Assembly: GCF_010672525.1 (NCBI RefSeq)
Contig: NZ_JAAHGH010000007.1
Coordinates: 172,265-236,264 of the forward strand
DNA: 64,000 bases
Origin: Okeania sp. SIO2B3
Lineage (GTDB): Bacteria > Cyanobacteriota > Cyanobacteriia > Cyanobacteriales > Microcoleaceae
Direction of reading: 5' to 3'
Numbering within the stretch: the first letter of the stretch is position 1; each line of letters begins with the position of its first letter. This document shows positions 1 to 64,000 of this stretch, piece by piece. Both the position numbers and the translations under genes were made by a program. The notes below the pieces were generated by a model. The model was given only the letters and a program-made list of their open reading frames with translations. It ran no database searches and had not been told where the DNA came from.

Positions 1-700
1 CCCTTGCGCCTATCGGCGGCGCGGGGTCTGACCGCTTGCGTCTTTCGCCGACGCGGGTTCCCATCCGCAAAATGTTTATCGAAGCGTTTATGTCCCTGTC
101 ATGGTGAGCTGCACACTCTGGACAATCACACTCTCTAATACTTAGAGGTAATTTTTCTACTGTGTGCCCACAACTAGAGCAACGCGCGCGAACTAGGGAA
201 ATATCTATCAATTTTGATTAACTCTCGGCCATGCCATTCAGCTTTGTATGCTAATTGCCTGACTATAGTCATTTAACTTTAGATTGAGACAAAGCTTTCT
301 TACTCTGAGGAAGTTTCAGACGAAAAAACGTCTCATTTTTAAGTTAAACAACTATAACTCTCCCCAGTTGGCATCACTACCCACTCCTCTTGCTCCCCTC
401 CCGGGAGGGGATGGGAGTGGGTTGTGATTCTTGACCATATTTTTTACCGCTAAATCTTCAACTACAATAGTTTGATTTTCTCTAATCAGTTGAGTGGGCG
501 CGCTTATTGGTATAGTCAAGCCTTGAATCTTTGATTTTTGCGTGTATCCTCGCTACTTTTATCCTAGCTTTGTGATAGTTATTAGAGCCTTTGGTTTTAC
601 GAGAAAGTGATTTTTGGGCTAACCTCAGTTTTTTGTGTAACTTGTAATGGTTCTTTGGGTTAGCAAATTTTTCTCCATTTCAATACCTAAAAAGTGCGCT
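1..700 (-). pseudogene. tnpB: degraded IS200/IS605-type TnpB (C-terminal half)
   Basis: Read on the minus strand, this stretch gives TnpB pieces in different frames: FANPKNHYKLHKKLRLAQ, then VVEDLAVKNMVKN (the segment carrying the RuvC glutamate), then [19 protein letters not shown], then the zinc ribbon with CSSCG and CDCPEC, followed by DRDINASINIL with the last RuvC aspartate. At least three frameshifts separate the pieces, the AISDVGW-type segment is missing, and a GC-rich palindrome (379-423) interrupts the frame after KNMVKN. The protein cannot be made. The first 75 bases are a GC-rich repeat. The element may extend beyond the left edge of the window. Confidence 0.85.
379..423. repeat. 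GC-rich palindromic repeat (family C) inside tnpB remnant
   Basis: A near-perfect inverted repeat running from ACCCACTCC to GGGAGTGGGTT with CCCGGG at its centre. It interrupts the TnpB reading frame. Related copies lie at 2878-2922, 5083-5120, 8691-8733, 13404-13440, 52322-52350 and 52648-52690. Confidence 0.8.
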
Positions 701-852
701 TGTTTTAGTCTAAAACATTCAAAAAGTTAGCATTTTAGGCAAATCGAGGACAGAAAAATTGAGAGACAATTCTTACTTCTACCTCCTTTAAATTCCCCGA
801 ACTCCTGTCTCCTGTCCCTTGACTCCTGACTCCTTCTTCTATATTTTGTGGG

Positions 853-1860
853 TTAAAAAGTTAGCAAATATTTCTGGATAGGATTTAACTCATTTCTCCA
901 AAAGACACATTCTCTTTGATAGTCTGATAAGTTATCTGCCAAATAGTGTCTGTGTTTTTCTGAAAAGTGACCAGGTCCACAGAAAAAGGGATGATGTGGC
1001 GTGCGAGTATAATAGCTGTAAAATATAGCGCATCTATCTACTTGAGTAGATGGTTTTCCTCGATGAACAAGTCGGGCTGTATCAACAAAAATCACAGTTC
1101 CTTGTAAACCTGTAAACGATTTTAAATTATCTAATAAGCTGGTGGGAATCAACTTTAATAGGTTTCGGTGACTAAGAGGTTTATGGGGTCCAAGAAAAGG
1201 ATAATGCTTTTTCAAAATATTCAAGATAATTGAACTGCTTTGTTTCTCAAAAATTTCAAAAGGACCACCATCGTCAGTTACATCGTTAAAATACACTGCT
1301 ACTTTAAGCATACGTTTATCTTCTTTATCAATATGCCAATACCCATCCTGTTCGCTAACAAATTTAGACCGATGAAGACGAAATGAAGGAAAGCCGTAGG
1401 CTACTGGACTCTTGAGATAATTCTCAACAACTTTCAACAGAAAGGTATTCAATCCCCAACGATAAATATCACAGTATTTAACAAACTCAGTAGAAGGAGC
1501 AATTACTGAATATTGATTACCATCAGAATTACCTAGAGAAGAATTATCAAGTTCTTGACGCAATAATGACGATTGCAGAATAAGCTCAGTAGTTCTCGGA
1601 AGATTTAAAGATGCTAAAGAAGATACATAAACTCCTTTTTCTTCTAATTCTTTGACAATAACCGAGACAGATGAATCAATAGAAGATAAATGGTTTCTAT
1701 GAAGATCATGGTCTTCTTTTTGCATCAACCAACCATCAATTGATAAAATCCGCATCAGATAAGCTAGTAGTTCTTTTTTAACCTCAGGAAGTCTAGATAA
1801 TATTTTTGAAGGTAAATAGGAAAAACTTTGTAGGCTCATAGGTTTTTTTTCTAAAATCAC
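853..1860 (-). CDS. phytanoyl-CoA dioxygenase-like 2OG-Fe(II) oxygenase
   Basis: The 335-residue protein has the signature of non-haem iron, 2-oxoglutarate-dependent oxygenases of the PhyH type. WHIDKED supplies the HxD pair (about H176 and D178), AVYFNDVTDDGGPFEIF is the strand pair after it, and VDTARLVHRGKP supplies the distal histidine (about H266), followed by R276, which would bind the 2-oxoglutarate carboxylate. The first 110 residues have no recognised motif. There is no signal peptide or membrane segment, so it should be cytoplasmic. The substrate is unknown; relatives hydroxylate small molecules or act in natural-product tailoring. It stands alone between transposase remnants, with no biosynthetic neighbours. 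Superfamily is fairly sure, function is not. Confidence 0.75.
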   Translation of the reverse strand: MILEKKPMSLQSFSYLPSKILSRLPEVKKELLAYLMRILSIDGWLMQKEDHDLHRNHLSSIDSSVSVIVKELEEKGVYVSSLASLNLPRTTELILQSSLLRQELDNSSLGNSDGNQYSVIAPSTEFVKYCDIYRWGLNTFLLKVVENYLKSPVAYGFPSFRLHRSKFVSEQDGYWHIDKEDKRMLKVAVYFNDVTDDGGPFEIFEKQSSSIILNILKKHYPFLGPHKPLSHRNLLKLIPTSLLDNLKSFTGLQGTVIFVDTARLVHRGKPSTQVDRCAIFYSYYTRTPHHPFFCGPGHFSEKHRHYLADNLSDYQRECVFWRNELNPIQKYLLTF

Positions 1861-2659
1861 TGGTAATCTCTTTCAATAGTAAATATACAAAGATAAAGCA
1901 ATAACAAATCAGCATCTTAACTAAATCTTTATCTAGATAAATATATGTAAATACATTAGTTTTTCAAATATTTCTAACACCGGATGAAACAATTCAAATT
2001 TTCCAAAATTATACTAAGTGTAAAAATAACACAATTAGGTCTATACAAATATTTGATGAATTTTATATTTAATACCAAGATTATCTATCACCATAATTTT
2101 AATCATTAAATAATGTTGATTTATATTAAGTAATTATGCCAATATCTCTCACTATTTATCAATCAAAAATCAAGATATAATCACTATTTCAAACTATTTA
2201 TTTGTATTTGTTAAATTGAGCGATCGCTAACTTCTCACAACTGCTATAGCAGTTGTGAGAAGGAAGAAGCACTGAAGTTGGAAAAATCTTGCTTTGTCTG
2301 AGTTTTAAGCTTTTTATCTGTCCTAACTTTTGCTATACCAAAATTTTCACTTTCTTCTCAGGAAAGCGATCGCTAATCATCAAAAAGTAGTTTCAAAGCA
2401 AAAATTAGACAAGAAGGAAAAAGTATAGGTTTTACTTATCAAGTCAGCTATTAAAATTGTTTATTCCAATCAAACAAGCCCTGATTTTTCCCAAATCATT
2501 ACAAAATATTTCACGAACTTGCGTTATTTCAGCGATTTGGTATCATTTAGATACATAGTTTATTATGCCAATGTTGTATTTAAAAATAAGAAATTTTATC
2601 TAGAAAAAGCTACAACCTTCTATTCTTCGTTAATATAGGGTGCAAAAATTTATACCTTC
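1861..2659. other. AT-rich gene-free spacer
   Basis: No coding frame with recognisable content. It holds a HIP1-like GCGATCGC region, a perfect 32-bp palindrome (listed separately), and otherwise AT-rich sequence between the oxygenase-like gene and transposase remnants. Confidence 0.6.
2231..2262. repeat. perfect 32-bp palindrome
   Basis: CTTCTCACAACTGCTA is followed directly by its exact reverse complement, giving a 16-bp stem with no spacer. As RNA it would form a strong hairpin, but it has no T-run. It could be a repeat end, a protein-binding site or a cruciform. Confidence 0.7.
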
Positions 2660-3037
2660 TCTACGGATGAATAAATCTTTGCAAGATGCAGCTACTATCA
2701 ATTTCTTGATTTTTGGAGTATGTAGCCTGGAAACTTGGCAAAAGAATTATCACGCGTAGACCCAAAAGGTACATCTCAACATTGTTGGGAATGTCTGAAT
2801 AAAGTCTCTAAAAGTTTATCAGAACGCTGGCATTCATGTCCTAAATGTGGACAGGAACTAGATAGGGACTATAACTCACCCACCCCTCTAGCTCCCCTCC
2901 CGGGAGGGGATGGGGGTGGGTTGGATTGTTGTCAACACAGGAGGAGGACATCACTTCTGTTAAAACTGCGGTCAGTTTTTCTCTGGCTGAAGAATCCCGC
3001 GCTCTCCCCTAGGGGAGCGTCGGGAGTATGTCAATGA
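2660..3037 (+). pseudogene. tnpB: degraded TnpB C-terminal fragment
   Basis: Fragments of a TnpB C-terminus lie in three frames: NKSLQDAA, then LEYVAWKLGK, then VDPKGTSQHCWECLNKVSK and SERWHSCPKCGQELDRDYNS. The last segment carries the four zinc-ribbon cysteines and the DRD motif containing the final RuvC aspartate. Frameshifts at about 2715 and 2735 and a GC palindrome inserted right after DRDYNS (2878-2922) break it. It belongs to a different TnpB lineage from the remnant at the window start and from the intact copy near 20.3 kb. An open frame exists from 2735 but it encodes only the ribbon plus palindrome read-through. Confidence 0.85.
2878..2922. repeat. GC-rich palindromic repeat (family C) inside tnpB remnant
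   Basis: Inverted repeat from ACCCACCCC to GGGGGTGGGTT with CCCGGG at the centre. It is placed between the DRDYNS codons and the rest of the TnpB tail, so it was inserted into a once-coding sequence. Nearly the same sequence as the copy at 379-423. Confidence 0.8.
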
Positions 3038-3075
3038 GGGCATAAAATTCAACAACAACCAGATATGCATGCTTT

Positions 3076-3800
3076 GTGAGCTATGCGAATATGAGCGAAA
3101 TTAGAACAGGAGTAAAAGTCAGTCTATCCGCAATGTATAGAATTTTAAAAAAAATCAATATAAGTAGAAAAAAAAAGTATTTGTGCTTCGGAACAAGAGA
3201 GAAGATATTAAGCAAAAACGTTATGAGTATCGAAAATGGCTGGATGCGCGTAGACATAAATAATTTGGTTTTTGTGGATGAATCAGGAGTAAATTTAGGA
3301 ATGACTCGTCTTTATGGTCGAGGAAAAGTAGGAGAGAGAGTAGTCAGCAATGCTCCTAGAAATAAAGGTAGAAACACAAGTGTCTTAGGAGCCTTAAGCT
3401 TGGATGGTTTAATAGCATCAATGACGGTAATTGGTAGTACAAATAAAAATGTATTTGAAACATATGTAGAGCAAATTTTAGTACCTCAATTATGGCGCTT
3501 GAGCAATTGTATTGATGGATAATTTAAGTATTCACGGGAGGGCTAATAATTGAAGAATTAATTAACAAGGGCAGGAGCCGAATTAATATTCTTACCAGCC
3601 TACTCTCCAGATTTGTCACAAGCCCGAATTTGAAGAGTCAAAATTTAAAAATTTCCTCCGTTCTTATCAGCCTCGAACTTCAGAACAATTGGATCGAGTT
3701 ATTAGTAAGTGCGTTCGCGGAGCGTGGCGTTAGCCGTATCGCTCAAATTACTGAAGATGATGCCATGGGTTGGTTTGAACATTGTGGTTTATTCATATGA
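3076..3800 (+). pseudogene. degraded IS630-family transposase
   Basis: The open part (3076-3522) contains SLSAMYRILKKINISRKKK and then FVDESGVNLGMTRLYGRG, the segment with the first catalytic aspartate of IS630/Tc1-type DDE transposases, and GALSLDGLIASMTVIGSTN with FETYVEQILVPQL. After the stop at 3522 the rest continues in other frames: LPAYSPDLS (just before the catalytic glutamate), FKNFLRSYQPRTSEQLDRV and ITEDDAMGWFEHCGLFI, the normal family C-terminus. A GC-rich insertion near 3715-3740 interrupts the tail. The N-terminal helix-turn-helix is mostly missing. The copy is dead. Confidence 0.88.
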
Positions 3801-3926
3801 AAACTGCTGTAAGTCTGGATAATTAGTGATGAAAAAACCTATCTTCTTACACTGGGCAAATATCCCTATTATTCCCGCTCATTACTCCCTACTCCCTTAT
3901 TTATAAGTATTCAAGCGGACATGATA

Positions 3927-4778
3927 TTATTCTTCTACCAAAGGCAATAATTCTAACTGATAAAGATACAAGGCTACAGGATGATTACCTGCCACAAAAT
4001 AATCAGGGTCTTGAGGTGATAAATAAATTGCAGTTATCTGATTTGCCTCAATTATTTCTCCTTGATTTTCATTGATAATGTGATGATAATCTGTAGTTGT
4101 TTCTACCTCATTTAAGTAAATCATTGTCTCACCCTGAAATAGTTGCTGAGTTATTTCGCAGGTAATAAAATTATCTGGGTTTAATTGTTCGTTTGCCCTA
4201 CTGGTAATAACTGAAATTAACTCTAGATTATCTCGCAAAATAGTTGTCTGACGATTAGGATTATTTTGGTCAATTTTTACAGATAAAATTGCATCGTCGC
4301 CCAAAAGTGCTTTGCCAATATTTAATCCGTTAAACTCTCGATCTGCAATAACCGCTTCTGGGGGTAAATCTGATTTTTCAGTAGACCAATATATAGGTAA
4401 ATTAATTAATCTTTGTTGGGATATTCCTTCGAGCTTCAAGTTTGGCTCTAACTTAATAAATCTAACTTTAAAATTTACTGATTGATGCAAATATTTACGA
4501 TTATTTTCAAAACCTGGCGTAACAATTTCTGGCGCTAATGGTGCAACCATATCTATTAAAGTGCTTTTAACATTCCAATTTCCTGCCATCCAGTCTGGAT
4601 AAATTAAGTCTTCTTTAGCAATACTAATTGATGGTTTATTTTCCCAGTTAGGAAAATCGTTAATTCTGGAAGTAAGTGTTCCTGCTATTGCATTATTAGC
4701 CCGAAGTAAAATAATTGTAATTAAACATAAGCTCCAAATTACTTGCCAGAATTTTTGATGATTTTTTCTTTTGTGCAT
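3927..4778 (-). CDS. DUF6816-like secreted/lumenal protein
   Basis: A 283-residue protein with an N-terminal hydrophobic segment (about residues 12-33, ending AIAG) that looks like a signal peptide. The mature part begins with a conserved block: PDWMAGNWNVKSTLIDMVAP followed by LAPEIVTPGFE. I associate this block with a cyanobacterial family that also has plastid homologues (DUF6816), but that label is from memory. Near the C-terminus YLSPQDPDYFVAGNHPVALY is also conserved-looking. The fold may be a beta-rich, lipocalin-like barrel, which is an inference. It would act in the thylakoid lumen or periplasm. No operon partner; function unknown. Confidence 0.65.
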   Translation of the reverse strand: MHKRKNHQKFWQVIWSLCLITIILLRANNAIAGTLTSRINDFPNWENKPSISIAKEDLIYPDWMAGNWNVKSTLIDMVAPLAPEIVTPGFENNRKYLHQSVNFKVRFIKLEPNLKLEGISQQRLINLPIYWSTEKSDLPPEAVIADREFNGLNIGKALLGDDAILSVKIDQNNPNRQTTILRDNLELISVITSRANEQLNPDNFITCEITQQLFQGETMIYLNEVETTTDYHHIINENQGEIIEANQITAIYLSPQDPDYFVAGNHPVALYLYQLELLPLVEE

Positions 4779-6004
4779 TATTATAGTCGAGATTATTTGT
4801 TGAATAATTTCCTAGTGTACCATTTATATTTGAGATGTTTGATTTAATCAAATATTCATCCTTTTTTGTCGGATAGTTGCTGCGAAGTTCGTTCCTCAAG
4901 CCAACCTAGATAATTTAAGTTTTTTTGGTTCTAACTGAACTATATTGGCTTATAAGATTTGTTTTTGTCACAAGGTGTTGTTATCTATAAATCTCAGCAT
5001 CAACTTTGTGAGCTTTCTGACAATATCCCCTCACTTTTAATACCATTTATCAAAAACTTTTCTACATTTTGTTGAGCAGGAGACCCACCCCTCGCCCCTC
5101 CCCCTCCCAGGAGGGGAAATAGGGGAGTAGGGGAGTGGGGGAGAAATAAAACCCACATTCCGCACCACAAAATGTAGTATATAAGAAGAAGTCAGGAGAC
5201 AGGAGACAGGAGACAGAATTTTATCAGAAAATCATAGCTGCCGTGATTGAGTAATCAATCAAACAAGTATTTATGCGTAAATTTTTGACTCGGAATTTGA
5301 TCGACGAAAAAAGTAATGGAGATGATTTGCATAGTATAAATACTTACCAAGCTACGGATTTATATACTACTTATAACGTTACAAATTGAAGTGCGGAATT
5401 TGGGATAAAAAGTAAGAAGAATTCATATTAACTGGGCTATTTTTAGCAAAAAAGTAATTATATCTGTTTTGATTAATTAATAACTGAAGTCTTACCCAAG
5501 AATAGCGTTACTTTTAGGAATTGGTATAAAACATTCTCTCAATTATACTTTTAACAATTCTTCGATCAAATCACTTAAATTCTGTAAATCATAAATTCTT
5601 TATTGGTGATTAAAGCAAGATTTTAAGTTGAGTTTTCCTAACTAAATAATTGAAAGCTTCGCCAGAGATGAGTAACTAAAGTTTTATACTATTGAGATGA
5701 TCTCATATTTGAAAATGCTGATTTGAGTCATATCAACTACAGTACAATAAAATCTTTCCTGTTTGATACCAGATTCATTTCTAAGTTGCATAGAATAATA
5801 TTTTAATCAGAGTTGACTGTAAATCTAGATAGACAAGTTAATAAATTTCATAATTCTGTGCCACCTCACATAAAATTGGTATCACACTCAATACCTAACA
5901 CCTACTACCTAATATCAACATACTTTAAAATGTAAAAAGGATTATTGCCTGGAAAGCTGGTATCTATAAATTTATATAAATAAACAATCTCGAGATTTTT
6001 ATAC
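4779..6004. other. gene-free repeat-bearing spacer
   Basis: No convincing gene. It holds a family C GC-rich repeat (from 5083) and short simple direct repeats such as GGAGACA (5193-5216). A 38-codon frame starting ATG at 5273 has no visible ribosome binding site or family match. Confidence 0.5.
5083..5120. repeat. GC-rich repeat (family C), partial
   Basis: Begins ACCCACCCCTCGCCCCTCCC and continues into CCCAGGAGGGGAAA. It matches the left arm and centre of the family; the right arm is replaced by GGGGAGT simple repeats. Confidence 0.65.
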
Positions 6005-7645
6005 TCAAGTATCTTGATAATTTAAAAATGAACTTAAAGTAACACAATCTCCTTGTTCTTGAGATTCAAATAAAGCTTCTTCTGCTGCTAAAAACAGACT
6101 ACTTGGTTCATTTTCGCTAGGGATTGTACAAGCAATTCCCATACTCATAGTTACTATAGAATTAGGTAAATTAGTCAACATATCTCTGTCAGGAGATAAA
6201 GTTAGTTCTTTGATTTCCCGAATAATTACTTCAGCAATAGAAATTGCTTTTACGCCATCTATTTTCGGCAAAATTATTATAAACTGTTCGTTTTCTTTGT
6301 TGAAATGTACATTTTTAATATCCTGTAAAATTAGAGAAATTTTTTTTGATATAACTTGTAAACAATTATGAATAAATTTAGTTCCATATTGATTTTTATA
6401 AACTTTATAATTATCTATTTCACCTAAAATCAAAGCAATAGGATAGTTTTCGGCGACTATATTATCCCATTCAATCTTAGTGTAGAAGTTAAAAAAATTA
6501 TGATTACTCATTTTAACAGAATTAATATTTGTAAAAACTGGTGGATTTTGATCGTCTTGATTTTTGTTTTTTTCTTCCACAGTTTTATAACCTGTCTCCC
6601 CTAATTTTTGACCTTGAAAATAGAGAGAATATAACTTACAGCAAGGAACACAAATATTTCCATCTATTTTGACTAATCCTAAATTTTCTAGTTGATAAGT
6701 AATCATTGGTTCCAATTGAATATTCGTTGGTTCTGTAATTAACTGTGTAAATGTAGCTGCCAGTTTTGTTTGTTTTTGCAATACCATCCATAAACTGCGT
6801 AAATAATCACTATAAATTCCTCTTTGAGTAGGAGCATATTTTAATAATTCTTCAAAAGTTAAATTGTGATAATATAAATTATCTAAAGCCAGATGTACTA
6901 AATAGGGATGCCCGCCTACTAAATTCATCAATTCTTGTATTTGTTCTTCTTGCAACTTTAGTCTATAACGTTGAGCAAAATCTTTAACTTGTTCTAGTGT
7001 AAATTCAGATAATCTAATGGCTAAACCAAGATTAAATGGTGATTGATTCACACTTAATGAAACATATATTTCAGTAGCATGAACTAACACTAATCGCAGT
7101 TTTTTCCAGATTTCTACTATCCGAGCTTGTTCATGCCAAAATCGTAATAATGGTAAAAAATCCTGAGTGATTTTAGTATATTTAAAGACGCAATTAACTT
7201 CTTTAAAAATCAACACTACAGGAGTATCAATTTCATATAATAATTCTTCAACAAAAATCGTACAACATACCTTATATCCTATATCTGCGTCCCAATAATC
7301 ATCTATATTATAAGTCGATTTTAGCTGTCTACTAAGATTAATACAAAACCAACGTAAAAATTTTTCTGTACTCTCAAAAACTGCTGTATCAGTCTCTAAA
7401 AAATCTATAGTTATGATTCGGTAATCTAAAGTTTTAGTGTAATTAATCAGTCGTAGTAGGAAAGAAGTTTTTCCCACTTGCCTCGGCCCTCTAATCCTAA
7501 TTAAACTACCTGGAGTAGCAATTTCTTGATATGCATGTTCTTCGCAAGGCGATCGCTCGATATAAAATCTGGAGTTAATTGCTATGGGTGCTCCTGGACG
7601 ATCTGGCCTAGGAGCTATACTTTCTGAGTGAGGAATATATGTCAT
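6005..7645 (-). CDS. AAA-like ATPase domain fused to a degenerate GGDEF domain
   Basis: A 546-residue two-domain protein. Residues about 20-370 match the AAA-like family common in cyanobacterial signalling proteins: FYIERSPCEEHAYQEIATPG, then the Walker A motif GPRQVGKTS (about 53-61). The usual DEVD Walker B segment is replaced by VVLIFKEVNCVF, so one acidic residue is lost. GGHPYLVHLALDNL is the sensor-like helix of this family, followed by a winged-helix-like region. Residues about 395-540 look like a diguanylate cyclase fold (IALILGEIDNYKVYKNQYG, then VTMSMGIAC and AAEEALFESQEQGD), but the GGDEF signature is replaced by NKENEQF. Catalytic c-di-GMP synthesis is therefore unlikely; a regulatory or ligand-sensing role is inferred. 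No partner gene is adjacent. Confidence 0.8.
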   Translation of the reverse strand: MTYIPHSESIAPRPDRPGAPIAINSRFYIERSPCEEHAYQEIATPGSLIRIRGPRQVGKTSFLLRLINYTKTLDYRIITIDFLETDTAVFESTEKFLRWFCINLSRQLKSTYNIDDYWDADIGYKVCCTIFVEELLYEIDTPVVLIFKEVNCVFKYTKITQDFLPLLRFWHEQARIVEIWKKLRLVLVHATEIYVSLSVNQSPFNLGLAIRLSEFTLEQVKDFAQRYRLKLQEEQIQELMNLVGGHPYLVHLALDNLYYHNLTFEELLKYAPTQRGIYSDYLRSLWMVLQKQTKLAATFTQLITEPTNIQLEPMITYQLENLGLVKIDGNICVPCCKLYSLYFQGQKLGETGYKTVEEKNKNQDDQNPPVFTNINSVKMSNHNFFNFYTKIEWDNIVAENYPIALILGEIDNYKVYKNQYGTKFIHNCLQVISKKISLILQDIKNVHFNKENEQFIIILPKIDGVKAISIAEVIIREIKELTLSPDRDMLTNLPNSIVTMSMGIACTIPSENEPSSLFLAAEEALFESQEQGDCVTLSSFLNYQDT

Positions 7646-9107
7646 CAGATTTAAAAGATTTTGTATACATTTATAACAGTTTTAGCTTCATTAGACTACA
7701 GTTATATATAAGGTCTCTACAAGGATTATAGTTTTTACTGAGTATTTCATCTTCCTGAAAAATGCTCTAATTTATATTCAGATATAGCCATTTGAAATGA
7801 ATAGTGAAAAATCCAAAAATAGATGAAATTTTCGTAATTCCTACCCTCATTTTATAGTTCCTAAATTCTATGGATATTCTCTACCAGATCCAAATCTAAG
7901 GTTGATGTTATTTGTATAAATATAATACTATTTTATTTAATATTTAAATCGTAAATTTGGCTCAATATCTACTTCTATATGTTTTTTTATTACTAAATAC
8001 TTAATAAGACCAATACTACCGGAAAATTGATAATTTATATATTTTAAGATTGATTATTCAAACATTTTGAACAAAAATTTATAATAGACATCTCCGGTCA
8101 TAAAAAATCAAATTAATTATCATACTAGATATATTAATTCTTTCCGCTTACTCCCCACTCTCTACTCCCTCTTTTGGAGGAGATGTCTAATCAACAAACT
8201 CTTGCAGGATGGCAGAAATAACTGACCAGTTACAAAATCCTAAAAGCCTTACCAATCAATACTTTTGACTGTAAGATGTGCCTCTTATACCAAGCGTGAA
8301 AAAAGAATGTTACGAATAGTAAGAGCGATAAAAATACTTTATAGCAAGCGTGATAAATGTTTGTTACAAATGGTAGGGACGTTGCATAGTCCGTACGAAA
8401 GAAGGAAGAGGGAAGAAGGAAGAAGGAGTAAATATTGAAAAAAATGGAAAAACGATAGAGATAACTATCTAAAATGAACTGGAGCAGCTATTTTTAAGCA
8501 TATCCGATCAATATCTACCTTTTTGTAACATTCTTTTTTGAAATTGGTATTACAGGAGCTGTCCCTTTGACAAAGCGGTGCAACCCCGCGACGACGATAG
8601 TCGCATCTGGTAGCGCACCAAGAGAAAAAGATAATTTACGCCCTAAAAAATGGTATTGAAGCCATTCCCATACGACTCCTGACTTAGTCCTCCTGACTTC
8701 CCCTCCCAGGAGGAGAGGGGTTAGGGGTGGGTTGGAGAGGCCCGCGGGTGGGTTGACTCCTAAGAAATAGCCTAACTATTTGTAGCAAACATTTATCAAT
8801 TTGGTATTACATTCTGGAGGCGATGTGTGTGGAAATGGTTCCGCACTTTAAAAACGCCGTAGGAAACCTCGCCAATTAGCACTCGCTTTTAAATGCTAGA
8901 CTTTTAACTTCCCGGTAGCTGCACTCTTTTCTACCTCCCTCTCTTTCCTCCTGTCTTGCTTCCATCAAGTTATTAGTATTCAATCAAATTTAATATAATA
9001 TCATGTTTGTATAAGAGCGTGATCAAAAAACTTTCTCCTCTTCCTCCTCTTCTTTCTTCCCTCCTGACTCCTGAGTTCTGACTCCTCCCTAATTTATTTA
9101 TAATTAT
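7646..9107. other. long gene-free spacer with repeats
   Basis: About 1.5 kb without a credible gene. It holds simple GAAGGAA-type repeats (8400-8430), a GC-rich module around 8575-8630, and a family C copy in reverse orientation (8691-8733). The phrases ACAAATGGTAGGGACG and AACATTCTTTTTT recur as short dispersed repeats. No transposase fragment was recognised. Confidence 0.5.
8691..8733. repeat. GC-rich repeat (family C), reverse orientation
   Basis: CCCCTCCCAGGAGGAGAGG is followed by TTAGGGGTGGGTTGG, the right half and centre of the same palindromic family seen inside the tnpB remnants. Confidence 0.65.
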
Positions 9108-10247
9108 TCAACCGGACATGATATAACCTGTCAATAAATAGTCACAACCAATAGCACGAATACTCATATTCTCTACCTCCACAGCATCCGTCATTTTAAC
9201 TAATCCTAAATCCCCCACAGGTGAAGGTGCTATTTGCCCACCAATAATTTTAGGAGCAATAAAAGCCAATATTTTCTGCACCACACCATCAGCGATCGCC
9301 CTTGCTGCCAAAGTCCCCCCACATTCCCAAAGTACAGAAAGAAACCCCCGATCATAGAGATTTTCCATCACCTTTGCCGGAGTCAATGATGAAACTTCTA
9401 CGACTTCAACCCCTTTTTGCCTCAAATATTGCTGAAATTCTTGATTAGACCCTACTTCTGTAAACACTAAAGTATTAGCTTCATCAACATCCCATAAATT
9501 AGCCTCTGTAGGTAAATCTAGACCGCGACTCATAACCACCCGCAAAGGATTATCAGCTTTAGTGCTGCGACTCGTCAAAAGTGGATTATCTCTACGCACC
9601 GTATTCCCTCCAATAATCACAACATCACAAGCAACCCGTAACTTATGTACTTCACTCCGCGCTGCAGGTGATGTCACCCATGCACTATGACCTGTAGTAG
9701 TAGCAATTTTGCCATCAAGAGTCATGGCATATTTCAAAATTCCAAAAGGTTTTTGATGGAGTATTCGATGAATAAAAGCTTCATTTAGTTGACGACATTC
9801 AGCTTCTAACACTCCAACCACAACTTGAATACCAGCTTCTCGTAATTTGGCAATACCACTACCTGCAACCAAAGGGTTCGGATCGATCATTCCAACCACA
9901 ACCTTTGCCACACCTGCTGCAATTAAAGCTTCCGTACAAGGTGGTGTACGTCCATAATGACTACATGGTTCTAAACTCACATAGACAGTAGCTCCTTTTG
10001 CTTTTTCACCCGCCTCCTTGAGAGCAAAAACTTCTGCATGAGGATGACCGGCACCAGGATGAAACCCTTTTCCCACAATTTGGCCATTTTGAGCGATCGC
10101 ACAACCTACCATGGGATTAGGGGCAGTTCTGCCTAAAGCACGTTGGGCCAACTCTAGACAATAACCCATGATTACTTGGTCGAATTTTTGTTGATTTTCA
10201 CTTCGATCAAATTCTGACATCTTCAAATTTTTAGCTTCAAAGTACAA
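9108..10247 (-). CDS. ribD: bifunctional riboflavin biosynthesis deaminase/reductase RibD
   Basis: RibD deaminates 2,5-diamino-6-ribosylamino-pyrimidinone 5'-phosphate and then reduces the ribosyl group, the second and third steps of riboflavin synthesis. The deaminase domain has the zinc site HAEVFAL and PCSHYGRTPPC (two cysteines), with RALGRTAPNPMVGCA before it. The reductase domain follows from about residue 160: LKYAMTLDGKIATTTGHSAW, GGNTVRRDNPLLTSR and LWECGGTLAARAI. Length (379) is normal for the two-domain enzyme. The listed ATG adds about nine residues (MYFEAKNLK) before a second ATG at MSEFDRS; the shorter start is equally possible. Not in a rib operon, as is common in cyanobacteria. 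Confidence 0.96.
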   Translation of the reverse strand: MYFEAKNLKMSEFDRSENQQKFDQVIMGYCLELAQRALGRTAPNPMVGCAIAQNGQIVGKGFHPGAGHPHAEVFALKEAGEKAKGATVYVSLEPCSHYGRTPPCTEALIAAGVAKVVVGMIDPNPLVAGSGIAKLREAGIQVVVGVLEAECRQLNEAFIHRILHQKPFGILKYAMTLDGKIATTTGHSAWVTSPAARSEVHKLRVACDVVIIGGNTVRRDNPLLTSRSTKADNPLRVVMSRGLDLPTEANLWDVDEANTLVFTEVGSNQEFQQYLRQKGVEVVEVSSLTPAKVMENLYDRGFLSVLWECGGTLAARAIADGVVQKILAFIAPKIIGGQIAPSPVGDLGLVKMTDAVEVENMSIRAIGCDYLLTGYIMSG

Positions 10248-10377
10248 ATTCGAGGAGCTACGCTATCAGTTTACTACCATGGGAAGCGTAGCATGAGATC
10301 AAATGAGTCCTGACTCCTGACTCCGAGCACAATACGATAGCTTAATAGAATTATAGAATTTGTAGTAACAGAGAACA

Positions 10378-10917
10378 TTAACTACTCTTAAGACGCTCCA
10401 TTAATGCTTCAAATCTAGACTTAGCTACGGCACTATTCTCTGCTAATGTTTCAGTATTATTATTATTCCCATAATTATCTTGATAAAGTAAATCTTTATG
10501 TTCACTAAAGCGGGTTACAGTACCGCGTAATCGAGTCGATAAAAACTTAGTAATTGCTCGATAAAATCTGAGAGAAAATAATACATCTTGCTCTAATTTT
10601 TCATTTAATTTTTGTTTAGAGATAGACAGAATTAAAGTATTTTCTATCGCCTTTACAGTAGCAGATGGTAATCTACCATCTACAAAAGACATCTCTCCCA
10701 AAATTTCACCAGAAGTAATAATACCTATTTCTTGATTTCCAACACCAGCTACATAAGCTTTCATTGTGCCATCAAGTACAATATAAAGAGCATCAATTGG
10801 TTGACCTTCATGGATTAATATAGTGTTAGTAGTAATTGTTTCCTTACTACCATTAGCAATCATCCAATCAATGTCACGATTGCTCAATTCCCCTAATATA
10901 GCTAACACTTTACTCAT
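10378..10917 (-). CDS. cyclic nucleotide-binding-domain protein
   Basis: 179 residues with a single cNMP-binding beta-roll at about residues 5-125: ILIHEGQPIDALYIVLDGTM, then GEILGEMSFVDGRLPSATV, the phosphate-binding cassette. Canonical cassettes have an arginine just before the Ala-Thr; here it is Pro-Ser (LPSATV), so classic cAMP/cGMP phosphate contacts may be missing. A helical C-terminus (RFYRAITKFLSTRLRGTVTR) follows, then a polar Asn-rich tail. There is no DNA-binding helix-turn-helix, so it is not a CRP-type regulator by itself. Transcribed toward ribD with a 130-bp gap, so co-transcription is possible but unproved. Confidence 0.85.
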   Translation of the reverse strand: MSKVLAILGELSNRDIDWMIANGSKETITTNTILIHEGQPIDALYIVLDGTMKAYVAGVGNQEIGIITSGEILGEMSFVDGRLPSATVKAIENTLILSISKQKLNEKLEQDVLFSLRFYRAITKFLSTRLRGTVTRFSEHKDLLYQDNYGNNNNTETLAENSAVAKSRFEALMERLKSS

Positions 10918-11485
10918 ACGATATTTGTTTAATAATACATATTTCTCAATGATTTAACTTAAGTATTTAACTGGACATAATACATTAAACCTGAAACGGC
11001 GATTCATTCCTACTAAACAGATTTTACCAACATTAATACCAATTATCAAAAATAATACTATAAAAAGAAATTTGGAAATTTATGGCAACTTTGAGACTGA
11101 GAATCATATTTCCTACCTAATCTCTATCATAATTTTTATTCTTTTTTCTTCCTTACCTTTTTGCGAAATTGTTTGATGCAACAATTAGTACTAAATAACT
11201 CTAGTAGTACTAAATAACTCTAGGAAAACTTTTTTGCCTTAAGCAAGCTCCAGTAGAATGCCACCAGCATTCTAGTAATTTTATAAATCGAAGGGTTTGC
11301 TCAGTTATCGATCGCCCTGATGAGCTTAATATTTTACCTATTTAGTTTACAATACTTCACAAAATTAGTTACTATAGTTTAAGATGAGGTTAACTTTTTC
11401 CTAGTCTATCCCTAGACCAGATAATTTACCACTTTGAAAAGAGTTATAAAAACTAATAATCCTGATAAGGAGTTAAAATATAACC
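10918..11485. promoter_or_regulatory. divergent spacer upstream of purF
   Basis: The region separates the cNMP-domain gene (leftward) from purF (rightward) and must hold both promoters. It contains a direct repeat of AGTACTAAATAACTCTAG at about 11190-11225 and a short inverted repeat AGAATGCCACCAGCATTCT at 11254-11272. A good ribosome binding site AAGGAGT lies about 12-18 bases before the purF ATG. No riboswitch structure was recognised. Confidence 0.45.
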
Positions 11486-12967
11486 ATGACTGACAAATAC
11501 CCTTCAACTACTAAGAAAAATTTAGAAAATTATCTTGAGATAGATAAACCAGAAGAAGCTTGTGGTGTTTTCGGAATTTATGCCCCAGAAGAAGATGTAA
11601 CTAAACTAACCTATTTTGGCTTATATGCACTACAGCATCGAGGTCAAGAGTCTGCAGGAATTGCTACTTTTCAAGATGATAAAGTTTACATACATAAAGG
11701 AATGGGGCTAGTATCTCAAGTCTTTAATGAGTCCATCTTACAGCAGTTGACTGGTAATATAGGAATTGGTCATACTCGTTATTCTACTACAGGCTCTAGT
11801 CAGATTATTAATGCTCAACCTGCTCTTGTTGAGACCCCTCTTGGACCTTTGGCAATTGCACACAATGGTAATCTTGTCAATACACAAGAATTAAAAAAAG
11901 AACTAATTGACCGTGGATGTAGCTTTAAGAGTACTACAGATTCAGAAATGATTGCATTAGCGATCGCCACAGAAGTTAAAAGTGGTAAAAGCTGGCTAGA
12001 AGCTGCTATTAGTGCTTTTCATTTGTGTAAAGGAGCCTTCAGTTTAACCATTGGTACTCCAGAAGGTCTGATGGGAGTACGAGACCCCCACGGGGTACGA
12101 CCCCTTGTTATTGGTACATTAGAAGATATCAACCCAAAAAGATATGTCCTCGCCTCAGAAACCTGTGCTTTAGATATTATTGGTGCAGAATATCTCCGAG
12201 ATGTTGAACCTGGAGAGTTAGTTTGGATTACAGAAGAAGGTATGGCTTCCTTCCACTGGAATCAGAAACCACAAAGGAAGCTATGTATTTTTGAAATGAT
12301 TTATTTTGCCCGCCCGGACAGCATAATGGAAGGTGGTAGTTTATACAGCTACAGACTCAAAATAGGACGCCAGTTAGCAAGAGAATCTTTAGTAGAGGCA
12401 GATATGGTCATAGGTGTTCCTGATTCTGGTATTCCCGCAGCTATAGGTTTTTCTCAAGAATCAGGTATTCCCTATGCTGAGGGATTAATTAAAAATCGCT
12501 ATGTTGGTCGTACCTTTATTCAGCCAACTCAACACATGAGAGAATCAGGCATCCGCATGAAACTTAACCCTCTCAAAGATGTATTAGAAGGTAAGCGAGT
12601 GATTATAGTTGACGATTCTATTGTGCGTGGCAACACCAGTAAAAAAATCGTTAAAGCTTTGCGAGATTCTGGCGCAACAGAAGTTCACATGAGAATTTCT
12701 TCCCCACCAGTAACTCATCCCTGTTTTTATGGCATTGATACAGATAACCAAGAGCAATTAATTGGAGCCACAAAATCAGTTGCAGAAATTGCCGAACAAA
12801 TAGGTGTTGACTCTCTCGCATACTTGAGTTGGGAGGGGATGTTAAGAACAACGGATGAAGATCCTAAGACTTTTTGTTCTGCTTGTTTTACTGGTGACTA
12901 TCCTATTCCTTTACCAGACAAATTGAAGCGTTCTAAACTTATTCTAGAAAATACTGTTCAAGTTTAA
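11486..12967 (+). CDS. purF: amidophosphoribosyltransferase PurF
   Basis: PurF catalyses the first committed step of purine synthesis, making phosphoribosylamine from PRPP and glutamine. The glutaminase domain starts at CGVFGIYAPEED after a roughly 25-residue propeptide (catalytic Cys26), followed by LQHRGQESAGIA, GIGHTRYSTTGSS and AHNGNLVN. The PRTase domain has the PRPP loop VIIVDDSIVRGNTSKK. Cysteines at RKLCIFEMIYFARPDS and DPKTFCSACFTGDYP fit the cluster-ligating cysteines of the Bacillus-type enzyme. Length 493 is normal. The start is backed by AAGGAGT upstream. It stands alone here rather than in a purL-purF operon. Confidence 0.97.
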   Translation: MTDKYPSTTKKNLENYLEIDKPEEACGVFGIYAPEEDVTKLTYFGLYALQHRGQESAGIATFQDDKVYIHKGMGLVSQVFNESILQQLTGNIGIGHTRYSTTGSSQIINAQPALVETPLGPLAIAHNGNLVNTQELKKELIDRGCSFKSTTDSEMIALAIATEVKSGKSWLEAAISAFHLCKGAFSLTIGTPEGLMGVRDPHGVRPLVIGTLEDINPKRYVLASETCALDIIGAEYLRDVEPGELVWITEEGMASFHWNQKPQRKLCIFEMIYFARPDSIMEGGSLYSYRLKIGRQLARESLVEADMVIGVPDSGIPAAIGFSQESGIPYAEGLIKNRYVGRTFIQPTQHMRESGIRMKLNPLKDVLEGKRVIIVDDSIVRGNTSKKIVKALRDSGATEVHMRISSPPVTHPCFYGIDTDNQEQLIGATKSVAEIAEQIGVDSLAYLSWEGMLRTTDEDPKTFCSACFTGDYPIPLPDKLKRSKLILENTVQV

Positions 12968-13728
12968 ATAGTATTATGTCTGGTTAATTAATGACAATCT
13001 AAAGTATCAGGTGATAGGTATTAGCTTGTAGGTATGATATTGAGATCAATCATTGCCATGGAAAATTTATTCTCTAAGTTGCCCTTGTTTTCTCCATGTC
13101 CTGTTCCTAATTATTCATAACTATTCTACCAGACATAATATAAAACGATAGAATAATATTTTGATCGTTATTAAGCATTCAGCAATTAGTAGTGAATAAT
13201 TACTTCTAAGGTTTGGGAAGGGTACTTTGGCAGTAACTTTTTATTCTTTCCTCAATTTCAAAGGTTGCTTTTACCTTCCCCAAAATTAATTGCTCATTAG
13301 AAGGTTAGATAATAAATGACGGCTGTTTACGCAGCATTCCGCAGGAAATGTTGACGATAATTAGGGTTTGCGTATGGAAAGTCTTTTGGTAGGAGTAGGA
13401 GACAACCCACCCCTCGCCCCTCCCCCTCCCAGGAGGGGAAGACAGTAGACAGGAGAAAAGGGTCGGGAGCGAGGAGGTAGGAGTAAGAATTGTCCCAAGA
13501 TTGTTCTGCCCAACTATGCGCCTAAAATACGCTCCTTTTTGAGCGTGAAGAGCTGAAAAATTTGCACTTTTTAAAGGCCCCAAAAAGGCTAAAACCTTTA
13601 TCTGTAAAATACTTTTAGATTTAATCAGCAAGCCCTAATTAGTTACCAATAATCAAATTTTTCAGCAAAAAAAAACACACCTTTTTTCAGATTATGGAGT
13701 TGTTTTTTAAATAAATCAAAAGTAATAT
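12968..13728. other. gene-free spacer with repeats
   Basis: The region contains a family C repeat (13404-13440) and the module TGTTTACGCAGCATTCCGCA (13324-13343), a fragment also found inside family A elements. An open frame across this repeat on the minus strand is GC-repeat read-through and not a gene. No terminator hairpin with a T-run was seen directly after purF. Confidence 0.5.
13404..13440. repeat. GC-rich repeat (family C), partial
   Basis: Starts AACCCACCCCTCGCCCCTCC and reaches the central CCCAGGAGGGG; same left arm as the copies at 5083 and 52648. Confidence 0.65.
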
Positions 13729-14004
13729 TTACTTGCTCATATTATCAATTATTTTTTGATATTCATCCTGATTTTCTGTTTTAAATAAATCATTCATTAG
13801 CCAATCTAATAACCCCATTTCATCATCATCAACATCATAATCGTCTTTACCAAAAATTTTCAGGAAATACGTTAAGCTCTTATTTTCAAGATTATCATAA
13901 ACTTCTTTTCTGGCTTAACTATCAGAAATATTATCGTCTTTATTAGCCTCCTTGGCTTGCTTGATTAACTATTAAAATTTTTCTCTATCTTCTTGATTGC
14001 TCAT
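13729..14004 (-). pseudogene. small acidic protein gene with three in-frame stops
   Basis: From an ATG at 14004, one frame of 92 codons can be read to a TAA at 13729: it begins MSNQEDREKF, is interrupted by TAA TAG, continues LIKQAKEANKDDNISDS, meets a third stop, then runs RKEVYDNLENKSLTYFLKIF, GKDDYDVDDDEMGLLDWLM and NDLFKTENQDEYQKIIDNMS. The amino-acid composition (acidic, helical, no frameshift) is clearly protein-like, so this looks like a small gene killed by point mutations. I do not recognise the family. An alternative is that it is read through by suppression, which is unlikely with tandem stops. Confidence 0.6.
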
Positions 14005-14195
14005 ATTTTCCCTCTACTTTTATGTAAATTAGAAAGGTTAAACTTAAATATTCTAATCAATGCCTTGCTAAATTATTTCATACAACTTTTACAGCTTTAT
14101 ACTTTTGATAATTTCTTAATACTAACGATTATTTCACATAAGCTAGGTATGAAACAATTTGCAATATATCTGAGAGTGAAATAGTATAACAACTA

Positions 14196-14822
14196 TTACT
14201 TTGGAGAATCGCCGTCTGTAACATTTGTTGGTCCTAAATATTTCCTAAGATAAGGTGAAAATACCTCATAAATTAATGTCAGTGGCTGGCCATGATGCCA
14301 AAATAGGTAATGTCGTCCCCAAAATGGTCCTAACTCCCCAAAAGCTAACTCTAATTCTCTAGAATGACCATAATAAATTCCCTGGACATCTCGATACAAT
14401 TCAGTCCGCAAACGAGCTAAACTAGCCCAAATAGGCAAAGACCGATTTTGCAAATACTCATCTACATGACTCGCTTCCCACCAAGAAGCAGCATAAGCGA
14501 GTCTTTGTCCTGAAGTTGTCCTCAACCATACCTGCCGTCGCAGTCTAGGGCCAGGTACAGCATTAATTAAGTCAGGGGCATTATCAAGATTCATGCCAAT
14601 AGGAGACATATCAATTACATCAACTTCTGTTGGTTCAGTTGTCAAAAGTTGTAAGTGACGAGTGGGAGAGCCATCTCCAAGTAGTAATATTTGCCATGCA
14701 GGTGAAAGTTGGCAGTGGGGCAGACCTTGGCGCACTACTTCTTCTCCTCCTTGCCATAAGGGGGCTAGGGAGTACCAAGGTTTGGGTTGTATAATAGAAT
14801 GTTTGGGTGAAATAGCAGTCAA
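14196..14822 (-). CDS. chorismate lyase family protein (cyanobacterial UbiC-like)
   Basis: Chorismate lyase removes pyruvate from chorismate to give 4-hydroxybenzoate, the ring precursor for plastoquinone in cyanobacteria. The 208-residue protein carries the family blocks: WQILLLGDGSPTRHLQLLT, then VPGPRLRRQVWLRTTSGQRL with YAASWWEA, RTELYRDVQGIYYG, GPFWGRHYLFWHHGQPLTLI and YEVFSPYL. The RRQVWL and RTELYRD segments match conserved arginine-containing strands. No signal peptide. It is longer than E. coli UbiC, as usual for the cyanobacterial branch. No plastoquinone genes are adjacent. Confidence 0.85.
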   Translation of the reverse strand: MTAISPKHSIIQPKPWYSLAPLWQGGEEVVRQGLPHCQLSPAWQILLLGDGSPTRHLQLLTTEPTEVDVIDMSPIGMNLDNAPDLINAVPGPRLRRQVWLRTTSGQRLAYAASWWEASHVDEYLQNRSLPIWASLARLRTELYRDVQGIYYGHSRELELAFGELGPFWGRHYLFWHHGQPLTLIYEVFSPYLRKYLGPTNVTDGDSPK

Positions 14823-14984
14823 TTTTTTTTCTTTACAAAACTTAATTTATTTATTTCGATCATAGCGTCCCGACTCAATTCTTTCTACTACCATCAAAAT
14901 AATTAGGGTTTGCTTATGGAAGTCTTATGGGTGAGGTTTTTTGCCCCTGTCTGCTCAAAATTCTTACATTTTCAGCTTCGCACT

Positions 14985-15040
14985 AGGGAGATGGGGAGAT
15001 GGGGAGATGGGGAGATGGGGAGATGGGGAGATAGGGAGAT
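14985..15040. repeat. octamer tandem repeat
   Basis: Seven consecutive copies of an 8-bp unit GGGGAGAT (first and last begin AGGGAGAT). Such perfect short arrays are prone to slippage and are useful for strain typing. Not inside a gene. Confidence 0.9.
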
Positions 15041-15231
15041 TCGTATATTTGCACAACTTTTTGTAGTTCATATAACTTAAAATTTTGTCACGCATAATTT
15101 CACACAATTAAGTGCAAAATTATTACCTAAGTCAAATTATTATCAGTTAAACTTTTGAGCTAAATCAATCTTAAACTTTTAACTTTTAACTGTAATGAAG
15201 TTCCTCTTACTTAGCTGTTGGCGTAGCATTT

Positions 15232-15628
15232 ATGTCAGAAATAGAGACCGACAAATTATCCACTGGATGGATGATTTATGTGAAACATCATAAGTAGTAA
15301 AAAGTTCAATTTAAAGGAGTATTTAAACTGCCTCTAAATCTTTTATGTAGGACTTAAAACTAAGGGTAATTTCATTATAGATTTTGGCAATGAATTTATT
15401 GATTTTCAGACAGCGAAGGATAAATTTCCTCAAGCTGGAAATAACCTAGTTTCATCAATATATAAAATGGCAAAGTTTAGAATGAAACAGCCCTGCTTAA
15501 AAGCATTCCTTAAGAAGTATTAAAGAAGAGCAAAACTTTCTAGCATTGGCTTTTTGTTTCTTTCTTCCCTAGGTAATGCTGTACATTTATCTCATGGTGT
15601 GAAACAAGTCAAGCAAATTCAAGCTTAA
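15232..15628 (+). pseudogene. broken gene of unknown family
   Basis: A protein-like frame begins MSEIETDKLSTGWMIYVKHH, meets stops, and after a frameshift continues LKTKGNFIIDFGNEFIDFQT, AKDKFPQAGNNLVSSIYKMA and KFRMKQPCLKAFLKKY, then a TAA, then RAKLSSIGFLFLSSLGNAVH. The composition is protein-like but broken by at least one frameshift and two stops. I do not recognise the family. It lies in a repeat-rich spacer just left of nested MITEs. Confidence 0.45.
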
Positions 15629-15675
15629 TAAATATTTTTGCTATATTTCGTACTATTAGTAAACCAAAATAAAAT

Positions 15676-16190
15676 TACCGAATAATTAATAATTAAATAA
15701 TTAAATAATTAAACAATTCGGGTTAAAAGCCTCCCCTTTCAAGGAGAAAAAAATAAATTTTTTCCTTATTTGTCAATCCTATCCCTTTTAGGGAGAGGTA
15801 ATTATCAAGTAAGCATTTCCTGCGGAATGCTGCGCAAACAGCTATTAGCTGTCAGCTCTTATGACCGGGTTTTAATAAATATAGACTGTTTTAGCCAGCT
15901 TTTAGGCGTAAGTATAAATTCTGGGTGTTACTGATAGATAGGCATGATTTGATGATTTTGTATTTTCGATTGTTTGAACTACTTGTTAATATTAACTTTT
16001 CCCTCCATACCTATTCCCAACTCCAGTGTTTCCTCCATACCTATAAACCTACTTTCATACCTTAATTCCACAATGCCTAATTCTGATAAATTAGCAAAGC
16101 TTTTATCTCAAACTAAAAGCAATAGCTGATAGCTGATGGCTGACGGCTGAATGCTTACATTATCAATTATCCATTAATGAACGCATCTAT
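15676..16190. repeat. family B MITE-like repeat, interrupted by a family A element
   Basis: Left part (15676-15808) starts TTACCGAATAATTAATAATT and carries the CCTCCCCTTTCAAGGAG and TTTAGGGAGAGGTAATTATC segments typical of family B. The right end (16159-16190) gives ATTATCAATTATCCATTAAT. Removing the intervening family A element and one 8-bp duplication restores a continuous family B end, as in the copy at 59576-59784. Confidence 0.75.
15809..16158. mobile_element. family A MITE (IS66-like ends), nested in family B
   Basis: Starts GTAAGCATTTCC and ends GGCTGAATGCTTAC; it is flanked on both sides by ATTATCAA, a perfect 8-bp duplication. At 350 bp it is the longest A copy seen. The subterminal part holds TGCGGAATGCTGCGCAAACA and AGCTATTAGCTGTCAGCT. 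It has no transposase. Ends starting GTAA with an 8-bp target duplication are features of IS66-family elements. Confidence 0.8.
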
Positions 16191-16370
16191 GAATAAAACA
16201 TACTATTAATACCAATTTCAGAAAATATTTTTCTAGAAGGTGACAAGTTCAGAAAATAATAGGCTATCGTCAAAAAAAAGTGTATAAAAAAAAGAAAAAA
16301 AGATGAAGATTTAAAATATATGTAAGGAATAAAAATTTCAACTATAGATAGAAAACACAGATTAATATTT

Positions 16371-16575
16371 CAACAATTAATAATTAATAATTAATAATTG
16401 TTGAAATATTAATTATTAATTATGTAATATAAGGATTGGCTAAAAGGATTTTTTTTCTTCTCTTGGTCGATTGGATATGGCGAGGAGACCTCGCCATCCA
16501 ACCCTACGGGAAGCTGCGAAGATCGACCGCTTTTTTCTCCATGAATGGAGAAGCTTTATACCTTAATTTTTCGGT
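16371..16575. repeat. family B MITE-like repeat
   Basis: Begins with repeated AATTAATAATT, contains AAGGATTGGCTAAAAGGA, the CTCTTGGTCGATTGGATA module, the palindrome GGCGAGGAGACCTCGCC, and ends near CCTTAATTTTTCGGTAA, the reverse complement of the TTACCGAA end. It lies about 160 bases upstream of the 544-residue gene. Confidence 0.7.
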
Positions 16576-16734
16576 AAGTAATTTGTCCTAAATGTATAAT
16601 AAAAAATACTGACAGCGATTAAATCCTAAAATATGACATATTTTTTGAGTATAGCTTAGTGCTAAATCCTGTACTATTAATTGCTCAGACATTAAATATG
16701 AGACAAGAGAGATAATTTATAAATAATCAAAATT

Positions 16735-18369
16735 ATGAATAAAAAACAACCATCATCCTTATGGAAATCAGTGACTGACAAGGCATCAACAGTTAGAGAC
16801 AATCTTGGTAAAAAAGTATCTAAAGCCGGACATTCAATCAGTGAACAAGCTTCCAAAACTGCTAAAAGTAAAGCTTCAGAAATAGAAGAAATTATTAGTA
16901 ATAAAACATCAGATGTTGGTAAATATTTTAGAGAAACTGTTAAAGAATCTGCTTTTGGAAAACAGCAAACTAATTCTGAATTATCGCCAGAAATAGAAAA
17001 TGATTTAGAACAAGAAGAAATATATCATATTTTTGTTGCTTATCAGGTTGCTAGTCAGGGAGGTACTCAAAAAGTAACTCTTAAATCAGGTAAAAGCTAT
17101 AACGTGAAAATTCGTATTAATAGTACTGAAGGCTCTACTTTACGATTAAAAAAATGCGGTTTACAAGGAAATGATGCTTTTCTAGTTTTACATACTTTTT
17201 ATAATCCCGAATTAAACATAGACCGTCGGATGAATAATTTAATAATTCATTCATCAATTTATGAAAGAAGTAAAACTAGATGTTTAGAAGCTTATAACAG
17301 AATTAATACTGGTTTATATGTTTATGATTTAGCAGCACTCAATCTATTGGATTTTCTTGTTAACTCTTCAAATATAGATTCCTTGATTGGTTTACGCTAT
17401 ACAATTGCCAGTGAAAATTCGCGGTGGATAGGTATTGATAAAAGTTTGGAAGAAGTTTTAGAATTTGCCAATTTAAGCGAAGTTAAAAAATATCAAATCA
17501 AGAGTATTTATCAATATATTAAAGCAGCAGACCCTTTACCTAAATTAGATGATTTTCAACAGTTGGATGCAATGGTTTTAAATTCAGCAATCTCCTCTGA
17601 ACTAAAAGATAAATATTTATTGGCAAGCGCAACATCAACTGGGTTAAGAATAGATATGTTGATTGTAGATTTAATTTACAGCAGCTCAGAAATAAATGAT
17701 AATCAGCGTCGGAAATATTTATCGTTATATCAACAGATTAAAGAAGGTGTAAAAATTAGAGATAATTTTATTTCAGAAAGTTTAGACACGATAATTATGC
17801 AGGCAGAAATTCCGAGAATCTGCAAGATTGTATATCAACTTTTAAGAGAAAGATATTTTGAAATAGAATTAGAATTAGAAAAACTAGACCGAGAAGAATT
17901 TTACTCAGTTTTTAACAAATTCAAGAAAGTAGAACAGTTTGTAAAACAGGCAGAAAATCCAACCAAAACTACAAATAGTTTTGGGAATATTGCCATTCAG
18001 AAAGGAATGTTAATCGAGGAAGTGAATGATGCTGTAGTTAGTGGTGGTGTTGGAGTATTAGCAGCAGTAAAAGTATTGAAAGGAGGAGAAGCTTTAATTG
18101 GAGCTGTTGGTTTAGTAGCGATCGCCTCAACTTTAGAAATGAGTACTCAGGATAAAATTAAATTAGGAATTACTGAGGAAGGAAATTTTTATGGGGCGGT
18201 TGCTTATAGTGGAATTATGAATGCTATTAATCAAGTTAGTTGGGTAATTAGCGATGGTGGAGAAAGAAAATTAGAGCAGAAATTAGATATTTTTGGAATT
18301 TTTAAAGGCAGTCAGGATAAAAAGCAAATTTTACAAGAGTTGGAAACTAAATTGTATAGTTCTAATTAA
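16735..18369 (+). CDS. 544-residue protein of unknown function, amphipathic N-terminus and Gly-rich hydrophobic C-terminus
   Basis: I do not recognise the family. Residues 1-75 are Lys/Ser/Ala-rich with repeats such as DKASTVRDNLGKKVSKAG and SISEQASKTAKSKASEIEEI, an amphipathic LEA- or apolipoprotein-like helix. The middle (75-410) is mixed and contains NRINTGLYVYDLAALNLLDF and several charged helices. Residues about 432-465 are hydrophobic and Gly/Ala-rich (SGGVGVLAAVKVLKGGEALI and GAVGLVAIAST), able to insert into or lie on a membrane. No signal peptide, P-loop or catalytic motif was seen. A second frame (18293-18886) overlaps its last 77 bases and may be its lost C-terminus after a frameshift. 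It converges on a GTPase locus that also has a hydrophobic tail. Confidence 0.7.
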   Translation: MNKKQPSSLWKSVTDKASTVRDNLGKKVSKAGHSISEQASKTAKSKASEIEEIISNKTSDVGKYFRETVKESAFGKQQTNSELSPEIENDLEQEEIYHIFVAYQVASQGGTQKVTLKSGKSYNVKIRINSTEGSTLRLKKCGLQGNDAFLVLHTFYNPELNIDRRMNNLIIHSSIYERSKTRCLEAYNRINTGLYVYDLAALNLLDFLVNSSNIDSLIGLRYTIASENSRWIGIDKSLEEVLEFANLSEVKKYQIKSIYQYIKAADPLPKLDDFQQLDAMVLNSAISSELKDKYLLASATSTGLRIDMLIVDLIYSSSEINDNQRRKYLSLYQQIKEGVKIRDNFISESLDTIIMQAEIPRICKIVYQLLRERYFEIELELEKLDREEFYSVFNKFKKVEQFVKQAENPTKTTNSFGNIAIQKGMLIEEVNDAVVSGGVGVLAAVKVLKGGEALIGAVGLVAIASTLEMSTQDKIKLGITEEGNFYGAVAYSGIMNAINQVSWVISDGGERKLEQKLDIFGIFKGSQDKKQILQELETKLYSSN

Positions 18370-18886
18370 CCAACAGTATAGGGTTTTAAAATTAGATGAT
18401 TCTGTATTTATTATCCAAGATTATCAAGGTTATATTTACAGAGATGGCAGTAGTAGAAAAGTAGAAATTTTAATCGAGAAAATTAGAGTAAGTCAGTATG
18501 CTAAAGGATCTACAAAAACAAAAATAGTTACATTGAAAGATGAGCAAATTTTAGATAAATTAAATTCTGTACAGGCAGCAGATGAAGTATATGTGTTTGA
18601 GAGTTTAGAGAAAGTTGATGATGTTAATAGTCTGAATTTTCCTGTTTCAAATAATTATTTATGGCCGATATGCTTAGAGGGGGAAAGGTTGATATTTCAT
18701 GCTGCTAGATTAGAGCAATTAGAAGTAGGAAATAGATACGGAACGGGACAATTAATAGTTATGAAGTTAGTTATTAAGAAATTTTTTATCGATAAACCCC
18801 CTTCAATAATTCAAAGGGGTTATGAGATTACAGTGTGTTACAGATGGCCTGTTTATAATGACTTCAGCTTGCGTTTGAGAGTTTAG
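18293..18886 (+). CDS. hypothetical protein; probable frameshifted C-terminus of the preceding gene
   Basis: The frame is open from a TTG at 18293 to 18886, but its first 25 codons lie out of frame inside the preceding gene and no ATG, GTG or ribosome binding site marks a start after that gene's stop at 18369. The protein-like part begins about QQYRVLKLDDSVFIIQDYQG and includes GYIYRDGSSRKVEILIEKIR and NNYLWPICLEGERLIFHAAR; it looks beta-rich. Moving from the upstream frame to this one needs a single-base shift, so one ancestral gene of roughly 700 codons broken once is the simplest reading. Translational coupling by overlap is the alternative. Function unknown. Confidence 0.55.
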   Translation: MEFLKAVRIKSKFYKSWKLNCIVLINQQYRVLKLDDSVFIIQDYQGYIYRDGSSRKVEILIEKIRVSQYAKGSTKTKIVTLKDEQILDKLNSVQAADEVYVFESLEKVDDVNSLNFPVSNNYLWPICLEGERLIFHAARLEQLEVGNRYGTGQLIVMKLVIKKFFIDKPPSIIQRGYEITVCYRWPVYNDFSLRLRV

Positions 18887-18893
18887 GCTGTAC

Positions 18894-19559
18894 CTAGTCA
18901 GCAAAGCCTTTGAAATAAGAGGGATCTACTGCAAATGTCGGAATAGGCTCACCTTCACGCCGAGCCTTAGCACACTTAATTAGGTAATCATTGACTAAAT
19001 TTCCAACTGCTTCAGTCAAACTAAACGCTAATCCAGATTGAATAACCGTACCCAACCCTGGAATTAATTTAGTTAAACTTGTTGCAAGCATTGTACCTGC
19101 TACTTGAGAAATCATAGGAGCAAAATAAGCTTTTACTCCTTCTTCAGTAAAACCGTACAATACAGTTAAAGATGCTATCATTCCATACTGAATTCCTGTA
19201 ATCCATAAAGAATCGCTAAGTGGAATAGGATCAGCTGCAGCTACTGCTGCAGCTACTGCTGCTGTATGAATGATAGTTTGGGCCTTTGCCTGTTTGGATT
19301 CTAAATCAATTAATTGTGCATTCATAATAGCTTCCTTATAGGCATCAGGCATCATTTTTATAGTTAGATTTAGTAATTTTTTGAGTTGCTTTTGGCTTTG
19401 TTTCTTTTTTTCATTTTCTATAGCCTCTGAATAGCCAGAAGTGGTAGATTTTAAACTATCATCATCATCATCATTTAGAAAGTCTAATGCCTCATAAGGT
19501 TCTGGTATATAAACAAAAACTGGAATAATTTTTTCTTTTGAAATATTTGCATCTGTCAA
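18894..19559 (-). CDS. C-terminal half of a split GTPase (DUF697/YcjF-like hydrophobic domain)
   Basis: Begins at a TTG exactly in frame with, and one codon after, the TAA that ends the GTPase half upstream (19563-19565). The start reads TDANISKEKIIPVFVYI, which continues the Rossmann-like GTPase fold past its G4 strand, so the two frames were one gene. Next comes an Asp-rich loop (NDDDDDSL), a lysine-rich helix, then a hydrophobic Ala/Gly-rich tail of about 100 residues (TAAVAAAVAAADPIPLSDS, ITGIQYGMIASLTVLYGF, SLTKLIPGLGTVIQSGLAFS), which resembles the DUF697/YcjF tail of membrane-associated GTPases. Whether this half is translated is unknown. Confidence 0.6.
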   Translation of the reverse strand: MTDANISKEKIIPVFVYIPEPYEALDFLNDDDDDSLKSTTSGYSEAIENEKKKQSQKQLKKLLNLTIKMMPDAYKEAIMNAQLIDLESKQAKAQTIIHTAAVAAAVAAADPIPLSDSLWITGIQYGMIASLTVLYGFTEEGVKAYFAPMISQVAGTMLATSLTKLIPGLGTVIQSGLAFSLTEAVGNLVNDYLIKCAKARREGEPIPTFAVDPSYFKGFAD

Positions 19560-19562
19560 TGT

Positions 19563-20039
19563 TTAAATCATCTCTTCAAGTTGTTTTTTACTCGTTCTGT
19601 CTACTTGAGTAATAATAGTAATGATATTTTTAAAACTTTTAATAAAATCAGTATCTGACTCTGTTACTCTTGCCAATGGCCCATGAATAGTATACCAAAT
19701 CATATGAATAGAACTATCAGGATTATTTTCTTTTGCTTTTATCCATTTTTTAGTTTCTTCTGTTAGCTCACTTTGAGCTTTATCATGTTCAAAACCTTTA
19801 GAATCCCAAACGTTAATATTAGGATTTTTATATTTTTCAAACCCTTGAGTCATTGGTTTACCATGACCAATTAACTTATCATCTACAGTATCTTTTCCAA
19901 ATAAACTCTGAATTATTGAAGTCTTTCCAGTTCCCGTATAACCACAAACAAGTATATTAGGTACAGCTTGTTTTTCTTTTTCTTTAATATAGTTTTCCAA
20001 AAAATATTTAAAACCCTCAGAGCTAGAGCTTGTGTTCAT
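19563..20039 (-). CDS. GTPase domain (N-terminal half of a split gene)
   Basis: A 158-residue P-loop GTPase. G1 is GYTGTGKTS (about residues 33-41), a candidate G2 threonine lies in KPMTQGFEKY, G3 is WDSKGFE, and G4 is TQVD, where the usual lysine of NKxD/TKxD is glutamine. It ends KKQLEEMI then TAA; the same frame continues TLTDANIS in the neighbouring open frame, so an AAA-to-TAA type change probably split a roughly 381-residue GTPase. The P-loop style resembles YfjP/DUF697-type GTPases. A downstream re-start could leave two polypeptides. The locus converges with the 544-residue gene; the two gene ends are eight bases apart. Confidence 0.75.
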   Translation of the reverse strand: MNTSSSSEGFKYFLENYIKEKEKQAVPNILVCGYTGTGKTSIIQSLFGKDTVDDKLIGHGKPMTQGFEKYKNPNINVWDSKGFEHDKAQSELTEETKKWIKAKENNPDSSIHMIWYTIHGPLARVTESDTDFIKSFKNIITIITQVDRTSKKQLEEMI

Positions 20040-20288
20040 ATATTAATATCCTAAGTTAATATCTTAAGTATTATCATATCATTGAGGGGCTACGAGGTTT
20101 AAATTCTTACAGGCTTTTTGAAAATCTTGACCTGTTAAATGTCAATTTTTCATCCATAATACATCCAACTTGATTCGGCAAGGTCTCCCGTTATAATCTG
20201 TGATTTAACGGGAGAGAAATTGCCTGGTAGTAAATTAAATAGGTTTCGATTGCTGTTCAAATCTAGCACTAAAGAGTAGTATAAAATT

Positions 20289-21542
20289 ATGATAATTACT
20301 CATTGCTACAAAGTTAAGCCCACTCCTGAACAGTCAGTCAAAATTGATTACTGGCTAGAACTATTACGAAGGCATTACAATTATGCTTTAGGTCAAAGAC
20401 TAGATTGGTTAAATAGAACTAGATGTCAAATTGACCGTTGTTCATTAATTTCATGTCCTATTGGCGAAATTCAAAAGTTGCCAAATTATTATTTTCAGCA
20501 ATCAGCACTTAAACAGACAAAAAAGTTATTTCCTGACTACAGAGAAATCTATTCAGAAGTCCAGCAAATTAACTTACAAAGACTAGATAAAGCTTGGAAA
20601 CGTTGGCTAATACCTGACAAAAAGGGTAAACGTGGAGGACGACCAAGATTTAAAAAATCAGGAAAGTTAAGGTCATTTTGTTTCAGTAGAGTCAATCATT
20701 CCAAAGCAGTAATTAAATTTGATGGAAAACAAATAATTACTACGAGGTTTGGTACTATTCGAGTAATAGTTCATAGAGCTATTCCAGACGGTATGACGAT
20801 AAAAACTGCAACTATAACTAAAAAAGCTGATGGTTATTATGTAAGTTTCAGTTTAGAAGATAAGTCGATTCCTAGTTTAATTCCTACAGAAAATATCAAA
20901 ACTGCTGTAGGTATAGATGTCGGCTTAAAAGAGTTCTTAACTACCAATACTGGTGAAACTGTTTCTGTTCCTAAATTCTATAGAAAATCTCAATCTAATT
21001 TAGCAAGAAAGCAAAAAAAAGTATCTAGAAAAGAAATTGGGTCAAACAACTGGAAAAAAGCACAAAATAAAATAGCTAAATTACATCAACATATTGCCAG
21101 ACAAAGAGAAGATTTTCACTATAAGACTGCTCATAAATTAGTTAAAGAATATGAGTTAATTGCTGTGGAAAACCTTAATATTAAAGGTTTAGCTAGAAAT
21201 AGCAAATTATCAAAATCAATTTATGATGTAGCCTGGGGAGTTTTTATTGAAAAATTGAATGCAGTGGCGGTAAAACGCGGTGTTCATATAATTAAAGTTA
21301 ATCCTCACAATACATCACAAAATTGTAGTAATTGTGGTCAAAAGGTACCTAAAACTTTGTCAGTTAGAACTCACTGTTGTCCTAAATGTAAAGTAGTTTT
21401 AGATCGGGACGAGAATGCAGCAATTAATATATTAAATAAAGCGTTAAACGAGGTGGGTATCATCTTGTCTGCTTGTGGAGGCTTAGATGTTAATCAGCCT
21501 GTGAAACAAGAAACTTCTTTGTTTGAGAAGCTCCCGTTATAA
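20289..21542 (+). CDS. tnpB: TnpB RNA-guided endonuclease, apparently intact
   Basis: At 417 residues it has all expected parts: an N-terminal HCYKVKPTPEQSVKIDYWLE region, RuvC-I GIDVGLKEFLT (aspartate about 210), RuvC-II AVENLNIKG (glutamate about 294), a zinc ribbon NCSNCGQK...CCPKC, and RuvC-III DRDENAAINIL (aspartate about 371). TnpB proteins use an RNA made from the element's right end to cut DNA beside a target-adjacent motif and so favour element retention. The three catalytic acids and four cysteines are present, so activity is possible. It is the only undamaged transposon gene in the window. Confidence 0.93.
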   Translation: MIITHCYKVKPTPEQSVKIDYWLELLRRHYNYALGQRLDWLNRTRCQIDRCSLISCPIGEIQKLPNYYFQQSALKQTKKLFPDYREIYSEVQQINLQRLDKAWKRWLIPDKKGKRGGRPRFKKSGKLRSFCFSRVNHSKAVIKFDGKQIITTRFGTIRVIVHRAIPDGMTIKTATITKKADGYYVSFSLEDKSIPSLIPTENIKTAVGIDVGLKEFLTTNTGETVSVPKFYRKSQSNLARKQKKVSRKEIGSNNWKKAQNKIAKLHQHIARQREDFHYKTAHKLVKEYELIAVENLNIKGLARNSKLSKSIYDVAWGVFIEKLNAVAVKRGVHIIKVNPHNTSQNCSNCGQKVPKTLSVRTHCCPKCKVVLDRDENAAINILNKALNEVGIILSACGGLDVNQPVKQETSLFEKLPL

Positions 21543-21570
21543 TCGCGAGATTTAACGGGAGAGAACTTCA
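21400..21570 (+). ncRNA. predicted right-end RNA (omega/reRNA) of the TnpB element
   Basis: In characterised IS605 elements the guide RNA overlaps the 3' part of tnpB and ends at the right end, with the guide being the flanking DNA. Here the last codons of tnpB run straight into a strong hairpin (CTCCCGTT...AACGGGAG) at 21531-21563, the right place for the terminal scaffold stem. Placement is by analogy only. Confidence 0.35.
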
Positions 21571-21684
21571 CAACACTACATAAGATATAGCGCTATAGTT
21601 TTAACTATCCACATCTAACGTTAATTCCTGGGTCCAAAAAAAGAAAATCAGAGGTTAAACTAACAACCCCTGACTATTTTCCAA

Positions 21685-21765
21685 TGCGGATGGCGAGACT
21701 CGAACTCGCAAGGCAAAGCCACACGCCCCTCAAACGTGCGCGTATACCAATTCCGCCACATCCGC
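21685..21765 (-). tRNA. tRNA-Leu (GAG)
   Basis: The minus strand folds as a class II tRNA: acceptor GCGGATG pairs with CATCCGC, the D arm has GGTATACGC, the anticodon arm CACGT-TTGAGGG-GCGTG gives anticodon GAG, a short variable arm follows, and the T arm is GCGAGTTCGAGTCTCGC. 81 nt with discriminator A; CCA is not encoded. Confidence 0.95.
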
Positions 21766-22183
21766 TCTAGTTAGCATCTATCAACCAAACTTCCAGAAAA
21801 TTATGGAATTTTAGCTAACAATATACAATAATAACATAAAATTCTGGAATGTCTACAAGAAATTTTCTAAAATCTTTTTAATGTAGTAGCCGTTGGGTTG
21901 GTTAGGACATTATCCCTCCTCTAAAATTTAGTCACAGTTAAGAATGTGCAAAGGGTCATTGACTCCCAATCGCTTATGACAAAAAATAAGGTCAATAGCT
22001 TCCCCCTTTCAAAGGGATAAAAAAGCGGTCGAAGGATGGCGAAGTTTCCTCGCCATATCCATGAGACCAAGAGAAAATAAACTTCAGTATTTCAACCCTT
22101 TGGCTTTAGCCAGAGTTACTGATAGCGTAGCTCCTCCAATAGGAGGCTAACTGATAACTGATAACTGATAACTGATAACTGAA
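21766..22183. repeat. spacer with a family B fragment and heptamer repeats before accC
   Basis: Contains the family B modules AAGCGGTCGAAGGATGGCGA and CTCGCCATATCC near 22022-22060, a TAGCTCCTCCAATAGGAGGCTA hairpin-like segment at about 22127-22149, and CTGATAA repeated about 4.5 times immediately before the accC ATG. AGGAGG is present but about 36 bases upstream of the ATG, too far for a normal ribosome binding site. Confidence 0.6.
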
Positions 22184-23542
22184 ATGCGGTTCTCTAAAAT
22201 CCTAATAGCCAACCGAGGCGAAATAGCCCTACGCATTCTCCGCACCTGCGAAGAAATGGGCATAGCTACCATTGCCGTCCATTCAACCATAGACCGCCAT
22301 GCCCTCCATGTGCAACTGGCGGACGAAGCAGTTTGCATTGGTGAACCCACCAGTAGCAAAAGCTATCTCAACATTCCCAATATTATTTCAGCAGCCCTAA
22401 CTCGGGACGCCTCTGCCATCCATCCAGGCTATGGCTTCCTCGCAGAAAACGCCCGGTTTGCAGAAATCTGTGCTGACCACGACATTGCTTTTATCGGCCC
22501 AACACCAGAGGGGATGCGGGCCATGGGGGACAAATCCACAGCTAAAGAAACCATGCAAAAAGCTGGAGTTCCTACAGTTCCAGGAAGTGATGGTCTTCTC
22601 ACAGATGAAAAAGAAGCAGTAGCGATCGCCAAAAAAATCGGTGTTCCCCTGATGATCAAAGCCACTGCTGGAGGTGGGGGACGAGGAATGAGACTGGTTC
22701 GCCAAGAAAACGAACTGTCCAAACTGCTTCAGGCAGCTCAAGGAGAAGCAGAAGCAGCCTTTGGCAACTCTGGAGTCTACATAGAAAAATTCATTGAACG
22801 TCCACGTCACATTGAATTTCAAATTCTAGCCGATAGTCACGGAAACGTGATTCACCTGGGAGAGAGAGACTGTTCTATTCAGCGTCGCCATCAAAAGTTA
22901 CTAGAAGAAGCTCCCAGTCCAGCATTAAGTCCTAAACTACGTCAGAAAATGGGGGAAGCCGCAGTCAAAGCAGCCAAGTCCATCAATTATATAGGTGCTG
23001 GCACTGTAGAATTTCTCCTAGACCAGTCTGGTGAATTCTATTTTATGGAAATGAATACTAGGATTCAAGTAGAACATCCAGTCACAGAACTAATTACAGG
23101 ACTTGACTTAATTGCGGAGCAAATTAGAATTGCCCAAGGGGAGAAACTGCGACTAACCCAAAAGCAGGTAAATTTTAATGGCCATGCCATAGAATGTCGA
23201 ATTAACGCTGAAGACCCAGACCATAATTTTCGCCCCCATCCTGGTCGCATTAGTGGTTATCTACCACCGGGAGGTTTAGGAGTGAGGATGGACTCTCATG
23301 TTTACACAGACTATGAGATTCCACCTTACTATGATTCTTTGATTGGTAAATTAATAGTCTGGGGACAAGACCGTTCTACTGCTATTCAGAGGATGAAACG
23401 TGCCCTCAGGGAATGTGCTGTGACAGGAATTCCCACAACTATCAGCTTTCATCAAAGAATTTTAGAGACTCCAGAATTTCTGGAGGGGCAAGTATATACA
23501 AACTTTGTTGAGACTGTGATGAAACCCGATAGTAGTAAATAA
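22184..23542 (+). CDS. accC: biotin carboxylase subunit of acetyl-CoA carboxylase
   Basis: AccC carboxylates the biotin on AccB with ATP and bicarbonate, the first half-reaction of malonyl-CoA synthesis. The 452-residue protein starts [19 protein letters not shown] and shows [17 protein letters not shown], the Gly-rich ATP loop [49 protein letters not shown], and [13 protein letters not shown] with catalytic residues. Length is normal. It leads the accC-yggT-psbX-ycf66 neighbourhood that I recall from other cyanobacteria. The start has no close Shine-Dalgarno because tandem CTGATAA repeats occupy that position. Confidence 0.97.
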
Positions 23543-23650
23543 GTAAGTTGAGGCAAAAAAAAACTAAGTATGTAACAAAAAGTAAAGTAGCTCTAAAACC
23601 TCTTCCCTTCTGCCTTGTGCCTTCTGCCTTCTGCCTCCTGCCTTCATTAG

Positions 23651-23935
23651 CTACAGCATCATTCTCAATAAACCTTGCTGGCCTAAAAGCAACTCTCGTA
23701 ATAAACTGAAAATACCTACCCAAATAATCGGACTAATATCTACCCCACCTAGAGGAGGCACAATTTTCCTAGTGGGGGCTAAAAATGGTTCTGTCGGCCA
23801 AAAAATCAAATTAAACGGAAGTTGATTGATATTTACCTGGGGGTACCATGTGAGAACTATTCGGAAGATAAATAAGAAAGTCATTAACCCCAGGACAATA
23901 CCTAGAGTCCAATTAGCTAATGTCAGATAGTCCAT
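23651..23935 (-). CDS. YggT family membrane protein
   Basis: 94 residues with two hydrophobic segments: LANWTLGIVLGLMTFLFIFR at the start and GGVDISPIIWVGIFSLLREL near the end. Between them are the family blocks VLTWYPQVNINQLPFNLIFW and TEPFLAPTRKIVPPLGG. YggT proteins (related to plastid Ycf19/CCB3) are small thylakoid or plasma-membrane proteins linked to cytochrome assembly and nucleoid or membrane organisation in other organisms; the role here is not shown. It is convergent with accC. Confidence 0.9.
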   Translation of the reverse strand: MDYLTLANWTLGIVLGLMTFLFIFRIVLTWYPQVNINQLPFNLIFWPTEPFLAPTRKIVPPLGGVDISPIIWVGIFSLLRELLLGQQGLLRMML

Positions 23936-24142
23936 AAGACAATAAAAAAATGTAATTTTGTCGAGTAAAATTTGCTTTAAGTTATCTGATTGTATTTCAA
24001 ATTATCTAAACGTTGGTTGAAGACCCGCGCTCTCCATCCCCACTTATTTACTACTACCAAAATTTGTACTGAAAAAAATCGCAAACCGCTATAATATTGA
24101 AGATTAAAGTAAATCAAATTTTGTGGCAAAGGGCAATAATCC

Positions 24143-24262
24143 ATGACTCCTTCTTTATCAAACTTCTTATTAAGTCTACTGGCGGGAACTCTAATTGTAG
24201 TTATTCCTGCTACAATTTTTCTGATATTCGTCAGCCAAAAGGATAAAGTTACTCGTTCCTAG
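24143..24262 (+). CDS. psbX: photosystem II protein PsbX
   Basis: A 39-residue protein reading [20 protein letters not shown] then [19 protein letters not shown]. One transmembrane helix (about residues 8-30) and the C-terminal SQKDK motif are typical of PsbX, a single-span subunit at the edge of PSII near cytochrome b559 and the QB site. The length and the neighbour ycf66 agree. Confidence 0.95.
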
Positions 24263-24751
24263 ACCCTAAATAATAAACATTTTCCTTTTTGGAGCAAAGG
24301 TTAAGTCAGAATACCATTTCCTAGAAGTCTAACAATCACGAATTCTTCTTAGGAATAAACTTTTTTCTGCAATAACTTAACAGTTATGTGAAGAGCCGAA
24401 GAGCAAACTATTTTTGGTTTAAGTTTCACCTAATTTTTTTTTTGCAAAGACAAAGTTAAAGCCTCAGACTATAGAATAGGGAAGACAGTGATATAATTGT
24501 CCAAACCTAACAAGCTGAGGTTTTTCTTTGTTAAATTGATGATGTAGCAGAAGGCAGAAGGAAAAATCTGGCGTTGTTTGAGTTTTCAGCTTTTGATATG
24601 TCAAATATAGCAATGGCGACTGCTATACAATATCCAACTAAATATTAAATAAGCTTTATATCTGCCAAATAACTTCAAGTCTAAATACCAAGTCAGGGTA
24701 GAGATTATTAAACTTGAATTACTAATTGATGAATTACTTAGGAGATTTAGA
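24263..24751. other. spacer between psbX and ycf66 with a possible small structured RNA
   Basis: No gene seen. At about 24453-24532 AAAGCCTCAG and CTGAGGTTTTTCTTTG can pair around a roughly 55-base loop, with T-rich sequence after the second arm, so a terminator or small RNA is possible. CAGAAGGCAGAAGG heptamer-type repeats lie at 24548. Confidence 0.35.
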
Positions 24752-25633
24752 ATGGTCAACTTAGGATTAAATTGGAGTAGTTTGCTAGGAATAATCCTGG
24801 CCATAGCAGGAGCAGGACTATACTTTCTCCGCACATGGCGTCCAAAACTAGCGAGAGACCACGATATTTTCTTTGCAGCAATTGGCTTACTATGTGGAGG
24901 TATTCTTATATTCCAAGGCTGGAGATTAGACCCTATTTTAGCTTTTGGTCAGTTTTTGTTAACTGGTAGTGCCATATTCTTTGCCACAGAATCTATAAGA
25001 ATGAGGGGTCTTACAACTAAGCAGGCAAGAGAACGTACCCCTATTGTAGATGAAGAAAGACCGGTAAGTCCTGTTTATGGTTATGCAGAAACAGACTTAG
25101 ACGAACTAGAACCTTATGAAGAATATCCTGCTAACCGTCGTATCAGAGGTACTCAAGATTATCGTTCTTCTAGGCCAGATAATTTTGAAGATGATTACCG
25201 CCGTCGTCCTCCTAATCGCAGAAGCAGTTATGATAGAACAGGAGAAACAAACCCAAGATTACGCAAGCGTAGTCCTCGTTCAGAAGATTATTCTACTAGA
25301 TCGTCTGCTGAATATTGGGAAAATTCTGTAGACTTAGAAAATAACAGACCTGCTTCTCGCAGTCGAGGTAATTTTGGTGATGCTAATAGGCCAGAAGATA
25401 GACTACCTCGCCCTCGTAGTCGAGATAGTTGGGAGACTTCTAGTACTGAAGAAAGACCATCTAATAACCGTACTCGTCGTCCTATTCCCGAAGCAAGCTA
25501 CTCGGAAGAAATATCCTCTAGAACTAGAAAACGTCGTCCACCAGAAGCATCATCTACTGATGGAGAAGCAACATCAGAAAATTATGTAGAGTATACTCCT
25601 ATGGATTCTGCTGATAGTGATATTAATGGTTAA
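24752..25633 (+). CDS. ycf66: Ycf66 family protein
   Basis: 293 residues. The N-terminal 85 residues match Ycf66: NLGLNWSSLLGIILAIAGAG, FLRTWRPKLARDHDIFFAAI, LCGGILIFQGWRLDPILAF and GQFLLTGSAIFFATESIRMR, giving three hydrophobic segments. The rest is a low-complexity tail rich in Arg, Ser, Glu and Pro (RRRPPNRRSSYDRTGE and similar), likely disordered and facing the cytoplasm. Ycf66 is present in cyanobacteria and some plastids; its function is not established. A ribosome-binding-like AGGAG lies 11-15 bases before the ATG. Confidence 0.92.
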   Translation: MVNLGLNWSSLLGIILAIAGAGLYFLRTWRPKLARDHDIFFAAIGLLCGGILIFQGWRLDPILAFGQFLLTGSAIFFATESIRMRGLTTKQARERTPIVDEERPVSPVYGYAETDLDELEPYEEYPANRRIRGTQDYRSSRPDNFEDDYRRRPPNRRSSYDRTGETNPRLRKRSPRSEDYSTRSSAEYWENSVDLENNRPASRSRGNFGDANRPEDRLPRPRSRDSWETSSTEERPSNNRTRRPIPEASYSEEISSRTRKRRPPEASSTDGEATSENYVEYTPMDSADSDING

Positions 25634-26666
25634 ATTCTAATATAAATAGAAATATTAGGTGGGGATAATTTTGATTTTTCAAGTAAATTAAAAAATTGCA
25701 TTTTTCCCCGCCCACTCTATTATTTATTTAGTCGCTGAATATCAATACCTCTGTAGAAAATCAATTTTTGCTGAATCTAAAAAATCATCATCAAAACTTC
25801 ACCACAAAATTCCTAATCTATTCATTAATAAGCTGTTTTGCATTTAAACCATATATCCAATTTTTGTCAAAGGGAACAGCGGTGCGACCCCGCGTCGGCG
25901 CCAGATGCAAGCGGTCGGAACCAGGCTAGGTCTCCTCGCCATGGGAATGACCAAGAGAGGGAATGCGCACCAAGAAAGGGAATATAGAATCTAAATGATT
26001 GTGAACTTATTACTAATTTTCTATAAGTTTATAAATAATAGTTCAAACGGTTCAAACTTTATGAATTCCTATATCCATTTGCAGTGAAGTATAACACAAT
26101 ACTTTATTTGGTTAAATGAAACCCTAATTGAGTAAATTTCCTGTTAAATTGGCTCTACAATTATATAAATTTTAGGAGTTTTCAATTTAGTAAAAAAGAC
26201 AGAGTACATAGACTTTAGCCTCAAATTAGAACGAACTTATTCTCATGGCAAAAGTTATTTGTTTCACTCAAATAAAAAGTGCTATTCCTATAATTATTAA
26301 TAACTTGATCTACAAAGCTGGCGCGAAGCTAATATCTAGAATACTTGAAAGCCAATTCCCAATACAATAATTAAAGAATAGATAAATTAAATGTCATATT
26401 ACTTTTAAGTCTAGTGCCAATTTTACGGAAAAAAAATGCAAGTTTTTTGCTCCAAAAAGCTGAAAATGCTCACATTTTCAACAAACCTAGACAGACAAAT
26501 CTCAGACAATTATTCCTCTTTCCTCTTTCCTGCTTCTGACTCCTACAAAAAGACTTTTTCATCAAACCCTAATTAATCTTATCTATTAGCGACTCAACTT
26601 CTAACTCTTTTTTCAAAAAATTACTGCGTAATAATATTAAATATAAACTAGACTTGACAAGCAACA
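25634..26666. other. 1-kb gene-free spacer
   Basis: No credible gene. 25870-25980 holds a GC-rich module (GCGGTGCGACCCCGCGTC, AAGCGGTCGGAACC, GGTCTCCTCGCCATGGGAAT) that recurs near 8575 and 57700-57840. The last 300 bases are AT-rich and must include the promoter of the protease gene. Confidence 0.5.
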
Positions 26667-27836
26667 ATGAATGCCAAATTTTTGTCAAAAACCACATTAA
26701 GAATACTTATAGTAGTAGCAGTTGGTGTAAATTTAACTAATTTTTCTCCAGTCAAGGCTCAAATAACAGTAGATACAATTCCCAGACCCCTGAATAAAAA
26801 CCAAAAAGAAACACTACTTTCTCTAAGTCTAGAAGAAAAAACTAATATTCGTGTTTATGAACAAGCTAGTCAAGCAGTAGTTTCCATAGATACAGATAAA
26901 ACTAATGGTAGTGGTGCCATTATCAGTCCCGACGGAATGGTATTAACAAATGCTCATGTGGTATCTCAAGGCGGTGTGGTCAAAATTAGCTTAGCAAATG
27001 GTAGAAAAGTTACAGCAGATGTCATAGGTTTTGGTGAAGAAGATTTAGACTTAGCAGTTCTCAAAATTCGAGGAGAAAGAAACCTTCCCACTATTAGAAT
27101 AGCTCGTCCAGGTTCGACAAAAGTAGGTCAGCGAGCTTTTGCCATCGGAAATCCTTTTGGCAGATTTCAAGGTACTCTTACTGTAGGAATAGTTAGTCGT
27201 ATAGACCGAGAAAGAGGATTGATCCAAACAGATGCAGCTATTAACCCTGGTAATTCTGGGGGACCACTATTGAACAGCTCTGGAGAACTTATTGGTGTCA
27301 ATACTGCTATATTTACTCGTGGTCAATTAGGGGGTAATATTGGTATTGGTTTTGCTATATCTATAGATAGAGTCCCAGAGTTTCTAAGAGCAGTTCGAGA
27401 AGGAACAGCGCCTTTAGTAGCTCAACAACAAACAGGAATGTTTGATGAGAAGCAGGCTGAAAAATTAGACCTTAATGGTTTAATAGAAATCAAGGGTAAT
27501 TTGGACAGTGAATCTAATGTATTGCCTGTAGACAATAGTTACTATGACCTTTACGCTTTTGAGGGTTTAGCAGGTCAAAAGATTTCTATTGATATGAGCA
27601 GCAATAAAATAGATTCTTACTTAATTTTATTAAGTTCAAATGGTCAAGAATTAGCTCAAGATGATGATAGTGGTGGAGAGAAAAATGCCAGAATTGTGAT
27701 TACTTTACCAGAAGATGGAACTTACAAGTTATTAGCAAATTCTTATGAAGCAGGAGAGTCAGGAGAATATCAGTTGAAAATTGAGTCTGTTTCATCCAGA
27801 ATTAGACCTTTCTTTGAGCGCGAAAGGATAAATTAG
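26667..27836 (+). CDS. secreted trypsin-like serine protease with C-terminal PPC domain
   Basis: 389 residues. A signal peptide (about 1-31, ending PVKAQ) directs export. The HtrA-like protease domain has the triad: histidine in LTNAHVVS (about 96), aspartate in EEDLDLAVLKI (about 127) and serine in NPGNSGGPLL (about 196). There is no PDZ domain; instead a bacterial pre-peptidase C-terminal (PPC) beta-domain occupies about 270-380 (YYDLYAFEGLAGQKISIDM, SYLILLSSNGQELAQDDDSG, GTYKLLANSYEAGESGEYQL). PPC domains in other secreted proteases are often removed after export. The next gene carries a similar PPC domain, suggesting related surface or extracellular roles. Confidence 0.92.
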   Translation: MNAKFLSKTTLRILIVVAVGVNLTNFSPVKAQITVDTIPRPLNKNQKETLLSLSLEEKTNIRVYEQASQAVVSIDTDKTNGSGAIISPDGMVLTNAHVVSQGGVVKISLANGRKVTADVIGFGEEDLDLAVLKIRGERNLPTIRIARPGSTKVGQRAFAIGNPFGRFQGTLTVGIVSRIDRERGLIQTDAAINPGNSGGPLLNSSGELIGVNTAIFTRGQLGGNIGIGFAISIDRVPEFLRAVREGTAPLVAQQQTGMFDEKQAEKLDLNGLIEIKGNLDSESNVLPVDNSYYDLYAFEGLAGQKISIDMSSNKIDSYLILLSSNGQELAQDDDSGGEKNARIVITLPEDGTYKLLANSYEAGESGEYQLKIESVSSRIRPFFERERIN

Positions 27837-28674
27837 TATAGGTAAATTGTCTGAAATTTTATCTACTGATTTTATAGATAGGGATATGAAGATTAAAAAA
27901 AATTTTGACAAGAAAGATCGACAAAGCAGAGTGAAAAAATTTTGACTTTAAAAGCCACCTACATAGTAAACTATTATGTGCAATTATAAAAAATTGACTT
28001 GATATCTAGACTGAACCTAAAAGAATATGAAATAATCAAATTATTGCTACATATCCTCCCCTTTTTTGGTAGTCATACTAAATCCGGTTTATAAAGTACC
28101 CTTTTGTGTCGATAAGGGTATGGGGTATAGAGCAGATCGGGAAAAAGTTAGAGAGTATTTTTAAAAGTGCCTTTTGATCACCGGATTTGGTCTCAGTAGG
28201 GGTAAATCGTCGTTCTCTTGTACAGTAGTTAGTAGGTATAGGTAGGCTTGAGGATCGGAAACCCAACAAGATGTATTGAGATGAAATACTAAAACTTCTT
28301 GCCACATATCCTCCCCTTTTTTAGAGAGGAGCTAGAGGTTAGGAGAATTAAGGGAAGATATTTTTTTATGTGAAATATAAAATTGATTTAAAATGTCATA
28401 ATGAGCAGATAATAGCAATTTTATCAAAAAATGTATTTATAGGAAACAGGAATTTATAGCAAGTTCAACAAATTGTATTACAGCAAAATCAAACAGTTAA
28501 TAAATTCAGTACAAGTATTGATTTTGAAATCAAAAAAGATGATTATACTGAAACTCTGTAATTACTGACTAAAATTTACCCTAAACTTTTTCAATTAATA
28601 ATTATTCGTTATTATTTCCCACTATGCTAGTTGGAGAATTTAAGTAGTATATTTATTTGTATTTGAGGTGATTA
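27837..28674. other. gene-free spacer with an inverted-repeat element
   Basis: Holds the AAATCCGG-ended element (28080-28188) and a direct repeat CATATCCTCCCCTTTTTT at 28049 and 28303. An antisense frame through the element (28078-28305) has no known family and is judged non-coding. GAGGTG at about 28665 is the ribosome binding site for the next gene. Confidence 0.5.
28080..28188. repeat. short inverted-repeat element with AAATCCGG ends
   Basis: Begins AAATCCGGTTT and ends ACCGGATTT, about 109 bp. A sister of similar size lies at 32540-32638 (CAAATCCGATTT ... AACCGGATTTG). It carries no coding capacity, so it is MITE-like. A lone end-like sequence occurs near 29653. Confidence 0.6.
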
Positions 28675-29457
28675 ATGCGTCAAGCAAGATTTTGGGCGAT
28701 CGCCCCTTTTGGTCTACTAAGTATTATGGGAAAAACTTTACTTTTTCCTATGCTTCTATTTCATCTGGTGGTTATCAATTCTAGCTATGCTAATGAAATT
28801 TTAGCTCAGGATACTCCAACCCAAGAAGAAACTACCCCTTCTACCCAAGAAGAAACTACTCCAACTCCAGAAGAGACTCCAACTCCAGAAGAAACTACCC
28901 CTTCTACCCAAGAAGAAACTACTCCAACTCCAGAAGAAACTCCAACTCCAGAAGAAACTACCCCTTCTACCCAAGAAGAAACTACTCCAACTCCAGAAGA
29001 AACTCCAGCTCCAGAAGAAACTACCCCTTCTACCCAAGAAGAAACTACTCCAACTCCAGAAGAAACTCCAACTCCAGAAGAAACTACCCCTTCTACCCAA
29101 GAACAAGAAGTTGGAAAAGAAATATTACAGCTAGAAGGAACGCTTAGTGATGGAGACTTAGTACTTCCATCTGATGAAAGTATTTATGATGAACATACTT
29201 TTGAAGGAACAACAGGTCAAGTAGTAACTGTAATCTTAGAAAGTCCTGACTTTGATACTTATTTAGCAGTATTTAGTCCTAATGGTGAATTATTGGGAGA
29301 ACATGATGATGTTAGTCAGAAAAATACAAATTCTCAATTAACAATTACTCTAACTATTACAGGAACATATCGTGTAATAGTTAACTCTTATGATAAAACA
29401 GGTAGGGGTCAGTATAATCTCCAAGTAATTGAGTCAGGTCAAACATCAGATTTATAA
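28675..29457 (+). CDS. secreted Thr/Pro/Glu-repeat protein with PPC domain
   Basis: 260 residues. A long signal peptide (about 1-44, with hydrophobic FPMLLFHLVVINSSYA) precedes a low-complexity linker made of a 21-residue unit, EETTPSTQEETTPTPEETP plus TP, repeated about four times (about residues 50-143). The C-terminal 105 residues form a PPC domain (YDEHTFEGTTGQVVTVILES, SPDFDTYLAVFSPNGELLGE, TGTYRVIVNSYDKTGRGQYN) similar to that of the upstream protease. There is no catalytic domain. The repeat is likely an extended, perhaps glycosylated, wall- or sheath-spanning stalk; that is inference. A truncated copy of its 3' end lies at 30230-30280. Confidence 0.82.
   Translation: MRQARFWAIAPFGLLSIMGKTLLFPMLLFHLVVINSSYANEILAQDTPTQEETTPSTQEETTPTPEETPTPEETTPSTQEETTPTPEETPTPEETTPSTQEETTPTPEETPAPEETTPSTQEETTPTPEETPTPEETTPSTQEQEVGKEILQLEGTLSDGDLVLPSDESIYDEHTFEGTTGQVVTVILESPDFDTYLAVFSPNGELLGEHDDVSQKNTNSQLTITLTITGTYRVIVNSYDKTGRGQYNLQVIESGQTSDL
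28820..29100 (+). repeat. 63-bp in-frame tandem repeat
   Basis: Roughly four copies of a 63-bp unit encoding 21 residues, with only one or two base changes between copies (for example GAGACT/GAAACT and CCAGCT/CCAACT). Such purity points to recent expansion; copy number should vary between strains. Confidence 0.9.
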
Positions 29458-30359
29458 TTGAAAAAAAATTAATGGTTAATGGCTAATATCTAAATACAAT
29501 TTAAACATTAGCCGGTGGTGGTGCATAGTAATGGTAAAGGAGTGTGGGGAGATGGGGGGATGGGGAGTGTGGGAGAAATTAAAGAATATGTATCCTACCA
29601 TTACCATGCAGGACTATCCATTAGCCATTAACATTTAGCTATCAATAAATAATATCAAATCCGGTAGCATTGGCGTAATTAGATAAGGAGTTAGGAGTTA
29701 GTGGGACTTACACAAAACAGAAGTAGAAAATAGGCTCAAACATAGACAGGTAAAGATTTTTACGTCAAAAAGGCATAAATCCTGAATAAGCACGGGTTTT
29801 AGCCATTTTTAAAGTATCGACGTAATTTCCTGGTATAGACTGACTTTTAGGCATTTTCTATCCCAGAAAATGTCTAAGTACCATTAGGAAGGAAGAGAAT
29901 TTAGAAAGATTTGGCAATGACGCTCAGATGGAACATTTTTTTATACCAAATTAAGCTGATTTTAATAAAAATTAATTATCTTAGTACAAATCTAATTAAT
30001 AGCTAATAGCCAATAGCTAAATGTAATTAAAGAATTAGTAATAATTCAGTATAAGAGACTGTTTGTCAAATAAATAAAATATTAGATCGTGTAGGGTGCG
30101 AAGGGTGTTACGTAAAGTACTATCCCACAGCACGCAGTGCGTGAGGTATCAAACCTATATATTATTCCAGAAATGATCAGCGTACCGTCACACACCATAC
30201 TTAATCTTTATGTTGACAAACAACCTCTAAATTATAACCTCTAAGTAATTGAATCAGGTCAAACATCAGATTTGTAAATACTAATTTTTTGACTGTTTAA
30301 TAGCTAATAGCTAATAGCTAAATGTCATTCAAAGATTAGCTATTAGCATTAATTAAGCT
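29458..30359. other. spacer with a duplicated 3' fragment of the PPC gene
   Basis: At 30230-30280 the sequence CTAAGTAATTGAATCAGGTC and AAACATCAGATTTGTAA repeats the last codons and stop of the gene ending at 29457 (CAAGTAATTGAGTCAGGTCA, AAACATCAGATTTATAA). It is the tail of a second, otherwise lost, gene copy or a duplicated end. The rest is AT-rich with TAATAGCTAATAGC repeats. Confidence 0.6.
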
Positions 30360-30597
30360 GTAAGCATTCAGCTATTAGAAGTCAGCTCTTCGGTGCGGAA
30401 TGGGCTCGCATTCAGCTTTTTAATGAATGAACCAAGTATTTGTTTAACTTCTACTACATTTTTAAACAAAGAATTGAAGCACAAGAACAACGAGCTTAAA
30501 TTGTCCACTAAAGGTAATAAAGCTGTTTGCGCAGCATGACCTAGGAATAGCTGATAACTGACTGCTGTTTGCGCAGCATTCCGCAGGAAATGCTTAC
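30360..30597. mobile_element. family A MITE (IS66-like ends)
   Basis: Starts GTAAGCATTCAGCTATTAG and ends GCAGGAAATGCTTAC, 238 bp, with ATTAAGCT immediately before and after it (perfect 8-bp duplication). It is non-coding. It sits just downstream of the Hlip gene stop. Confidence 0.82.
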
Positions 30598-30612
30598 ATT
30601 AAGCTTGATTTT

Positions 30613-30813
30613 TTACCGCAAACCTAACCAAGAAAAAAAATCTTGATGAGTAAATAACTCCAGTAATAACAAAATGAAAAATCCTACCATAGCAAATCTA
30701 CCATTGATTCTTTCTGCGTAAGTATTCCAACCAAAAGCAGGTTCATTAGACTTAGTAGTTTCAACTTTTTTAGTAGATTCTGATGTAGATTGAGAAGTCA
30801 AATTTTCAGACAT
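30613..30813 (-). CDS. high light-inducible protein (Hlip/Scp)
   Basis: 66 residues with one transmembrane helix and the LHC-like chlorophyll-binding motif: NTYAERINGRFAMVGFFILL (ExxNGRxAMxGF). The first 25 residues are a polar Ser/Thr/Lys-rich tail. Hlips dimerise, bind chlorophyll and beta-carotene, and protect PSII assembly or chlorophyll synthesis enzymes under excess light. Which paralogue it is cannot be told. The gene lies 50 bp downstream of sdhB on the same strand, so co-transcription is possible but probably incidental. Confidence 0.93.
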   Translation of the reverse strand: MSENLTSQSTSESTKKVETTKSNEPAFGWNTYAERINGRFAMVGFFILLLLELFTHQDFFSWLGLR

Positions 30814-30863
30814 AATATTGATAGAATTCTATGAGCTTTTAAGATTTTTTAGTACGGATAAAA

Positions 30864-31901
30864 TTACTGAATTATCTCAGTAGATTTATTGTCCAATTTT
30901 TTTACTGATTCAATCAGCGATCGCACAGTTTCCGTCCCCTCAGAAGGTTCAAAAGTCAAAGGAAACTTACCTTTTGCCAACATTCTTAATCCTAATGGGC
31001 CTAAACTCAATAATCCTTGAATATCTCTAAAATAGTTACCCACTACCTGAATACCAAATTTTCGTTCATCAATCCAACCCCCATCTTTAACCAAATCAAT
31101 TAAAACTTTTCGATGGCGAATAGAACGACTAGCTTCTTTATCTTTACGATCGAGAATTTCTTGTTTAATTTTACCTATTTGATCCATAGGTGCTACTTCC
31201 ATTGGACAAACAGAATTACAATAATAACAACGGGTACAACCCCAGACTCCTGCTGTGTCAAGATTATATTTTTCTAATCTTTTCTCTATTTGACTGTCAC
31301 GAGAATCACCGACCATTCTATAAGCTTTGGCTAAAGCGTGTGGTCCAACAAAATCTGGATTAACTTCACGAGCATTACATTCAGAATAACAGGCTCCACA
31401 AAGAATACAATTACCCGTCTGATTTAGTTTATCCCGTTCAGTGGGAGTCTGTAAAAATTCTCGTTCTGGAATTTGTCGTGCTTTTGTGCTGACATAAGGT
31501 TCAACTGATTCTAGATTTTGCCAAAAACTGTTCATATCTACTACCAAATCTTTAATTACTGGCATATTTCCCATAGGAGCAATAGTTATTTCTGGAATAG
31601 ATTTTGCAGTAGTATTAGCAGAATTATTATTACTATTATTTGCTATTTTTTGTAGTCTATCTACTTCATTTCTAATATTTTCTTTACAAGCTAAAGCTGA
31701 ACGACCATTTATTTTCATTCCACAACTACCGCAGATAGTATTACGGCAATTTTTACGAAAAGCTAAACTACCATCTTGCTCCCATTTAATTCGATTAAGG
31801 CATTCTAAAATTGTATTGCCTGGTTCAACTTCTAAGGTGTAAGTTTGAACTCTAGGAGTAGTATTTTGATGCTGACGAACTATATTAAAATTGACTTTCA
31901 T
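30864..31901 (-). CDS. sdhB: succinate dehydrogenase/fumarate reductase iron-sulfur subunit
   Basis: SdhB passes electrons from the flavoprotein to quinones. The N-terminal ferredoxin domain has the [2Fe-2S] set CRNTICGSCGMKINGRSALAC split over about residues 52-73, and the C-terminal domain has CILCGACYSEC and CTRCYYCNSVCP for the 4Fe-4S and 3Fe-4S clusters. 345 residues, with an inserted Asn/Thr-rich loop (NNSNNNSANTTAKS) and a longer C-terminus than the E. coli protein, as in other cyanobacteria. SdhA is not next to it, which is normal in cyanobacteria. In these organisms the enzyme feeds the thylakoid plastoquinone pool. Confidence 0.93.
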   Translation of the reverse strand: MKVNFNIVRQHQNTTPRVQTYTLEVEPGNTILECLNRIKWEQDGSLAFRKNCRNTICGSCGMKINGRSALACKENIRNEVDRLQKIANNSNNNSANTTAKSIPEITIAPMGNMPVIKDLVVDMNSFWQNLESVEPYVSTKARQIPEREFLQTPTERDKLNQTGNCILCGACYSECNAREVNPDFVGPHALAKAYRMVGDSRDSQIEKRLEKYNLDTAGVWGCTRCYYCNSVCPMEVAPMDQIGKIKQEILDRKDKEASRSIRHRKVLIDLVKDGGWIDERKFGIQVVGNYFRDIQGLLSLGPLGLRMLAKGKFPLTFEPSEGTETVRSLIESVKKLDNKSTEIIQ

Positions 31902-32032
31902 CGATCATAAATTAAAGATATTTTGTACTAGCTTAGTTGTGTTTTTTTTAGATAAAACAATATTAGCATTAATTATGAGTTTTTTGATTCCGATATTATT
32001 TTTATTTTACTACACTTCTATTAGTTTTTTCG

Positions 32033-32248
32033 TAAGCATTTCCTGTGGAATGCTGCGCAAACAGCTATTAGCTGTTAGCTGTCAGCTCTCATTAGAAGGT
32101 TTAAATGAATATAGACTTTAAAGCCAACTTTGGTAGTAAGTATAAATTCTGTCTCAATTAGTAAAGCTTTGATCTAAAACTAAAAGCAATAGCTGTTTGC
32201 GTAGCATCCCGCAGGGAAGTGCTGAAGCCCTGACGGCTGAATGCTTAC
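32033..32248. mobile_element. family A MITE (IS66-like ends)
   Basis: Starts GTAAGCATTTCC and ends GGCTGAATGCTTAC, 216 bp; flanks TTTTTTC/ATTTTTC are only an imperfect duplication. Internal AACAGCTATTAGCTGTTAGC and GACTTTAAAGCCAAC segments match the copies at 15809 and 43913. Confidence 0.75.
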
Positions 32249-32539
32249 ATTTTTCGGTAGTAGGTGTTAGATTTTAAGTTTGAGCTTGTAGACGAAATAA
32301 AGTTTACTTTAAAATATATTTATTTGCTATATTTTTTAAATTAGGTTGAAAACTTCAGATTTCACCTGTTTTGTCCACAATTATTGGAGCTTAATTACCA
32401 TTAAATTAAAATATTAACTTACTGTCTACAAACTTCCTGAGTATATTCAATGTCGTGACTGTAAAAAGTCACAAAATAATAGTTTATATCAGTTAATGTG
32501 AAGTTGTAAATAAACTGAAACAAGGCAATGATGTTATAC

Positions 32540-32638
32540 CAAATCCGATTTAGAAAAGCTGATTATATATTCTCTCTATTGTCTATTGAGTGTTACTTTT
32601 TGCCTCACACCATAATCAGCTTATAATAACCGGATTTG
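32540..32638. repeat. short inverted-repeat element with CAAATCCG ends
   Basis: Starts CAAATCCGATTT and ends AACCGGATTTG, about 99 bp, with a second internal inverted pair AGCTGATTATA / ATAATCAGCT. Sister of 28080-28188. Confidence 0.6.
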
Positions 32639-32714
32639 TTATTAGAAGCTTTAGTTGTATGCAGCTTCATCAAAAATTTGTATTACAAGAAAAATCTTCA
32701 AAAATTAAAATTAA

Positions 32715-33347
32715 TCATTATCTCTCCTTGAAAATAAGAGGATTGACTAGAAGGAAATTTTTTTTCTTTTCTCTTGGTATATTTGGATATAAAGCTCCCT
32801 TCGAGAACTGAGTTCAAGGAAAACCCAAGAATGAGGAGTAAATCGGCTTTTTCTGTTTTTCATTCTGCGCTTTCCATTCCGGCGATCACTTGAGCTATTC
32901 TATAATAGGCTAGGCGTTAACTTAATTCTGCGAAACGCAAAGCTGCCGTTTTTTCCTTTAAAGGAAATGCTTTAAACTCAATTTATCGGTAAAACTTAAA
33001 ATTAAAATTAAAAGCAAAGCTTGAGTAATTATGGATTAATTATACTGATGATTGACCAGAGCAAAAATTTCATTTTATCTTATTAGATGTAAAATCATAG
33101 TAATTCTTAAATTGTAGTGAATATTTTGATTTAATTAGATTTAATTTCATATTCAAATTAATAACTACTTACTAACCTAGCCATCAACTCCTATTACTAT
33201 GTACAGCTACCAATCAACAATTAATAATTAATTATTAATTATTAATTATTACCTCTCCTTGAAAACGGATAGGATTGACTAATTATAAAAAATTTTTCTT
33301 GTTTCTCCTTGAAAGGAGAGGATTTTTACCTTAATTATTCGGTAATA
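32715..33347. repeat. two family B MITE-like repeats in the sdhB-RDD spacer
   Basis: The first copy (about 32720-32995) holds TCTCTCCTTGAAAATAAGAG, AAGGAAATTTTTTTTCTTTT, CTCTTGG and ends near CAATTTATCGGTAA. The second (about 33207-33347) starts with AATTAATAATT runs, holds CCTCTCCTTGAAAACGGATA, and ends CCTTAATTATTCGGTAA. No gene is seen between 31902 and 33491. Confidence 0.6.
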
Positions 33348-33491
33348 ACTATATGTATATTAACTTCTATCTGGAAAACCAGCAAAAATTGACAAATAAA
33401 AAACGTGATAAAATTATAGAACAGTAACAAAAGCCAATCAAACAGTTACATATTCTCCTAACCAGACCAAAAAATAATTAAGGTCTATCTT

Positions 33492-34025
33492 ATGAGTGAT
33501 AATATTATACCCCAATTGCCAAAAGCACCTCTATCCCGTCGCGTAGCAGCATTCAGTATAGATGCTGTAGTAGTTTGGTTTTTGAGTGCCATAATTAGCA
33601 ATAATTGGTTCACGTTTATTTTATTTTTTATGGTACTTTGGATAATAACACGAGTGTTAGTAGTCCATAAAAACCATGGTCAGAGTATAGGACACTATGC
33701 TCTAGATATGAAAGTTTTAGATACTAGATACCAAAGAAATCCAGGTATCCTAGAACTATCAAAGCGAGAAGGAATTTTAGCATTATCGGGGGCATTGGCT
33801 ATGTTAGGCATTAGTAATTTAACATCAGGAAATGCTGCTGTCTTATTACTAATAATTCCTTTATTTTTGGACTTTACAGTAGCTTTAGTAGATATTGAAA
33901 GATATCAACAAGCTTTCCATGACAGAATAGCTCAGACAATAGTAGTAGGGACAATGCGTGGTTACTCCCTAGATATTAAGGTAAGGTGGCTAGTTGACGA
34001 AGCCAAACGTTATATGAGAAGATAA
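33492..34025 (+). CDS. RDD family membrane protein
   Basis: 177 residues. The N-terminus PLSRRVAAFSIDAVVVWFLS carries the RDD-type motif (Arg then Asp in the first helix), and HGQSIGHYALDMKVLD matches the second conserved block. Hydrophobic segments at about 22-62 and 93-130 suggest four membrane spans. RDD proteins are of mostly unknown function; some act in ion transport. It precedes rpmG by 33 bp on the same strand and may be in one transcript with rpmG and rpsR. Confidence 0.9.
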   Translation: MSDNIIPQLPKAPLSRRVAAFSIDAVVVWFLSAIISNNWFTFILFFMVLWIITRVLVVHKNHGQSIGHYALDMKVLDTRYQRNPGILELSKREGILALSGALAMLGISNLTSGNAAVLLLIIPLFLDFTVALVDIERYQQAFHDRIAQTIVVGTMRGYSLDIKVRWLVDEAKRYMRR

Positions 34026-34058
34026 TAATTTGTGTCTAGCATTCATGGAAATTGAAAT

Positions 34059-34247
34059 ATGGCCAAAGGAGTCAGAATAGTAATTACACTAGAATGCACA
34101 GAATGTAGAACGAATTCTAATAAACGTTCACAAGGTGTGTCTAGGTATACAACAACTAAAAACCGTAGGAATACAACTTCAAGATTAGAATTGAAGAAAT
34201 TCTGTACTCACTGTAATAAACATACAGTTCACAAAGAAATTAAGTAA
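34059..34247 (+). CDS. rpmG: 50S ribosomal protein L33
   Basis: 62 residues, starting [19 protein letters not shown] and containing [20 protein letters not shown] and [14 protein letters not shown]. The CxxC...CxxC pairs show the zinc-binding version of L33. Placed immediately before rpsR, the usual cyanobacterial and plastid order. Confidence 0.97.
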
Positions 34248-34320
34248 AAATTCAGTGAGTATTAAAAATAGTAAGTAAATAGTTAAAACGTAAACAAAAA
34301 TAACTAACAAATAATTAGAA

Positions 34321-34539
34321 ATGGCGAATTACTTCCGCAAAAGAGTATCACCAATTAAACCAGGAGATCCAATCGACTATAAAGATGTGGAACTACTCAA
34401 GAAATATATTACAGAAAGAGGTAAAATTCTGCCAAGAAGAATCACTGGTTTAACTTCAAAACAGCAGAGAGATTTAACGAAAAGTATCAAAAGAGCTAGA
34501 TTAGTAGCCTTATTACCCTACGTTAATCGGGAAACCTGA
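34321..34539 (+). CDS. rpsR: 30S ribosomal protein S18
   Basis: 72 residues: [40 protein letters not shown] and [20 protein letters not shown] are all typical of S18, which binds S6 and the central domain of 16S rRNA. 73 bp after rpmG and probably co-transcribed. Confidence 0.97.
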
Positions 34540-34589
34540 AGATAAAGTGTTTGAGATTTGAGATTTTGGGTAAATCTGAAAAAGTTAAA

Positions 34590-34751
34590 AAGCATTCAGC
34601 AGTTCAGCGGTCAGCGGTCAGCTTTGCGCAAAGAGGATGAGCAACCCAAGCTTGGACGTTTCGGAATACGACCCTTGCCAGATGCCTAATTATATGCACA
34701 AAATTTGAGGCTGATATGCTGATAGCTAATAGCTGATGGCTGAATGCTTAC
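34590..34751. mobile_element. family A MITE, partial or divergent
   Basis: Begins AAGCATTCAGCAGTTCAGC and ends GATGGCTGAATGCTTAC, about 160 bp; the left end lacks the leading GT. Internal TGCCTAATTATATGCACAAA also appears in reverse orientation at 44850-44875. It lies between rpsR and the RNase gene. Confidence 0.6.
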
Positions 34752-34834
34752 AAAAGCCAAATTCAAAAAATCTCAAACTAGGAAATACCACAACCTAGTC
34801 AAAGGTAGTTGAAAATTTATAGGGATATATAAAT

Positions 34835-36853
34835 GTGGAGAAGGGAAAATTAATTGAATTTAGATTGCATGGAGAACGGCGGCTAGCCATAACAGAACGT
34901 CCAGATGGTAAAAAAAACTGGGTCGTGGTGGAAGAAAATGGTCAATCTCACAGCATACCTCCAAAGCAAATCAGTTATGAAGTAGCAGGAGAAGGTTACA
35001 AATCATCAGAAATTCCCAAATTTCTTCAGGAAGTAGAAACTTATATAGACCCTTCAAGTATAGAATTGGCATGGGAACTACTGGTAGAAGAATCAGAAAC
35101 AGTAAATCCAGAAGAAATGGCCTTACTGCTATTTTCAGAACAAACACCAGCCCAATGTTATGCAGCGTACATATTATTATCAGACGATAAACTCTACTTT
35201 AAGCAAAAAGGCGATCGCTACGAACCCCGACCTGTAGCTCAAGTAGGAGAAATCAAACATCAGCAGGAAGTCCAAAAGCAAAAACAACAAGAACTAGAAA
35301 ACTTTTTACTCCGGGTGCGTAACCGACTAGCAGGAGAAGAAGTAGAGTGGCAACCAAGTGATTATAACCGCCTAGATGTAATAGAAAAATTGGCAACTTA
35401 TGGAGAAGAAGCTTCTCATCGGGCCCAAGCAATGGATAGCTTGGCAATGTTAGAATTACCAGAAACTCCAGAAGCAGCGTTTAAACTATTAATGGATCTA
35501 GGTATATGGAGCAAACATGAAAATTTATTTTTGCGACGTAGTCAGATTCCAAAACATTTTTCTACCAAGGTACTAGAAGTGGCTCAAAGCTGCCTGAAAT
35601 CTCCTCCACCAGATCCAGATACAAATCGTTTGGATTTAACTCATCTAAAAGTTTATACCATAGACGATGAAAGCACCAAAGAAATAGATGATGGCCTCAG
35701 TATTGAATTTTTAGAAGGCGATCGACAAAAGATATGGGTACATATTGCCGACCCAACTCGCTTACTTACTCCTGGTGATGAGTTAGACCTAGACGCAAGG
35801 CGAAGAACTACTACATTATATTTACCCACAGGTATGATTCCGATGTTCCCGTCAGAGTTGGCCACAGGACCAATGAGTCTGATTCAGGGACAAATTTGTA
35901 GCGCCTTGAGTTTTGGCATTATTTTAGATGAAAGTGGAGGAGTTGTAGACTATAGCATTCATGCTAGCTTAATCAAACCAACCTACCGCCTGACTTATGA
36001 TGATGTAGATGAAATGTTACAGTTAAAGATTCAGCTAGAGCCAGAAATTCATGCCCTCGACCAGTGGGCCAAACAAAGATTTCAGTGGCGACAGTCACAA
36101 GGTTCTATTAGTATCTATATGCCAGAGTCAGTAATTAAAGTCGAAGGTGAGGAAGTAAAAGTAGAGGTATTGGACGACTCACCATCAAGACAGCTAGTGG
36201 CAGAGATGATGATTATGGCAGGAGAGGTTGGGGCAAAATATGGTCAAAAATATGATATTCCCCTTCCCTATCGCAGTCAACCCCAACCAGAACTTCCACC
36301 AGAGGCAGAACTAATATTATTGCCTGCTGGACCAGTTCGGTCTTGTGCGATGCGTAGATGTATGCCTAAAAGTGAAATGGGGATTATACCAGCTCGTCAT
36401 GCGAGTTTGGCCTTAGAAACTTACGTTCAGATTACTTCTCCAATTCGGCGTTATAGCGATCTATTGGCTCACTTTCAAATTAAAGCTCATTTACGAGGAG
36501 AGGAGTTACCTTTTAGTCGAGACCAGATGCAAGAAATAGTAATGAGTTTAGTTCCTGCTGTCAAAGAAGCTTCTAGTGTGGAAAGGTGTACTAACCGTTA
36601 CTGGGGACTGGAATATTTGCGACGTAATTCTGATGAGGTTTGGCAAGCGTTGATAATTCGGTGGTTGAAAGAAGAAATTAATTTAGGGTTGGTGTTATTG
36701 GAAGAGTTGGGGTTAGAGTTGGCAATGCGGTTTGGTCGGTCTGTCAATGTGGGCGATCGCCTAGAGGTGAAGGTTGCCCATGCTGACCCTCGTAAGGATG
36801 AAGTTATATTCCAGGAAGTAATTACTACTGTAGCAGAGGCGGCAGCTAATTAG
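34835..36853 (+). CDS. RNase II/RNase R-type exoribonuclease
   Basis: 672 residues, GTG start (an ATG two bases upstream is out of frame and closes at once). The RNB catalytic domain begins at YTIDDESTKEIDDGLSIE with the metal-binding aspartates, followed by IWVHIADPTRLLTPGDELDL, LYLPTGMIPMFPSELATGPM and, near its end, YVQITSPIRRYSDLLAHFQI with the nucleotide-binding arginines. A short S1-like segment (SVNVGDRLEVKVAHADP) closes the protein. The N-terminal part is the cyanobacterial type without clear cold-shock motifs. It degrades RNA 3' to 5'. The rpmG-rpsR-RNase order is common in cyanobacteria. Confidence 0.92.
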   Translation: MEKGKLIEFRLHGERRLAITERPDGKKNWVVVEENGQSHSIPPKQISYEVAGEGYKSSEIPKFLQEVETYIDPSSIELAWELLVEESETVNPEEMALLLFSEQTPAQCYAAYILLSDDKLYFKQKGDRYEPRPVAQVGEIKHQQEVQKQKQQELENFLLRVRNRLAGEEVEWQPSDYNRLDVIEKLATYGEEASHRAQAMDSLAMLELPETPEAAFKLLMDLGIWSKHENLFLRRSQIPKHFSTKVLEVAQSCLKSPPPDPDTNRLDLTHLKVYTIDDESTKEIDDGLSIEFLEGDRQKIWVHIADPTRLLTPGDELDLDARRRTTTLYLPTGMIPMFPSELATGPMSLIQGQICSALSFGIILDESGGVVDYSIHASLIKPTYRLTYDDVDEMLQLKIQLEPEIHALDQWAKQRFQWRQSQGSISIYMPESVIKVEGEEVKVEVLDDSPSRQLVAEMMIMAGEVGAKYGQKYDIPLPYRSQPQPELPPEAELILLPAGPVRSCAMRRCMPKSEMGIIPARHASLALETYVQITSPIRRYSDLLAHFQIKAHLRGEELPFSRDQMQEIVMSLVPAVKEASSVERCTNRYWGLEYLRRNSDEVWQALIIRWLKEEINLGLVLLEELGLELAMRFGRSVNVGDRLEVKVAHADPRKDEVIFQEVITTVAEAAAN

Positions 36854-38005
36854 ATTTTTGAAGAAGTTATCCAGGAGTGGCTCACAGGGATTATGGCACG
36901 GATATACGGATAGGGCAGAGAGTAGGGGAGTGGGGAGTATTTTTCTACTTTTTTCCCTTGTTGCATAAATGCGGGATGATTTTAATAGTTTTGTGGAATG
37001 GGTATCTTGCCCGTTCGCGTTCCTGATATTTTCACCGCACTCCTACCCTCACCCATAAGACTTTTGAGCGCAAACCCTAATTATGATGATTTATAACGCG
37101 AGCAAGATGCTCGCACTAATTGTTCTAACTAACCTGACTGATAACTGATAACTAAAATGGCAGTTCCTATATTTTTGAGATTAAAATCAACATTTTTACA
37201 GAATTTTTACAGATATATATTAGGTTATTTAATACCTTTTATGTAAGCAAAAACACCAAACAAACTTAATATAGTAGCGAAGGAAAGGTTAGGACAGATC
37301 GGCAGCTTAAAACTCAGACAAAGCAATATTTTTCCTTCTTCCCTCTTCCTTCTTTCTTCTTCCTTCTGCTATATATATACTTAACTATGGTTGGGATTAA
37401 AAACAAGGGATTAAACATCGTTATTTGATTTTTATTTAAGGTTAATGATAAATCTTAGTAATGTGTCTACCTCAGATGAGTCGTAGTTAAAACCCCCTCT
37501 ATAGAATTATGAAAGCACTTAATTTTTTGTAATAAACACCTCTACACTACTCCTATCAACAATTTTTTACTTTTGGTAACTAAGGTGCATACCTCAGAAA
37601 AGTTGTCGGTTATACAGAATTTAATTAATATATAAATATAGAGAAAAAGTTTTTTAATAAAATTTCTCTAATAAGATAGATGGGTAATACACAACTATAA
37701 ATCAAGAAATAATTGTTAGCGATCAATGTGATATAGGTTGTCGAACGTTAACAAAAATAGTTTTTTAAAGGCAAAAATATAGGGTGCATCTTAATATTTG
37801 CAAAAATACTTTTTTCCTATATATTCCCTGTTGACTGTTGCTAGATGAACTGTTGCCTAAAAGCGATAAATTTTAGGCTTTATTCATGCATTGAGATGCA
37901 CCCAAAATATAGTGATTTGCCTTGAATATAAATTTGTGACGAAAATTCTATCCAAGCTGCACCGTGACATGATGAAACAGCTTAATTTTAGGAGAAATTA
38001 AAACA
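36854..38005. other. long spacer upstream of ppsA
   Basis: No gene. 36872-36912 holds GGAGTGGCTCACAGGGATTA and TGGCACGGATATACGGATA, repeated almost exactly at 55982-56019. TTTTGAGCGCAAACCCTAATT and ACTGATAACTGATAACT are short dispersed repeats. A 122-bp inverted-repeat element lies at 37782-37903, and AGGAG about 13 bases before the ATG is the ppsA ribosome binding site. Confidence 0.5.
37782..37903. repeat. inverted-repeat element with GGGTGCATCT ends upstream of ppsA
   Basis: Starts GGGTGCATCTTAAT and ends CATTGAGATGCACCC, about 122 bp, non-coding. It ends about 100 bases before the ppsA start, so it may lie in the leader or promoter of that gene. The fragment TATAGGGTGCA also occurs at 2634. 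Confidence 0.6.
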
Positions 38006-40438
38006 ATGCTAAAAACAGTAACAATTCAAAATAAGACTTTTACTGCTAAAGATAAAAGCTTAGTATTGTGGTTTGATGAAGTTAGTATTAATGACATTCC
38101 TTTAGTAGGAGGTAAAAACGCATCTTTAGGAGAAATGATGCAACAACTTACCCCCAAAAACATCAATATTCCGAATGGTTTTGCTACCACTGCCTACGCC
38201 TATCGTTACTTCATCAAATCTGCTGGTTTAGAAGCAAAACTGCGCTTACTATTTGCCGACCTTGATGTTGAAGATATGAAAAATTTGCAACAACGGGGGA
38301 AAAAAGCGCGAGCATTGATAATGAATACACCCTTTTCAGCAGAACTCGAAAAAGCGATCGCCCTCAGCTACGAAACCCTTTGTTATCTCTACGGTCAAGA
38401 TACAGATGTTGCTGTACGTTCCAGTGCCACTGCTGAAGACTTACCAGATGCCAGTTTTGCCGGACAACAGGAAACTTACCTCCATATTCACGGGGTCAAA
38501 AATGTACTTAAAGCAACTCATAAGTGTTTCGCATCAGTATTCACCGACCGTGCTATCTCCTACCGCACTCTCAAAGGTTTCGACCACTTTGATGTTGCCC
38601 TGTCAGTTGGCATTCAAAAAATGGTGCGTTCCGACCTTGCTACCTCTGGTGTCATGTTTTCTATAGACACCGAAACCGGGTTCAAAAATGCTGCCCTAAT
38701 CACAGCAGCTTATGGTTTAGGGGAAAATGTGGTACAAGGTGCAGTTAACCCCGATGAATATTTAGTATTTAAACCAACTCTTCGGGAAGGTTTCCGTACT
38801 ATTCTCAACAAACGCCTGGGCACTAAAGCTCTGAAAATGGTTTATGATGGCGGTAATTCGATTAAAAATGTACCCGTACCGGAGCGACAGCAGCAACAGT
38901 TTGCTCTAAGTGATGATGAAATTCTGCAACTTGCCCATTGGGCGGTAATTATTGAAGACCATTATTCCCAAGTGCGTGGTAGTTACACGCCGATGGATAT
39001 TGAGTGGGCAAAAGATGGTATAACCAATATTTTATATATAGTTCAGGCGCGACCAGAAACAGTGCAATCTCAAAAAACCGAGGATATGCTGCGTAGTTAT
39101 CAGTTGCAGGAAAAAGGGAAAGTATTGTTGACAGGTCGTGCTGTTGGTCAGGCGATCGGCGAAGGTAAAGTGCGCGTAATTCTGGATACGCATAACATTT
39201 CTGAATTTAAACCAGGGGAGGTGTTAGTCACTAACAAAACTGACCCCGACTGGGAACCCATTATGAAAAAGGCTAGCGCTATAGTTACTAACCAAGGTGG
39301 GCGTACTTGTCATGCTGCAATTATTGCGCGGGAGATGGGTATTCCGGCGATTGTTGGTTGCGAAAATGCTACGAAACTATTGTACAATAGTAAGGAGGTA
39401 ACTGTTGACTGTGCTGAGGGAGAAGTGGGGATAGTTTATGATGGGTTGTTGCCGTTTGAGGTTGTGGAAACAGTATTGGATGATTTGCCAGAAACTCGCA
39501 CTCGCATTTTGATGAATGTGGGCAACCCAGAGGAGGCTTTTCGGTTATCGGCACTTCCGGTTGATGGTGTGGGTTTGGCTAGATTGGAGTTTATAATTGC
39601 TAATCATATTAGGGTGCATCCTTTAGCATTGCTCAATTTTGACGAAGTAGAGGATGAGGCGGAAAAGGCAAAAATTGCTGAGTTGACTATGGGATATGAA
39701 AATAAGGCAGATTTCTTTATCGATCGCCTAGCTTATGGGATGGGAGCGATCGCTGCTGCTTTTTATCCGAAACCTGTGATTGTACGGATGAGCGATTTTA
39801 AGAGTAATGAATATGCTAATTTATTGGGAGGGAAACAGTTTGAACCTGATGAGGAAAACCCAATGATTGGTTGGCGGGGTGCGTCTCGTTATTATCATCC
39901 TAAATATCGGGATGCTTTTGGTTTGGAGTGTTTGGCGCTGAAGCGAGTGCGGGATAAAATGGGATTGGCAAATGTAATTCCGATGATTCCGTTTTGTCGT
40001 ACACCCCAAGAAGGAATGAAGGTTTTAGGGGAGATGGCTAAGTATGGTTTGGAGAGGGGTGAGAATGGTTTGCAGGTTTATGTGATGTGTGAGTTACCGA
40101 GTAATGTGATTTTAATAGAACAGTTTGCTCAAGTGTTTGATGGATTTTCTATTGGGTCGAATGATTTGACTCAGTTGGTGTTGGGTTTAGACCGAGATTC
40201 GGCATTGGTAGCAGATATTTTTGACGAACGCCATGATGCTGTGAGGCGAATGATTAAGATTGCGATTACTATTGCTCATGAGTGTGGGAATAAGATTGGT
40301 ATTTGTGGTCAGGCGCCGAGTGATTATCCTGAGTTTGCGAAGTTGTTGGTAGGGTTGGGGATTGATTCTATTAGTTTGAATCCTGATTCTGTGTTGGAGA
40401 CTCGGGTTGAGGTGGCGAAGTTGGAGGGATTTTCTTGA
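38006..40438 (+). CDS. ppsA: phosphoenolpyruvate synthase
   Basis: PpsA makes PEP from pyruvate and ATP through a phosphohistidine. The N-terminal ATP-grasp part has VGGKNASLGEMMQQL and VRSSATAEDLPDASFAGQQE. The swivelling domain has the catalytic histidine in NQGGRTCHAAIIAREMGIPA. The C-terminal PEP-binding barrel has NPMIGWRGASRY and FSIGSNDLTQLVLGLDRDS. 810 residues is typical. Start chosen at the ATG following AGGAGAAATT. Monocistronic, with a long leader. Confidence 0.97.
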   Translation: MLKTVTIQNKTFTAKDKSLVLWFDEVSINDIPLVGGKNASLGEMMQQLTPKNINIPNGFATTAYAYRYFIKSAGLEAKLRLLFADLDVEDMKNLQQRGKKARALIMNTPFSAELEKAIALSYETLCYLYGQDTDVAVRSSATAEDLPDASFAGQQETYLHIHGVKNVLKATHKCFASVFTDRAISYRTLKGFDHFDVALSVGIQKMVRSDLATSGVMFSIDTETGFKNAALITAAYGLGENVVQGAVNPDEYLVFKPTLREGFRTILNKRLGTKALKMVYDGGNSIKNVPVPERQQQQFALSDDEILQLAHWAVIIEDHYSQVRGSYTPMDIEWAKDGITNILYIVQARPETVQSQKTEDMLRSYQLQEKGKVLLTGRAVGQAIGEGKVRVILDTHNISEFKPGEVLVTNKTDPDWEPIMKKASAIVTNQGGRTCHAAIIAREMGIPAIVGCENATKLLYNSKEVTVDCAEGEVGIVYDGLLPFEVVETVLDDLPETRTRILMNVGNPEEAFRLSALPVDGVGLARLEFIIANHIRVHPLALLNFDEVEDEAEKAKIAELTMGYENKADFFIDRLAYGMGAIAAAFYPKPVIVRMSDFKSNEYANLLGGKQFEPDEENPMIGWRGASRYYHPKYRDAFGLECLALKRVRDKMGLANVIPMIPFCRTPQEGMKVLGEMAKYGLERGENGLQVYVMCELPSNVILIEQFAQVFDGFSIGSNDLTQLVLGLDRDSALVADIFDERHDAVRRMIKIAITIAHECGNKIGICGQAPSDYPEFAKLLVGLGIDSISLNPDSVLETRVEVAKLEGFS

Positions 40439-40822
40439 ATTTAGAATTTAGAATTTAGAATTTAGAATTACCTCTTCTTATAAATAATAGGATTGGTTAA
40501 AAGGATTTTTTTCTTCTCTTGGTCGAGAAGTCAGAAGTGAAAGTTGATAGACTGAAAGTAATGGATATACAATAATTTCAGCTTATTCTTTCACATCGTC
40601 AGTTGCCAACTATTTGTGACATCTTTAAAGTGAATTGGTATTAAGTAGGGAATAGTCAATAGTTAGGGGTTTGGTAGCTAAACCCCTACAGTATTTTTTA
40701 TGTTGCACAATAACAAATGATTAAGATAACTGAGGAAATTGGCTTTGCTTTAAATCATAGATGAGAAAGGGCAATCAATTTAGAATAACGCAGAGTTTTA
40801 GGGATGTAGCCTAACTCTATGG
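40439..40822. repeat. spacer with a family B fragment
   Basis: Begins with GAATTTA repeats (TTTAGAATTTAGAATTTAGA), then ACCTCTTCTTATAAATAATA, GGATTGGTTAAAAGGA and TCTCTTGGTCGAG, which is the internal part of family B. No gene seen. Confidence 0.55.
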
Positions 40823-41365
40823 CTACTCAGGTAAATTTTCAATATCTATTACAAAAATCCCTAAAATATTCTTTTCATTTAACTGATTGTTTTGATGTCC
40901 TAAATCTTTTCGCATTGCTAATAGCATAGAGCTGAAAAGCTTAATGGGATTATCTGAAGAGTTTTCTGTATCACTTCTTGAGATTTGTTTCAATTTTATA
41001 TACAGATTTAAAACATCATCGGATGCCCATAAAATTAAATCTGGTGTCATATCATAAATTTCTTTAGCTAATTCTTCTGGTGTTTTTTCATTTCCGTTCA
41101 TTTTTTTAGCAAAGATACTATCAAAGAAAAAATTAATAACTTTGTCATATACTTCAACCTTTTTAGGTATTTGTTCATTACGAATTTGAATGTTAAGATT
41201 ACTTGTAACTGTAATCAATGCTCCTAATGCAGCAACTAAAATAGCTATAAATGGCCAAGGTGCTTTGCTGATTTCAGAAAATAAGAACCAAGCTATTACA
41301 CCTAAAATTGCAAGGCCAACTATTCCTATGCCAATGCTCTGCCAATTAGTACTGTTGCTTTTCAT
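40823..41365 (-). CDS. small two-span membrane protein of unknown function
   Basis: 180 residues. Two hydrophobic segments near the N-terminus, GIGIVGLAILGVIAWFLF and WPFIAILVAALGALITVTS, form a hairpin, followed by a soluble helical domain (EVYDKVINFFFDSIFAKKMN, LAKEIYDMTPDLILWASDDV, LFSSMLLAMRKDLGHQNNQL). The soluble domain resembles that of small membrane proteins found in defence or mobile regions, but I do not recognise the family. Stands alone. Confidence 0.7.
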   Translation of the reverse strand: MKSNSTNWQSIGIGIVGLAILGVIAWFLFSEISKAPWPFIAILVAALGALITVTSNLNIQIRNEQIPKKVEVYDKVINFFFDSIFAKKMNGNEKTPEELAKEIYDMTPDLILWASDDVLNLYIKLKQISRSDTENSSDNPIKLFSSMLLAMRKDLGHQNNQLNEKNILGIFVIDIENLPE

Positions 41366-41470
41366 GGTTGTTTTCCCTAATAATCTTCCTCAAGCTAAAT
41401 ATTTACAAAAAATACATCATACTACATTAAGATAATTTTGATCTTCATTAATTTTTCACTTGTCAATTTT

Positions 41471-41848
41471 TCATAGCTTTAAAATATCCTCTGATTTATT
41501 GACAGTAAGTTCCATTATTTCCAACCATTGAGAACCAATTAAAAATTCAGGTATTTCTTCACCAACATGAACTGGTATTGTCATTTGTTCTCCATCAATA
41601 ATTATTAAACCTTGATGGATATTAAAGAATTCATTCCCTCTAGCAGTCTGCATTTCTATGTCAGGTGCAACTAAAGGCCACTGCAAAGCTTCTAAATCTT
41701 GAGAATTAATGGCTAACCATCCTGTGGTAAAACCAGTATCTAACAGAGCGTCTACTAAAAATTTCTCTCCAGTGACAGTAACTAATTCTATTTCAAAAAA
41801 TAATTCGCCGTTATCTCCAAATTTACCTAACATTATATTCTGCCACAA
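41471..41848 (-). CDS. retropepsin-like aspartic protease domain protein
   Basis: 125 residues with an aspartyl-protease-like motif VDALLDTGFTTGWLAI (DTG) and a glycine-containing flap-like region, then VGEEIPEFLIGSQWLEIMEL resembling the ILG strand of clan AA proteases. A single-domain enzyme of this kind would need to dimerise. It overlaps the end of the upstream gene by 16 bases, so translation is probably coupled. Proteolytic activity is not proved by the motif alone. Confidence 0.72.
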   Translation of the reverse strand: MWQNIMLGKFGDNGELFFEIELVTVTGEKFLVDALLDTGFTTGWLAINSQDLEALQWPLVAPDIEMQTARGNEFFNIHQGLIIIDGEQMTIPVHVGEEIPEFLIGSQWLEIMELTVNKSEDILKL

Positions 41849-42174
41849 GCTCCTGTTTCATTAAGTCGATAAATAGCGACTTTGACTGTACCATCTGGGT
41901 AACAGCTGCGAACTTTTTGAATTAAGTTTTCTAAGGATGAGTCGATCATATATTCTTGAGTGTCTGGATCGACTGCTATAAAATGGTTGTAATATTTGTC
42001 AATTAATTGAGGGCGAAGTTTTTCAAAGACTGGTCGGCAGCGGGCGCTAAATTCTACTTTGATAGCTTTGCGTCTTGCTATTTCTTCAGCAGGTAATGTC
42101 TTTCCAGGCAATAGTCTTGTCCGAAATTTTTGAGTTCTTTTTGGTAAAGCGATCGCTTCTTTTTCTCTGTCCAT
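41833..42174 (-). CDS. small protein paired with an aspartic protease-like gene
   Basis: 113 residues from the ATG at 42174 (MDREKEAIALPKRTQKFRTR), which has AGGA about ten bases upstream; an ATG 45 bases earlier lacks one. The sequence is basic at the start and contains KAIKVEFSARCRPVFEKLRP, LIDKYYNHFIAVDPDTQEYM and IDSSLENLIQKVRSCYPDGT. It overlaps the aspartic protease-like gene by 16 bases. The arrangement recalls small two-gene units common in cyanobacteria, possibly toxin-antitoxin-like; function unknown. Confidence 0.7.
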   Translation of the reverse strand: MDREKEAIALPKRTQKFRTRLLPGKTLPAEEIARRKAIKVEFSARCRPVFEKLRPQLIDKYYNHFIAVDPDTQEYMIDSSLENLIQKVRSCYPDGTVKVAIYRLNETGACGRI

Positions 42175-42304
42175 AATTAATGATTCCTGGGTTGTATGTG
42201 TCAACTTATTTAATATCAATTATACTACTGTCTACTTAAAATTGACAAAAAAGATAAATGTTGGGTTTCGCTGTCGCTCTACCCAACCTACAGAAAATTG
42301 TTAG

Positions 42305-43408
42305 TTACTTAGAATGTCTTTCTAATGCTAACTGAATTAAACAGTCTACTAACTCAGAAAAAGGAATGCCACTAGCTTTCCAGAGCATAGGATACATACT
42401 TGTCGCAGTAAAACCAGGCATCGTATTAATTTCATTAATAAAAATTTCCCCTGTTTTCTCTACATAGAAAAAATCTACTCTAGCTAAACCCGCAGCATCC
42501 ACAGCTAAAAATGCTTGAGTTGCCATTTCTTGAATTTGAGCAGTGATCGCTTCACTGACTCGCGCTGGAATAAATAAGTCCGCTTTTCCTTCTGTATACT
42601 TGGTTTCATAATCATAAAAATCACTCTCAAAAGTAATCTCTCCCACTACAGAAGCTTTCGGCAAATCATTTCCTAACACCGCACATTCTAACTCTCTCGC
42701 TTCTACACCTGCTTCAACAATAATTCGACGGTCATAACTAGCAGCATTATCCAAGGCAGTTTCCAATTCCGAGCGCAACCGCACCTTAGCAATACCCACT
42801 GACGAGCCTAAATTAGCAGGTTTAACAAAACAGGGATATCCTAAAGCTGCCTCAATATCATCACACAATTTGGGAAACACACAAGGATTAGACCAAATCT
42901 GCGATCGTGTCACTGCCTGATATTTTACCTGGGGCAAACCTGCCTGAGCAAAAGCCATTTTCATCGCGATCTTATCCATACCCATTGCTGACCCCAAAAC
43001 TCCAGACCCCACAAATGGAACCTGCATTAACTTCAGTAGACCCTGTATGGTACCATCTTCGCCATTGGGACCGTGAAGCACTGGAAACCACACATCTACT
43101 TGGGCAGCTTGAGGGGGAGTTTGCCAGAGGTAAGACGAGCTTTGAGAAGCAAGAGAAGAAGTGGTTTCAGTCTCGGAACTATCATCTGTAAGCTGAGATG
43201 ATGGTAGGTTGCCAGACTCCAGAACTTGTTGAGAAAAATCAGTTGGTTGCCAACGACCATCTTTTTGGATGTAAATTGGCATCAATTCGTATTTGCCTGT
43301 ATTTTGACCTTGAGTTAAAGCAGTAGCGATCGCTTTTGCCGAATTCAGGGATACTTCATGTTCCCCGGAACAACCACCAAATAATAAACCTACTCGTAAT
43401 TTTGTCAT
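42305..43408 (-). CDS. ddl: D-alanine--D-alanine ligase
   Basis: Ddl joins two D-alanines for peptidoglycan precursors. 367 residues: [20 protein letters not shown] at the start, [38 protein letters not shown] (ATP-grasp lysine and loop), [34 protein letters not shown], and [16 protein letters not shown] with the metal ligands. It contains a Ser/Thr-rich insertion after residue 70 ([19 protein letters not shown]) as in the longer Ddl type. Cytoplasmic, single gene. Confidence 0.96.
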
Positions 43409-44332
43409 TATCTAGATTCCTTTAACAGAATTTTATTGCTGATAGATTATCATATTCAGGTTAATCAGTCATTATCAGAAAATTCAGGAAAGTTTATTTC
43501 TAACTTGATTTTTGACTAGACTTATTGCAAAAGTCAAAATAATTTGTTTGACTTCTTTTGTTATCTATTTTTCTTTTCTGTTAACTGTGTCTTGTTCGCT
43601 TTTAATAGTTGGTGCATTTTTTTTATCTTTCCTTTTTTTTAATTTCGTAGATATGGAGGTGAAGTGTTCCACAGGAGAGTAAAAAATTGTTAATTATTGA
43701 ATAAAAATAGTTTATATTTTCTTGGAATTTTATCTTATTTTTACTTTGTTGAAGTTATTTTTTTTAGGTTTAATCATTAGCAAATCATGAAATATAAAAA
43801 TATAAGTTATTATACCAAGGGTAAAAAAATAATGTTATAAATACCGCAAAACTATGCTGCTAAATTATTTTGAATTTATTTGGTTAAAAGAATAGATTTG
43901 ATGTAAGCATTAAGCTATTAGCTGTCAGCTTTCAGCTCTCATTTCTCATCAAGGAGTTTAAATTAATATAGACTTTAAAGCTAGCTTTTGTAGTCATATT
44001 TAATTCTGACTCAGTTATTAAAGATTTTATCTTAAACTAAAAACAATAGGTGTTTGCGTAACATCCCGCAGGGAAGCACTCATAGCTGACGGCTGAATGC
44101 TTACGATTTGATTTCTCTTGACTACTGGCTACTAACTACTAAAAACACCTTGATTATTTGTAGCAAAATTTATAAAAATGGTATTATCTATTAACTAATT
44201 ATCTGACATAAAATCAAGAGGCCATATAGGAAATAAATTATTCAAAATTTAAGATTATATTCATAGCATTCAACAGTCTAGATGTGATATATAAAATTAG
44301 ATAGTCGATAATCATATATTTAGGAGTTAATA
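43409..44332. other. gene-free spacer with a family A MITE
   Basis: AT-rich, no gene. Between ddl and the next gene the only structured item is the MITE at 43913-44104. AGGAG about seven bases before 44333 serves the following gene. Confidence 0.5.
43913..44104. mobile_element. family A MITE (IS66-like ends)
   Basis: Starts GTAAGCATTAAGCTATTAGC and ends GGCTGAATGCTTAC, 192 bp, flanked on both sides by GATTTGAT (perfect 8-bp duplication). Internal GACTTTAAAGCTAGC and CATCCCGCAGGGAAGC are shared with the copy at 32033. Confidence 0.83.
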
Positions 44333-44710
44333 ATGATGAATAACGACGAATTTCAGATATTGACACAGCAACGTAATGCTAAACTTGCTGCAGTTTTGAT
44401 CGAGATAATTGATGGTGAATGGAATCGAGTTAGTAGGCAACTAGATGCTCTTGATACTGATTCTAATGATGTTACTAAAGCAGCAATTTTAGTGGGACAA
44501 TTTCAAATATTAGATAAGTTGAGGTTAGCATTATCTGAAGGCAGTCTAAGTTCTGATTATGAAATAGAAGCTATATGGCGCTCAAAATTAATTCAGCGGG
44601 TTATCGAAGGTTTTAATTTAGACTTAGATACTCACACTCCACCTCGTCAATATAAAAGTATAGCACAACAACTGGCAGAAGCTTGTGGACTAGAAGTAAT
44701 TATAGATTAA
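44333..44710 (+). CDS. conserved-looking small helical protein, unknown function
   Basis: 125 residues; either of two adjacent ATGs may be the start, with AGGAG just upstream. The sequence is helical and acidic (QRNAKLAAVLIEIIDGEWNR, VTKAAILVGQFQILDKLRLA, RSKLIQRVIEGFNLDLDTHT) and ends with a compact QQLAEACGLEVIID. No signal peptide or membrane span. I do not recognise the family. Confidence 0.65.
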   Translation: MMNNDEFQILTQQRNAKLAAVLIEIIDGEWNRVSRQLDALDTDSNDVTKAAILVGQFQILDKLRLALSEGSLSSDYEIEAIWRSKLIQRVIEGFNLDLDTHTPPRQYKSIAQQLAEACGLEVIID

Positions 44711-44766
44711 TTCTACAAATATAGATGTTATAATTTGATTAAGATTAACTAATTATTTGAATCAAG

Positions 44767-44804
44767 TAGCCCGGTGAGTTGTAGAGGTAACAACTTCCGG
44801 GCTA
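44767..44804 (+). terminator. hairpin after the 125-residue gene
   Basis: TAGCCCGGTGAGTTGT pairs with ACAACTTCCGGGCTA across a 7-base loop with one mismatch or bulge. It starts 56 bases after the stop codon and has no clear U-run, so termination is plausible rather than sure. 44816-44905 then holds an inverted family A fragment. Confidence 0.5.
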
Positions 44805-44936
44805 AGTTATAATTTGGCTTAACTAGCTATCAGCTATCAGCCTAAAAATTTGTGCATATAATTAGGTATCTGTTTGCGGAGCATTCCGTCAAGAAACGCT
44901 TTTTTATCGGATTTATTTATAAGAGTAAAAACAATT

Positions 44937-45719
44937 ATGGAAACTAATACTAACAAATTTAATTCAAACATTATTCGACAGTGGGCTAATTTAATAGGAA
45001 TTCTTGCTGCTTTTTTTCTGAATGTTTATGTTAATCTTGCACCTCCTGGTGGCAAAACTATTGGTGAAATTTCTAATACTGTATTTCAGGATGTTTTGAT
45101 TATTCCGGCTAGTTATGCTTTTGCAATTTGGGGATTAATTTATTTAGGTTTAATTAGTTTTGGAATTTATCAAGTATTACCAGCCCAAAGAGAAAATCAA
45201 ATTTTACAGAGATGTGGATATTTTTTAGTAGGTGCAAGTCTGGCACAAATAGTTTGGGTGTTTTTATTTCAATATCAATTATTTACTCTTTCAGTTTTGG
45301 CAATGTTAGGAATTTTAGGCTGTTTAATTTGCCTATATCTAAGTTTAGGAATTAGTTATGAAAGAGTGCCTAAAAAAGATAAATGGTTAGTTCATCATCC
45401 CATCAGTATATATTTTGCTTGGATTAGTGTCGCAACGATTGTGAATATAGCAAGTGCCTTACATTATTTAGGCTGGAATAAGGTGGGGCAAGTTGCCATA
45501 ATTTGGACAATTATTATGTTGATAATTGGAGCAATTATTGCAGCAATTATTAATATACAAAAGCAAGATATAGCTTATCCTCTAGTATTTGTTTGGGCAT
45601 TTATAGCCATTGTAATTCGTCATTTAGATATGCCAATAATTGCAGTTACTGCTGGAATTTTAACTTTAGGATTGGTAGTTTTAGTTTGTGTAAAAATTGC
45701 CTCATTCAGATTAAAATAG
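44937..45719 (+). CDS. TspO/MBR-related tryptophan-rich sensory-like membrane protein
   Basis: 260 residues from the ATG at 44937; an upstream in-frame start would run through repeat DNA. It has about seven hydrophobic segments, with NVYVNLAPPGGKTIGEISN and VLIIPASYAFAIWGLIYLGL near the start matching the PPG and FxxWGLIY-type blocks of the tryptophan-rich sensory protein group. GISYERVPKKDKWLVHHPIS and IYFAWISVATIVNIASALHY are further conserved blocks. It is longer than classical TspO (about 160 residues), so it belongs to the longer related group. Ligand unknown; tetrapyrrole or steroid binding is only known for TspO itself. Confidence 0.75.
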   Translation: METNTNKFNSNIIRQWANLIGILAAFFLNVYVNLAPPGGKTIGEISNTVFQDVLIIPASYAFAIWGLIYLGLISFGIYQVLPAQRENQILQRCGYFLVGASLAQIVWVFLFQYQLFTLSVLAMLGILGCLICLYLSLGISYERVPKKDKWLVHHPISIYFAWISVATIVNIASALHYLGWNKVGQVAIIWTIIMLIIGAIIAAIINIQKQDIAYPLVFVWAFIAIVIRHLDMPIIAVTAGILTLGLVVLVCVKIASFRLK

Positions 45720-46105
45720 AATTAGGTAGTAAGCATTTCCTGACGGAATGCTCCGCAAACAGCAGTTCAGTGGTCAGCTTTGTGTAAAAGGGATGAGCAA
45801 CCTCTGCTAAAATTAAACGACTTGCTCGCGCGTCGGGGATATTTTACCGAATAATTAAGGTTTAAAGCCTCTCATTTATTTAAAGGAGAAACAATAAATT
45901 AATTTCCCCTACCGCATCAATCCTATCCGTTTTCAAGCAAAGATAATTATTAATTATTAATTATTAATTATTAATTATTAATTATTAAGGGACTGCTCTG
46001 CAAACAGATACAATTATCTATGCACTAACTTTTTAAGCTAATAGCTAATAGCTAATAGCTGATAGCTAATAGCTAGTTAAATTAAGTAAAATTTGAAAAA
46101 ATAAT
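45720..46105. repeat. family A fragment with a family B element inside
   Basis: Starts GTAAGCATTTCCTGACGGAA (45729) and continues AGCAGTTCAGTGGTCAGCTT as in the A copy at 34590. A family B element then begins at TTTACCGAATAATTAAGG (about 45842) and ends near 45998 in AATTATTAATT runs. After it come TGCTCTGCAAACAGATAC and CTAATAGCTAATAGCTGATA, A-type sequence without the final GCTTAC. Confidence 0.55.
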
Positions 46106-46792
46106 ATGGCAAGAGGAGAGCAAATATATACTCTTAGAGAGTTTCTAAATATAGATGGTGTTTACGAACATCATGGCATTGACTATGGCGATGGAACAGT
46201 TATTCATTATCGCAAAGGTACAGAAACTATTGAAAGAACTTCTAAAGAATATTTTACTGATAGAAGAAAAGTTTATGTAAAACGTTACCCAGTTCGTTAT
46301 ATTGCTGATACAGTCATTCAAAGAGCAGAAAGTAGATTAGGAGAAAGAAAATATAATATTGTTTTTAATAATTGCGAACATTTTGCTACTTGGTGCATAA
46401 CTGGAGTTAGTCACAGTCAACAGGTAAAAAACTTTATTCCTCTGCTTTATCACATTAATGTTGAGCAAATATCAGAACCAATTAAGCAAGCAATTTTGGG
46501 AGTAAAAACTGACTTAGATACTGCTAAATTAGTCAACAAAGCTTTAGCAGACATAAAAATAGCTTGGGAAAATATTCAACCAGAATATAAACAACTTAAA
46601 CAGGAAATAAATACCTGGCAAAAAGTAGCAGTGGCGGCGATGAAACAAGACCGGGAAGATTTAGCTCGTGCCGCCCTAATGCGTAAGCAAAAACATCAAC
46701 AACGTGCTGATGAATTAGAAGCTAGTTTGCAGAAATTGGCAACCATGACAGAAACACTTTTAAGAAGTCAAGATTTAATTGGTAAAAGTTGA
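46106..46792 (+). CDS. LRAT-domain (NlpC/P60-like permuted papain fold) protein
   Basis: 228 residues. The LRAT-type motif set is present: YEHHGIDYGDGTVIHY (catalytic histidine and strand) and FNNCEHFATWCITG with the NCEHF nucleophile cysteine (about residue 90). In eukaryotic relatives this fold transfers acyl groups; in bacteria the family includes lipases, acyltransferases and amidases. The C-terminal 100 residues are a lysine-rich coiled helix (KQEINTWQKVAVAAMKQDRE, LARAALMRKQKHQQRADELE). No signal peptide or membrane span. Substrate unknown. Repeat-filled spacers of about 0.4 and 1 kb isolate it from its neighbours. Confidence 0.85.
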   Translation: MARGEQIYTLREFLNIDGVYEHHGIDYGDGTVIHYRKGTETIERTSKEYFTDRRKVYVKRYPVRYIADTVIQRAESRLGERKYNIVFNNCEHFATWCITGVSHSQQVKNFIPLLYHINVEQISEPIKQAILGVKTDLDTAKLVNKALADIKIAWENIQPEYKQLKQEINTWQKVAVAAMKQDREDLARAALMRKQKHQQRADELEASLQKLATMTETLLRSQDLIGKS

Positions 46793-47800
46793 TTTTCTTT
46801 AATTAAAACTCCATCATAAGATGTATTAACAATTAATAATTAATAATTAATAATTAATTATTAATTATTACCTTTTCTGTAATAGAAGGATTGGCTAAAA
46901 GGATTTTTTTTCTTCTCTTGGTAGATTGGATATGACGAGGAGACCTGCTCTGATCAGAGCCGCTCTGAAGATCGCCATCCCAGTCTACAGGAAACTCCGC
47001 TTTTTTATCCATGAATGGAGAGGCTTTATACCTTAATTTTTTGCTAATAAATTTGTATGCAACGTCTGTAGGTCGTAGTAAAAATATAAATAATTAACAC
47101 ATTAGGTGGCTAATAATTATCAAAAAGATTATTCCACCTGTGTTGATTACTTAATAATTGAAACTTTACCTAAGAAAAGCATTTTTTTTCATCGTTGGTA
47201 TTATACTTTTTCTTTGTAACGATGCACTTATAGCAGTTTTAATCTCGGTAGACCAAAGTAGGGTTCAATAATTAATAATTAATAATTAATAATTACAGCA
47301 TATTTCGGGTAAATGAGGTACAGGGTAAATGATGAAAATATTGTAGTGCGGGCATCTTGCTCGCTTTGGGGTGTACCTCACGGGCAACGGGAAGCGCTGT
47401 AATAATTATCATCTTTTCTTAAGTGCAATTTCATAAATCAATGGTATTAAAAAGAATGGATTAGACTTTATTTTTAGTCAAATAGACATCATGGTTCATT
47501 AATGGATAATTGATAATAGATAATTGATAATTACCTCTGGTTAAAACCGCTCTTGATTGAATATAAGGAAATATTATTTCTTCTCTTGGTCGATTGGATA
47601 TGGCGAGGAGACCTAGCCATCTCTCGACCACTTTTTTCCCCTTAAAAGGGTCGGCTTCAAGGCGCGAATTATTTAATTATTAATTAGTTAATTATTCGGT
47701 AAAGTTTTTACTTCACTAAAATTATTGATAATATTATTTATTTTATCGTTGGTACAAGCTAATTAAAAAAAAATCATGGGAAGTTCATCTACAGTTATTA
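46793..47800. repeat. spacer holding two family B elements
   Basis: Copy one (about 46829-47045) carries AATTAATAATT runs, AAGGATTGGCTAAAAGGA, TCTCTTGGTAGATTGGATA and ends near CCTTAATTTTTTGCTAA. Copy two (47509-47703) carries CCTCTGGTTAAAACCG, TATTATTTCTTCTCTTGGTC, GGCGAGGAGACC, CCCCTTAAAAGGGTCGGC and ends TTATTCGGTAAA. The copy at 61978-62174 is nearly identical to copy two. No gene seen. Confidence 0.7.
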
Positions 47801-49753
47801 ATGTCTGAAAAACAGCGCCGTATATTCCGCAAAGAATCTTTAGAACGGCTTTCTTCCCCAGAAAAAATAGACCAATTAATGCAAGTAGTTACTCTCAAAG
47901 ATTGGCTACCTTTAGCAACATTAGGTAGTCTAGTAATTTTGGGTTTACTATGGAGTATTTTCGGCAAAATACCTATTACTATTAGTGGAAAAGGAGTATT
48001 AATTCGCCCCCGACAAGTAATAGAATTTCAGTCAGCGATCGCTGGTAGATTACAATCTTTAAATATAGAAGATGGGCAGTGCATAAAAAAAAATTATGTA
48101 CTGGCAACTATCGATCCATCTCAGCTCAAAAAACAATTAGAATTACAACAGAATAAACTAACTCAATTAGAATCTCAAGCTCAAAATACTCAACAATTAC
48201 AAAATCAACGAACTCAACTCGAAATAGAAGCTTTAGCAGGGAAAAAAAACAGTTTAGAACAACGCTTGAAAGATACTCAGGCAATAGCACCAATACTGCA
48301 AAACGATACTTTAAATGCCATCGGAGAACAACGTCAGAGTTTAGAAAAACGTTTGTCAGATCTAGAAACAGTAACTCCCGCATTAAAAGAGAAAAAATTA
48401 GAGGCGATCGCCAAACAAAAAACTAGCTTACAACAGCGTTTGCAAGATGCTAAAACACTAACTCCTGAGCTACAAGAAAAACAACTAGCAGCACTCACTG
48501 AACAAAAAGTTACCCTGGAACAAAGTTTAGAAAATACCAAAGCTTTAACCCCTATTTTGCTTAATCAAAATGAAGTAGCATTACAACAGAAACGAGAAAG
48601 TCTACTGCAACGTTTACAAGATGCACGAGAGTTAGCTCCTACTTTTGAAGAGAGACTAGAAAGACGTCAGGAATTACATGAACAGGGAGCCATTTCTGAA
48701 AATATTCTATTACAAAGCAAACAAGAATATCAACAAAATCTGCAAAATATTACAGAAATAGAAGCAGAGTTAAAACAACTAGAAGTAGAGCGAACAGAAA
48801 CTATAGAAAAATATGCACAAAACCTCAATAATATCAAAGAAATTGAGACTAAATTAACAGAATTAAAAGTGCAGGAAGCAGAAGTTAATCAACAATATTT
48901 AGACAACCTCAATACTATTAGAGAAATTGAAACCCAAATTCAAGGATTAGATTTACAAACAACCGAAACTGACGAACAATTTTTAGATAATATCAACAAA
49001 ATTAATGAAATAAAAGCAGATTTACAAGAACTCAAACTACGAGAAACAGAAACAAAGCAAAAATTTTTAGAAAATCAGAATACAATAACTCAAATAAAAG
49101 CAGATTTACAAGATTTAGATACTCAGAGAAAACGTTTAGAACAAGAAAATTTAGAAGCAGTTAATACACGCAAAAATCAAATAGAAGAAGTTAAACGAGA
49201 AATTGCTCAATTAGAAAAACAAATTGCTGATAATAGCAAAATTCTTAGTCCTGTAGATGGATGTATTGTGGAAATTCAAACTACTCTCGGACAATTTGTC
49301 AATCCAGGTACTACTCTGGGTAAAATTAATATCAAAGGAAAATCAGGAGAACTACAAGCAGTCAGTTATTTTGCTGTTTCAGATGGCAAACGCATCACAC
49401 CAGAGATGGAAATTTTAATCACTCCCGATACTGTAAAACGGGAAAGATTTGGTGGAATTATCGGCAAAATTATTTCTGTATCTGATTTTCCTGTAACAAA
49501 AGAAGGTGCAAACTTCGTAGTAGGAAATTCCGAAATAGTAGAAAATATTATCGGCGAAAATGGGGGGAAAATAGAAGCGATCGCTCAACTAAAATTAGAC
49601 CCTAATACCTTTAGTGGTTATCAATGGTCTTCTTCAAAAGGACCCCAACAAAAATTAACCGCTGGTACAACCACAACAACACGAGTACGAGTAGAAGAAA
49701 GAGCGCCTATTACTTTTGTTTTACCAATTTTAAGAGAGTGGAGTGGGATTTAA
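47801..49753 (+). CDS. NHLM/NHLP-type HlyD secretion adaptor with extended repeat coiled coil
   Basis: 650 residues. The N-terminus FRKESLERLSSPEKIDQLMQ and VVTLKDWLPLATLGSLVIL (one membrane span, about 35-55), followed by ISGKGVLIRPRQVIEFQSAI, matches the HlyD-family adaptors of NHLM bacteriocin systems. After the first lipoyl half-motif comes a very long coiled coil: about four 29-residue units (LEQRLKDTQAIAPIL type) then about five 28-residue units (YLDNLNTIREIETQIQGL type), and then ILSPVDGCIVEIQTTLGQFV, the second lipoyl half. The C-terminus is a beta-barrel. HlyD adaptors bridge inner-membrane ABC exporters to the outside; no ABC transporter or precursor peptide gene is adjacent here. 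Confidence 0.87.
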   Translation: MSEKQRRIFRKESLERLSSPEKIDQLMQVVTLKDWLPLATLGSLVILGLLWSIFGKIPITISGKGVLIRPRQVIEFQSAIAGRLQSLNIEDGQCIKKNYVLATIDPSQLKKQLELQQNKLTQLESQAQNTQQLQNQRTQLEIEALAGKKNSLEQRLKDTQAIAPILQNDTLNAIGEQRQSLEKRLSDLETVTPALKEKKLEAIAKQKTSLQQRLQDAKTLTPELQEKQLAALTEQKVTLEQSLENTKALTPILLNQNEVALQQKRESLLQRLQDARELAPTFEERLERRQELHEQGAISENILLQSKQEYQQNLQNITEIEAELKQLEVERTETIEKYAQNLNNIKEIETKLTELKVQEAEVNQQYLDNLNTIREIETQIQGLDLQTTETDEQFLDNINKINEIKADLQELKLRETETKQKFLENQNTITQIKADLQDLDTQRKRLEQENLEAVNTRKNQIEEVKREIAQLEKQIADNSKILSPVDGCIVEIQTTLGQFVNPGTTLGKINIKGKSGELQAVSYFAVSDGKRITPEMEILITPDTVKRERFGGIIGKIISVSDFPVTKEGANFVVGNSEIVENIIGENGGKIEAIAQLKLDPNTFSGYQWSSSKGPQQKLTAGTTTTTRVRVEERAPITFVLPILREWSGI

Positions 49754-49757
49754 TTGT

Positions 49758-49808
49758 AAGGAAGAAGGAAGAGGGAAAAAGGAAGAAGGAAGAAGGAAGA
49801 AGGAAGAG
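49758..49808. repeat. GAAGGAA-type heptamer repeats
   Basis: Seven-base-period array GGAAGAA/GGAAGAG immediately after the HlyD stop. Similar arrays occur at 8400-8430, 23600-23640 and 53423-53480, a type frequent in filamentous cyanobacteria. Confidence 0.8.
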
Positions 49809-49821
49809 AAAGTTTAGTTGT

Positions 49822-50886
49822 CTAACCTCTCAAGTGATTTGATATATATAGAAAATCATGGTTATTTTTCATATATTCTTTTGATTCGCTGGCTATATCT
49901 TTGTATGTATTACCTGTTTGAATATGCTTAAACTGAGCAATATAATCACGTTTTGAAATATGATTCATAAATAGTTGTGAATTCCAGTGAAGATTAAGTC
50001 TATTCAAGCTTTCTATAATAACTAATCCTTGTTTCTTATTATTTCCACTGAGTTCCATTAAAGTTCTTGCTTCTAAAAGCAAGGCAGCTGCCATAAACAT
50101 CGGTTGCCTAAAATTATTTTTAAGTTCATTTTTTAAAATACGGACATAATTTAAGCAACTTTCAAAATCATTATTTAGATATTTTGAATACGCTGATGCA
50201 AACCATACATTTTTTATTTGATCTAGCCCAACTTTCGCAGCATTATCAACAAGATATTCATAATCTATCTTAGATTCAGATATACCTAGCAAACCTGAAC
50301 TATTCACTAAATATTCTCTCCAAATGATAGAAGCATTATGATAGTCTAAAATATCTCTAGGTAGAATAGTATTGTTTATTTCTTGCTTGACATTATTCCA
50401 TATCTCAAGAGATTGTTGATACTCTTTTAAATAAAAAAGAGATTTTCCATAGTGAACAGCAGCAATTTGAAAAATAGGATTAGAATTATCTATATTTTTA
50501 ACAAAGGTTTCTAAATGTCTTCGTGCTTTTTTATAACAACCTTCTTGTAAAAAGTACAACGCGTAGTAATATTCTATATTTAATAACCCTTTGTTATTTT
50601 TTTCATCTTTCAATATTGAATGTGATATATCTAAAAGCTTTTTAATGTTCTTCCCCTCAGACCGCCAAAAATAAAAAGACGCTTCATATGGCAAATCTAT
50701 AATCTCTGAGATAAGCACATTTTGTACATAATCATAATCTATATCCATTTTATCTCTACTAATCTGTTCTTTATGGAAAGGTTTAGTAACATCAGAAGGT
50801 ACGATTATTGAAAGATTATAGGAATTATTAATTACTTTTGGTGCTTTAACCGAGAAAATCTTTGCCCTTTCCACATAGGTTTCCAT
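49822..50886 (-). CDS. TPR-like helical repeat protein, unknown function
   Basis: 354 residues. After a roughly 60-residue start the sequence is a series of helix pairs resembling tetratricopeptide repeats: NIEYYYALYFLQEGCYKKAR, FQIAAVHYGKSLFYLKEYQQ, SLEIWNNVKQEINNTILPRD and VWFASAYSKYLNNDFESCLN. No catalytic motif, signal peptide or membrane span. It may be a scaffold for a regulator or peptide system, but there is no direct evidence. It converges with the HlyD gene and ends 69 bases from it. Confidence 0.7.
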   Translation of the reverse strand: METYVERAKIFSVKAPKVINNSYNLSIIVPSDVTKPFHKEQISRDKMDIDYDYVQNVLISEIIDLPYEASFYFWRSEGKNIKKLLDISHSILKDEKNNKGLLNIEYYYALYFLQEGCYKKARRHLETFVKNIDNSNPIFQIAAVHYGKSLFYLKEYQQSLEIWNNVKQEINNTILPRDILDYHNASIIWREYLVNSSGLLGISESKIDYEYLVDNAAKVGLDQIKNVWFASAYSKYLNNDFESCLNYVRILKNELKNNFRQPMFMAAALLLEARTLMELSGNNKKQGLVIIESLNRLNLHWNSQLFMNHISKRDYIAQFKHIQTGNTYKDIASESKEYMKNNHDFLYISNHLRG

Positions 50887-51334
50887 TCTGTAGGCGATCG
50901 TAGTGCTGGACGTATCTGTCCTAGTAGAGATGTAGCAATGAATATACTTATAGAAGTCACGATCGCTTTAGGTAAGGTACGACGTTAAAAAAGCGGTTAG
51001 CACTTAGCACTCAGCAGTAAGCTTTTAGAAGGGGAATGTTACTCCTCCGCGCACCTTCAGGTTTCTATAAACCCAAGTAGGGGTGATTCGCGAATCACCC
51101 CTACAAGCTGATAACTGTTTGCAGAACATTCCAGTACGGAAATGCTAAAAGCTAATATCTAGTTAACTATTATAGCTCTTTGCGTAGGGAACAAGGAACA
51201 GAGAATCATGGAAGTTGACAAGGTAATTATTCTATGCTAGAAAAAGGTGGAAATTGGGAAAATCGCAAGAGTGTTTGCTCCCAAGATGTTGAAAATATCT
51301 GATTTCAAATAAACTCAAAATCAAAGAAAAGTCT
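50887..51334. other. divergent spacer before glyQ with repeat fragments
   Basis: Holds HIP1-like GCGATCG sites, family A-like fragments (TTAGCACTTAGCACTCAGCA, CTGTTTGCAGAACATTCCAG) without clean ends, and GTAGGGGTGATTCGCGAATC, a short palindrome at 51077-51096. Promoters for the TPR-like gene and glyQ must lie here. Confidence 0.45.
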
Positions 51335-52234
51335 GTGAATTTCCAATCAGTCATAGCTACCTTAAATCAGTTCTGGAGCGATCGCGGCTGTCTCATCGCT
51401 CTACCTTATGATACTGAAAAAGGAGCAGGTACAATGAATCCCCACACATTTCTGCGGGCGATCGGTCCTGAACCTTGGTCAGTTGCTTATGTCGAACCCT
51501 GTCGTCGCCCTACTGATGGACGTTATGGGGAAAACCCCAACCGCTTCCAACACTACTACCAATATCAAGTCCTGATCAAACCTTCTCCCAATAACATTCA
51601 GGATGTGTATCTCGACTCTCTCCGCGCTCTGGGGATCTGCCCAGAAGACCATGATATTCGTTTTGTAGAAGACAACTGGGAAGCTCCTACTCTTGGAGCT
51701 TGGGGAGTAGGTTGGGAGGTTTGGCTTGATGGCATGGAAATTACGCAGTTTACCTACTTTCAACAATGTGGTAGTATAGATTGCCGACCAGTGTGCATCG
51801 AAATTACTTATGGTTTAGAACGCCTTGCCATGTATCTCCAAGAAGTAGATGCGATTACAAAAATAGCTTGGACTGATAAGGTAACTTATGGAGACGTTTA
51901 TCTTCAGGGAGAAATTGAACAATGTACCTATAATTTTGAGGCATCTAATCCTGAGTTTTTATTTACCCTCTTTGGTCTCTATGAAAAAGAAGCTGAACAA
52001 CTAACAAAACAAGGATTAGTTTTACCAAGTCTTGATTACGTTCTCAAATGTTCTCATAGTTTTAATTTACTTGATGCTAGAGGGGTAATTTCTGTCACCG
52101 AACGCACTCGTTATATTGGCAGAATTCGTAATCTAGCACGCAAAGTCGGTCAACTTTATTTACAACAACGGGAAAGTCTTAACTTTCCATTGCTGAAAGC
52201 TAACCCAGAAGGTCAGGCTAAAGCAGCAGCTTAA
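51335..52234 (+). CDS. glyQ: glycyl-tRNA synthetase alpha subunit
   Basis: GlyQ is the catalytic subunit of the bacterial alpha2-beta2 glycyl-tRNA synthetase. 299 residues from a GTG start: [100 protein letters not shown] and [16 protein letters not shown] are all characteristic. The beta-subunit gene glyS is not in the window and must be elsewhere, as is usual in cyanobacteria. Confidence 0.97.
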
Positions 52235-52922
52235 CGAAGTCAGAAGTCAGAAGTCAGAAGCGAGTGTGTAATTCTGAGGTCTCCTCAGAATGTAAGACAA
52301 ACTTCATTTCAGTCAGAAGTTAACCCACCCCTCGCCCCTCCCCCTCCCAGCTATCCCTGATAAGGAACTCCTGAAACCCTTGTAGGAGGGTGGGGAAGAG
52401 GGGGAAGAGGGGGAAGAGGGGGAAGAGGGGGGAGTAAGAATTTTGTCTACAGTCCTCACTTATAGTGTATTTTTCAATACAATTTTCTCCCGAAAAAGCC
52501 GCTCCCAGACTTACCCATAACTTGTCTTTTTTGTCTACGTTTTATGTTAAGAAAGATGTTTATAAAGCATAGCCCTCCCAGGAGGGGAAGTAGGGGATTT
52601 GAGCAAGCCTCCAACAATCATTTTAACGAAGTCAGAAGTCAGCAGTTAACCCACCCCTCGCCCCTCCCCCTCCCGTGGAGGGGAAGTAGGGGATTTGAGC
52701 AAGCCTCCAAAATCATTTCGTCTGAAAAGGCGGGGTTACGCGACCCAATTATAGCAGTGTACGCTGGTATATTTGCAAATTGCAGGAGGTGTCCAATCGC
52801 TAAAATATTAATATTATTGGCATTTTTTCCCCCTATTGCCTGTTGCCTGCGCACAGCGCTATATTTTGATAAACTTAAACTTTGAACAAACAAGAAAGCA
52901 AAAACTACCACCAGAGAAAGAA
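52235..52922. repeat. spacer with GC-rich repeats and nonamer array
   Basis: A hairpin ATTCTGAGG-TCT-CCTCAGAAT follows glyQ (52271-52291, no U-run). Family C copies lie at 52322-52350 and 52648-52690, with a central fragment at 52573-52590. GGGGAAGAG is repeated four times (52392-52427). GGGATTTGAGCAAGCCTCCA occurs twice (52593 and 52691). No gene. Confidence 0.65.
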
Positions 52923-53399
52923 ATGGAAATCAGAGAATATTTAGAACCAATAGCTGACATATTCCGCAATTTCGGTACGCCAGAACCAATTGTACATTGG
53001 GGACATCCATTGATGATGGCGATCGTTGTATTTGTTATGGGTAGCTTTGTGGGTTTTACTGGATGGCGCAGACGAGTAGTTACTGATGAAGCCATAGCTG
53101 TTGAAAGTGCCTCTAGCCACCGTAAGATGGCATCATTTATGTTTTTATTTATGGCATTAGGTTATACCGGTGGAATATTATCTCTAGTGATGCAGGAACA
53201 GCAAATATTTGAAAGTCCTCATTTTTGGACTGGTTCAGCAGTATTAGCATTACTGGCAACAAATGGTTTTATCTCCCTAACAAAATTTGGTGGAAATCAA
53301 GCTGTATTGCGTACTGCTCATGCTTATCTTGGTAGCATCGCACTTTGTATCATGTTTGTTCATGCAGTGTTGGGTTTAAGACTTGGTTTAGCTATCTAA
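52923..53399 (+). CDS. DUF4079 family membrane protein
   Basis: 158 residues from the ATG at 52923, which follows AGAAAGAA; an earlier in-frame ATG would pass through unlikely sequence. Four hydrophobic segments: HPLMMAIVVFVMGSFVGFTG, MASFMFLFMALGYTGGILSL, HFWTGSAVLALLATNGFISL and LGSIALCIMFVHAVLGLRLG. Histidines at VHWGHPLMM, SSHRKM, PHFW, TAHAYLGS and FVHAVLG recall b-type haem ligands of cytochrome b561-like proteins, the fold assigned to DUF4079. Haem binding is not proved. Found in cyanobacteria and plant chloroplasts; role unknown. Confidence 0.85.
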   Translation: MEIREYLEPIADIFRNFGTPEPIVHWGHPLMMAIVVFVMGSFVGFTGWRRRVVTDEAIAVESASSHRKMASFMFLFMALGYTGGILSLVMQEQQIFESPHFWTGSAVLALLATNGFISLTKFGGNQAVLRTAHAYLGSIALCIMFVHAVLGLRLGLAI

Positions 53400-53422
53400 A
53401 TTTTGAATCCATAAGCAATTTT

Positions 53423-53480
53423 CCCTTCTGCCTTCTGCCTTCTGCCTCCTGCCTCCTGCCTTCTTCCTTCTTCCTTCTTC
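53423..53480. repeat. CCTTCTG heptamer array just before comEC
   Basis: About eight units of a 7-bp repeat (CCTTCTG, then CCTCCTG, then CCTTCTT) end nine bases before the comEC ATG. They occupy the position of the ribosome binding site, and no AGGAG-like sequence follows. Confidence 0.85.
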
Positions 53481-53488
53481 AATAAAAT

Positions 53489-55945
53489 ATGAATCAAGCT
53501 GTAGCAATTGTCATCAGCCTAGCTTACATATTGGGGCTAGTATCTACCATTGTTCCTTGGGGTATATATGGTATGCTAACTATGGGCTTAGTCTTAGCAA
53601 TTATCGTACAACAAGGATACCGACAAAACTTACGAAGATCGACTAAAATAATAGCAACTTCTCAGCCAAAAATTAATACTGAAGACTTACTCAGAAATGG
53701 TCAGTTTCCAGATTTACTCCCAAAAAGAACGAGAAAATCTCTGCTAAATTCAAATTGGTTGTGGATAACCGCTGGGGCGATCGCTTTTCTTGCTAGTATT
53801 TATTTTTTAGTCCGAGTACCCCAACCATCAATAGATGACGTTAGTAAAATAATTCCCGTTGATGGTAACTCCCAGCAACAACAAGTAGTTACTGTTCGTG
53901 GAAAAGTGCTTTCTCTTCCCCGCAAGACTCGCTCAGAAAAAGCACAACTGTGGCTAAATGTAACTCAAGTTAGTGAAATAGTAGGTACTGATGGTTCGGC
54001 TAATGTACACCAAGACGTTACGGGTAAACTTTATGTCACAGTTCCTCTATTACAAGCAACAGGTGTCTATCCTGGTGAGGCAGTAGCAATTACTGGTTCT
54101 TTATACAAACCATCACCAGCAACTAATCCTGGAGGGTTTGATTTTCGTGCCTACTTGGCTAGACAAGGTGCTTTTGCTGGCATTGCAGGTTATAAACTCA
54201 CCATCACTAACCAAGAAAAGACTAATATTTGGGGATTAAGTCGGATACGACAACGAATTATTCGCTCTCATGTGAGTTCTTTGGGTGTACCAGAGGGTCC
54301 TCTTGTGAGTGCAATGGTATTAGGTCGTAGAGCTGTAGATTTATCTTATCAATTACGAGATAAGTTTGTCAAAGTAGGGTTGGCTCATGTATTAGCAGCA
54401 TCAGGTTTTCATATTTCGTTAATTTTGGGTGTGGTGCTGACTTTGACTAAAAGCTTGCCTCCTGGAGCAAGATTTAGCTTTGGCATTCTGACTTTAATTA
54501 TTTACGTTGGTTTAGCAGGTATTTCACCTTCAGTATTACGAGCAGCATTTATGGGGTTGGCGGCTTTGGTTGCCATTGTTTCTCAACGTCAAGTTAAACC
54601 ATTAGCTTCTTTAACTGTGGCTGCAACTTTTCTACTATTAATCAATCCTTTATGGATTTGGGATTTAGGATTTCAGTTGAGTTTCTTGGCAACTTTTGGG
54701 TTGTTGGTAACAGCGCCACCATTAATGAAACATTTGGATTGGTTGCCTTCTGGTGTTGCATCTCTGGTTGCTATTCCGATCGCTGCTTCTATTTGGACTT
54801 TGCCTCTATTACTGTATGTTTTTCATGTTGTGTCTCCCTATACTATTTTTGTGAATATTATTACTGCGCCTTTGGTTGCGGTGATTACACTGGGTGGTTT
54901 TATCAGCGCCATCGTGGCTTTGATTTCTCCTTATGTAGGTAGTCTTATTGCTGGAATATTATATTTTCCAGTCAAGGTTTTAATAGGGATCGTAAATTTT
55001 TTTAGTGCGTTGCCAGGAAATCAAGTGGCGGTGGGTGCTATATCAATTTATCAATTGGTTGTGCTTTATGGGTTGATTTGTGGTATATGGTTGTGGAGAA
55101 ATAGACCGCCAGAAGTGAATCAGAGAAAAAAGAAAAAGTTTTCTCTAAAGTCTTGGCAGTGGGGTGTGATTTTAGCGATCGCTATCATTATTATTCCTCT
55201 TTGGTATACTCGAGCTTCTGTGTTTCAAGCTACTATTCTTGACTCATCTGAGGAACCAGTGTTTGTGGTTCAAGATGGACGGAAAGTAACTTTGATTAAT
55301 TCTGGAGGTGAAAATACGGCTAAGTTTATGGTATTACCATTTTTACGCCAGCAAGGTATTAATAGAATTAATTGGTCTATTGCCCTTCATTCTCAAAAAG
55401 GTTTGAGTCGTGGTTGGTCAGATATTTTGAATACTTTGAGAGTGAAGATATTTTATGATGTGGAAGCTGATGATGAAAAGAATTATCAAACTAACAACCA
55501 ACCTGTTCTAGATGCTGTGGGAGCTAGTCGGGCTGATTATTTTACTTTGGTAAATAATCAAACTGTTGAATTGGGTTCGATACAGATGAAGTTAATTAAT
55601 TCTGAGACCCCAATTGTGGAATTTCTGATTCATGGCCAAAAGTGGTTATTATTGGGAGATGTAAAATTGCGGGAACAGAGTCGGTTACTAGCGGCCAGAA
55701 GTTTTCCGCAGACTCAGGTGCTTTGGTGGTCTGGGAACAAGTTAAATCCAGAGTTGTTGAATATTATTCGGCCAAAAGTAGCGATCGCTTCGTCTGATTC
55801 TGTCCATCCAGATATGGTGGAACTTTGCCGGGAAAATAATATTCTTCTATTTTGGACTGGTCGTGATGGTGCCATTCAATGGACTCCTGCTACAGGGTTT
55901 CAAACTACTTTAGAATCGGATAAGGTTGATAGTTCTTTACTTTGA
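53489..55945 (+). CDS. comEC: ComEC/Rec2 family DNA-uptake channel protein
   Basis: 818 residues. N-terminal membrane spans and a DUF4131-like OB region (VVTVRGKVLSLPRKTRSEKA, YVTVPLLQATGVYPGEAVAI) precede the Competence domain, whose signature FVKVGLAHVLAASGFHISLI and GLAGISPSVLRAAFMGLAAL is clear, followed by further spans (NPLWIWDLGFQLSFLATFGL). ComEC forms the inner-membrane channel for single-stranded DNA in transformation. The C-terminal part is the usual beta-lactamase-like region, but I see no HxHxDH motif: the first strand reads ILDSSEEPVFVVQDG and the later segment SIALHSQKGLSRGW, so nuclease activity is unlikely. This reduced tail is the notable deviation. Confidence 0.9.
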   Translation: MNQAVAIVISLAYILGLVSTIVPWGIYGMLTMGLVLAIIVQQGYRQNLRRSTKIIATSQPKINTEDLLRNGQFPDLLPKRTRKSLLNSNWLWITAGAIAFLASIYFLVRVPQPSIDDVSKIIPVDGNSQQQQVVTVRGKVLSLPRKTRSEKAQLWLNVTQVSEIVGTDGSANVHQDVTGKLYVTVPLLQATGVYPGEAVAITGSLYKPSPATNPGGFDFRAYLARQGAFAGIAGYKLTITNQEKTNIWGLSRIRQRIIRSHVSSLGVPEGPLVSAMVLGRRAVDLSYQLRDKFVKVGLAHVLAASGFHISLILGVVLTLTKSLPPGARFSFGILTLIIYVGLAGISPSVLRAAFMGLAALVAIVSQRQVKPLASLTVAATFLLLINPLWIWDLGFQLSFLATFGLLVTAPPLMKHLDWLPSGVASLVAIPIAASIWTLPLLLYVFHVVSPYTIFVNIITAPLVAVITLGGFISAIVALISPYVGSLIAGILYFPVKVLIGIVNFFSALPGNQVAVGAISIYQLVVLYGLICGIWLWRNRPPEVNQRKKKKFSLKSWQWGVILAIAIIIIPLWYTRASVFQATILDSSEEPVFVVQDGRKVTLINSGGENTAKFMVLPFLRQQGINRINWSIALHSQKGLSRGWSDILNTLRVKIFYDVEADDEKNYQTNNQPVLDAVGASRADYFTLVNNQTVELGSIQMKLINSETPIVEFLIHGQKWLLLGDVKLREQSRLLAARSFPQTQVLWWSGNKLNPELLNIIRPKVAIASSDSVHPDMVELCRENNILLFWTGRDGAIQWTPATGFQTTLESDKVDSSLL

Positions 55946-56230
55946 GAAGGGAGAAGGGAGTAGGGAGTAGGGGAATAGGGGAGTGGCTCACAGGGATTAT
56001 GGCACGGATACACGGATACCGAAGTCGTAGGGGCGAATGGCATTCGCCCGTACAGGAGTAGGGGAGTAGGGGAGTAGAGAAATGTCCGCGCTCTGTTTGC
56101 GTAGTGCTATGGATTTAGGATTTTTTACAAATAATTCAGATTTGCTGTATAATATAATAATGTGTATTTTCTGAAGATCGAAATTTAATTATCATTTTTG
56201 ACTTTTCAATTTTGACTTTGGATTTTTTAT
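55946..56230. other. spacer between comEC and tRNA-Ser
   Basis: Carries GGGAGTAGGGGA-type simple repeats, the GGAGTGGCTCACAGGGATTA plus TGGCACGGATACACGGATA repeat shared with 36872-36912, and GGGGCGAATGGCATTCGCCC, a 20-base palindrome at 56031-56050. No gene seen. Confidence 0.55.
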
Positions 56231-56315
56231 GGAGAGGTGGCAGAGTGGTCGAATGCGGCGAACTCGAAATTCGTTGAAGGGTGACTTTCCGTGGGTTCGA
56301 ATCCCACCCTCTCCG
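56231..56315 (+). tRNA. tRNA-Ser (CGA)
   Basis: Acceptor GGAGAGG pairs with CCTCTCC, the anticodon arm GCGAA-CTCGAAA-TTCGT gives anticodon CGA, a long variable arm (GAAGGGTGACTTTCC) follows, and the T arm is GTGGGTTCGAATCCCAC. 85 nt, discriminator G, CCA not encoded. Confidence 0.96.
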
Positions 56316-56370
56316 TTTAAGTTTAACTTATCTACAACATTGGCGATCGCCCTCACTATTAACTATTTTT

Positions 56371-57360
56371 AGTTGAATAAAAAGTCATGCGTATAGCCGA
56401 ATGATCCCTTATAGTAGATAAGATATCACAAAAATTGCAAGGATGCAACCAAAATTCCTTTGACCCGCGTTTTTTTAGGAGCTTCGCACAATGATAATAA
56501 ATATTGATTGGTGATTTTTCACTCAAGAGGTATGGATGGAAAGATTCGGTCGGGGAAAAACAAATATTTTTAGGAGCTTTTCACCATGAAAATATTTCTG
56601 CTATTGCTCTTGGAAAAATTCCTGAATATTTTGATTGTGTATTAGTTTAGAAGTTTAGTTGAATAAAAAGTCATGCGTATAGCCGAACGACCCCTTATAG
56701 TAGATAAGATATCACAAAAATTGTGAGGATGCAACCAACATTCCTTTGGCGCGCGACTTTTTAGAAGCTTCACATAATGAAAATGAATATTGGTGATTTT
56801 TCACTCTATGAGCTGTGAATAGAAAGATTCGGTCGGGGAAAAACAAATATTTTTAGGAGCTTTTCACCATGAAAATATTTCTGCTATTGCTCTTGGAAAA
56901 AATTCCTGAATATTTTGATTGTGTATTAGTTTAGAAGTTTAGTTGAATAAAAAGTCATGCGTATAGCCGAACGACCCCTTATAGTAGATAAGATATCACA
57001 AAAATTGTGAGGATGCAACCAACATTCCTTTGACGCGCGACTTTTTAGAAGCTTCATAAAATGATAATAAATATTGATTGGTGATTTTTCACTCAAGAGG
57101 TATGGATGGAAAGATTTGGTCGGGAAAAAACAAATATTTTTAGAAGCTTTTCACAGTGAAAATATTTCTGCTATTGCTCTTGGAAAAATTCCTGAATATT
57201 TTGATTGTTTGTTAGTTTAGAAGTTTAGTTGAATAAAAAGTCATGCGTATAGCCGAGCGGACCCTTATAGTAGATAAGATATCACAAAAATTGTGAGGAT
57301 GCAACCAAAATTCCTTTGGCGCGCGATTTTTTTAGGAGCTTCACAGAATGAAAATGTTGG
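56371..57360 (+). repeat. four tandem ~285-bp units resembling a decayed small gene
   Basis: Units begin AGTTGAATAAAAAGTCATGC at 56371, 56657, 56941 and 57227 (the last is partial). In one frame of unit 1 (56387-56650) an 88-codon frame can be followed: MRIAE, a stop, SLIVDKISQKLQGCNQNSF, then three stops, then LIGDFSLKRYGWKDSVGEKQ and IFLGAFHHENISAIALGKIP, ending EYFDCVLV. Units 2-4 read R where unit 1 has the first stop, unit 1 reads Q where the others have a stop, and unit 3 keeps the last block open (LEAFHSENISAIALGKIPEY). An alternative short frame, MKIFLLLLLEKFLNILIVY, starts at ATG 56586 behind AGGAG and is discussed in the findings. Confidence 0.7.
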
Positions 57361-57913
57361 TAATTTTCCACTAAACTAAGTAAGGAAGTATAGATAGAGC
57401 CGGAAAAATCTGATTTTAATCTGAAAAGTAGAGGAATAAAGAAGCATTTTTCAATATTTTTCCTGTATTACCGAATAATAAAGGTTTAAAGCCTCTCCTT
57501 TAAAGGAGAAACAAGAAAAAATAAAGTTCAATATTTCAAACCTCTGACTTTCCTAGGTCATGCTGCGCAAACAGGCAGAGAGAGGTACTGATAACTGTTA
57601 AGGCAGTTCCGACCATAGGAGGCTAACTGAAATGACCTCTATTCCACTCCCGACTGGTAACTCAAAAACTTAATCCCAGGCAAAAATACCAAATGGCTTC
57701 TATAAATGCGGATGGGACCCCGCGACGACGTTTTGCTAGCGCAAAGCTCTGCTAACGGCTGTCGCCGACATGAAAAGCTTTAGCTCCTCTTCCGGAGGCT
57801 AGTCAAAAGCGGTCGGAACCCGGCAAAGTTTCGGAGTCATGGGAATGCCGACTCCTGTGTTTAACTTTTAACTTTTAACTTCTGACTTTTAACTTCTGAC
57901 TTCTGACTTCCAC
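57361..57913. repeat. spacer with family B and GC-module fragments
   Basis: Starts with the end of the tandem array, then a family B end TTACCGAATAATAAAGGTTT (57470) with CTCTCCTTTAAAGGAGA. At 57530-57630 it resembles the accC leader (AATATTTCAAACC, AGGAGGCTAACTGA). 57700-57840 is GC-rich (GACCCCGCGACGACG, AGCGGTCGGAACC). TTTTAACTTCTGACTTC-type repeats close it. No gene. Confidence 0.6.
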
Positions 57914-59431
57914 TTAACCACCTATCCCTAAACGAGCAGCTAAAGCAGGAGTTAAAGGAAATAAAGTAGCGATCGCCACAAACAAAGCTAACAAACATAA
58001 AGTAGCTCGTAGATCGTCAGGTTCGATTAATTCATTTAAACAAGGGCGTTCCAAATTTCGCTGCAATACCAAAATAATAATCGCCCAATATAATGCTAAA
58101 GGATTAACCAGAGAAGCAATAACTAAAACCACAAAAGTGAAAAATGTTGCTCTACCTGCAACTTTCCGAGCATAAATTGCCTGAATAATTCTACCGCCAT
58201 CCAACTGACCCGCAGGCATAAGATTTAGCGCTGTAATTACCAAACCCAACCAACCGATAATTGCTAGTGGGTGAACATCTACTATATTTTGATTTACCGC
58301 CGAACCTAAAATCACCCGTGCTAAAGTTCCCACTAAAACAGAAGCTCTGAAAAATTCGGACGGCATCTGAAACATACTACCTTCGTGGGAAAGCAACAAA
58401 CCCACCAATAGCATTGCCAAAGAAAGTATTCCTCCAGCAGCAGGTCCGGCAAAAGCTACATCAAAAAGCACTTTTCTATTGGGTATTGCTGACTCGAAAC
58501 GGTTAACAGAGCCAAAACTGCCAATTTGCCAAGCTGGGAGAAAAAATGGCCAACTAAAGCGGACATTGTGACGTTTTGCCAAGACTTGATGGGCAACTTC
58601 GTGAATACCTAAAACTGCGCATAGACCAAGTGCAATGGGTAATGCTTCTGGATACCGTGCGGGTTCGTTGAAAAAGTCAAACCCTAATAATAAACCACCT
58701 GCTTCAAAACTGGTGGCAATAGTAGCGATCGCCAGCACAACTGCCAGAATTTTTTGGGATGTAGTAGCAGGTTGAGGGTCATTTTTGCTTGGTAAAATGA
58801 TGACTACTGGTTTACCTTCAGGACTTTCTATGAGGAATAGTCGGTAGCGATCGCCTAGTTTTTCTTTTAAATTGACTGATAATTTGGTATGGACTTTTTC
58901 TACATCTCCCCGTAAGTTACCTTTGAAAATAGCTCCTTCTTGATAAGGAATAGTTTCGGTGGTGAAGAAAGTATCGATACCAAAAATATCTTTAATTTTC
59001 TGGAGGTCTTCACTAGGGATAGGGATAAATTCTGGAGTTTGTTCTTTTTGTGGTTCAGTGTTTGCTATTTTATCCTGAGTTGGTTGAGTTTCTTGTTCAT
59101 TGCTAGATAGTTGTGAGGAGTCGCTGATGGTTTTGAGACCGGGTTGGTCTTGTGCATCTTTAGCTGCTATTGTTCGTAGCTGTCGTCCCAAATATATATA
59201 TAATCCTGTACAAGCTACGAGCAAAAATAGGACAAATACTAGGTTAAGATAAATTCCGGCAGCAAATAGAGCAAAAAATAGTAGCCAAGGTGCCATTAAT
59301 ACTACTGATTGTAACCAGGCTAGAATGCCTACTCTACCATAAGGTCTTGCTCTGTTGTATCCCCAACCGAGAATTCCCAGAGTGATTAAAGCTACTATGA
59401 CTGTGGTTATGTTTTCAGATATGTTATACAT
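57914..59431 (-). CDS. site-2 protease family membrane protein (EGY-like)
   Basis: 505 residues. Two N-terminal spans, a soluble domain about 85-220 (PIPSEDLQKIKDIFGIDTFF, IPYQEGAIFKGNLRGDVEKV), then a multi-span M50 protease region. The zinc motif is LGIHEVAHQVLAK (HEVAH, about 277-281) and the second site is NLMPAGQLDGGRIIQAIYAR. The layout matches chloroplast EGY proteases and their cyanobacterial relatives, which cut within membranes to control regulators or chloroplast development. It has no PDZ domain. Substrate unknown. Confidence 0.93.
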   Translation of the reverse strand: MYNISENITTVIVALITLGILGWGYNRARPYGRVGILAWLQSVVLMAPWLLFFALFAAGIYLNLVFVLFLLVACTGLYIYLGRQLRTIAAKDAQDQPGLKTISDSSQLSSNEQETQPTQDKIANTEPQKEQTPEFIPIPSEDLQKIKDIFGIDTFFTTETIPYQEGAIFKGNLRGDVEKVHTKLSVNLKEKLGDRYRLFLIESPEGKPVVIILPSKNDPQPATTSQKILAVVLAIATIATSFEAGGLLLGFDFFNEPARYPEALPIALGLCAVLGIHEVAHQVLAKRHNVRFSWPFFLPAWQIGSFGSVNRFESAIPNRKVLFDVAFAGPAAGGILSLAMLLVGLLLSHEGSMFQMPSEFFRASVLVGTLARVILGSAVNQNIVDVHPLAIIGWLGLVITALNLMPAGQLDGGRIIQAIYARKVAGRATFFTFVVLVIASLVNPLALYWAIIILVLQRNLERPCLNELIEPDDLRATLCLLALFVAIATLFPLTPALAARLGIGG

Positions 59432-59575
59432 AATTGTATGTGCAATTCAAAAATCTAAGATAGAATGCAGTAGGTTTTTCTATTATATTTTTACTAACAA
59501 AAGCAGTAATTTTCTAATGAAAACTCTTTGTTTTTCATACTTAACTTTTCAGGCATTTAATCAAAAAAGTTATAA

Positions 59576-59784
59576 TTACCGAATAATTAATAATTAATAA
59601 TTAAATAATTCTGGTTTAAAACCTCCCCCTTTAAGGGGAAAAAAGCGGTCGTTTGCGGAGCAGTCCGTTAGGATGGGATGGTGAGGTCTCCTCGCCATAT
59701 CCAATCGACCAAGAGAAGAAATAATATTTCCTTATATTCAATCAAGGACGGTTTTAACCAGAGGTAATTATCCATTATCCATTA
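59576..59784. repeat. family B MITE-like repeat, intact-looking
   Basis: Begins TTACCGAATAATTAATAATT, then TTCTGGTTTAAAACCTCCCC, an AAGCGGTCG/CGACC pair, GAGGTCTCCTCGCCATATCC, AAGAGAAGAAATAATATTTC, and ACGGTTTTAACCAGAGGTAA, ending near TTATCCATTAATG. Subterminal CTGGTTTAAAAC and GTTTTAACCAG are inverted. It serves as the reference copy. Confidence 0.75.
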
Positions 59785-59907
59785 ATGAAATTAGTTATTT
59801 AAAAAGTCTTTTATTAATTAAGTCTCAATCTAAACCTGCCTAAGTATTTTTTTGAAAAAAATCTGTTGAGCTGATTAATTTGTTACTTTTTTCCTCTAAA
59901 TTTTGCC

Positions 59908-60117
59908 GTAAGCATTCAGCCATTAGCGGTCAGCTTTCAGGAATTAGTAGCTTGAGGATTTGAGTAATATTTAGTCGTGAGCAAGTAGCTAATTTATTTC
60001 AGACTTTTAATTATGTTAAATCTTTAATTCTGATTCCTCCTTCAAGGGCAATTAAGTTAATAGTTGATTGCTAATAGCTGACACCTGTTTGCGCAACATT
60101 CCGCAGGAAATGTTTAC
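59908..60117. mobile_element. family A MITE (IS66-like ends)
   Basis: Starts GTAAGCATTCAGCCATTAGC and ends GCAGGAAATGTTTAC, 210 bp. Flanks are ATTTTGCC and CTTTTGCC (7 of 8 match). Non-coding. Confidence 0.75.
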
Positions 60118-60173
60118 CTTTTGCCTATACCAATAATTGCGATTTACCATTTCCCAAAAATGATGTTATTGAC

Positions 60174-61829
60174 TCACTCTTGCATGAATTTTTCTGTCGC
60201 TCCTGTATCAACATGAACATAACTGCGACGTTTAGCAGCTGTATAATTTGGATTGAGTCTAATTGCTTGATTATAATCAGCGATCGCCCCCCAATTATCT
60301 CCTACTTTTCGCAATACATTTCCCCGTCGATAATAAGCTTTCGGATGAGTGGCATCTAATTTAATTGCCTGATTATAATCATCAATTGCTCCTTGATAAT
60401 CTTCTAATTTTTCTTTAACATCACCTCTATAAATATAAGCATCTGAGTGACCTTTATCCATCTCTATTGCATGATTAAATTCTGCCAAAGCCAATTGATA
60501 ATTTTGCTGTTCATATTCTTTTAATCCCTTTTGATAAAAATCATTGAATCCTAGCTTTTCATTTTCACTTTTTATTTCTGTATATTCTTCAAATTCAGTT
60601 TTTTTTTCTGTGATATTTTCTGTTTTTTCTTCTATATTAACTAATAAATTTTTGAGAGAATTAGCTACTATCAAGCTTCCAGCCACAGCCTCTTTTCTTG
60701 CCCATTTATCTGTAGCTAAAATATCATCTAAAGTAGGATTTTTCTGATAATCTGATTTATGCTTTTCACATACATATTCAATCAACTTAGGAATATCCAA
60801 AAAAGGAATTTTTTCTTCTAAAAATAATGCCACAGCTTGTTCATTTGCCGCATTCAAAGCCGCAGGCATCGAACCACCTATACGACCCGCAGCATAAGCC
60901 AATTGAATACAAGGATATTTCAAATTATCAGGTTCCTTAAAAGTCAAACTACCAGCTTTAACTAAATCTAATTGTTTCCAATCAGTATAAATCCTTTCCG
61001 GCCAAGATAAAGCATAAAGTAGAGGCAAACGCATATCTGGCCAACCCAACTGAGCTAAAACAGAAGTATCTTGTAACTCAATTAAAGAGTGAATTATACT
61101 CTGAGGATGAATGACTATATCAATATTGTCATAATCTAATCCAAACAAATAATGAGCTTCAATAACCTCCAAACCTTTATTCATCATTGTGGCAGAATCA
61201 ACGGTAATTTTCCGACCCATGGACCAGTTAGGATGTTTAATAGCATCCGCCACTTTTACGTTTGATAATTTCTCAATTGGCCAGTCTCGAAAAGCACCGC
61301 CAGAAGCAGTTAAAATAATTCTGCGTAAACCCTCTTTAGGCACACCTTGAAGACATTGGAAAATTGCTGAATGTTCTGAGTCAGCAGGCAACAATTTTAC
61401 TCCGTGTTCCTCAATTAAGGGATTTACAACTGGGCCTGCTGCGATAAGTGTTTCTTTATTTGCCAAAGCAATATCTTTTCTGGCCTCAATAGCGGCGATC
61501 GTCGGTAATAAACCAGCACAACCGACAATACCTGTGACTACAGCTTCTGAGTCACCATATCTAGCAACTTCGATGACACCATCTTGGCCTGCAAGCAATA
61601 TGGGTTGAGGTCTCAGGTCAGCAATGGCCTCTTTTAACTCTGTAAATTTAGACTCATCATTAATAGCAACAATTTCAGGGGAGAACTGCCGTACTTGTTG
61701 GGCTAACATTTCGACGTTGCGTCCAGCAGCTAACCCAATAACTCGAAATTTGTCTGGGTTTTGAGTAACAATATCTAAGGTTTGAGTACCAATAGACCCT
61801 GTAGATCCCAAGATTGTAATTGCTTTCAT
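60174..61829 (-). CDS. dxr: 1-deoxy-D-xylulose 5-phosphate reductoisomerase with C-terminal TPR extension
   Basis: Dxr makes methylerythritol 4-phosphate, the committed MEP-pathway step toward carotenoids, phytol and quinone tails. Residues 1-390 are a complete Dxr: [18 protein letters not shown] (NADPH), [49 protein letters not shown] and [20 protein letters not shown]. An acidic linker (about 390-426) leads to about 125 extra residues with three tetratricopeptide repeats ([60 protein letters not shown]). Normal Dxr is about 390 residues, so this is a fusion. The single open frame shows no frameshift at the junction. TPRs may dock the enzyme to a partner. Confidence 0.95.
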
Positions 61830-61977
61830 ATTTTTTGAAAAAATTTGTCCACAATTACACTATACGATTCATTGGTGATTTTGTGTTATGACTTTAAGCA
61901 TTCAGGTATCAGCTTATGGGCTCAAGTAAAAACTATTTGTAGTGCTATAAGAGGCTGTTTGCTAAAGTCATAGTTTA

Positions 61978-62174
61978 TTAATTGATAATTGATAATTGAT
62001 AATTACCTCTGGTTAAAACCGTTACGGAATTGAATATAAGGATATATTATTTCTTCTCTTGGTTGATTGGATATGGCGAGGGGACCTCGCCATCCCTCAA
62101 CCGCTTTTTTCCCCTTAAAAGGGTCGGCTTCAAGGCGCGAATTATTTAATTATTAATAATTAATAATTCGGTAA
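61978..62174. repeat. family B MITE-like repeat
   Basis: Holds ACCTCTGGTTAAAACCG, TATTATTTCTTCTCTTGGTT, GGCGAGGGGACCTCGCC, CCCCTTAAAAGGGTCGGCTT and CAAGGCGCGAATTATTTAAT, ending AATTCGGTAA. Confidence 0.75.
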
Positions 62175-62309
62175 TACTAAATCTAGTTATGAAAAGCTAG
62201 TGTCCAAATCCTTTTAAGCCTTCTGTATTCTGCCCTCTGATTTATATCCTAGCTTCACAATAAACCTTCTTTCCCTCACTAGATTTAGTATAATCTGTTT
62301 TTGTTATTT

Positions 62310-62502
62310 GTAAGCATTCAGCTATTAGCATTCAGCTCTCAGCTTTTTCATGAACTATGTGACTCGATAGACTATTAAAGTTAACTAATATACTCTTACC
62401 CATACTTTTAATTCTTTGAAATCTCTCAATTGCTTTTTCCTCCTTTAAAAGTAATAATAAAGCTGATAGCTGATAGCTAATAGATGACTGCTGAATGCTT
62501 AC
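62310..62502. mobile_element. family A MITE (IS66-like ends)
   Basis: Starts GTAAGCATTCAGCTATTAGC and ends ACTGCTGAATGCTTAC, 193 bp, with TGTTATTT on both sides (perfect 8-bp duplication). Ends 36 bases before the carotenoid oxygenase stop. Confidence 0.82.
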
Positions 62503-62538
62503 TGTTATTTAGGTTTTTTTGAGGTTTAATAAGATTAA

Positions 62539-63984
62539 TTATGTAGAAATCCAATTACCATGAAAACCAGTAGGTACTCGTACAGGTAAATGAATTTTTG
62601 CCAGAGGTTCCTCCTCAAAATTAGCAGCATCAATAATAACTAAATCGCTAGTTCCTTTATCCTCATTACTAACAAAAGTCATCACATAACCATCTGACTC
62701 AGACTCTCCCCCTTTTCTCGGAACAAAGGTTGCCTCTCCACAATAATTTCCTGGTTTAAAGCGATGTACTTTACTTGTCTTATTCACCAAATCATACTGA
62801 ATTAATTCAGGAAAATAATTAGGAATGCCTTTACTAGCTATTAACTCTAAATCAACATGAGGCATATAACCAAAACGGTAAGGTTGTCCAGTTTTTCTCT
62901 GGTCAAAAATAGGAAAATCTACCATACGATCATCAATAATCCTCCGAAAACTAGATTTATTACTAAGGACACTGGCAATATTATCATCCAAAATCAAAGT
63001 AGGATAATGAGCAAAATCAATAATTACTTGATTATTATCTTCAAAAGCATTCATAAAATGCCACATCCAGAAAGATTCTGTTTTCAACCAGAAATTAATT
63101 TCTTTTCCTTGATGACGATTCATTAAACTAATTTTTGTTCCCTGATCGGGTTTCCAAACAAGAGGAATTCCTCCTAAAAATGCCTTCATTATGTCAAAAA
63201 CCAAAGGACAATGAAAGAATATCAAATAATTTTCCGTAATTATAGAATCATGTAAAAGAGCAGGTTCAGGCAATTCTATAGGTACTTCTTTAACAATTTT
63301 TCCTTGACTATTTGCCACATAATAAATTAAATAAGGAAGAGCAATAAATGAATACCGAAAGAAATGTAACTCTCCAGTTTTCGGGTCAAAACGTGGATGA
63401 GCAGTCATCGCCTCTTGTACTTTTCCACCAAAATTATATTCACCTAATGTTTCCAACTCTGGAGTAATTTTATAAGGTAATCCAGCTTCAAATAAAGCCA
63501 GAATATTATCACCACAAGAAATAACATTTGTATTAGCATAATTTCTCATATTAAACTCTGGAAAAATAGGTTTTTCTCCCTTCATATCTTGAAGTAAACT
63601 ATCGGTTAAAATCCAGCGATTTTGATAACTAACTTTACCATCTTTAAAATAAACAGCATGAATCATCCCATCACCTTCTAAGGGATAATTATAAGTAGAA
63701 GGTTTGAGAAAAGGATTGGGACTATTCCTCATATAAATTCCAGATAAATCTGATGGTATTTCCCCAGTAATCTTTAAATTATTCACATCAACTTCTTTAA
63801 AAACAGGAGCATTAATTCCTTGTAAAAATAAATGATTACTACTCCATTCTTCCATAGAATCTAATTCTTTCCTAACAGCAGGGGATGTGAAAATATAATG
63901 ACTACTTATAGAGGCAAATAAGGAAGCTAAAGCTGTTATTTTAAGGAAATTTCTGCGAGAGAATTTCAGGTTTAGGTGGTTCAT
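62539..63984 (-). CDS. carotenoid oxygenase (RPE65/CCD family), Tat-exported
   Basis: 481 residues. The N-terminus LKFSRRNFLKITALASLFAS is a twin-arginine signal, suggesting folded export to the periplasm or lumen. The four iron-ligand histidines of carotenoid cleavage enzymes can be placed: EAMTAHPRFDPKTGE, EPALLHDSIITENY, FWMWHFMNAFED and RVPTGFHGNWIST at the C-terminus. SGIYMRNSPNPFLKP and YPLEGDGMIHAVYFKDGKV are early family blocks. Such enzymes cleave carotenoids or apocarotenoids to retinal-like products. An exported member is less usual. Start is the ATG at 63984, near the window edge; the upstream region is not visible. Confidence 0.93.
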   Translation of the reverse strand: MNHLNLKFSRRNFLKITALASLFASISSHYIFTSPAVRKELDSMEEWSSNHLFLQGINAPVFKEVDVNNLKITGEIPSDLSGIYMRNSPNPFLKPSTYNYPLEGDGMIHAVYFKDGKVSYQNRWILTDSLLQDMKGEKPIFPEFNMRNYANTNVISCGDNILALFEAGLPYKITPELETLGEYNFGGKVQEAMTAHPRFDPKTGELHFFRYSFIALPYLIYYVANSQGKIVKEVPIELPEPALLHDSIITENYLIFFHCPLVFDIMKAFLGGIPLVWKPDQGTKISLMNRHQGKEINFWLKTESFWMWHFMNAFEDNNQVIIDFAHYPTLILDDNIASVLSNKSSFRRIIDDRMVDFPIFDQRKTGQPYRFGYMPHVDLELIASKGIPNYFPELIQYDLVNKTSKVHRFKPGNYCGEATFVPRKGGESESDGYVMTFVSNEDKGTSDLVIIDAANFEEEPLAKIHLPVRVPTGFHGNWIST

Positions 63985-64000
63985 AATTGAGATGATAAAA

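Follow-up and report, generated by a model that had tools for sequence, protein, structure and literature searches.

The repeats scattered through the analysed stretch of DNA (64,000 nucleotides of Okeania sp. SIO2B3, referred to as the window) were found to belong to a large family of MITEs: they are short, lack a transposase gene, carry inverted ends, are bounded by a fixed 8-bp target duplication, and are present or absent between relatives. With a probability of roughly three in four, we regard them as non-autonomous elements of the IS66 type, mobilised by an IS66-family transposase with a matching tip. The sequences themselves show insertion at targets that are single-copy in relatives, duplications of 8 bp, tips in common, and the presence in this genome of IS66 parts bounded by such ends.

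Copies in the window

Four copies, at 15809-16158 (350 bp), 30360-30597 (238 bp), 43903-44104 (202 bp) and 62310-62502 (193 bp), start with GTAAGCATT, end with AATGCTTAC, and are flanked by the perfect duplications ATTATCAA, ATTAAGCT, GATTTGAT and TGTTATTT, respectively (8/8 bases each). The first of them has a 21-bp SDR-like insert at its left end. When flank repeats of 4–12 bases were tested, perfect repeats at these four copies occurred only at length 8. An earlier note on this DNA had named the same four copies, and their flanks are indeed identical; its start of 43913 for the third was 10 too high. The copy at 59908-60117 (210 bp, 21-bp insert at the right end) shares 7/8 duplication bases (ATTTTGCC/CTTTTGCC), as had been noted. 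Three copies described as imperfect proved to be so, with two starts (32033 and 34590) one and two bases too high. The copy at 32032-32248 (217 bp) has a duplication that is not intact (GTTTTTTC/ATTTTTCG), that at 34588-34751 (164 bp) has the left tip AAAAGCATT, and the relic at 45729-45900 has a left end only, its right end not being found and its limit being approximate. A decayed copy at 13171-13355 (185 bp), with flanks GATCGTTA/GATAATTA matching at 6/8 bases, was absent from the earlier note.

The longest ATG open reading frame (ORF) per copy was 12–38 aa in eight window copies. The 10-base end, with at most one mismatch, had 17 matches in the window, compared with a mean of 4.71 and a largest value of 11 in 100 shuffles.

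Family size and target duplications in the genome

The genome is a 10.0 Mb draft of 249 contigs, 99.85% complete, and the window lies on contig C217. In the whole genome, the 13-base end GTAAGCATTCAGC with at most one mismatch gave 226 + 229 matches, compared with 3 + 1 for the reversed pattern. A second end type, GTAAGCATT-TCCTGCGGAATGC with at most three mismatches, gave 171 + 159 matches and 0 + 0 in the control.

Flanks were examined in 1,548,776 bases (C1 1-320000, C112 1-500000, C2, C13, C24, and C217 to the window's end). Nearest facing tips, each with at most one mismatch and 20–600 bp apart, were paired with the flanks ignored in the choice, which yielded 76 pairs. The flanks were identical at 8/8 bases in 28 pairs and at 7/8 in 14, and the remaining 34 pairs matched at five bases or fewer. 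When the right flanks were re-paired 200 times, the means were 0.40 pairs (8/8) and 0.52 pairs (7/8), both over-estimates, self-pairings being retained. The ends are abundant in the genome, and perfect duplications (28 pairs, against 0.40 after re-pairing) lie far above chance. Among the 32 pairs in which both tips were exact, 18 had 8/8 and seven had 7/8. Counted by length from 3 to 12 over the 76 pairs, perfect duplications numbered 4, 1, 0, 0, 1, 28, 0, 0, 0 and 0. The A+T content was 79% in the 28 perfect duplications and 63% in the sequence.

Empty and occupied sites in relatives

For nine window copies, the flanks were checked against stretches of four congeners (G001–G004). Copy 32032 was found to be absent from its site in G002, G003 and G004, and also in G001, although the alignment there covers just a short stretch on the right-hand side. 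G001 lacks copy 30360 as well and has a single ATTAAGCT; the left flank was matched there by eye, blastn giving no match for it. At the same site G004 has a 48-bp form with flanks ATTAACCT/ATTAAGCT, and G002 and G003 have a different sequence of ∼500 bp. G004 lacks copy 13171; the alignment to the right of the site extends over ∼16 bases and then gives way to other sequence. Copy 34588 is absent in G002 and G003, with a junction that is not base-exact, and G001 and G004 have it. The window shares copies 15809 and 62310 with G004, the former with the same duplication. No clean empty site for copies 43903, 45729 and 59908 was seen in the four congeners compared.

In the opposite direction, G004 contains two 184-bp MITE copies with 8/8 duplications, and each target is present in the window once and base-exact, CAAAAGTC at 62673-62680 and AGTAGGAT at 62998-63005. 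Both insertions fall inside an RPE65-family (PF03055) gene that is intact in the window (62539-63984, minus strand, 481 aa, open, PF03055 1.2e-120). Insertion of a MITE into a gene of a close relative is thereby documented at the sequence level. The comparison of empty sites suggested by the earlier note thus gave two base-exact sites, those of the G004 copies, and four window copies unoccupied in at least one relative, with varying quality. Ortholog mapping of elements was thin (10 in G000, 10 in G004 and 1 in G003), and the 10 comparisons resolved include some that are one site viewed from both sides.

Anatomy of the elements

For the anatomy of the family, elements of 60–600 bp with duplications of at least 7/8 were taken, and pairs with a common end were removed. 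The resulting 43 elements measured 145–472 bp, and 30 had perfect duplications. They do not qualify for the IS66 family as autonomous insertion sequences, since they encode no PF03050 transposase and their largest ATG ORF is 58 aa. At the threshold used, blastn placed them in groups of 26, 5, 4, 2 and 2, plus four singles. One copy is nested in another (C112 76791-76977 inside 76618-77039).

After GTAAGCATT, the ends continue either directly with CAGCNNT heptads or with the 21-bp insert TCCTGCGGAATGCTGCGCAAA followed by heptads. Arrays of at least three heptads lay within elements with duplications in 48/85 cases, such elements making up ∼0.7% of bases. The 21-bp insert had 43 matches with four substitutions allowed, and three shuffled patterns had 0, 0 and 0. 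Seventeen of the 43 matches lay within elements with duplications and 23 stood after tip-like sequence; all 43 were preceded by T and followed by C, with CAGC next in 27. A second repeat module, GCCTCCTATGGTCGGAACTGCG, gave 15 matches with five substitutions allowed, eight of them in elements with duplications (shuffled patterns: 1, 0 and 0).

Changes after insertion

It was observed that orthologs of copy 34588 differ at their ends: the window copy has no insert, in G001 the left end carries a 22-bp version, and in G004 one stands at the right end. Gain or loss of the insert thus takes place after landing, either by insertion, by precise loss or by exchange between copies.

A 26-base pattern was matched 132 times in the genome with at most three mismatches; among the 100 matches listed, many are ordinary insert-bearing ends. 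In 21 of the first 30 loci the sequence terminates in TTAC or TTAA, and these have duplications of 8/8 in 11 cases, 7/8 in five and six or fewer in five. The last four bases of the other nine were not TTAC or TTAA, and these loci were left out; their flank matches were 1 (L362), 1 (L372), 0 (L373), 5 (L374), 4 (L376), 7 (L377), 1 (L378), 1 (L379) and 2 (L381). Because duplications of at least 7/8 flank 16/21 copies, the 26-bp palindrome GTAAGCATTTCCTGCGGAATGCTTAC might be a mobile unit itself, and it would then be among the smallest transposable DNAs known; we consider this improbable. It more likely arose through collapse in place, the deletion running from GGAATGCT within the left insert to the similar bases GAATGCT of the right tip. 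Shortening in place does occur: at the site where the window has 238 bp, G004 has the 48-bp form. Gain or loss of the insert in place, together with the 26-bp forms, illustrates how such elements change after landing.

IS66 parts in the same genome

A PF03050 profile search of the genome gave five matches. None of them is on C217, in agreement with the earlier note that the window has no IS66 transposase. On C22, an open frame of 276 residues matches the C-terminal part of an IS66 transposase, with the end GTAAGCATTCAGGTGTAGGGGTTGAC beyond its stop. Querying with the 481-aa Moorena homologue (L056) revealed the N-terminal part on C191, near the contig edge, covering residues 1-230 at 73%. The ends of the two parts read GTAAGCATTCAGGTG/GTAAGCATTCAGGTGTAGGGGTTGAC, 12/13 bases being as in the MITEs, and AATTCAAC stands outside both. 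At their inner breaks, both parts run into GGAGAGTGAAAAAAATCGGGGGAGATGACA, the inverted repeats of another insertion sequence, whose repeat is also present at the edges of C37 and C56. The parts on C191 and C22 are best read as one IS66 copy with an 8-bp duplication that was split by a later insertion sequence. That they form a single copy, and that the MITEs were moved by a transposase of this clade, are both our inferences. As to the flank itself, AATTCAAC lies in a stretch that is rich in A+T and partly repeated, C191 and C22 are unjoined in the assembly, and two copies are conceivable.

With the 481-aa protein of L056 as query, no intact IS66 copy of this clade was found in the draft, which gave just the two halves and smaller or divergent pieces. 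A further IS66 remnant on C102 has the ends GTAAGGATTCAGGTGAGAGCGATCG and no duplication. The tip shared by MITEs and IS66 is 12 bases long, after which identity stops, and just 9 bases long for ends with the 21-bp insert. No internal similarity of the MITEs to the IS66 element was noticed, without a dedicated core comparison.

The earlier reading of these elements as MITEs of the IS66 type is thus supported by IS66 parts with matching ends on C191 and C22. Of the full IS66 element with the same ends that it suggested looking for, the ends were found (12/13 bases), and of the element itself the draft yielded split halves and no intact copy. Its proposal that an IS66 transposase elsewhere in the genome moves them would at best apply to the past, only split, smaller or divergent parts having been found in the draft, and the link is drawn from the ends and the duplication length.

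IS66 elements and MITEs in other genomes

The Moorena element L056 is homologous to the parts in this genome. It is 1543 bp long, encodes an open 481-aa protein (PF03050 7e-44), and has GTAAGCATTCAGGTG at both ends and the duplication CTAAATTA. In the named genomes, 52 of 80 IS66 loci were scanned with flanks of at least 7/8 demanded; 23 yielded a bounded element and 29 none. Ends starting with GTAAG were found in 22/52 loci, all with 8/8 duplications; the remaining bounded element, L133, starts with TTCGG and was set aside as unrelated. Among the ends of the 22, GTAAGG predominates, but GTAAGC, as in the MITEs, is the usual reading in those closest to this genome's copy. The clade of this genome's copy is referred to by the sequence GTAAGCATTCAGG. 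Same-clade ends were found in G001 (L351), G002 (L287), G003 (L285, one mismatch) and G004 (L273, one exact and the other with one mismatch), and a same-clade copy in G021 (L284) has the end CCAAGGATTCAGG.

Relics of the clade are present in G000–G004 and G021, with none in G016 and G011, and G031 has IS66 without MITEs (nine IS66 matches and just one MITE end, with one mismatch). G016, from another genus of the family and 99% complete, has 105 + 116 = 221 exact MITE ends. Among 30 end loci examined there, 17 had a partner with a duplication matching at 7/8 or more bases, and several of these loci are opposite ends of a single element. In G016 the PF03050 profile had no match up to an E value of 1, and neither P0001 nor the L056 protein had any at E 0.001. 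Since MITE ends are abundant in G016 and IS66 had no match, either the mover has disappeared from that genome or these ends are also served by a different transposase. In G011 (124 + 122 ends), no IS66 relative was found in a genome that is 83% complete.

Candidate movers

In the mechanism that we favour, an IS66-family DDE transposase, whose element has the tip GTAAGCATTCAG, would have acted in trans on the matching MITE tips and inserted the MITEs, making 8-bp target duplications. Alternatively, the mover could be a transposase from a different family that likewise produces 8-bp duplications, the likeness to IS66 tips being convergence. In favour of this are the MITE-rich G016 and G011, in which no IS66 relative was found, and the small number of IS66 parts against hundreds of MITE ends. 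We nevertheless judge it unlikely, because 12 identical terminal bases and an equal duplication length are shared with an IS66 of the same genome. Moreover, when end pairs up to 6 kb apart were surveyed in 1.55 Mb, no duplication-flanked pair longer than 472 bp appeared except for re-pairings in one repeat cluster, and the ORFs listed inside the 22 clearest-tip ends (of 114 partnerless) look host-like, and unlike transposases, by eye. An autonomous element with MITE ends was accordingly not found among these pairs or at these 22/114 ends.

Within IS66 itself, a divergent transposase-like protein of 493 aa on C186 has an open frame and a PF03050 match of 6.4e-12, and for its G001 homologue, L204, the target duplication GTTTTGCG is 8 bp long. 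Yet L204 has GTATCCACTCAATATGATGGGG as its ends, a sequence that was also recognised by eye past the C186 gene. As these ends are unlike the GTAAGCATTC ends of the MITEs, the C186 protein was set aside, and its role as mover is highly improbable. It could also be supposed that nothing moved and that heptad and palindrome arrays grew in place, given the many repeats in the ends and the in-place changes that they show among relatives. This has almost no probability in view of the base-exact empty sites with one target copy and of duplications confined to length 8.

Under the preferred reading, mobilisation by an IS66-family transposase, the MITEs of this strain have probably stopped transposing or now do so only rarely, because the only IS66 parts found are split by another insertion sequence. 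The MITEs are probably stranded passengers of an IS66 mover that once worked. A large cyanobacterial MITE family is hereby tied to a named insertion sequence family, with the likely source element split in the same genome, and it provides a readable case in which passengers outnumber, and perhaps outlive, their mover.

Comparison with known systems

MITEs of this kind are known; the link of this large family to IS66 was not met in the literature searched. A search on MITEs with IS66 or Okeania gave no title or abstract start on this family, most subscription journals being outside the search, and the accessible part of one review does not mention IS66 (PMC10969869). According to the accessible text of PMC11946415, IS66 ends start with GTAAGCG and are bordered by 8-bp repeats. 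The present elements resemble the IS66 family (PF03050) in the tip GTAAGC and the 8-bp target duplication, but they are 145–472 bp long (main set), have no transposase and agree with the element found in just 9–12 terminal bases.

Type I MITEs are described, in the part of PMC3542288 available, as having ends shared with a resident insertion sequence. The family is similar to them in being short and non-coding, with inverted ends, target duplications and copies that outnumber the insertion sequence, whereas blastn, at the threshold chosen, does not link all of its cores, and the stretch that the ends have in common is very short. The same source reports 147 MITE copies of 77–541 bp in Anabaena sp. 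90, called type II, without matching insertion sequence ends (PMC3542288). These are also cyanobacterial, of similar size and numerous; in contrast, a matching IS66 was found here, and the two were set apart by description. The 21-bp insert TCCTGCGGAATGCTGCGCAAA is reminiscent of cyanobacterial SDRs such as SDR5, which inserts between bases 3 and 4 of HIP1 according to the available part of PMC4390886. It is likewise short, partly palindromic and dispersed, always between T and C, but it is followed by CAGC in 27/43 cases, SDR5 being compared by description only.

Insertion sequences and other repeats

The IS66 copy, with parts on contigs C191 and C22 of the draft genome, was probably split by an insertion sequence with the ends GGAGAGTGAAAAAAATCGGGGGAGATGACA. 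This insertion sequence was observed at or near several contig edges (C37, C56, C191 and C22; loci L338-L341). A divergent IS66-like element of ~2 kb was located in the congener G001 (locus L204, 186-2182), with the ends GTATCCACTCAATATGATGGGG and an 8-bp duplication, GTTTTGCG; a 493-aa homologue is encoded in Okeania sp. SIO2B3 (locus L037, 3942-5423).

One member of the IS66-type MITE family (C217, 142700-143004) carried an inner insertion of ~118 bp, whose ends were read by eye as resembling ATACCA...TGGTAT, and which is perhaps a different MITE. Two other repeats were observed in the window. The repeat of ~190 bp at 29698-29888, with GGGACTTACACA close to its start, had numerous matches in all four congeners (G001-G004), with identity of roughly 80-93% among the matches listed, and might be another MITE or an IS remnant. 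The repeat of ~150 bp at 33214-33366, AATTATTAATTATTACCTCTCC...TTATTCGGTAATAA, had dispersed matches in congeners.

Intergenic tandem heptads of other kinds, GTCAGGA and GTCAGAA, were found at loci L032 and L278; these differ from the CAGCNNT heptads of the MITE family.
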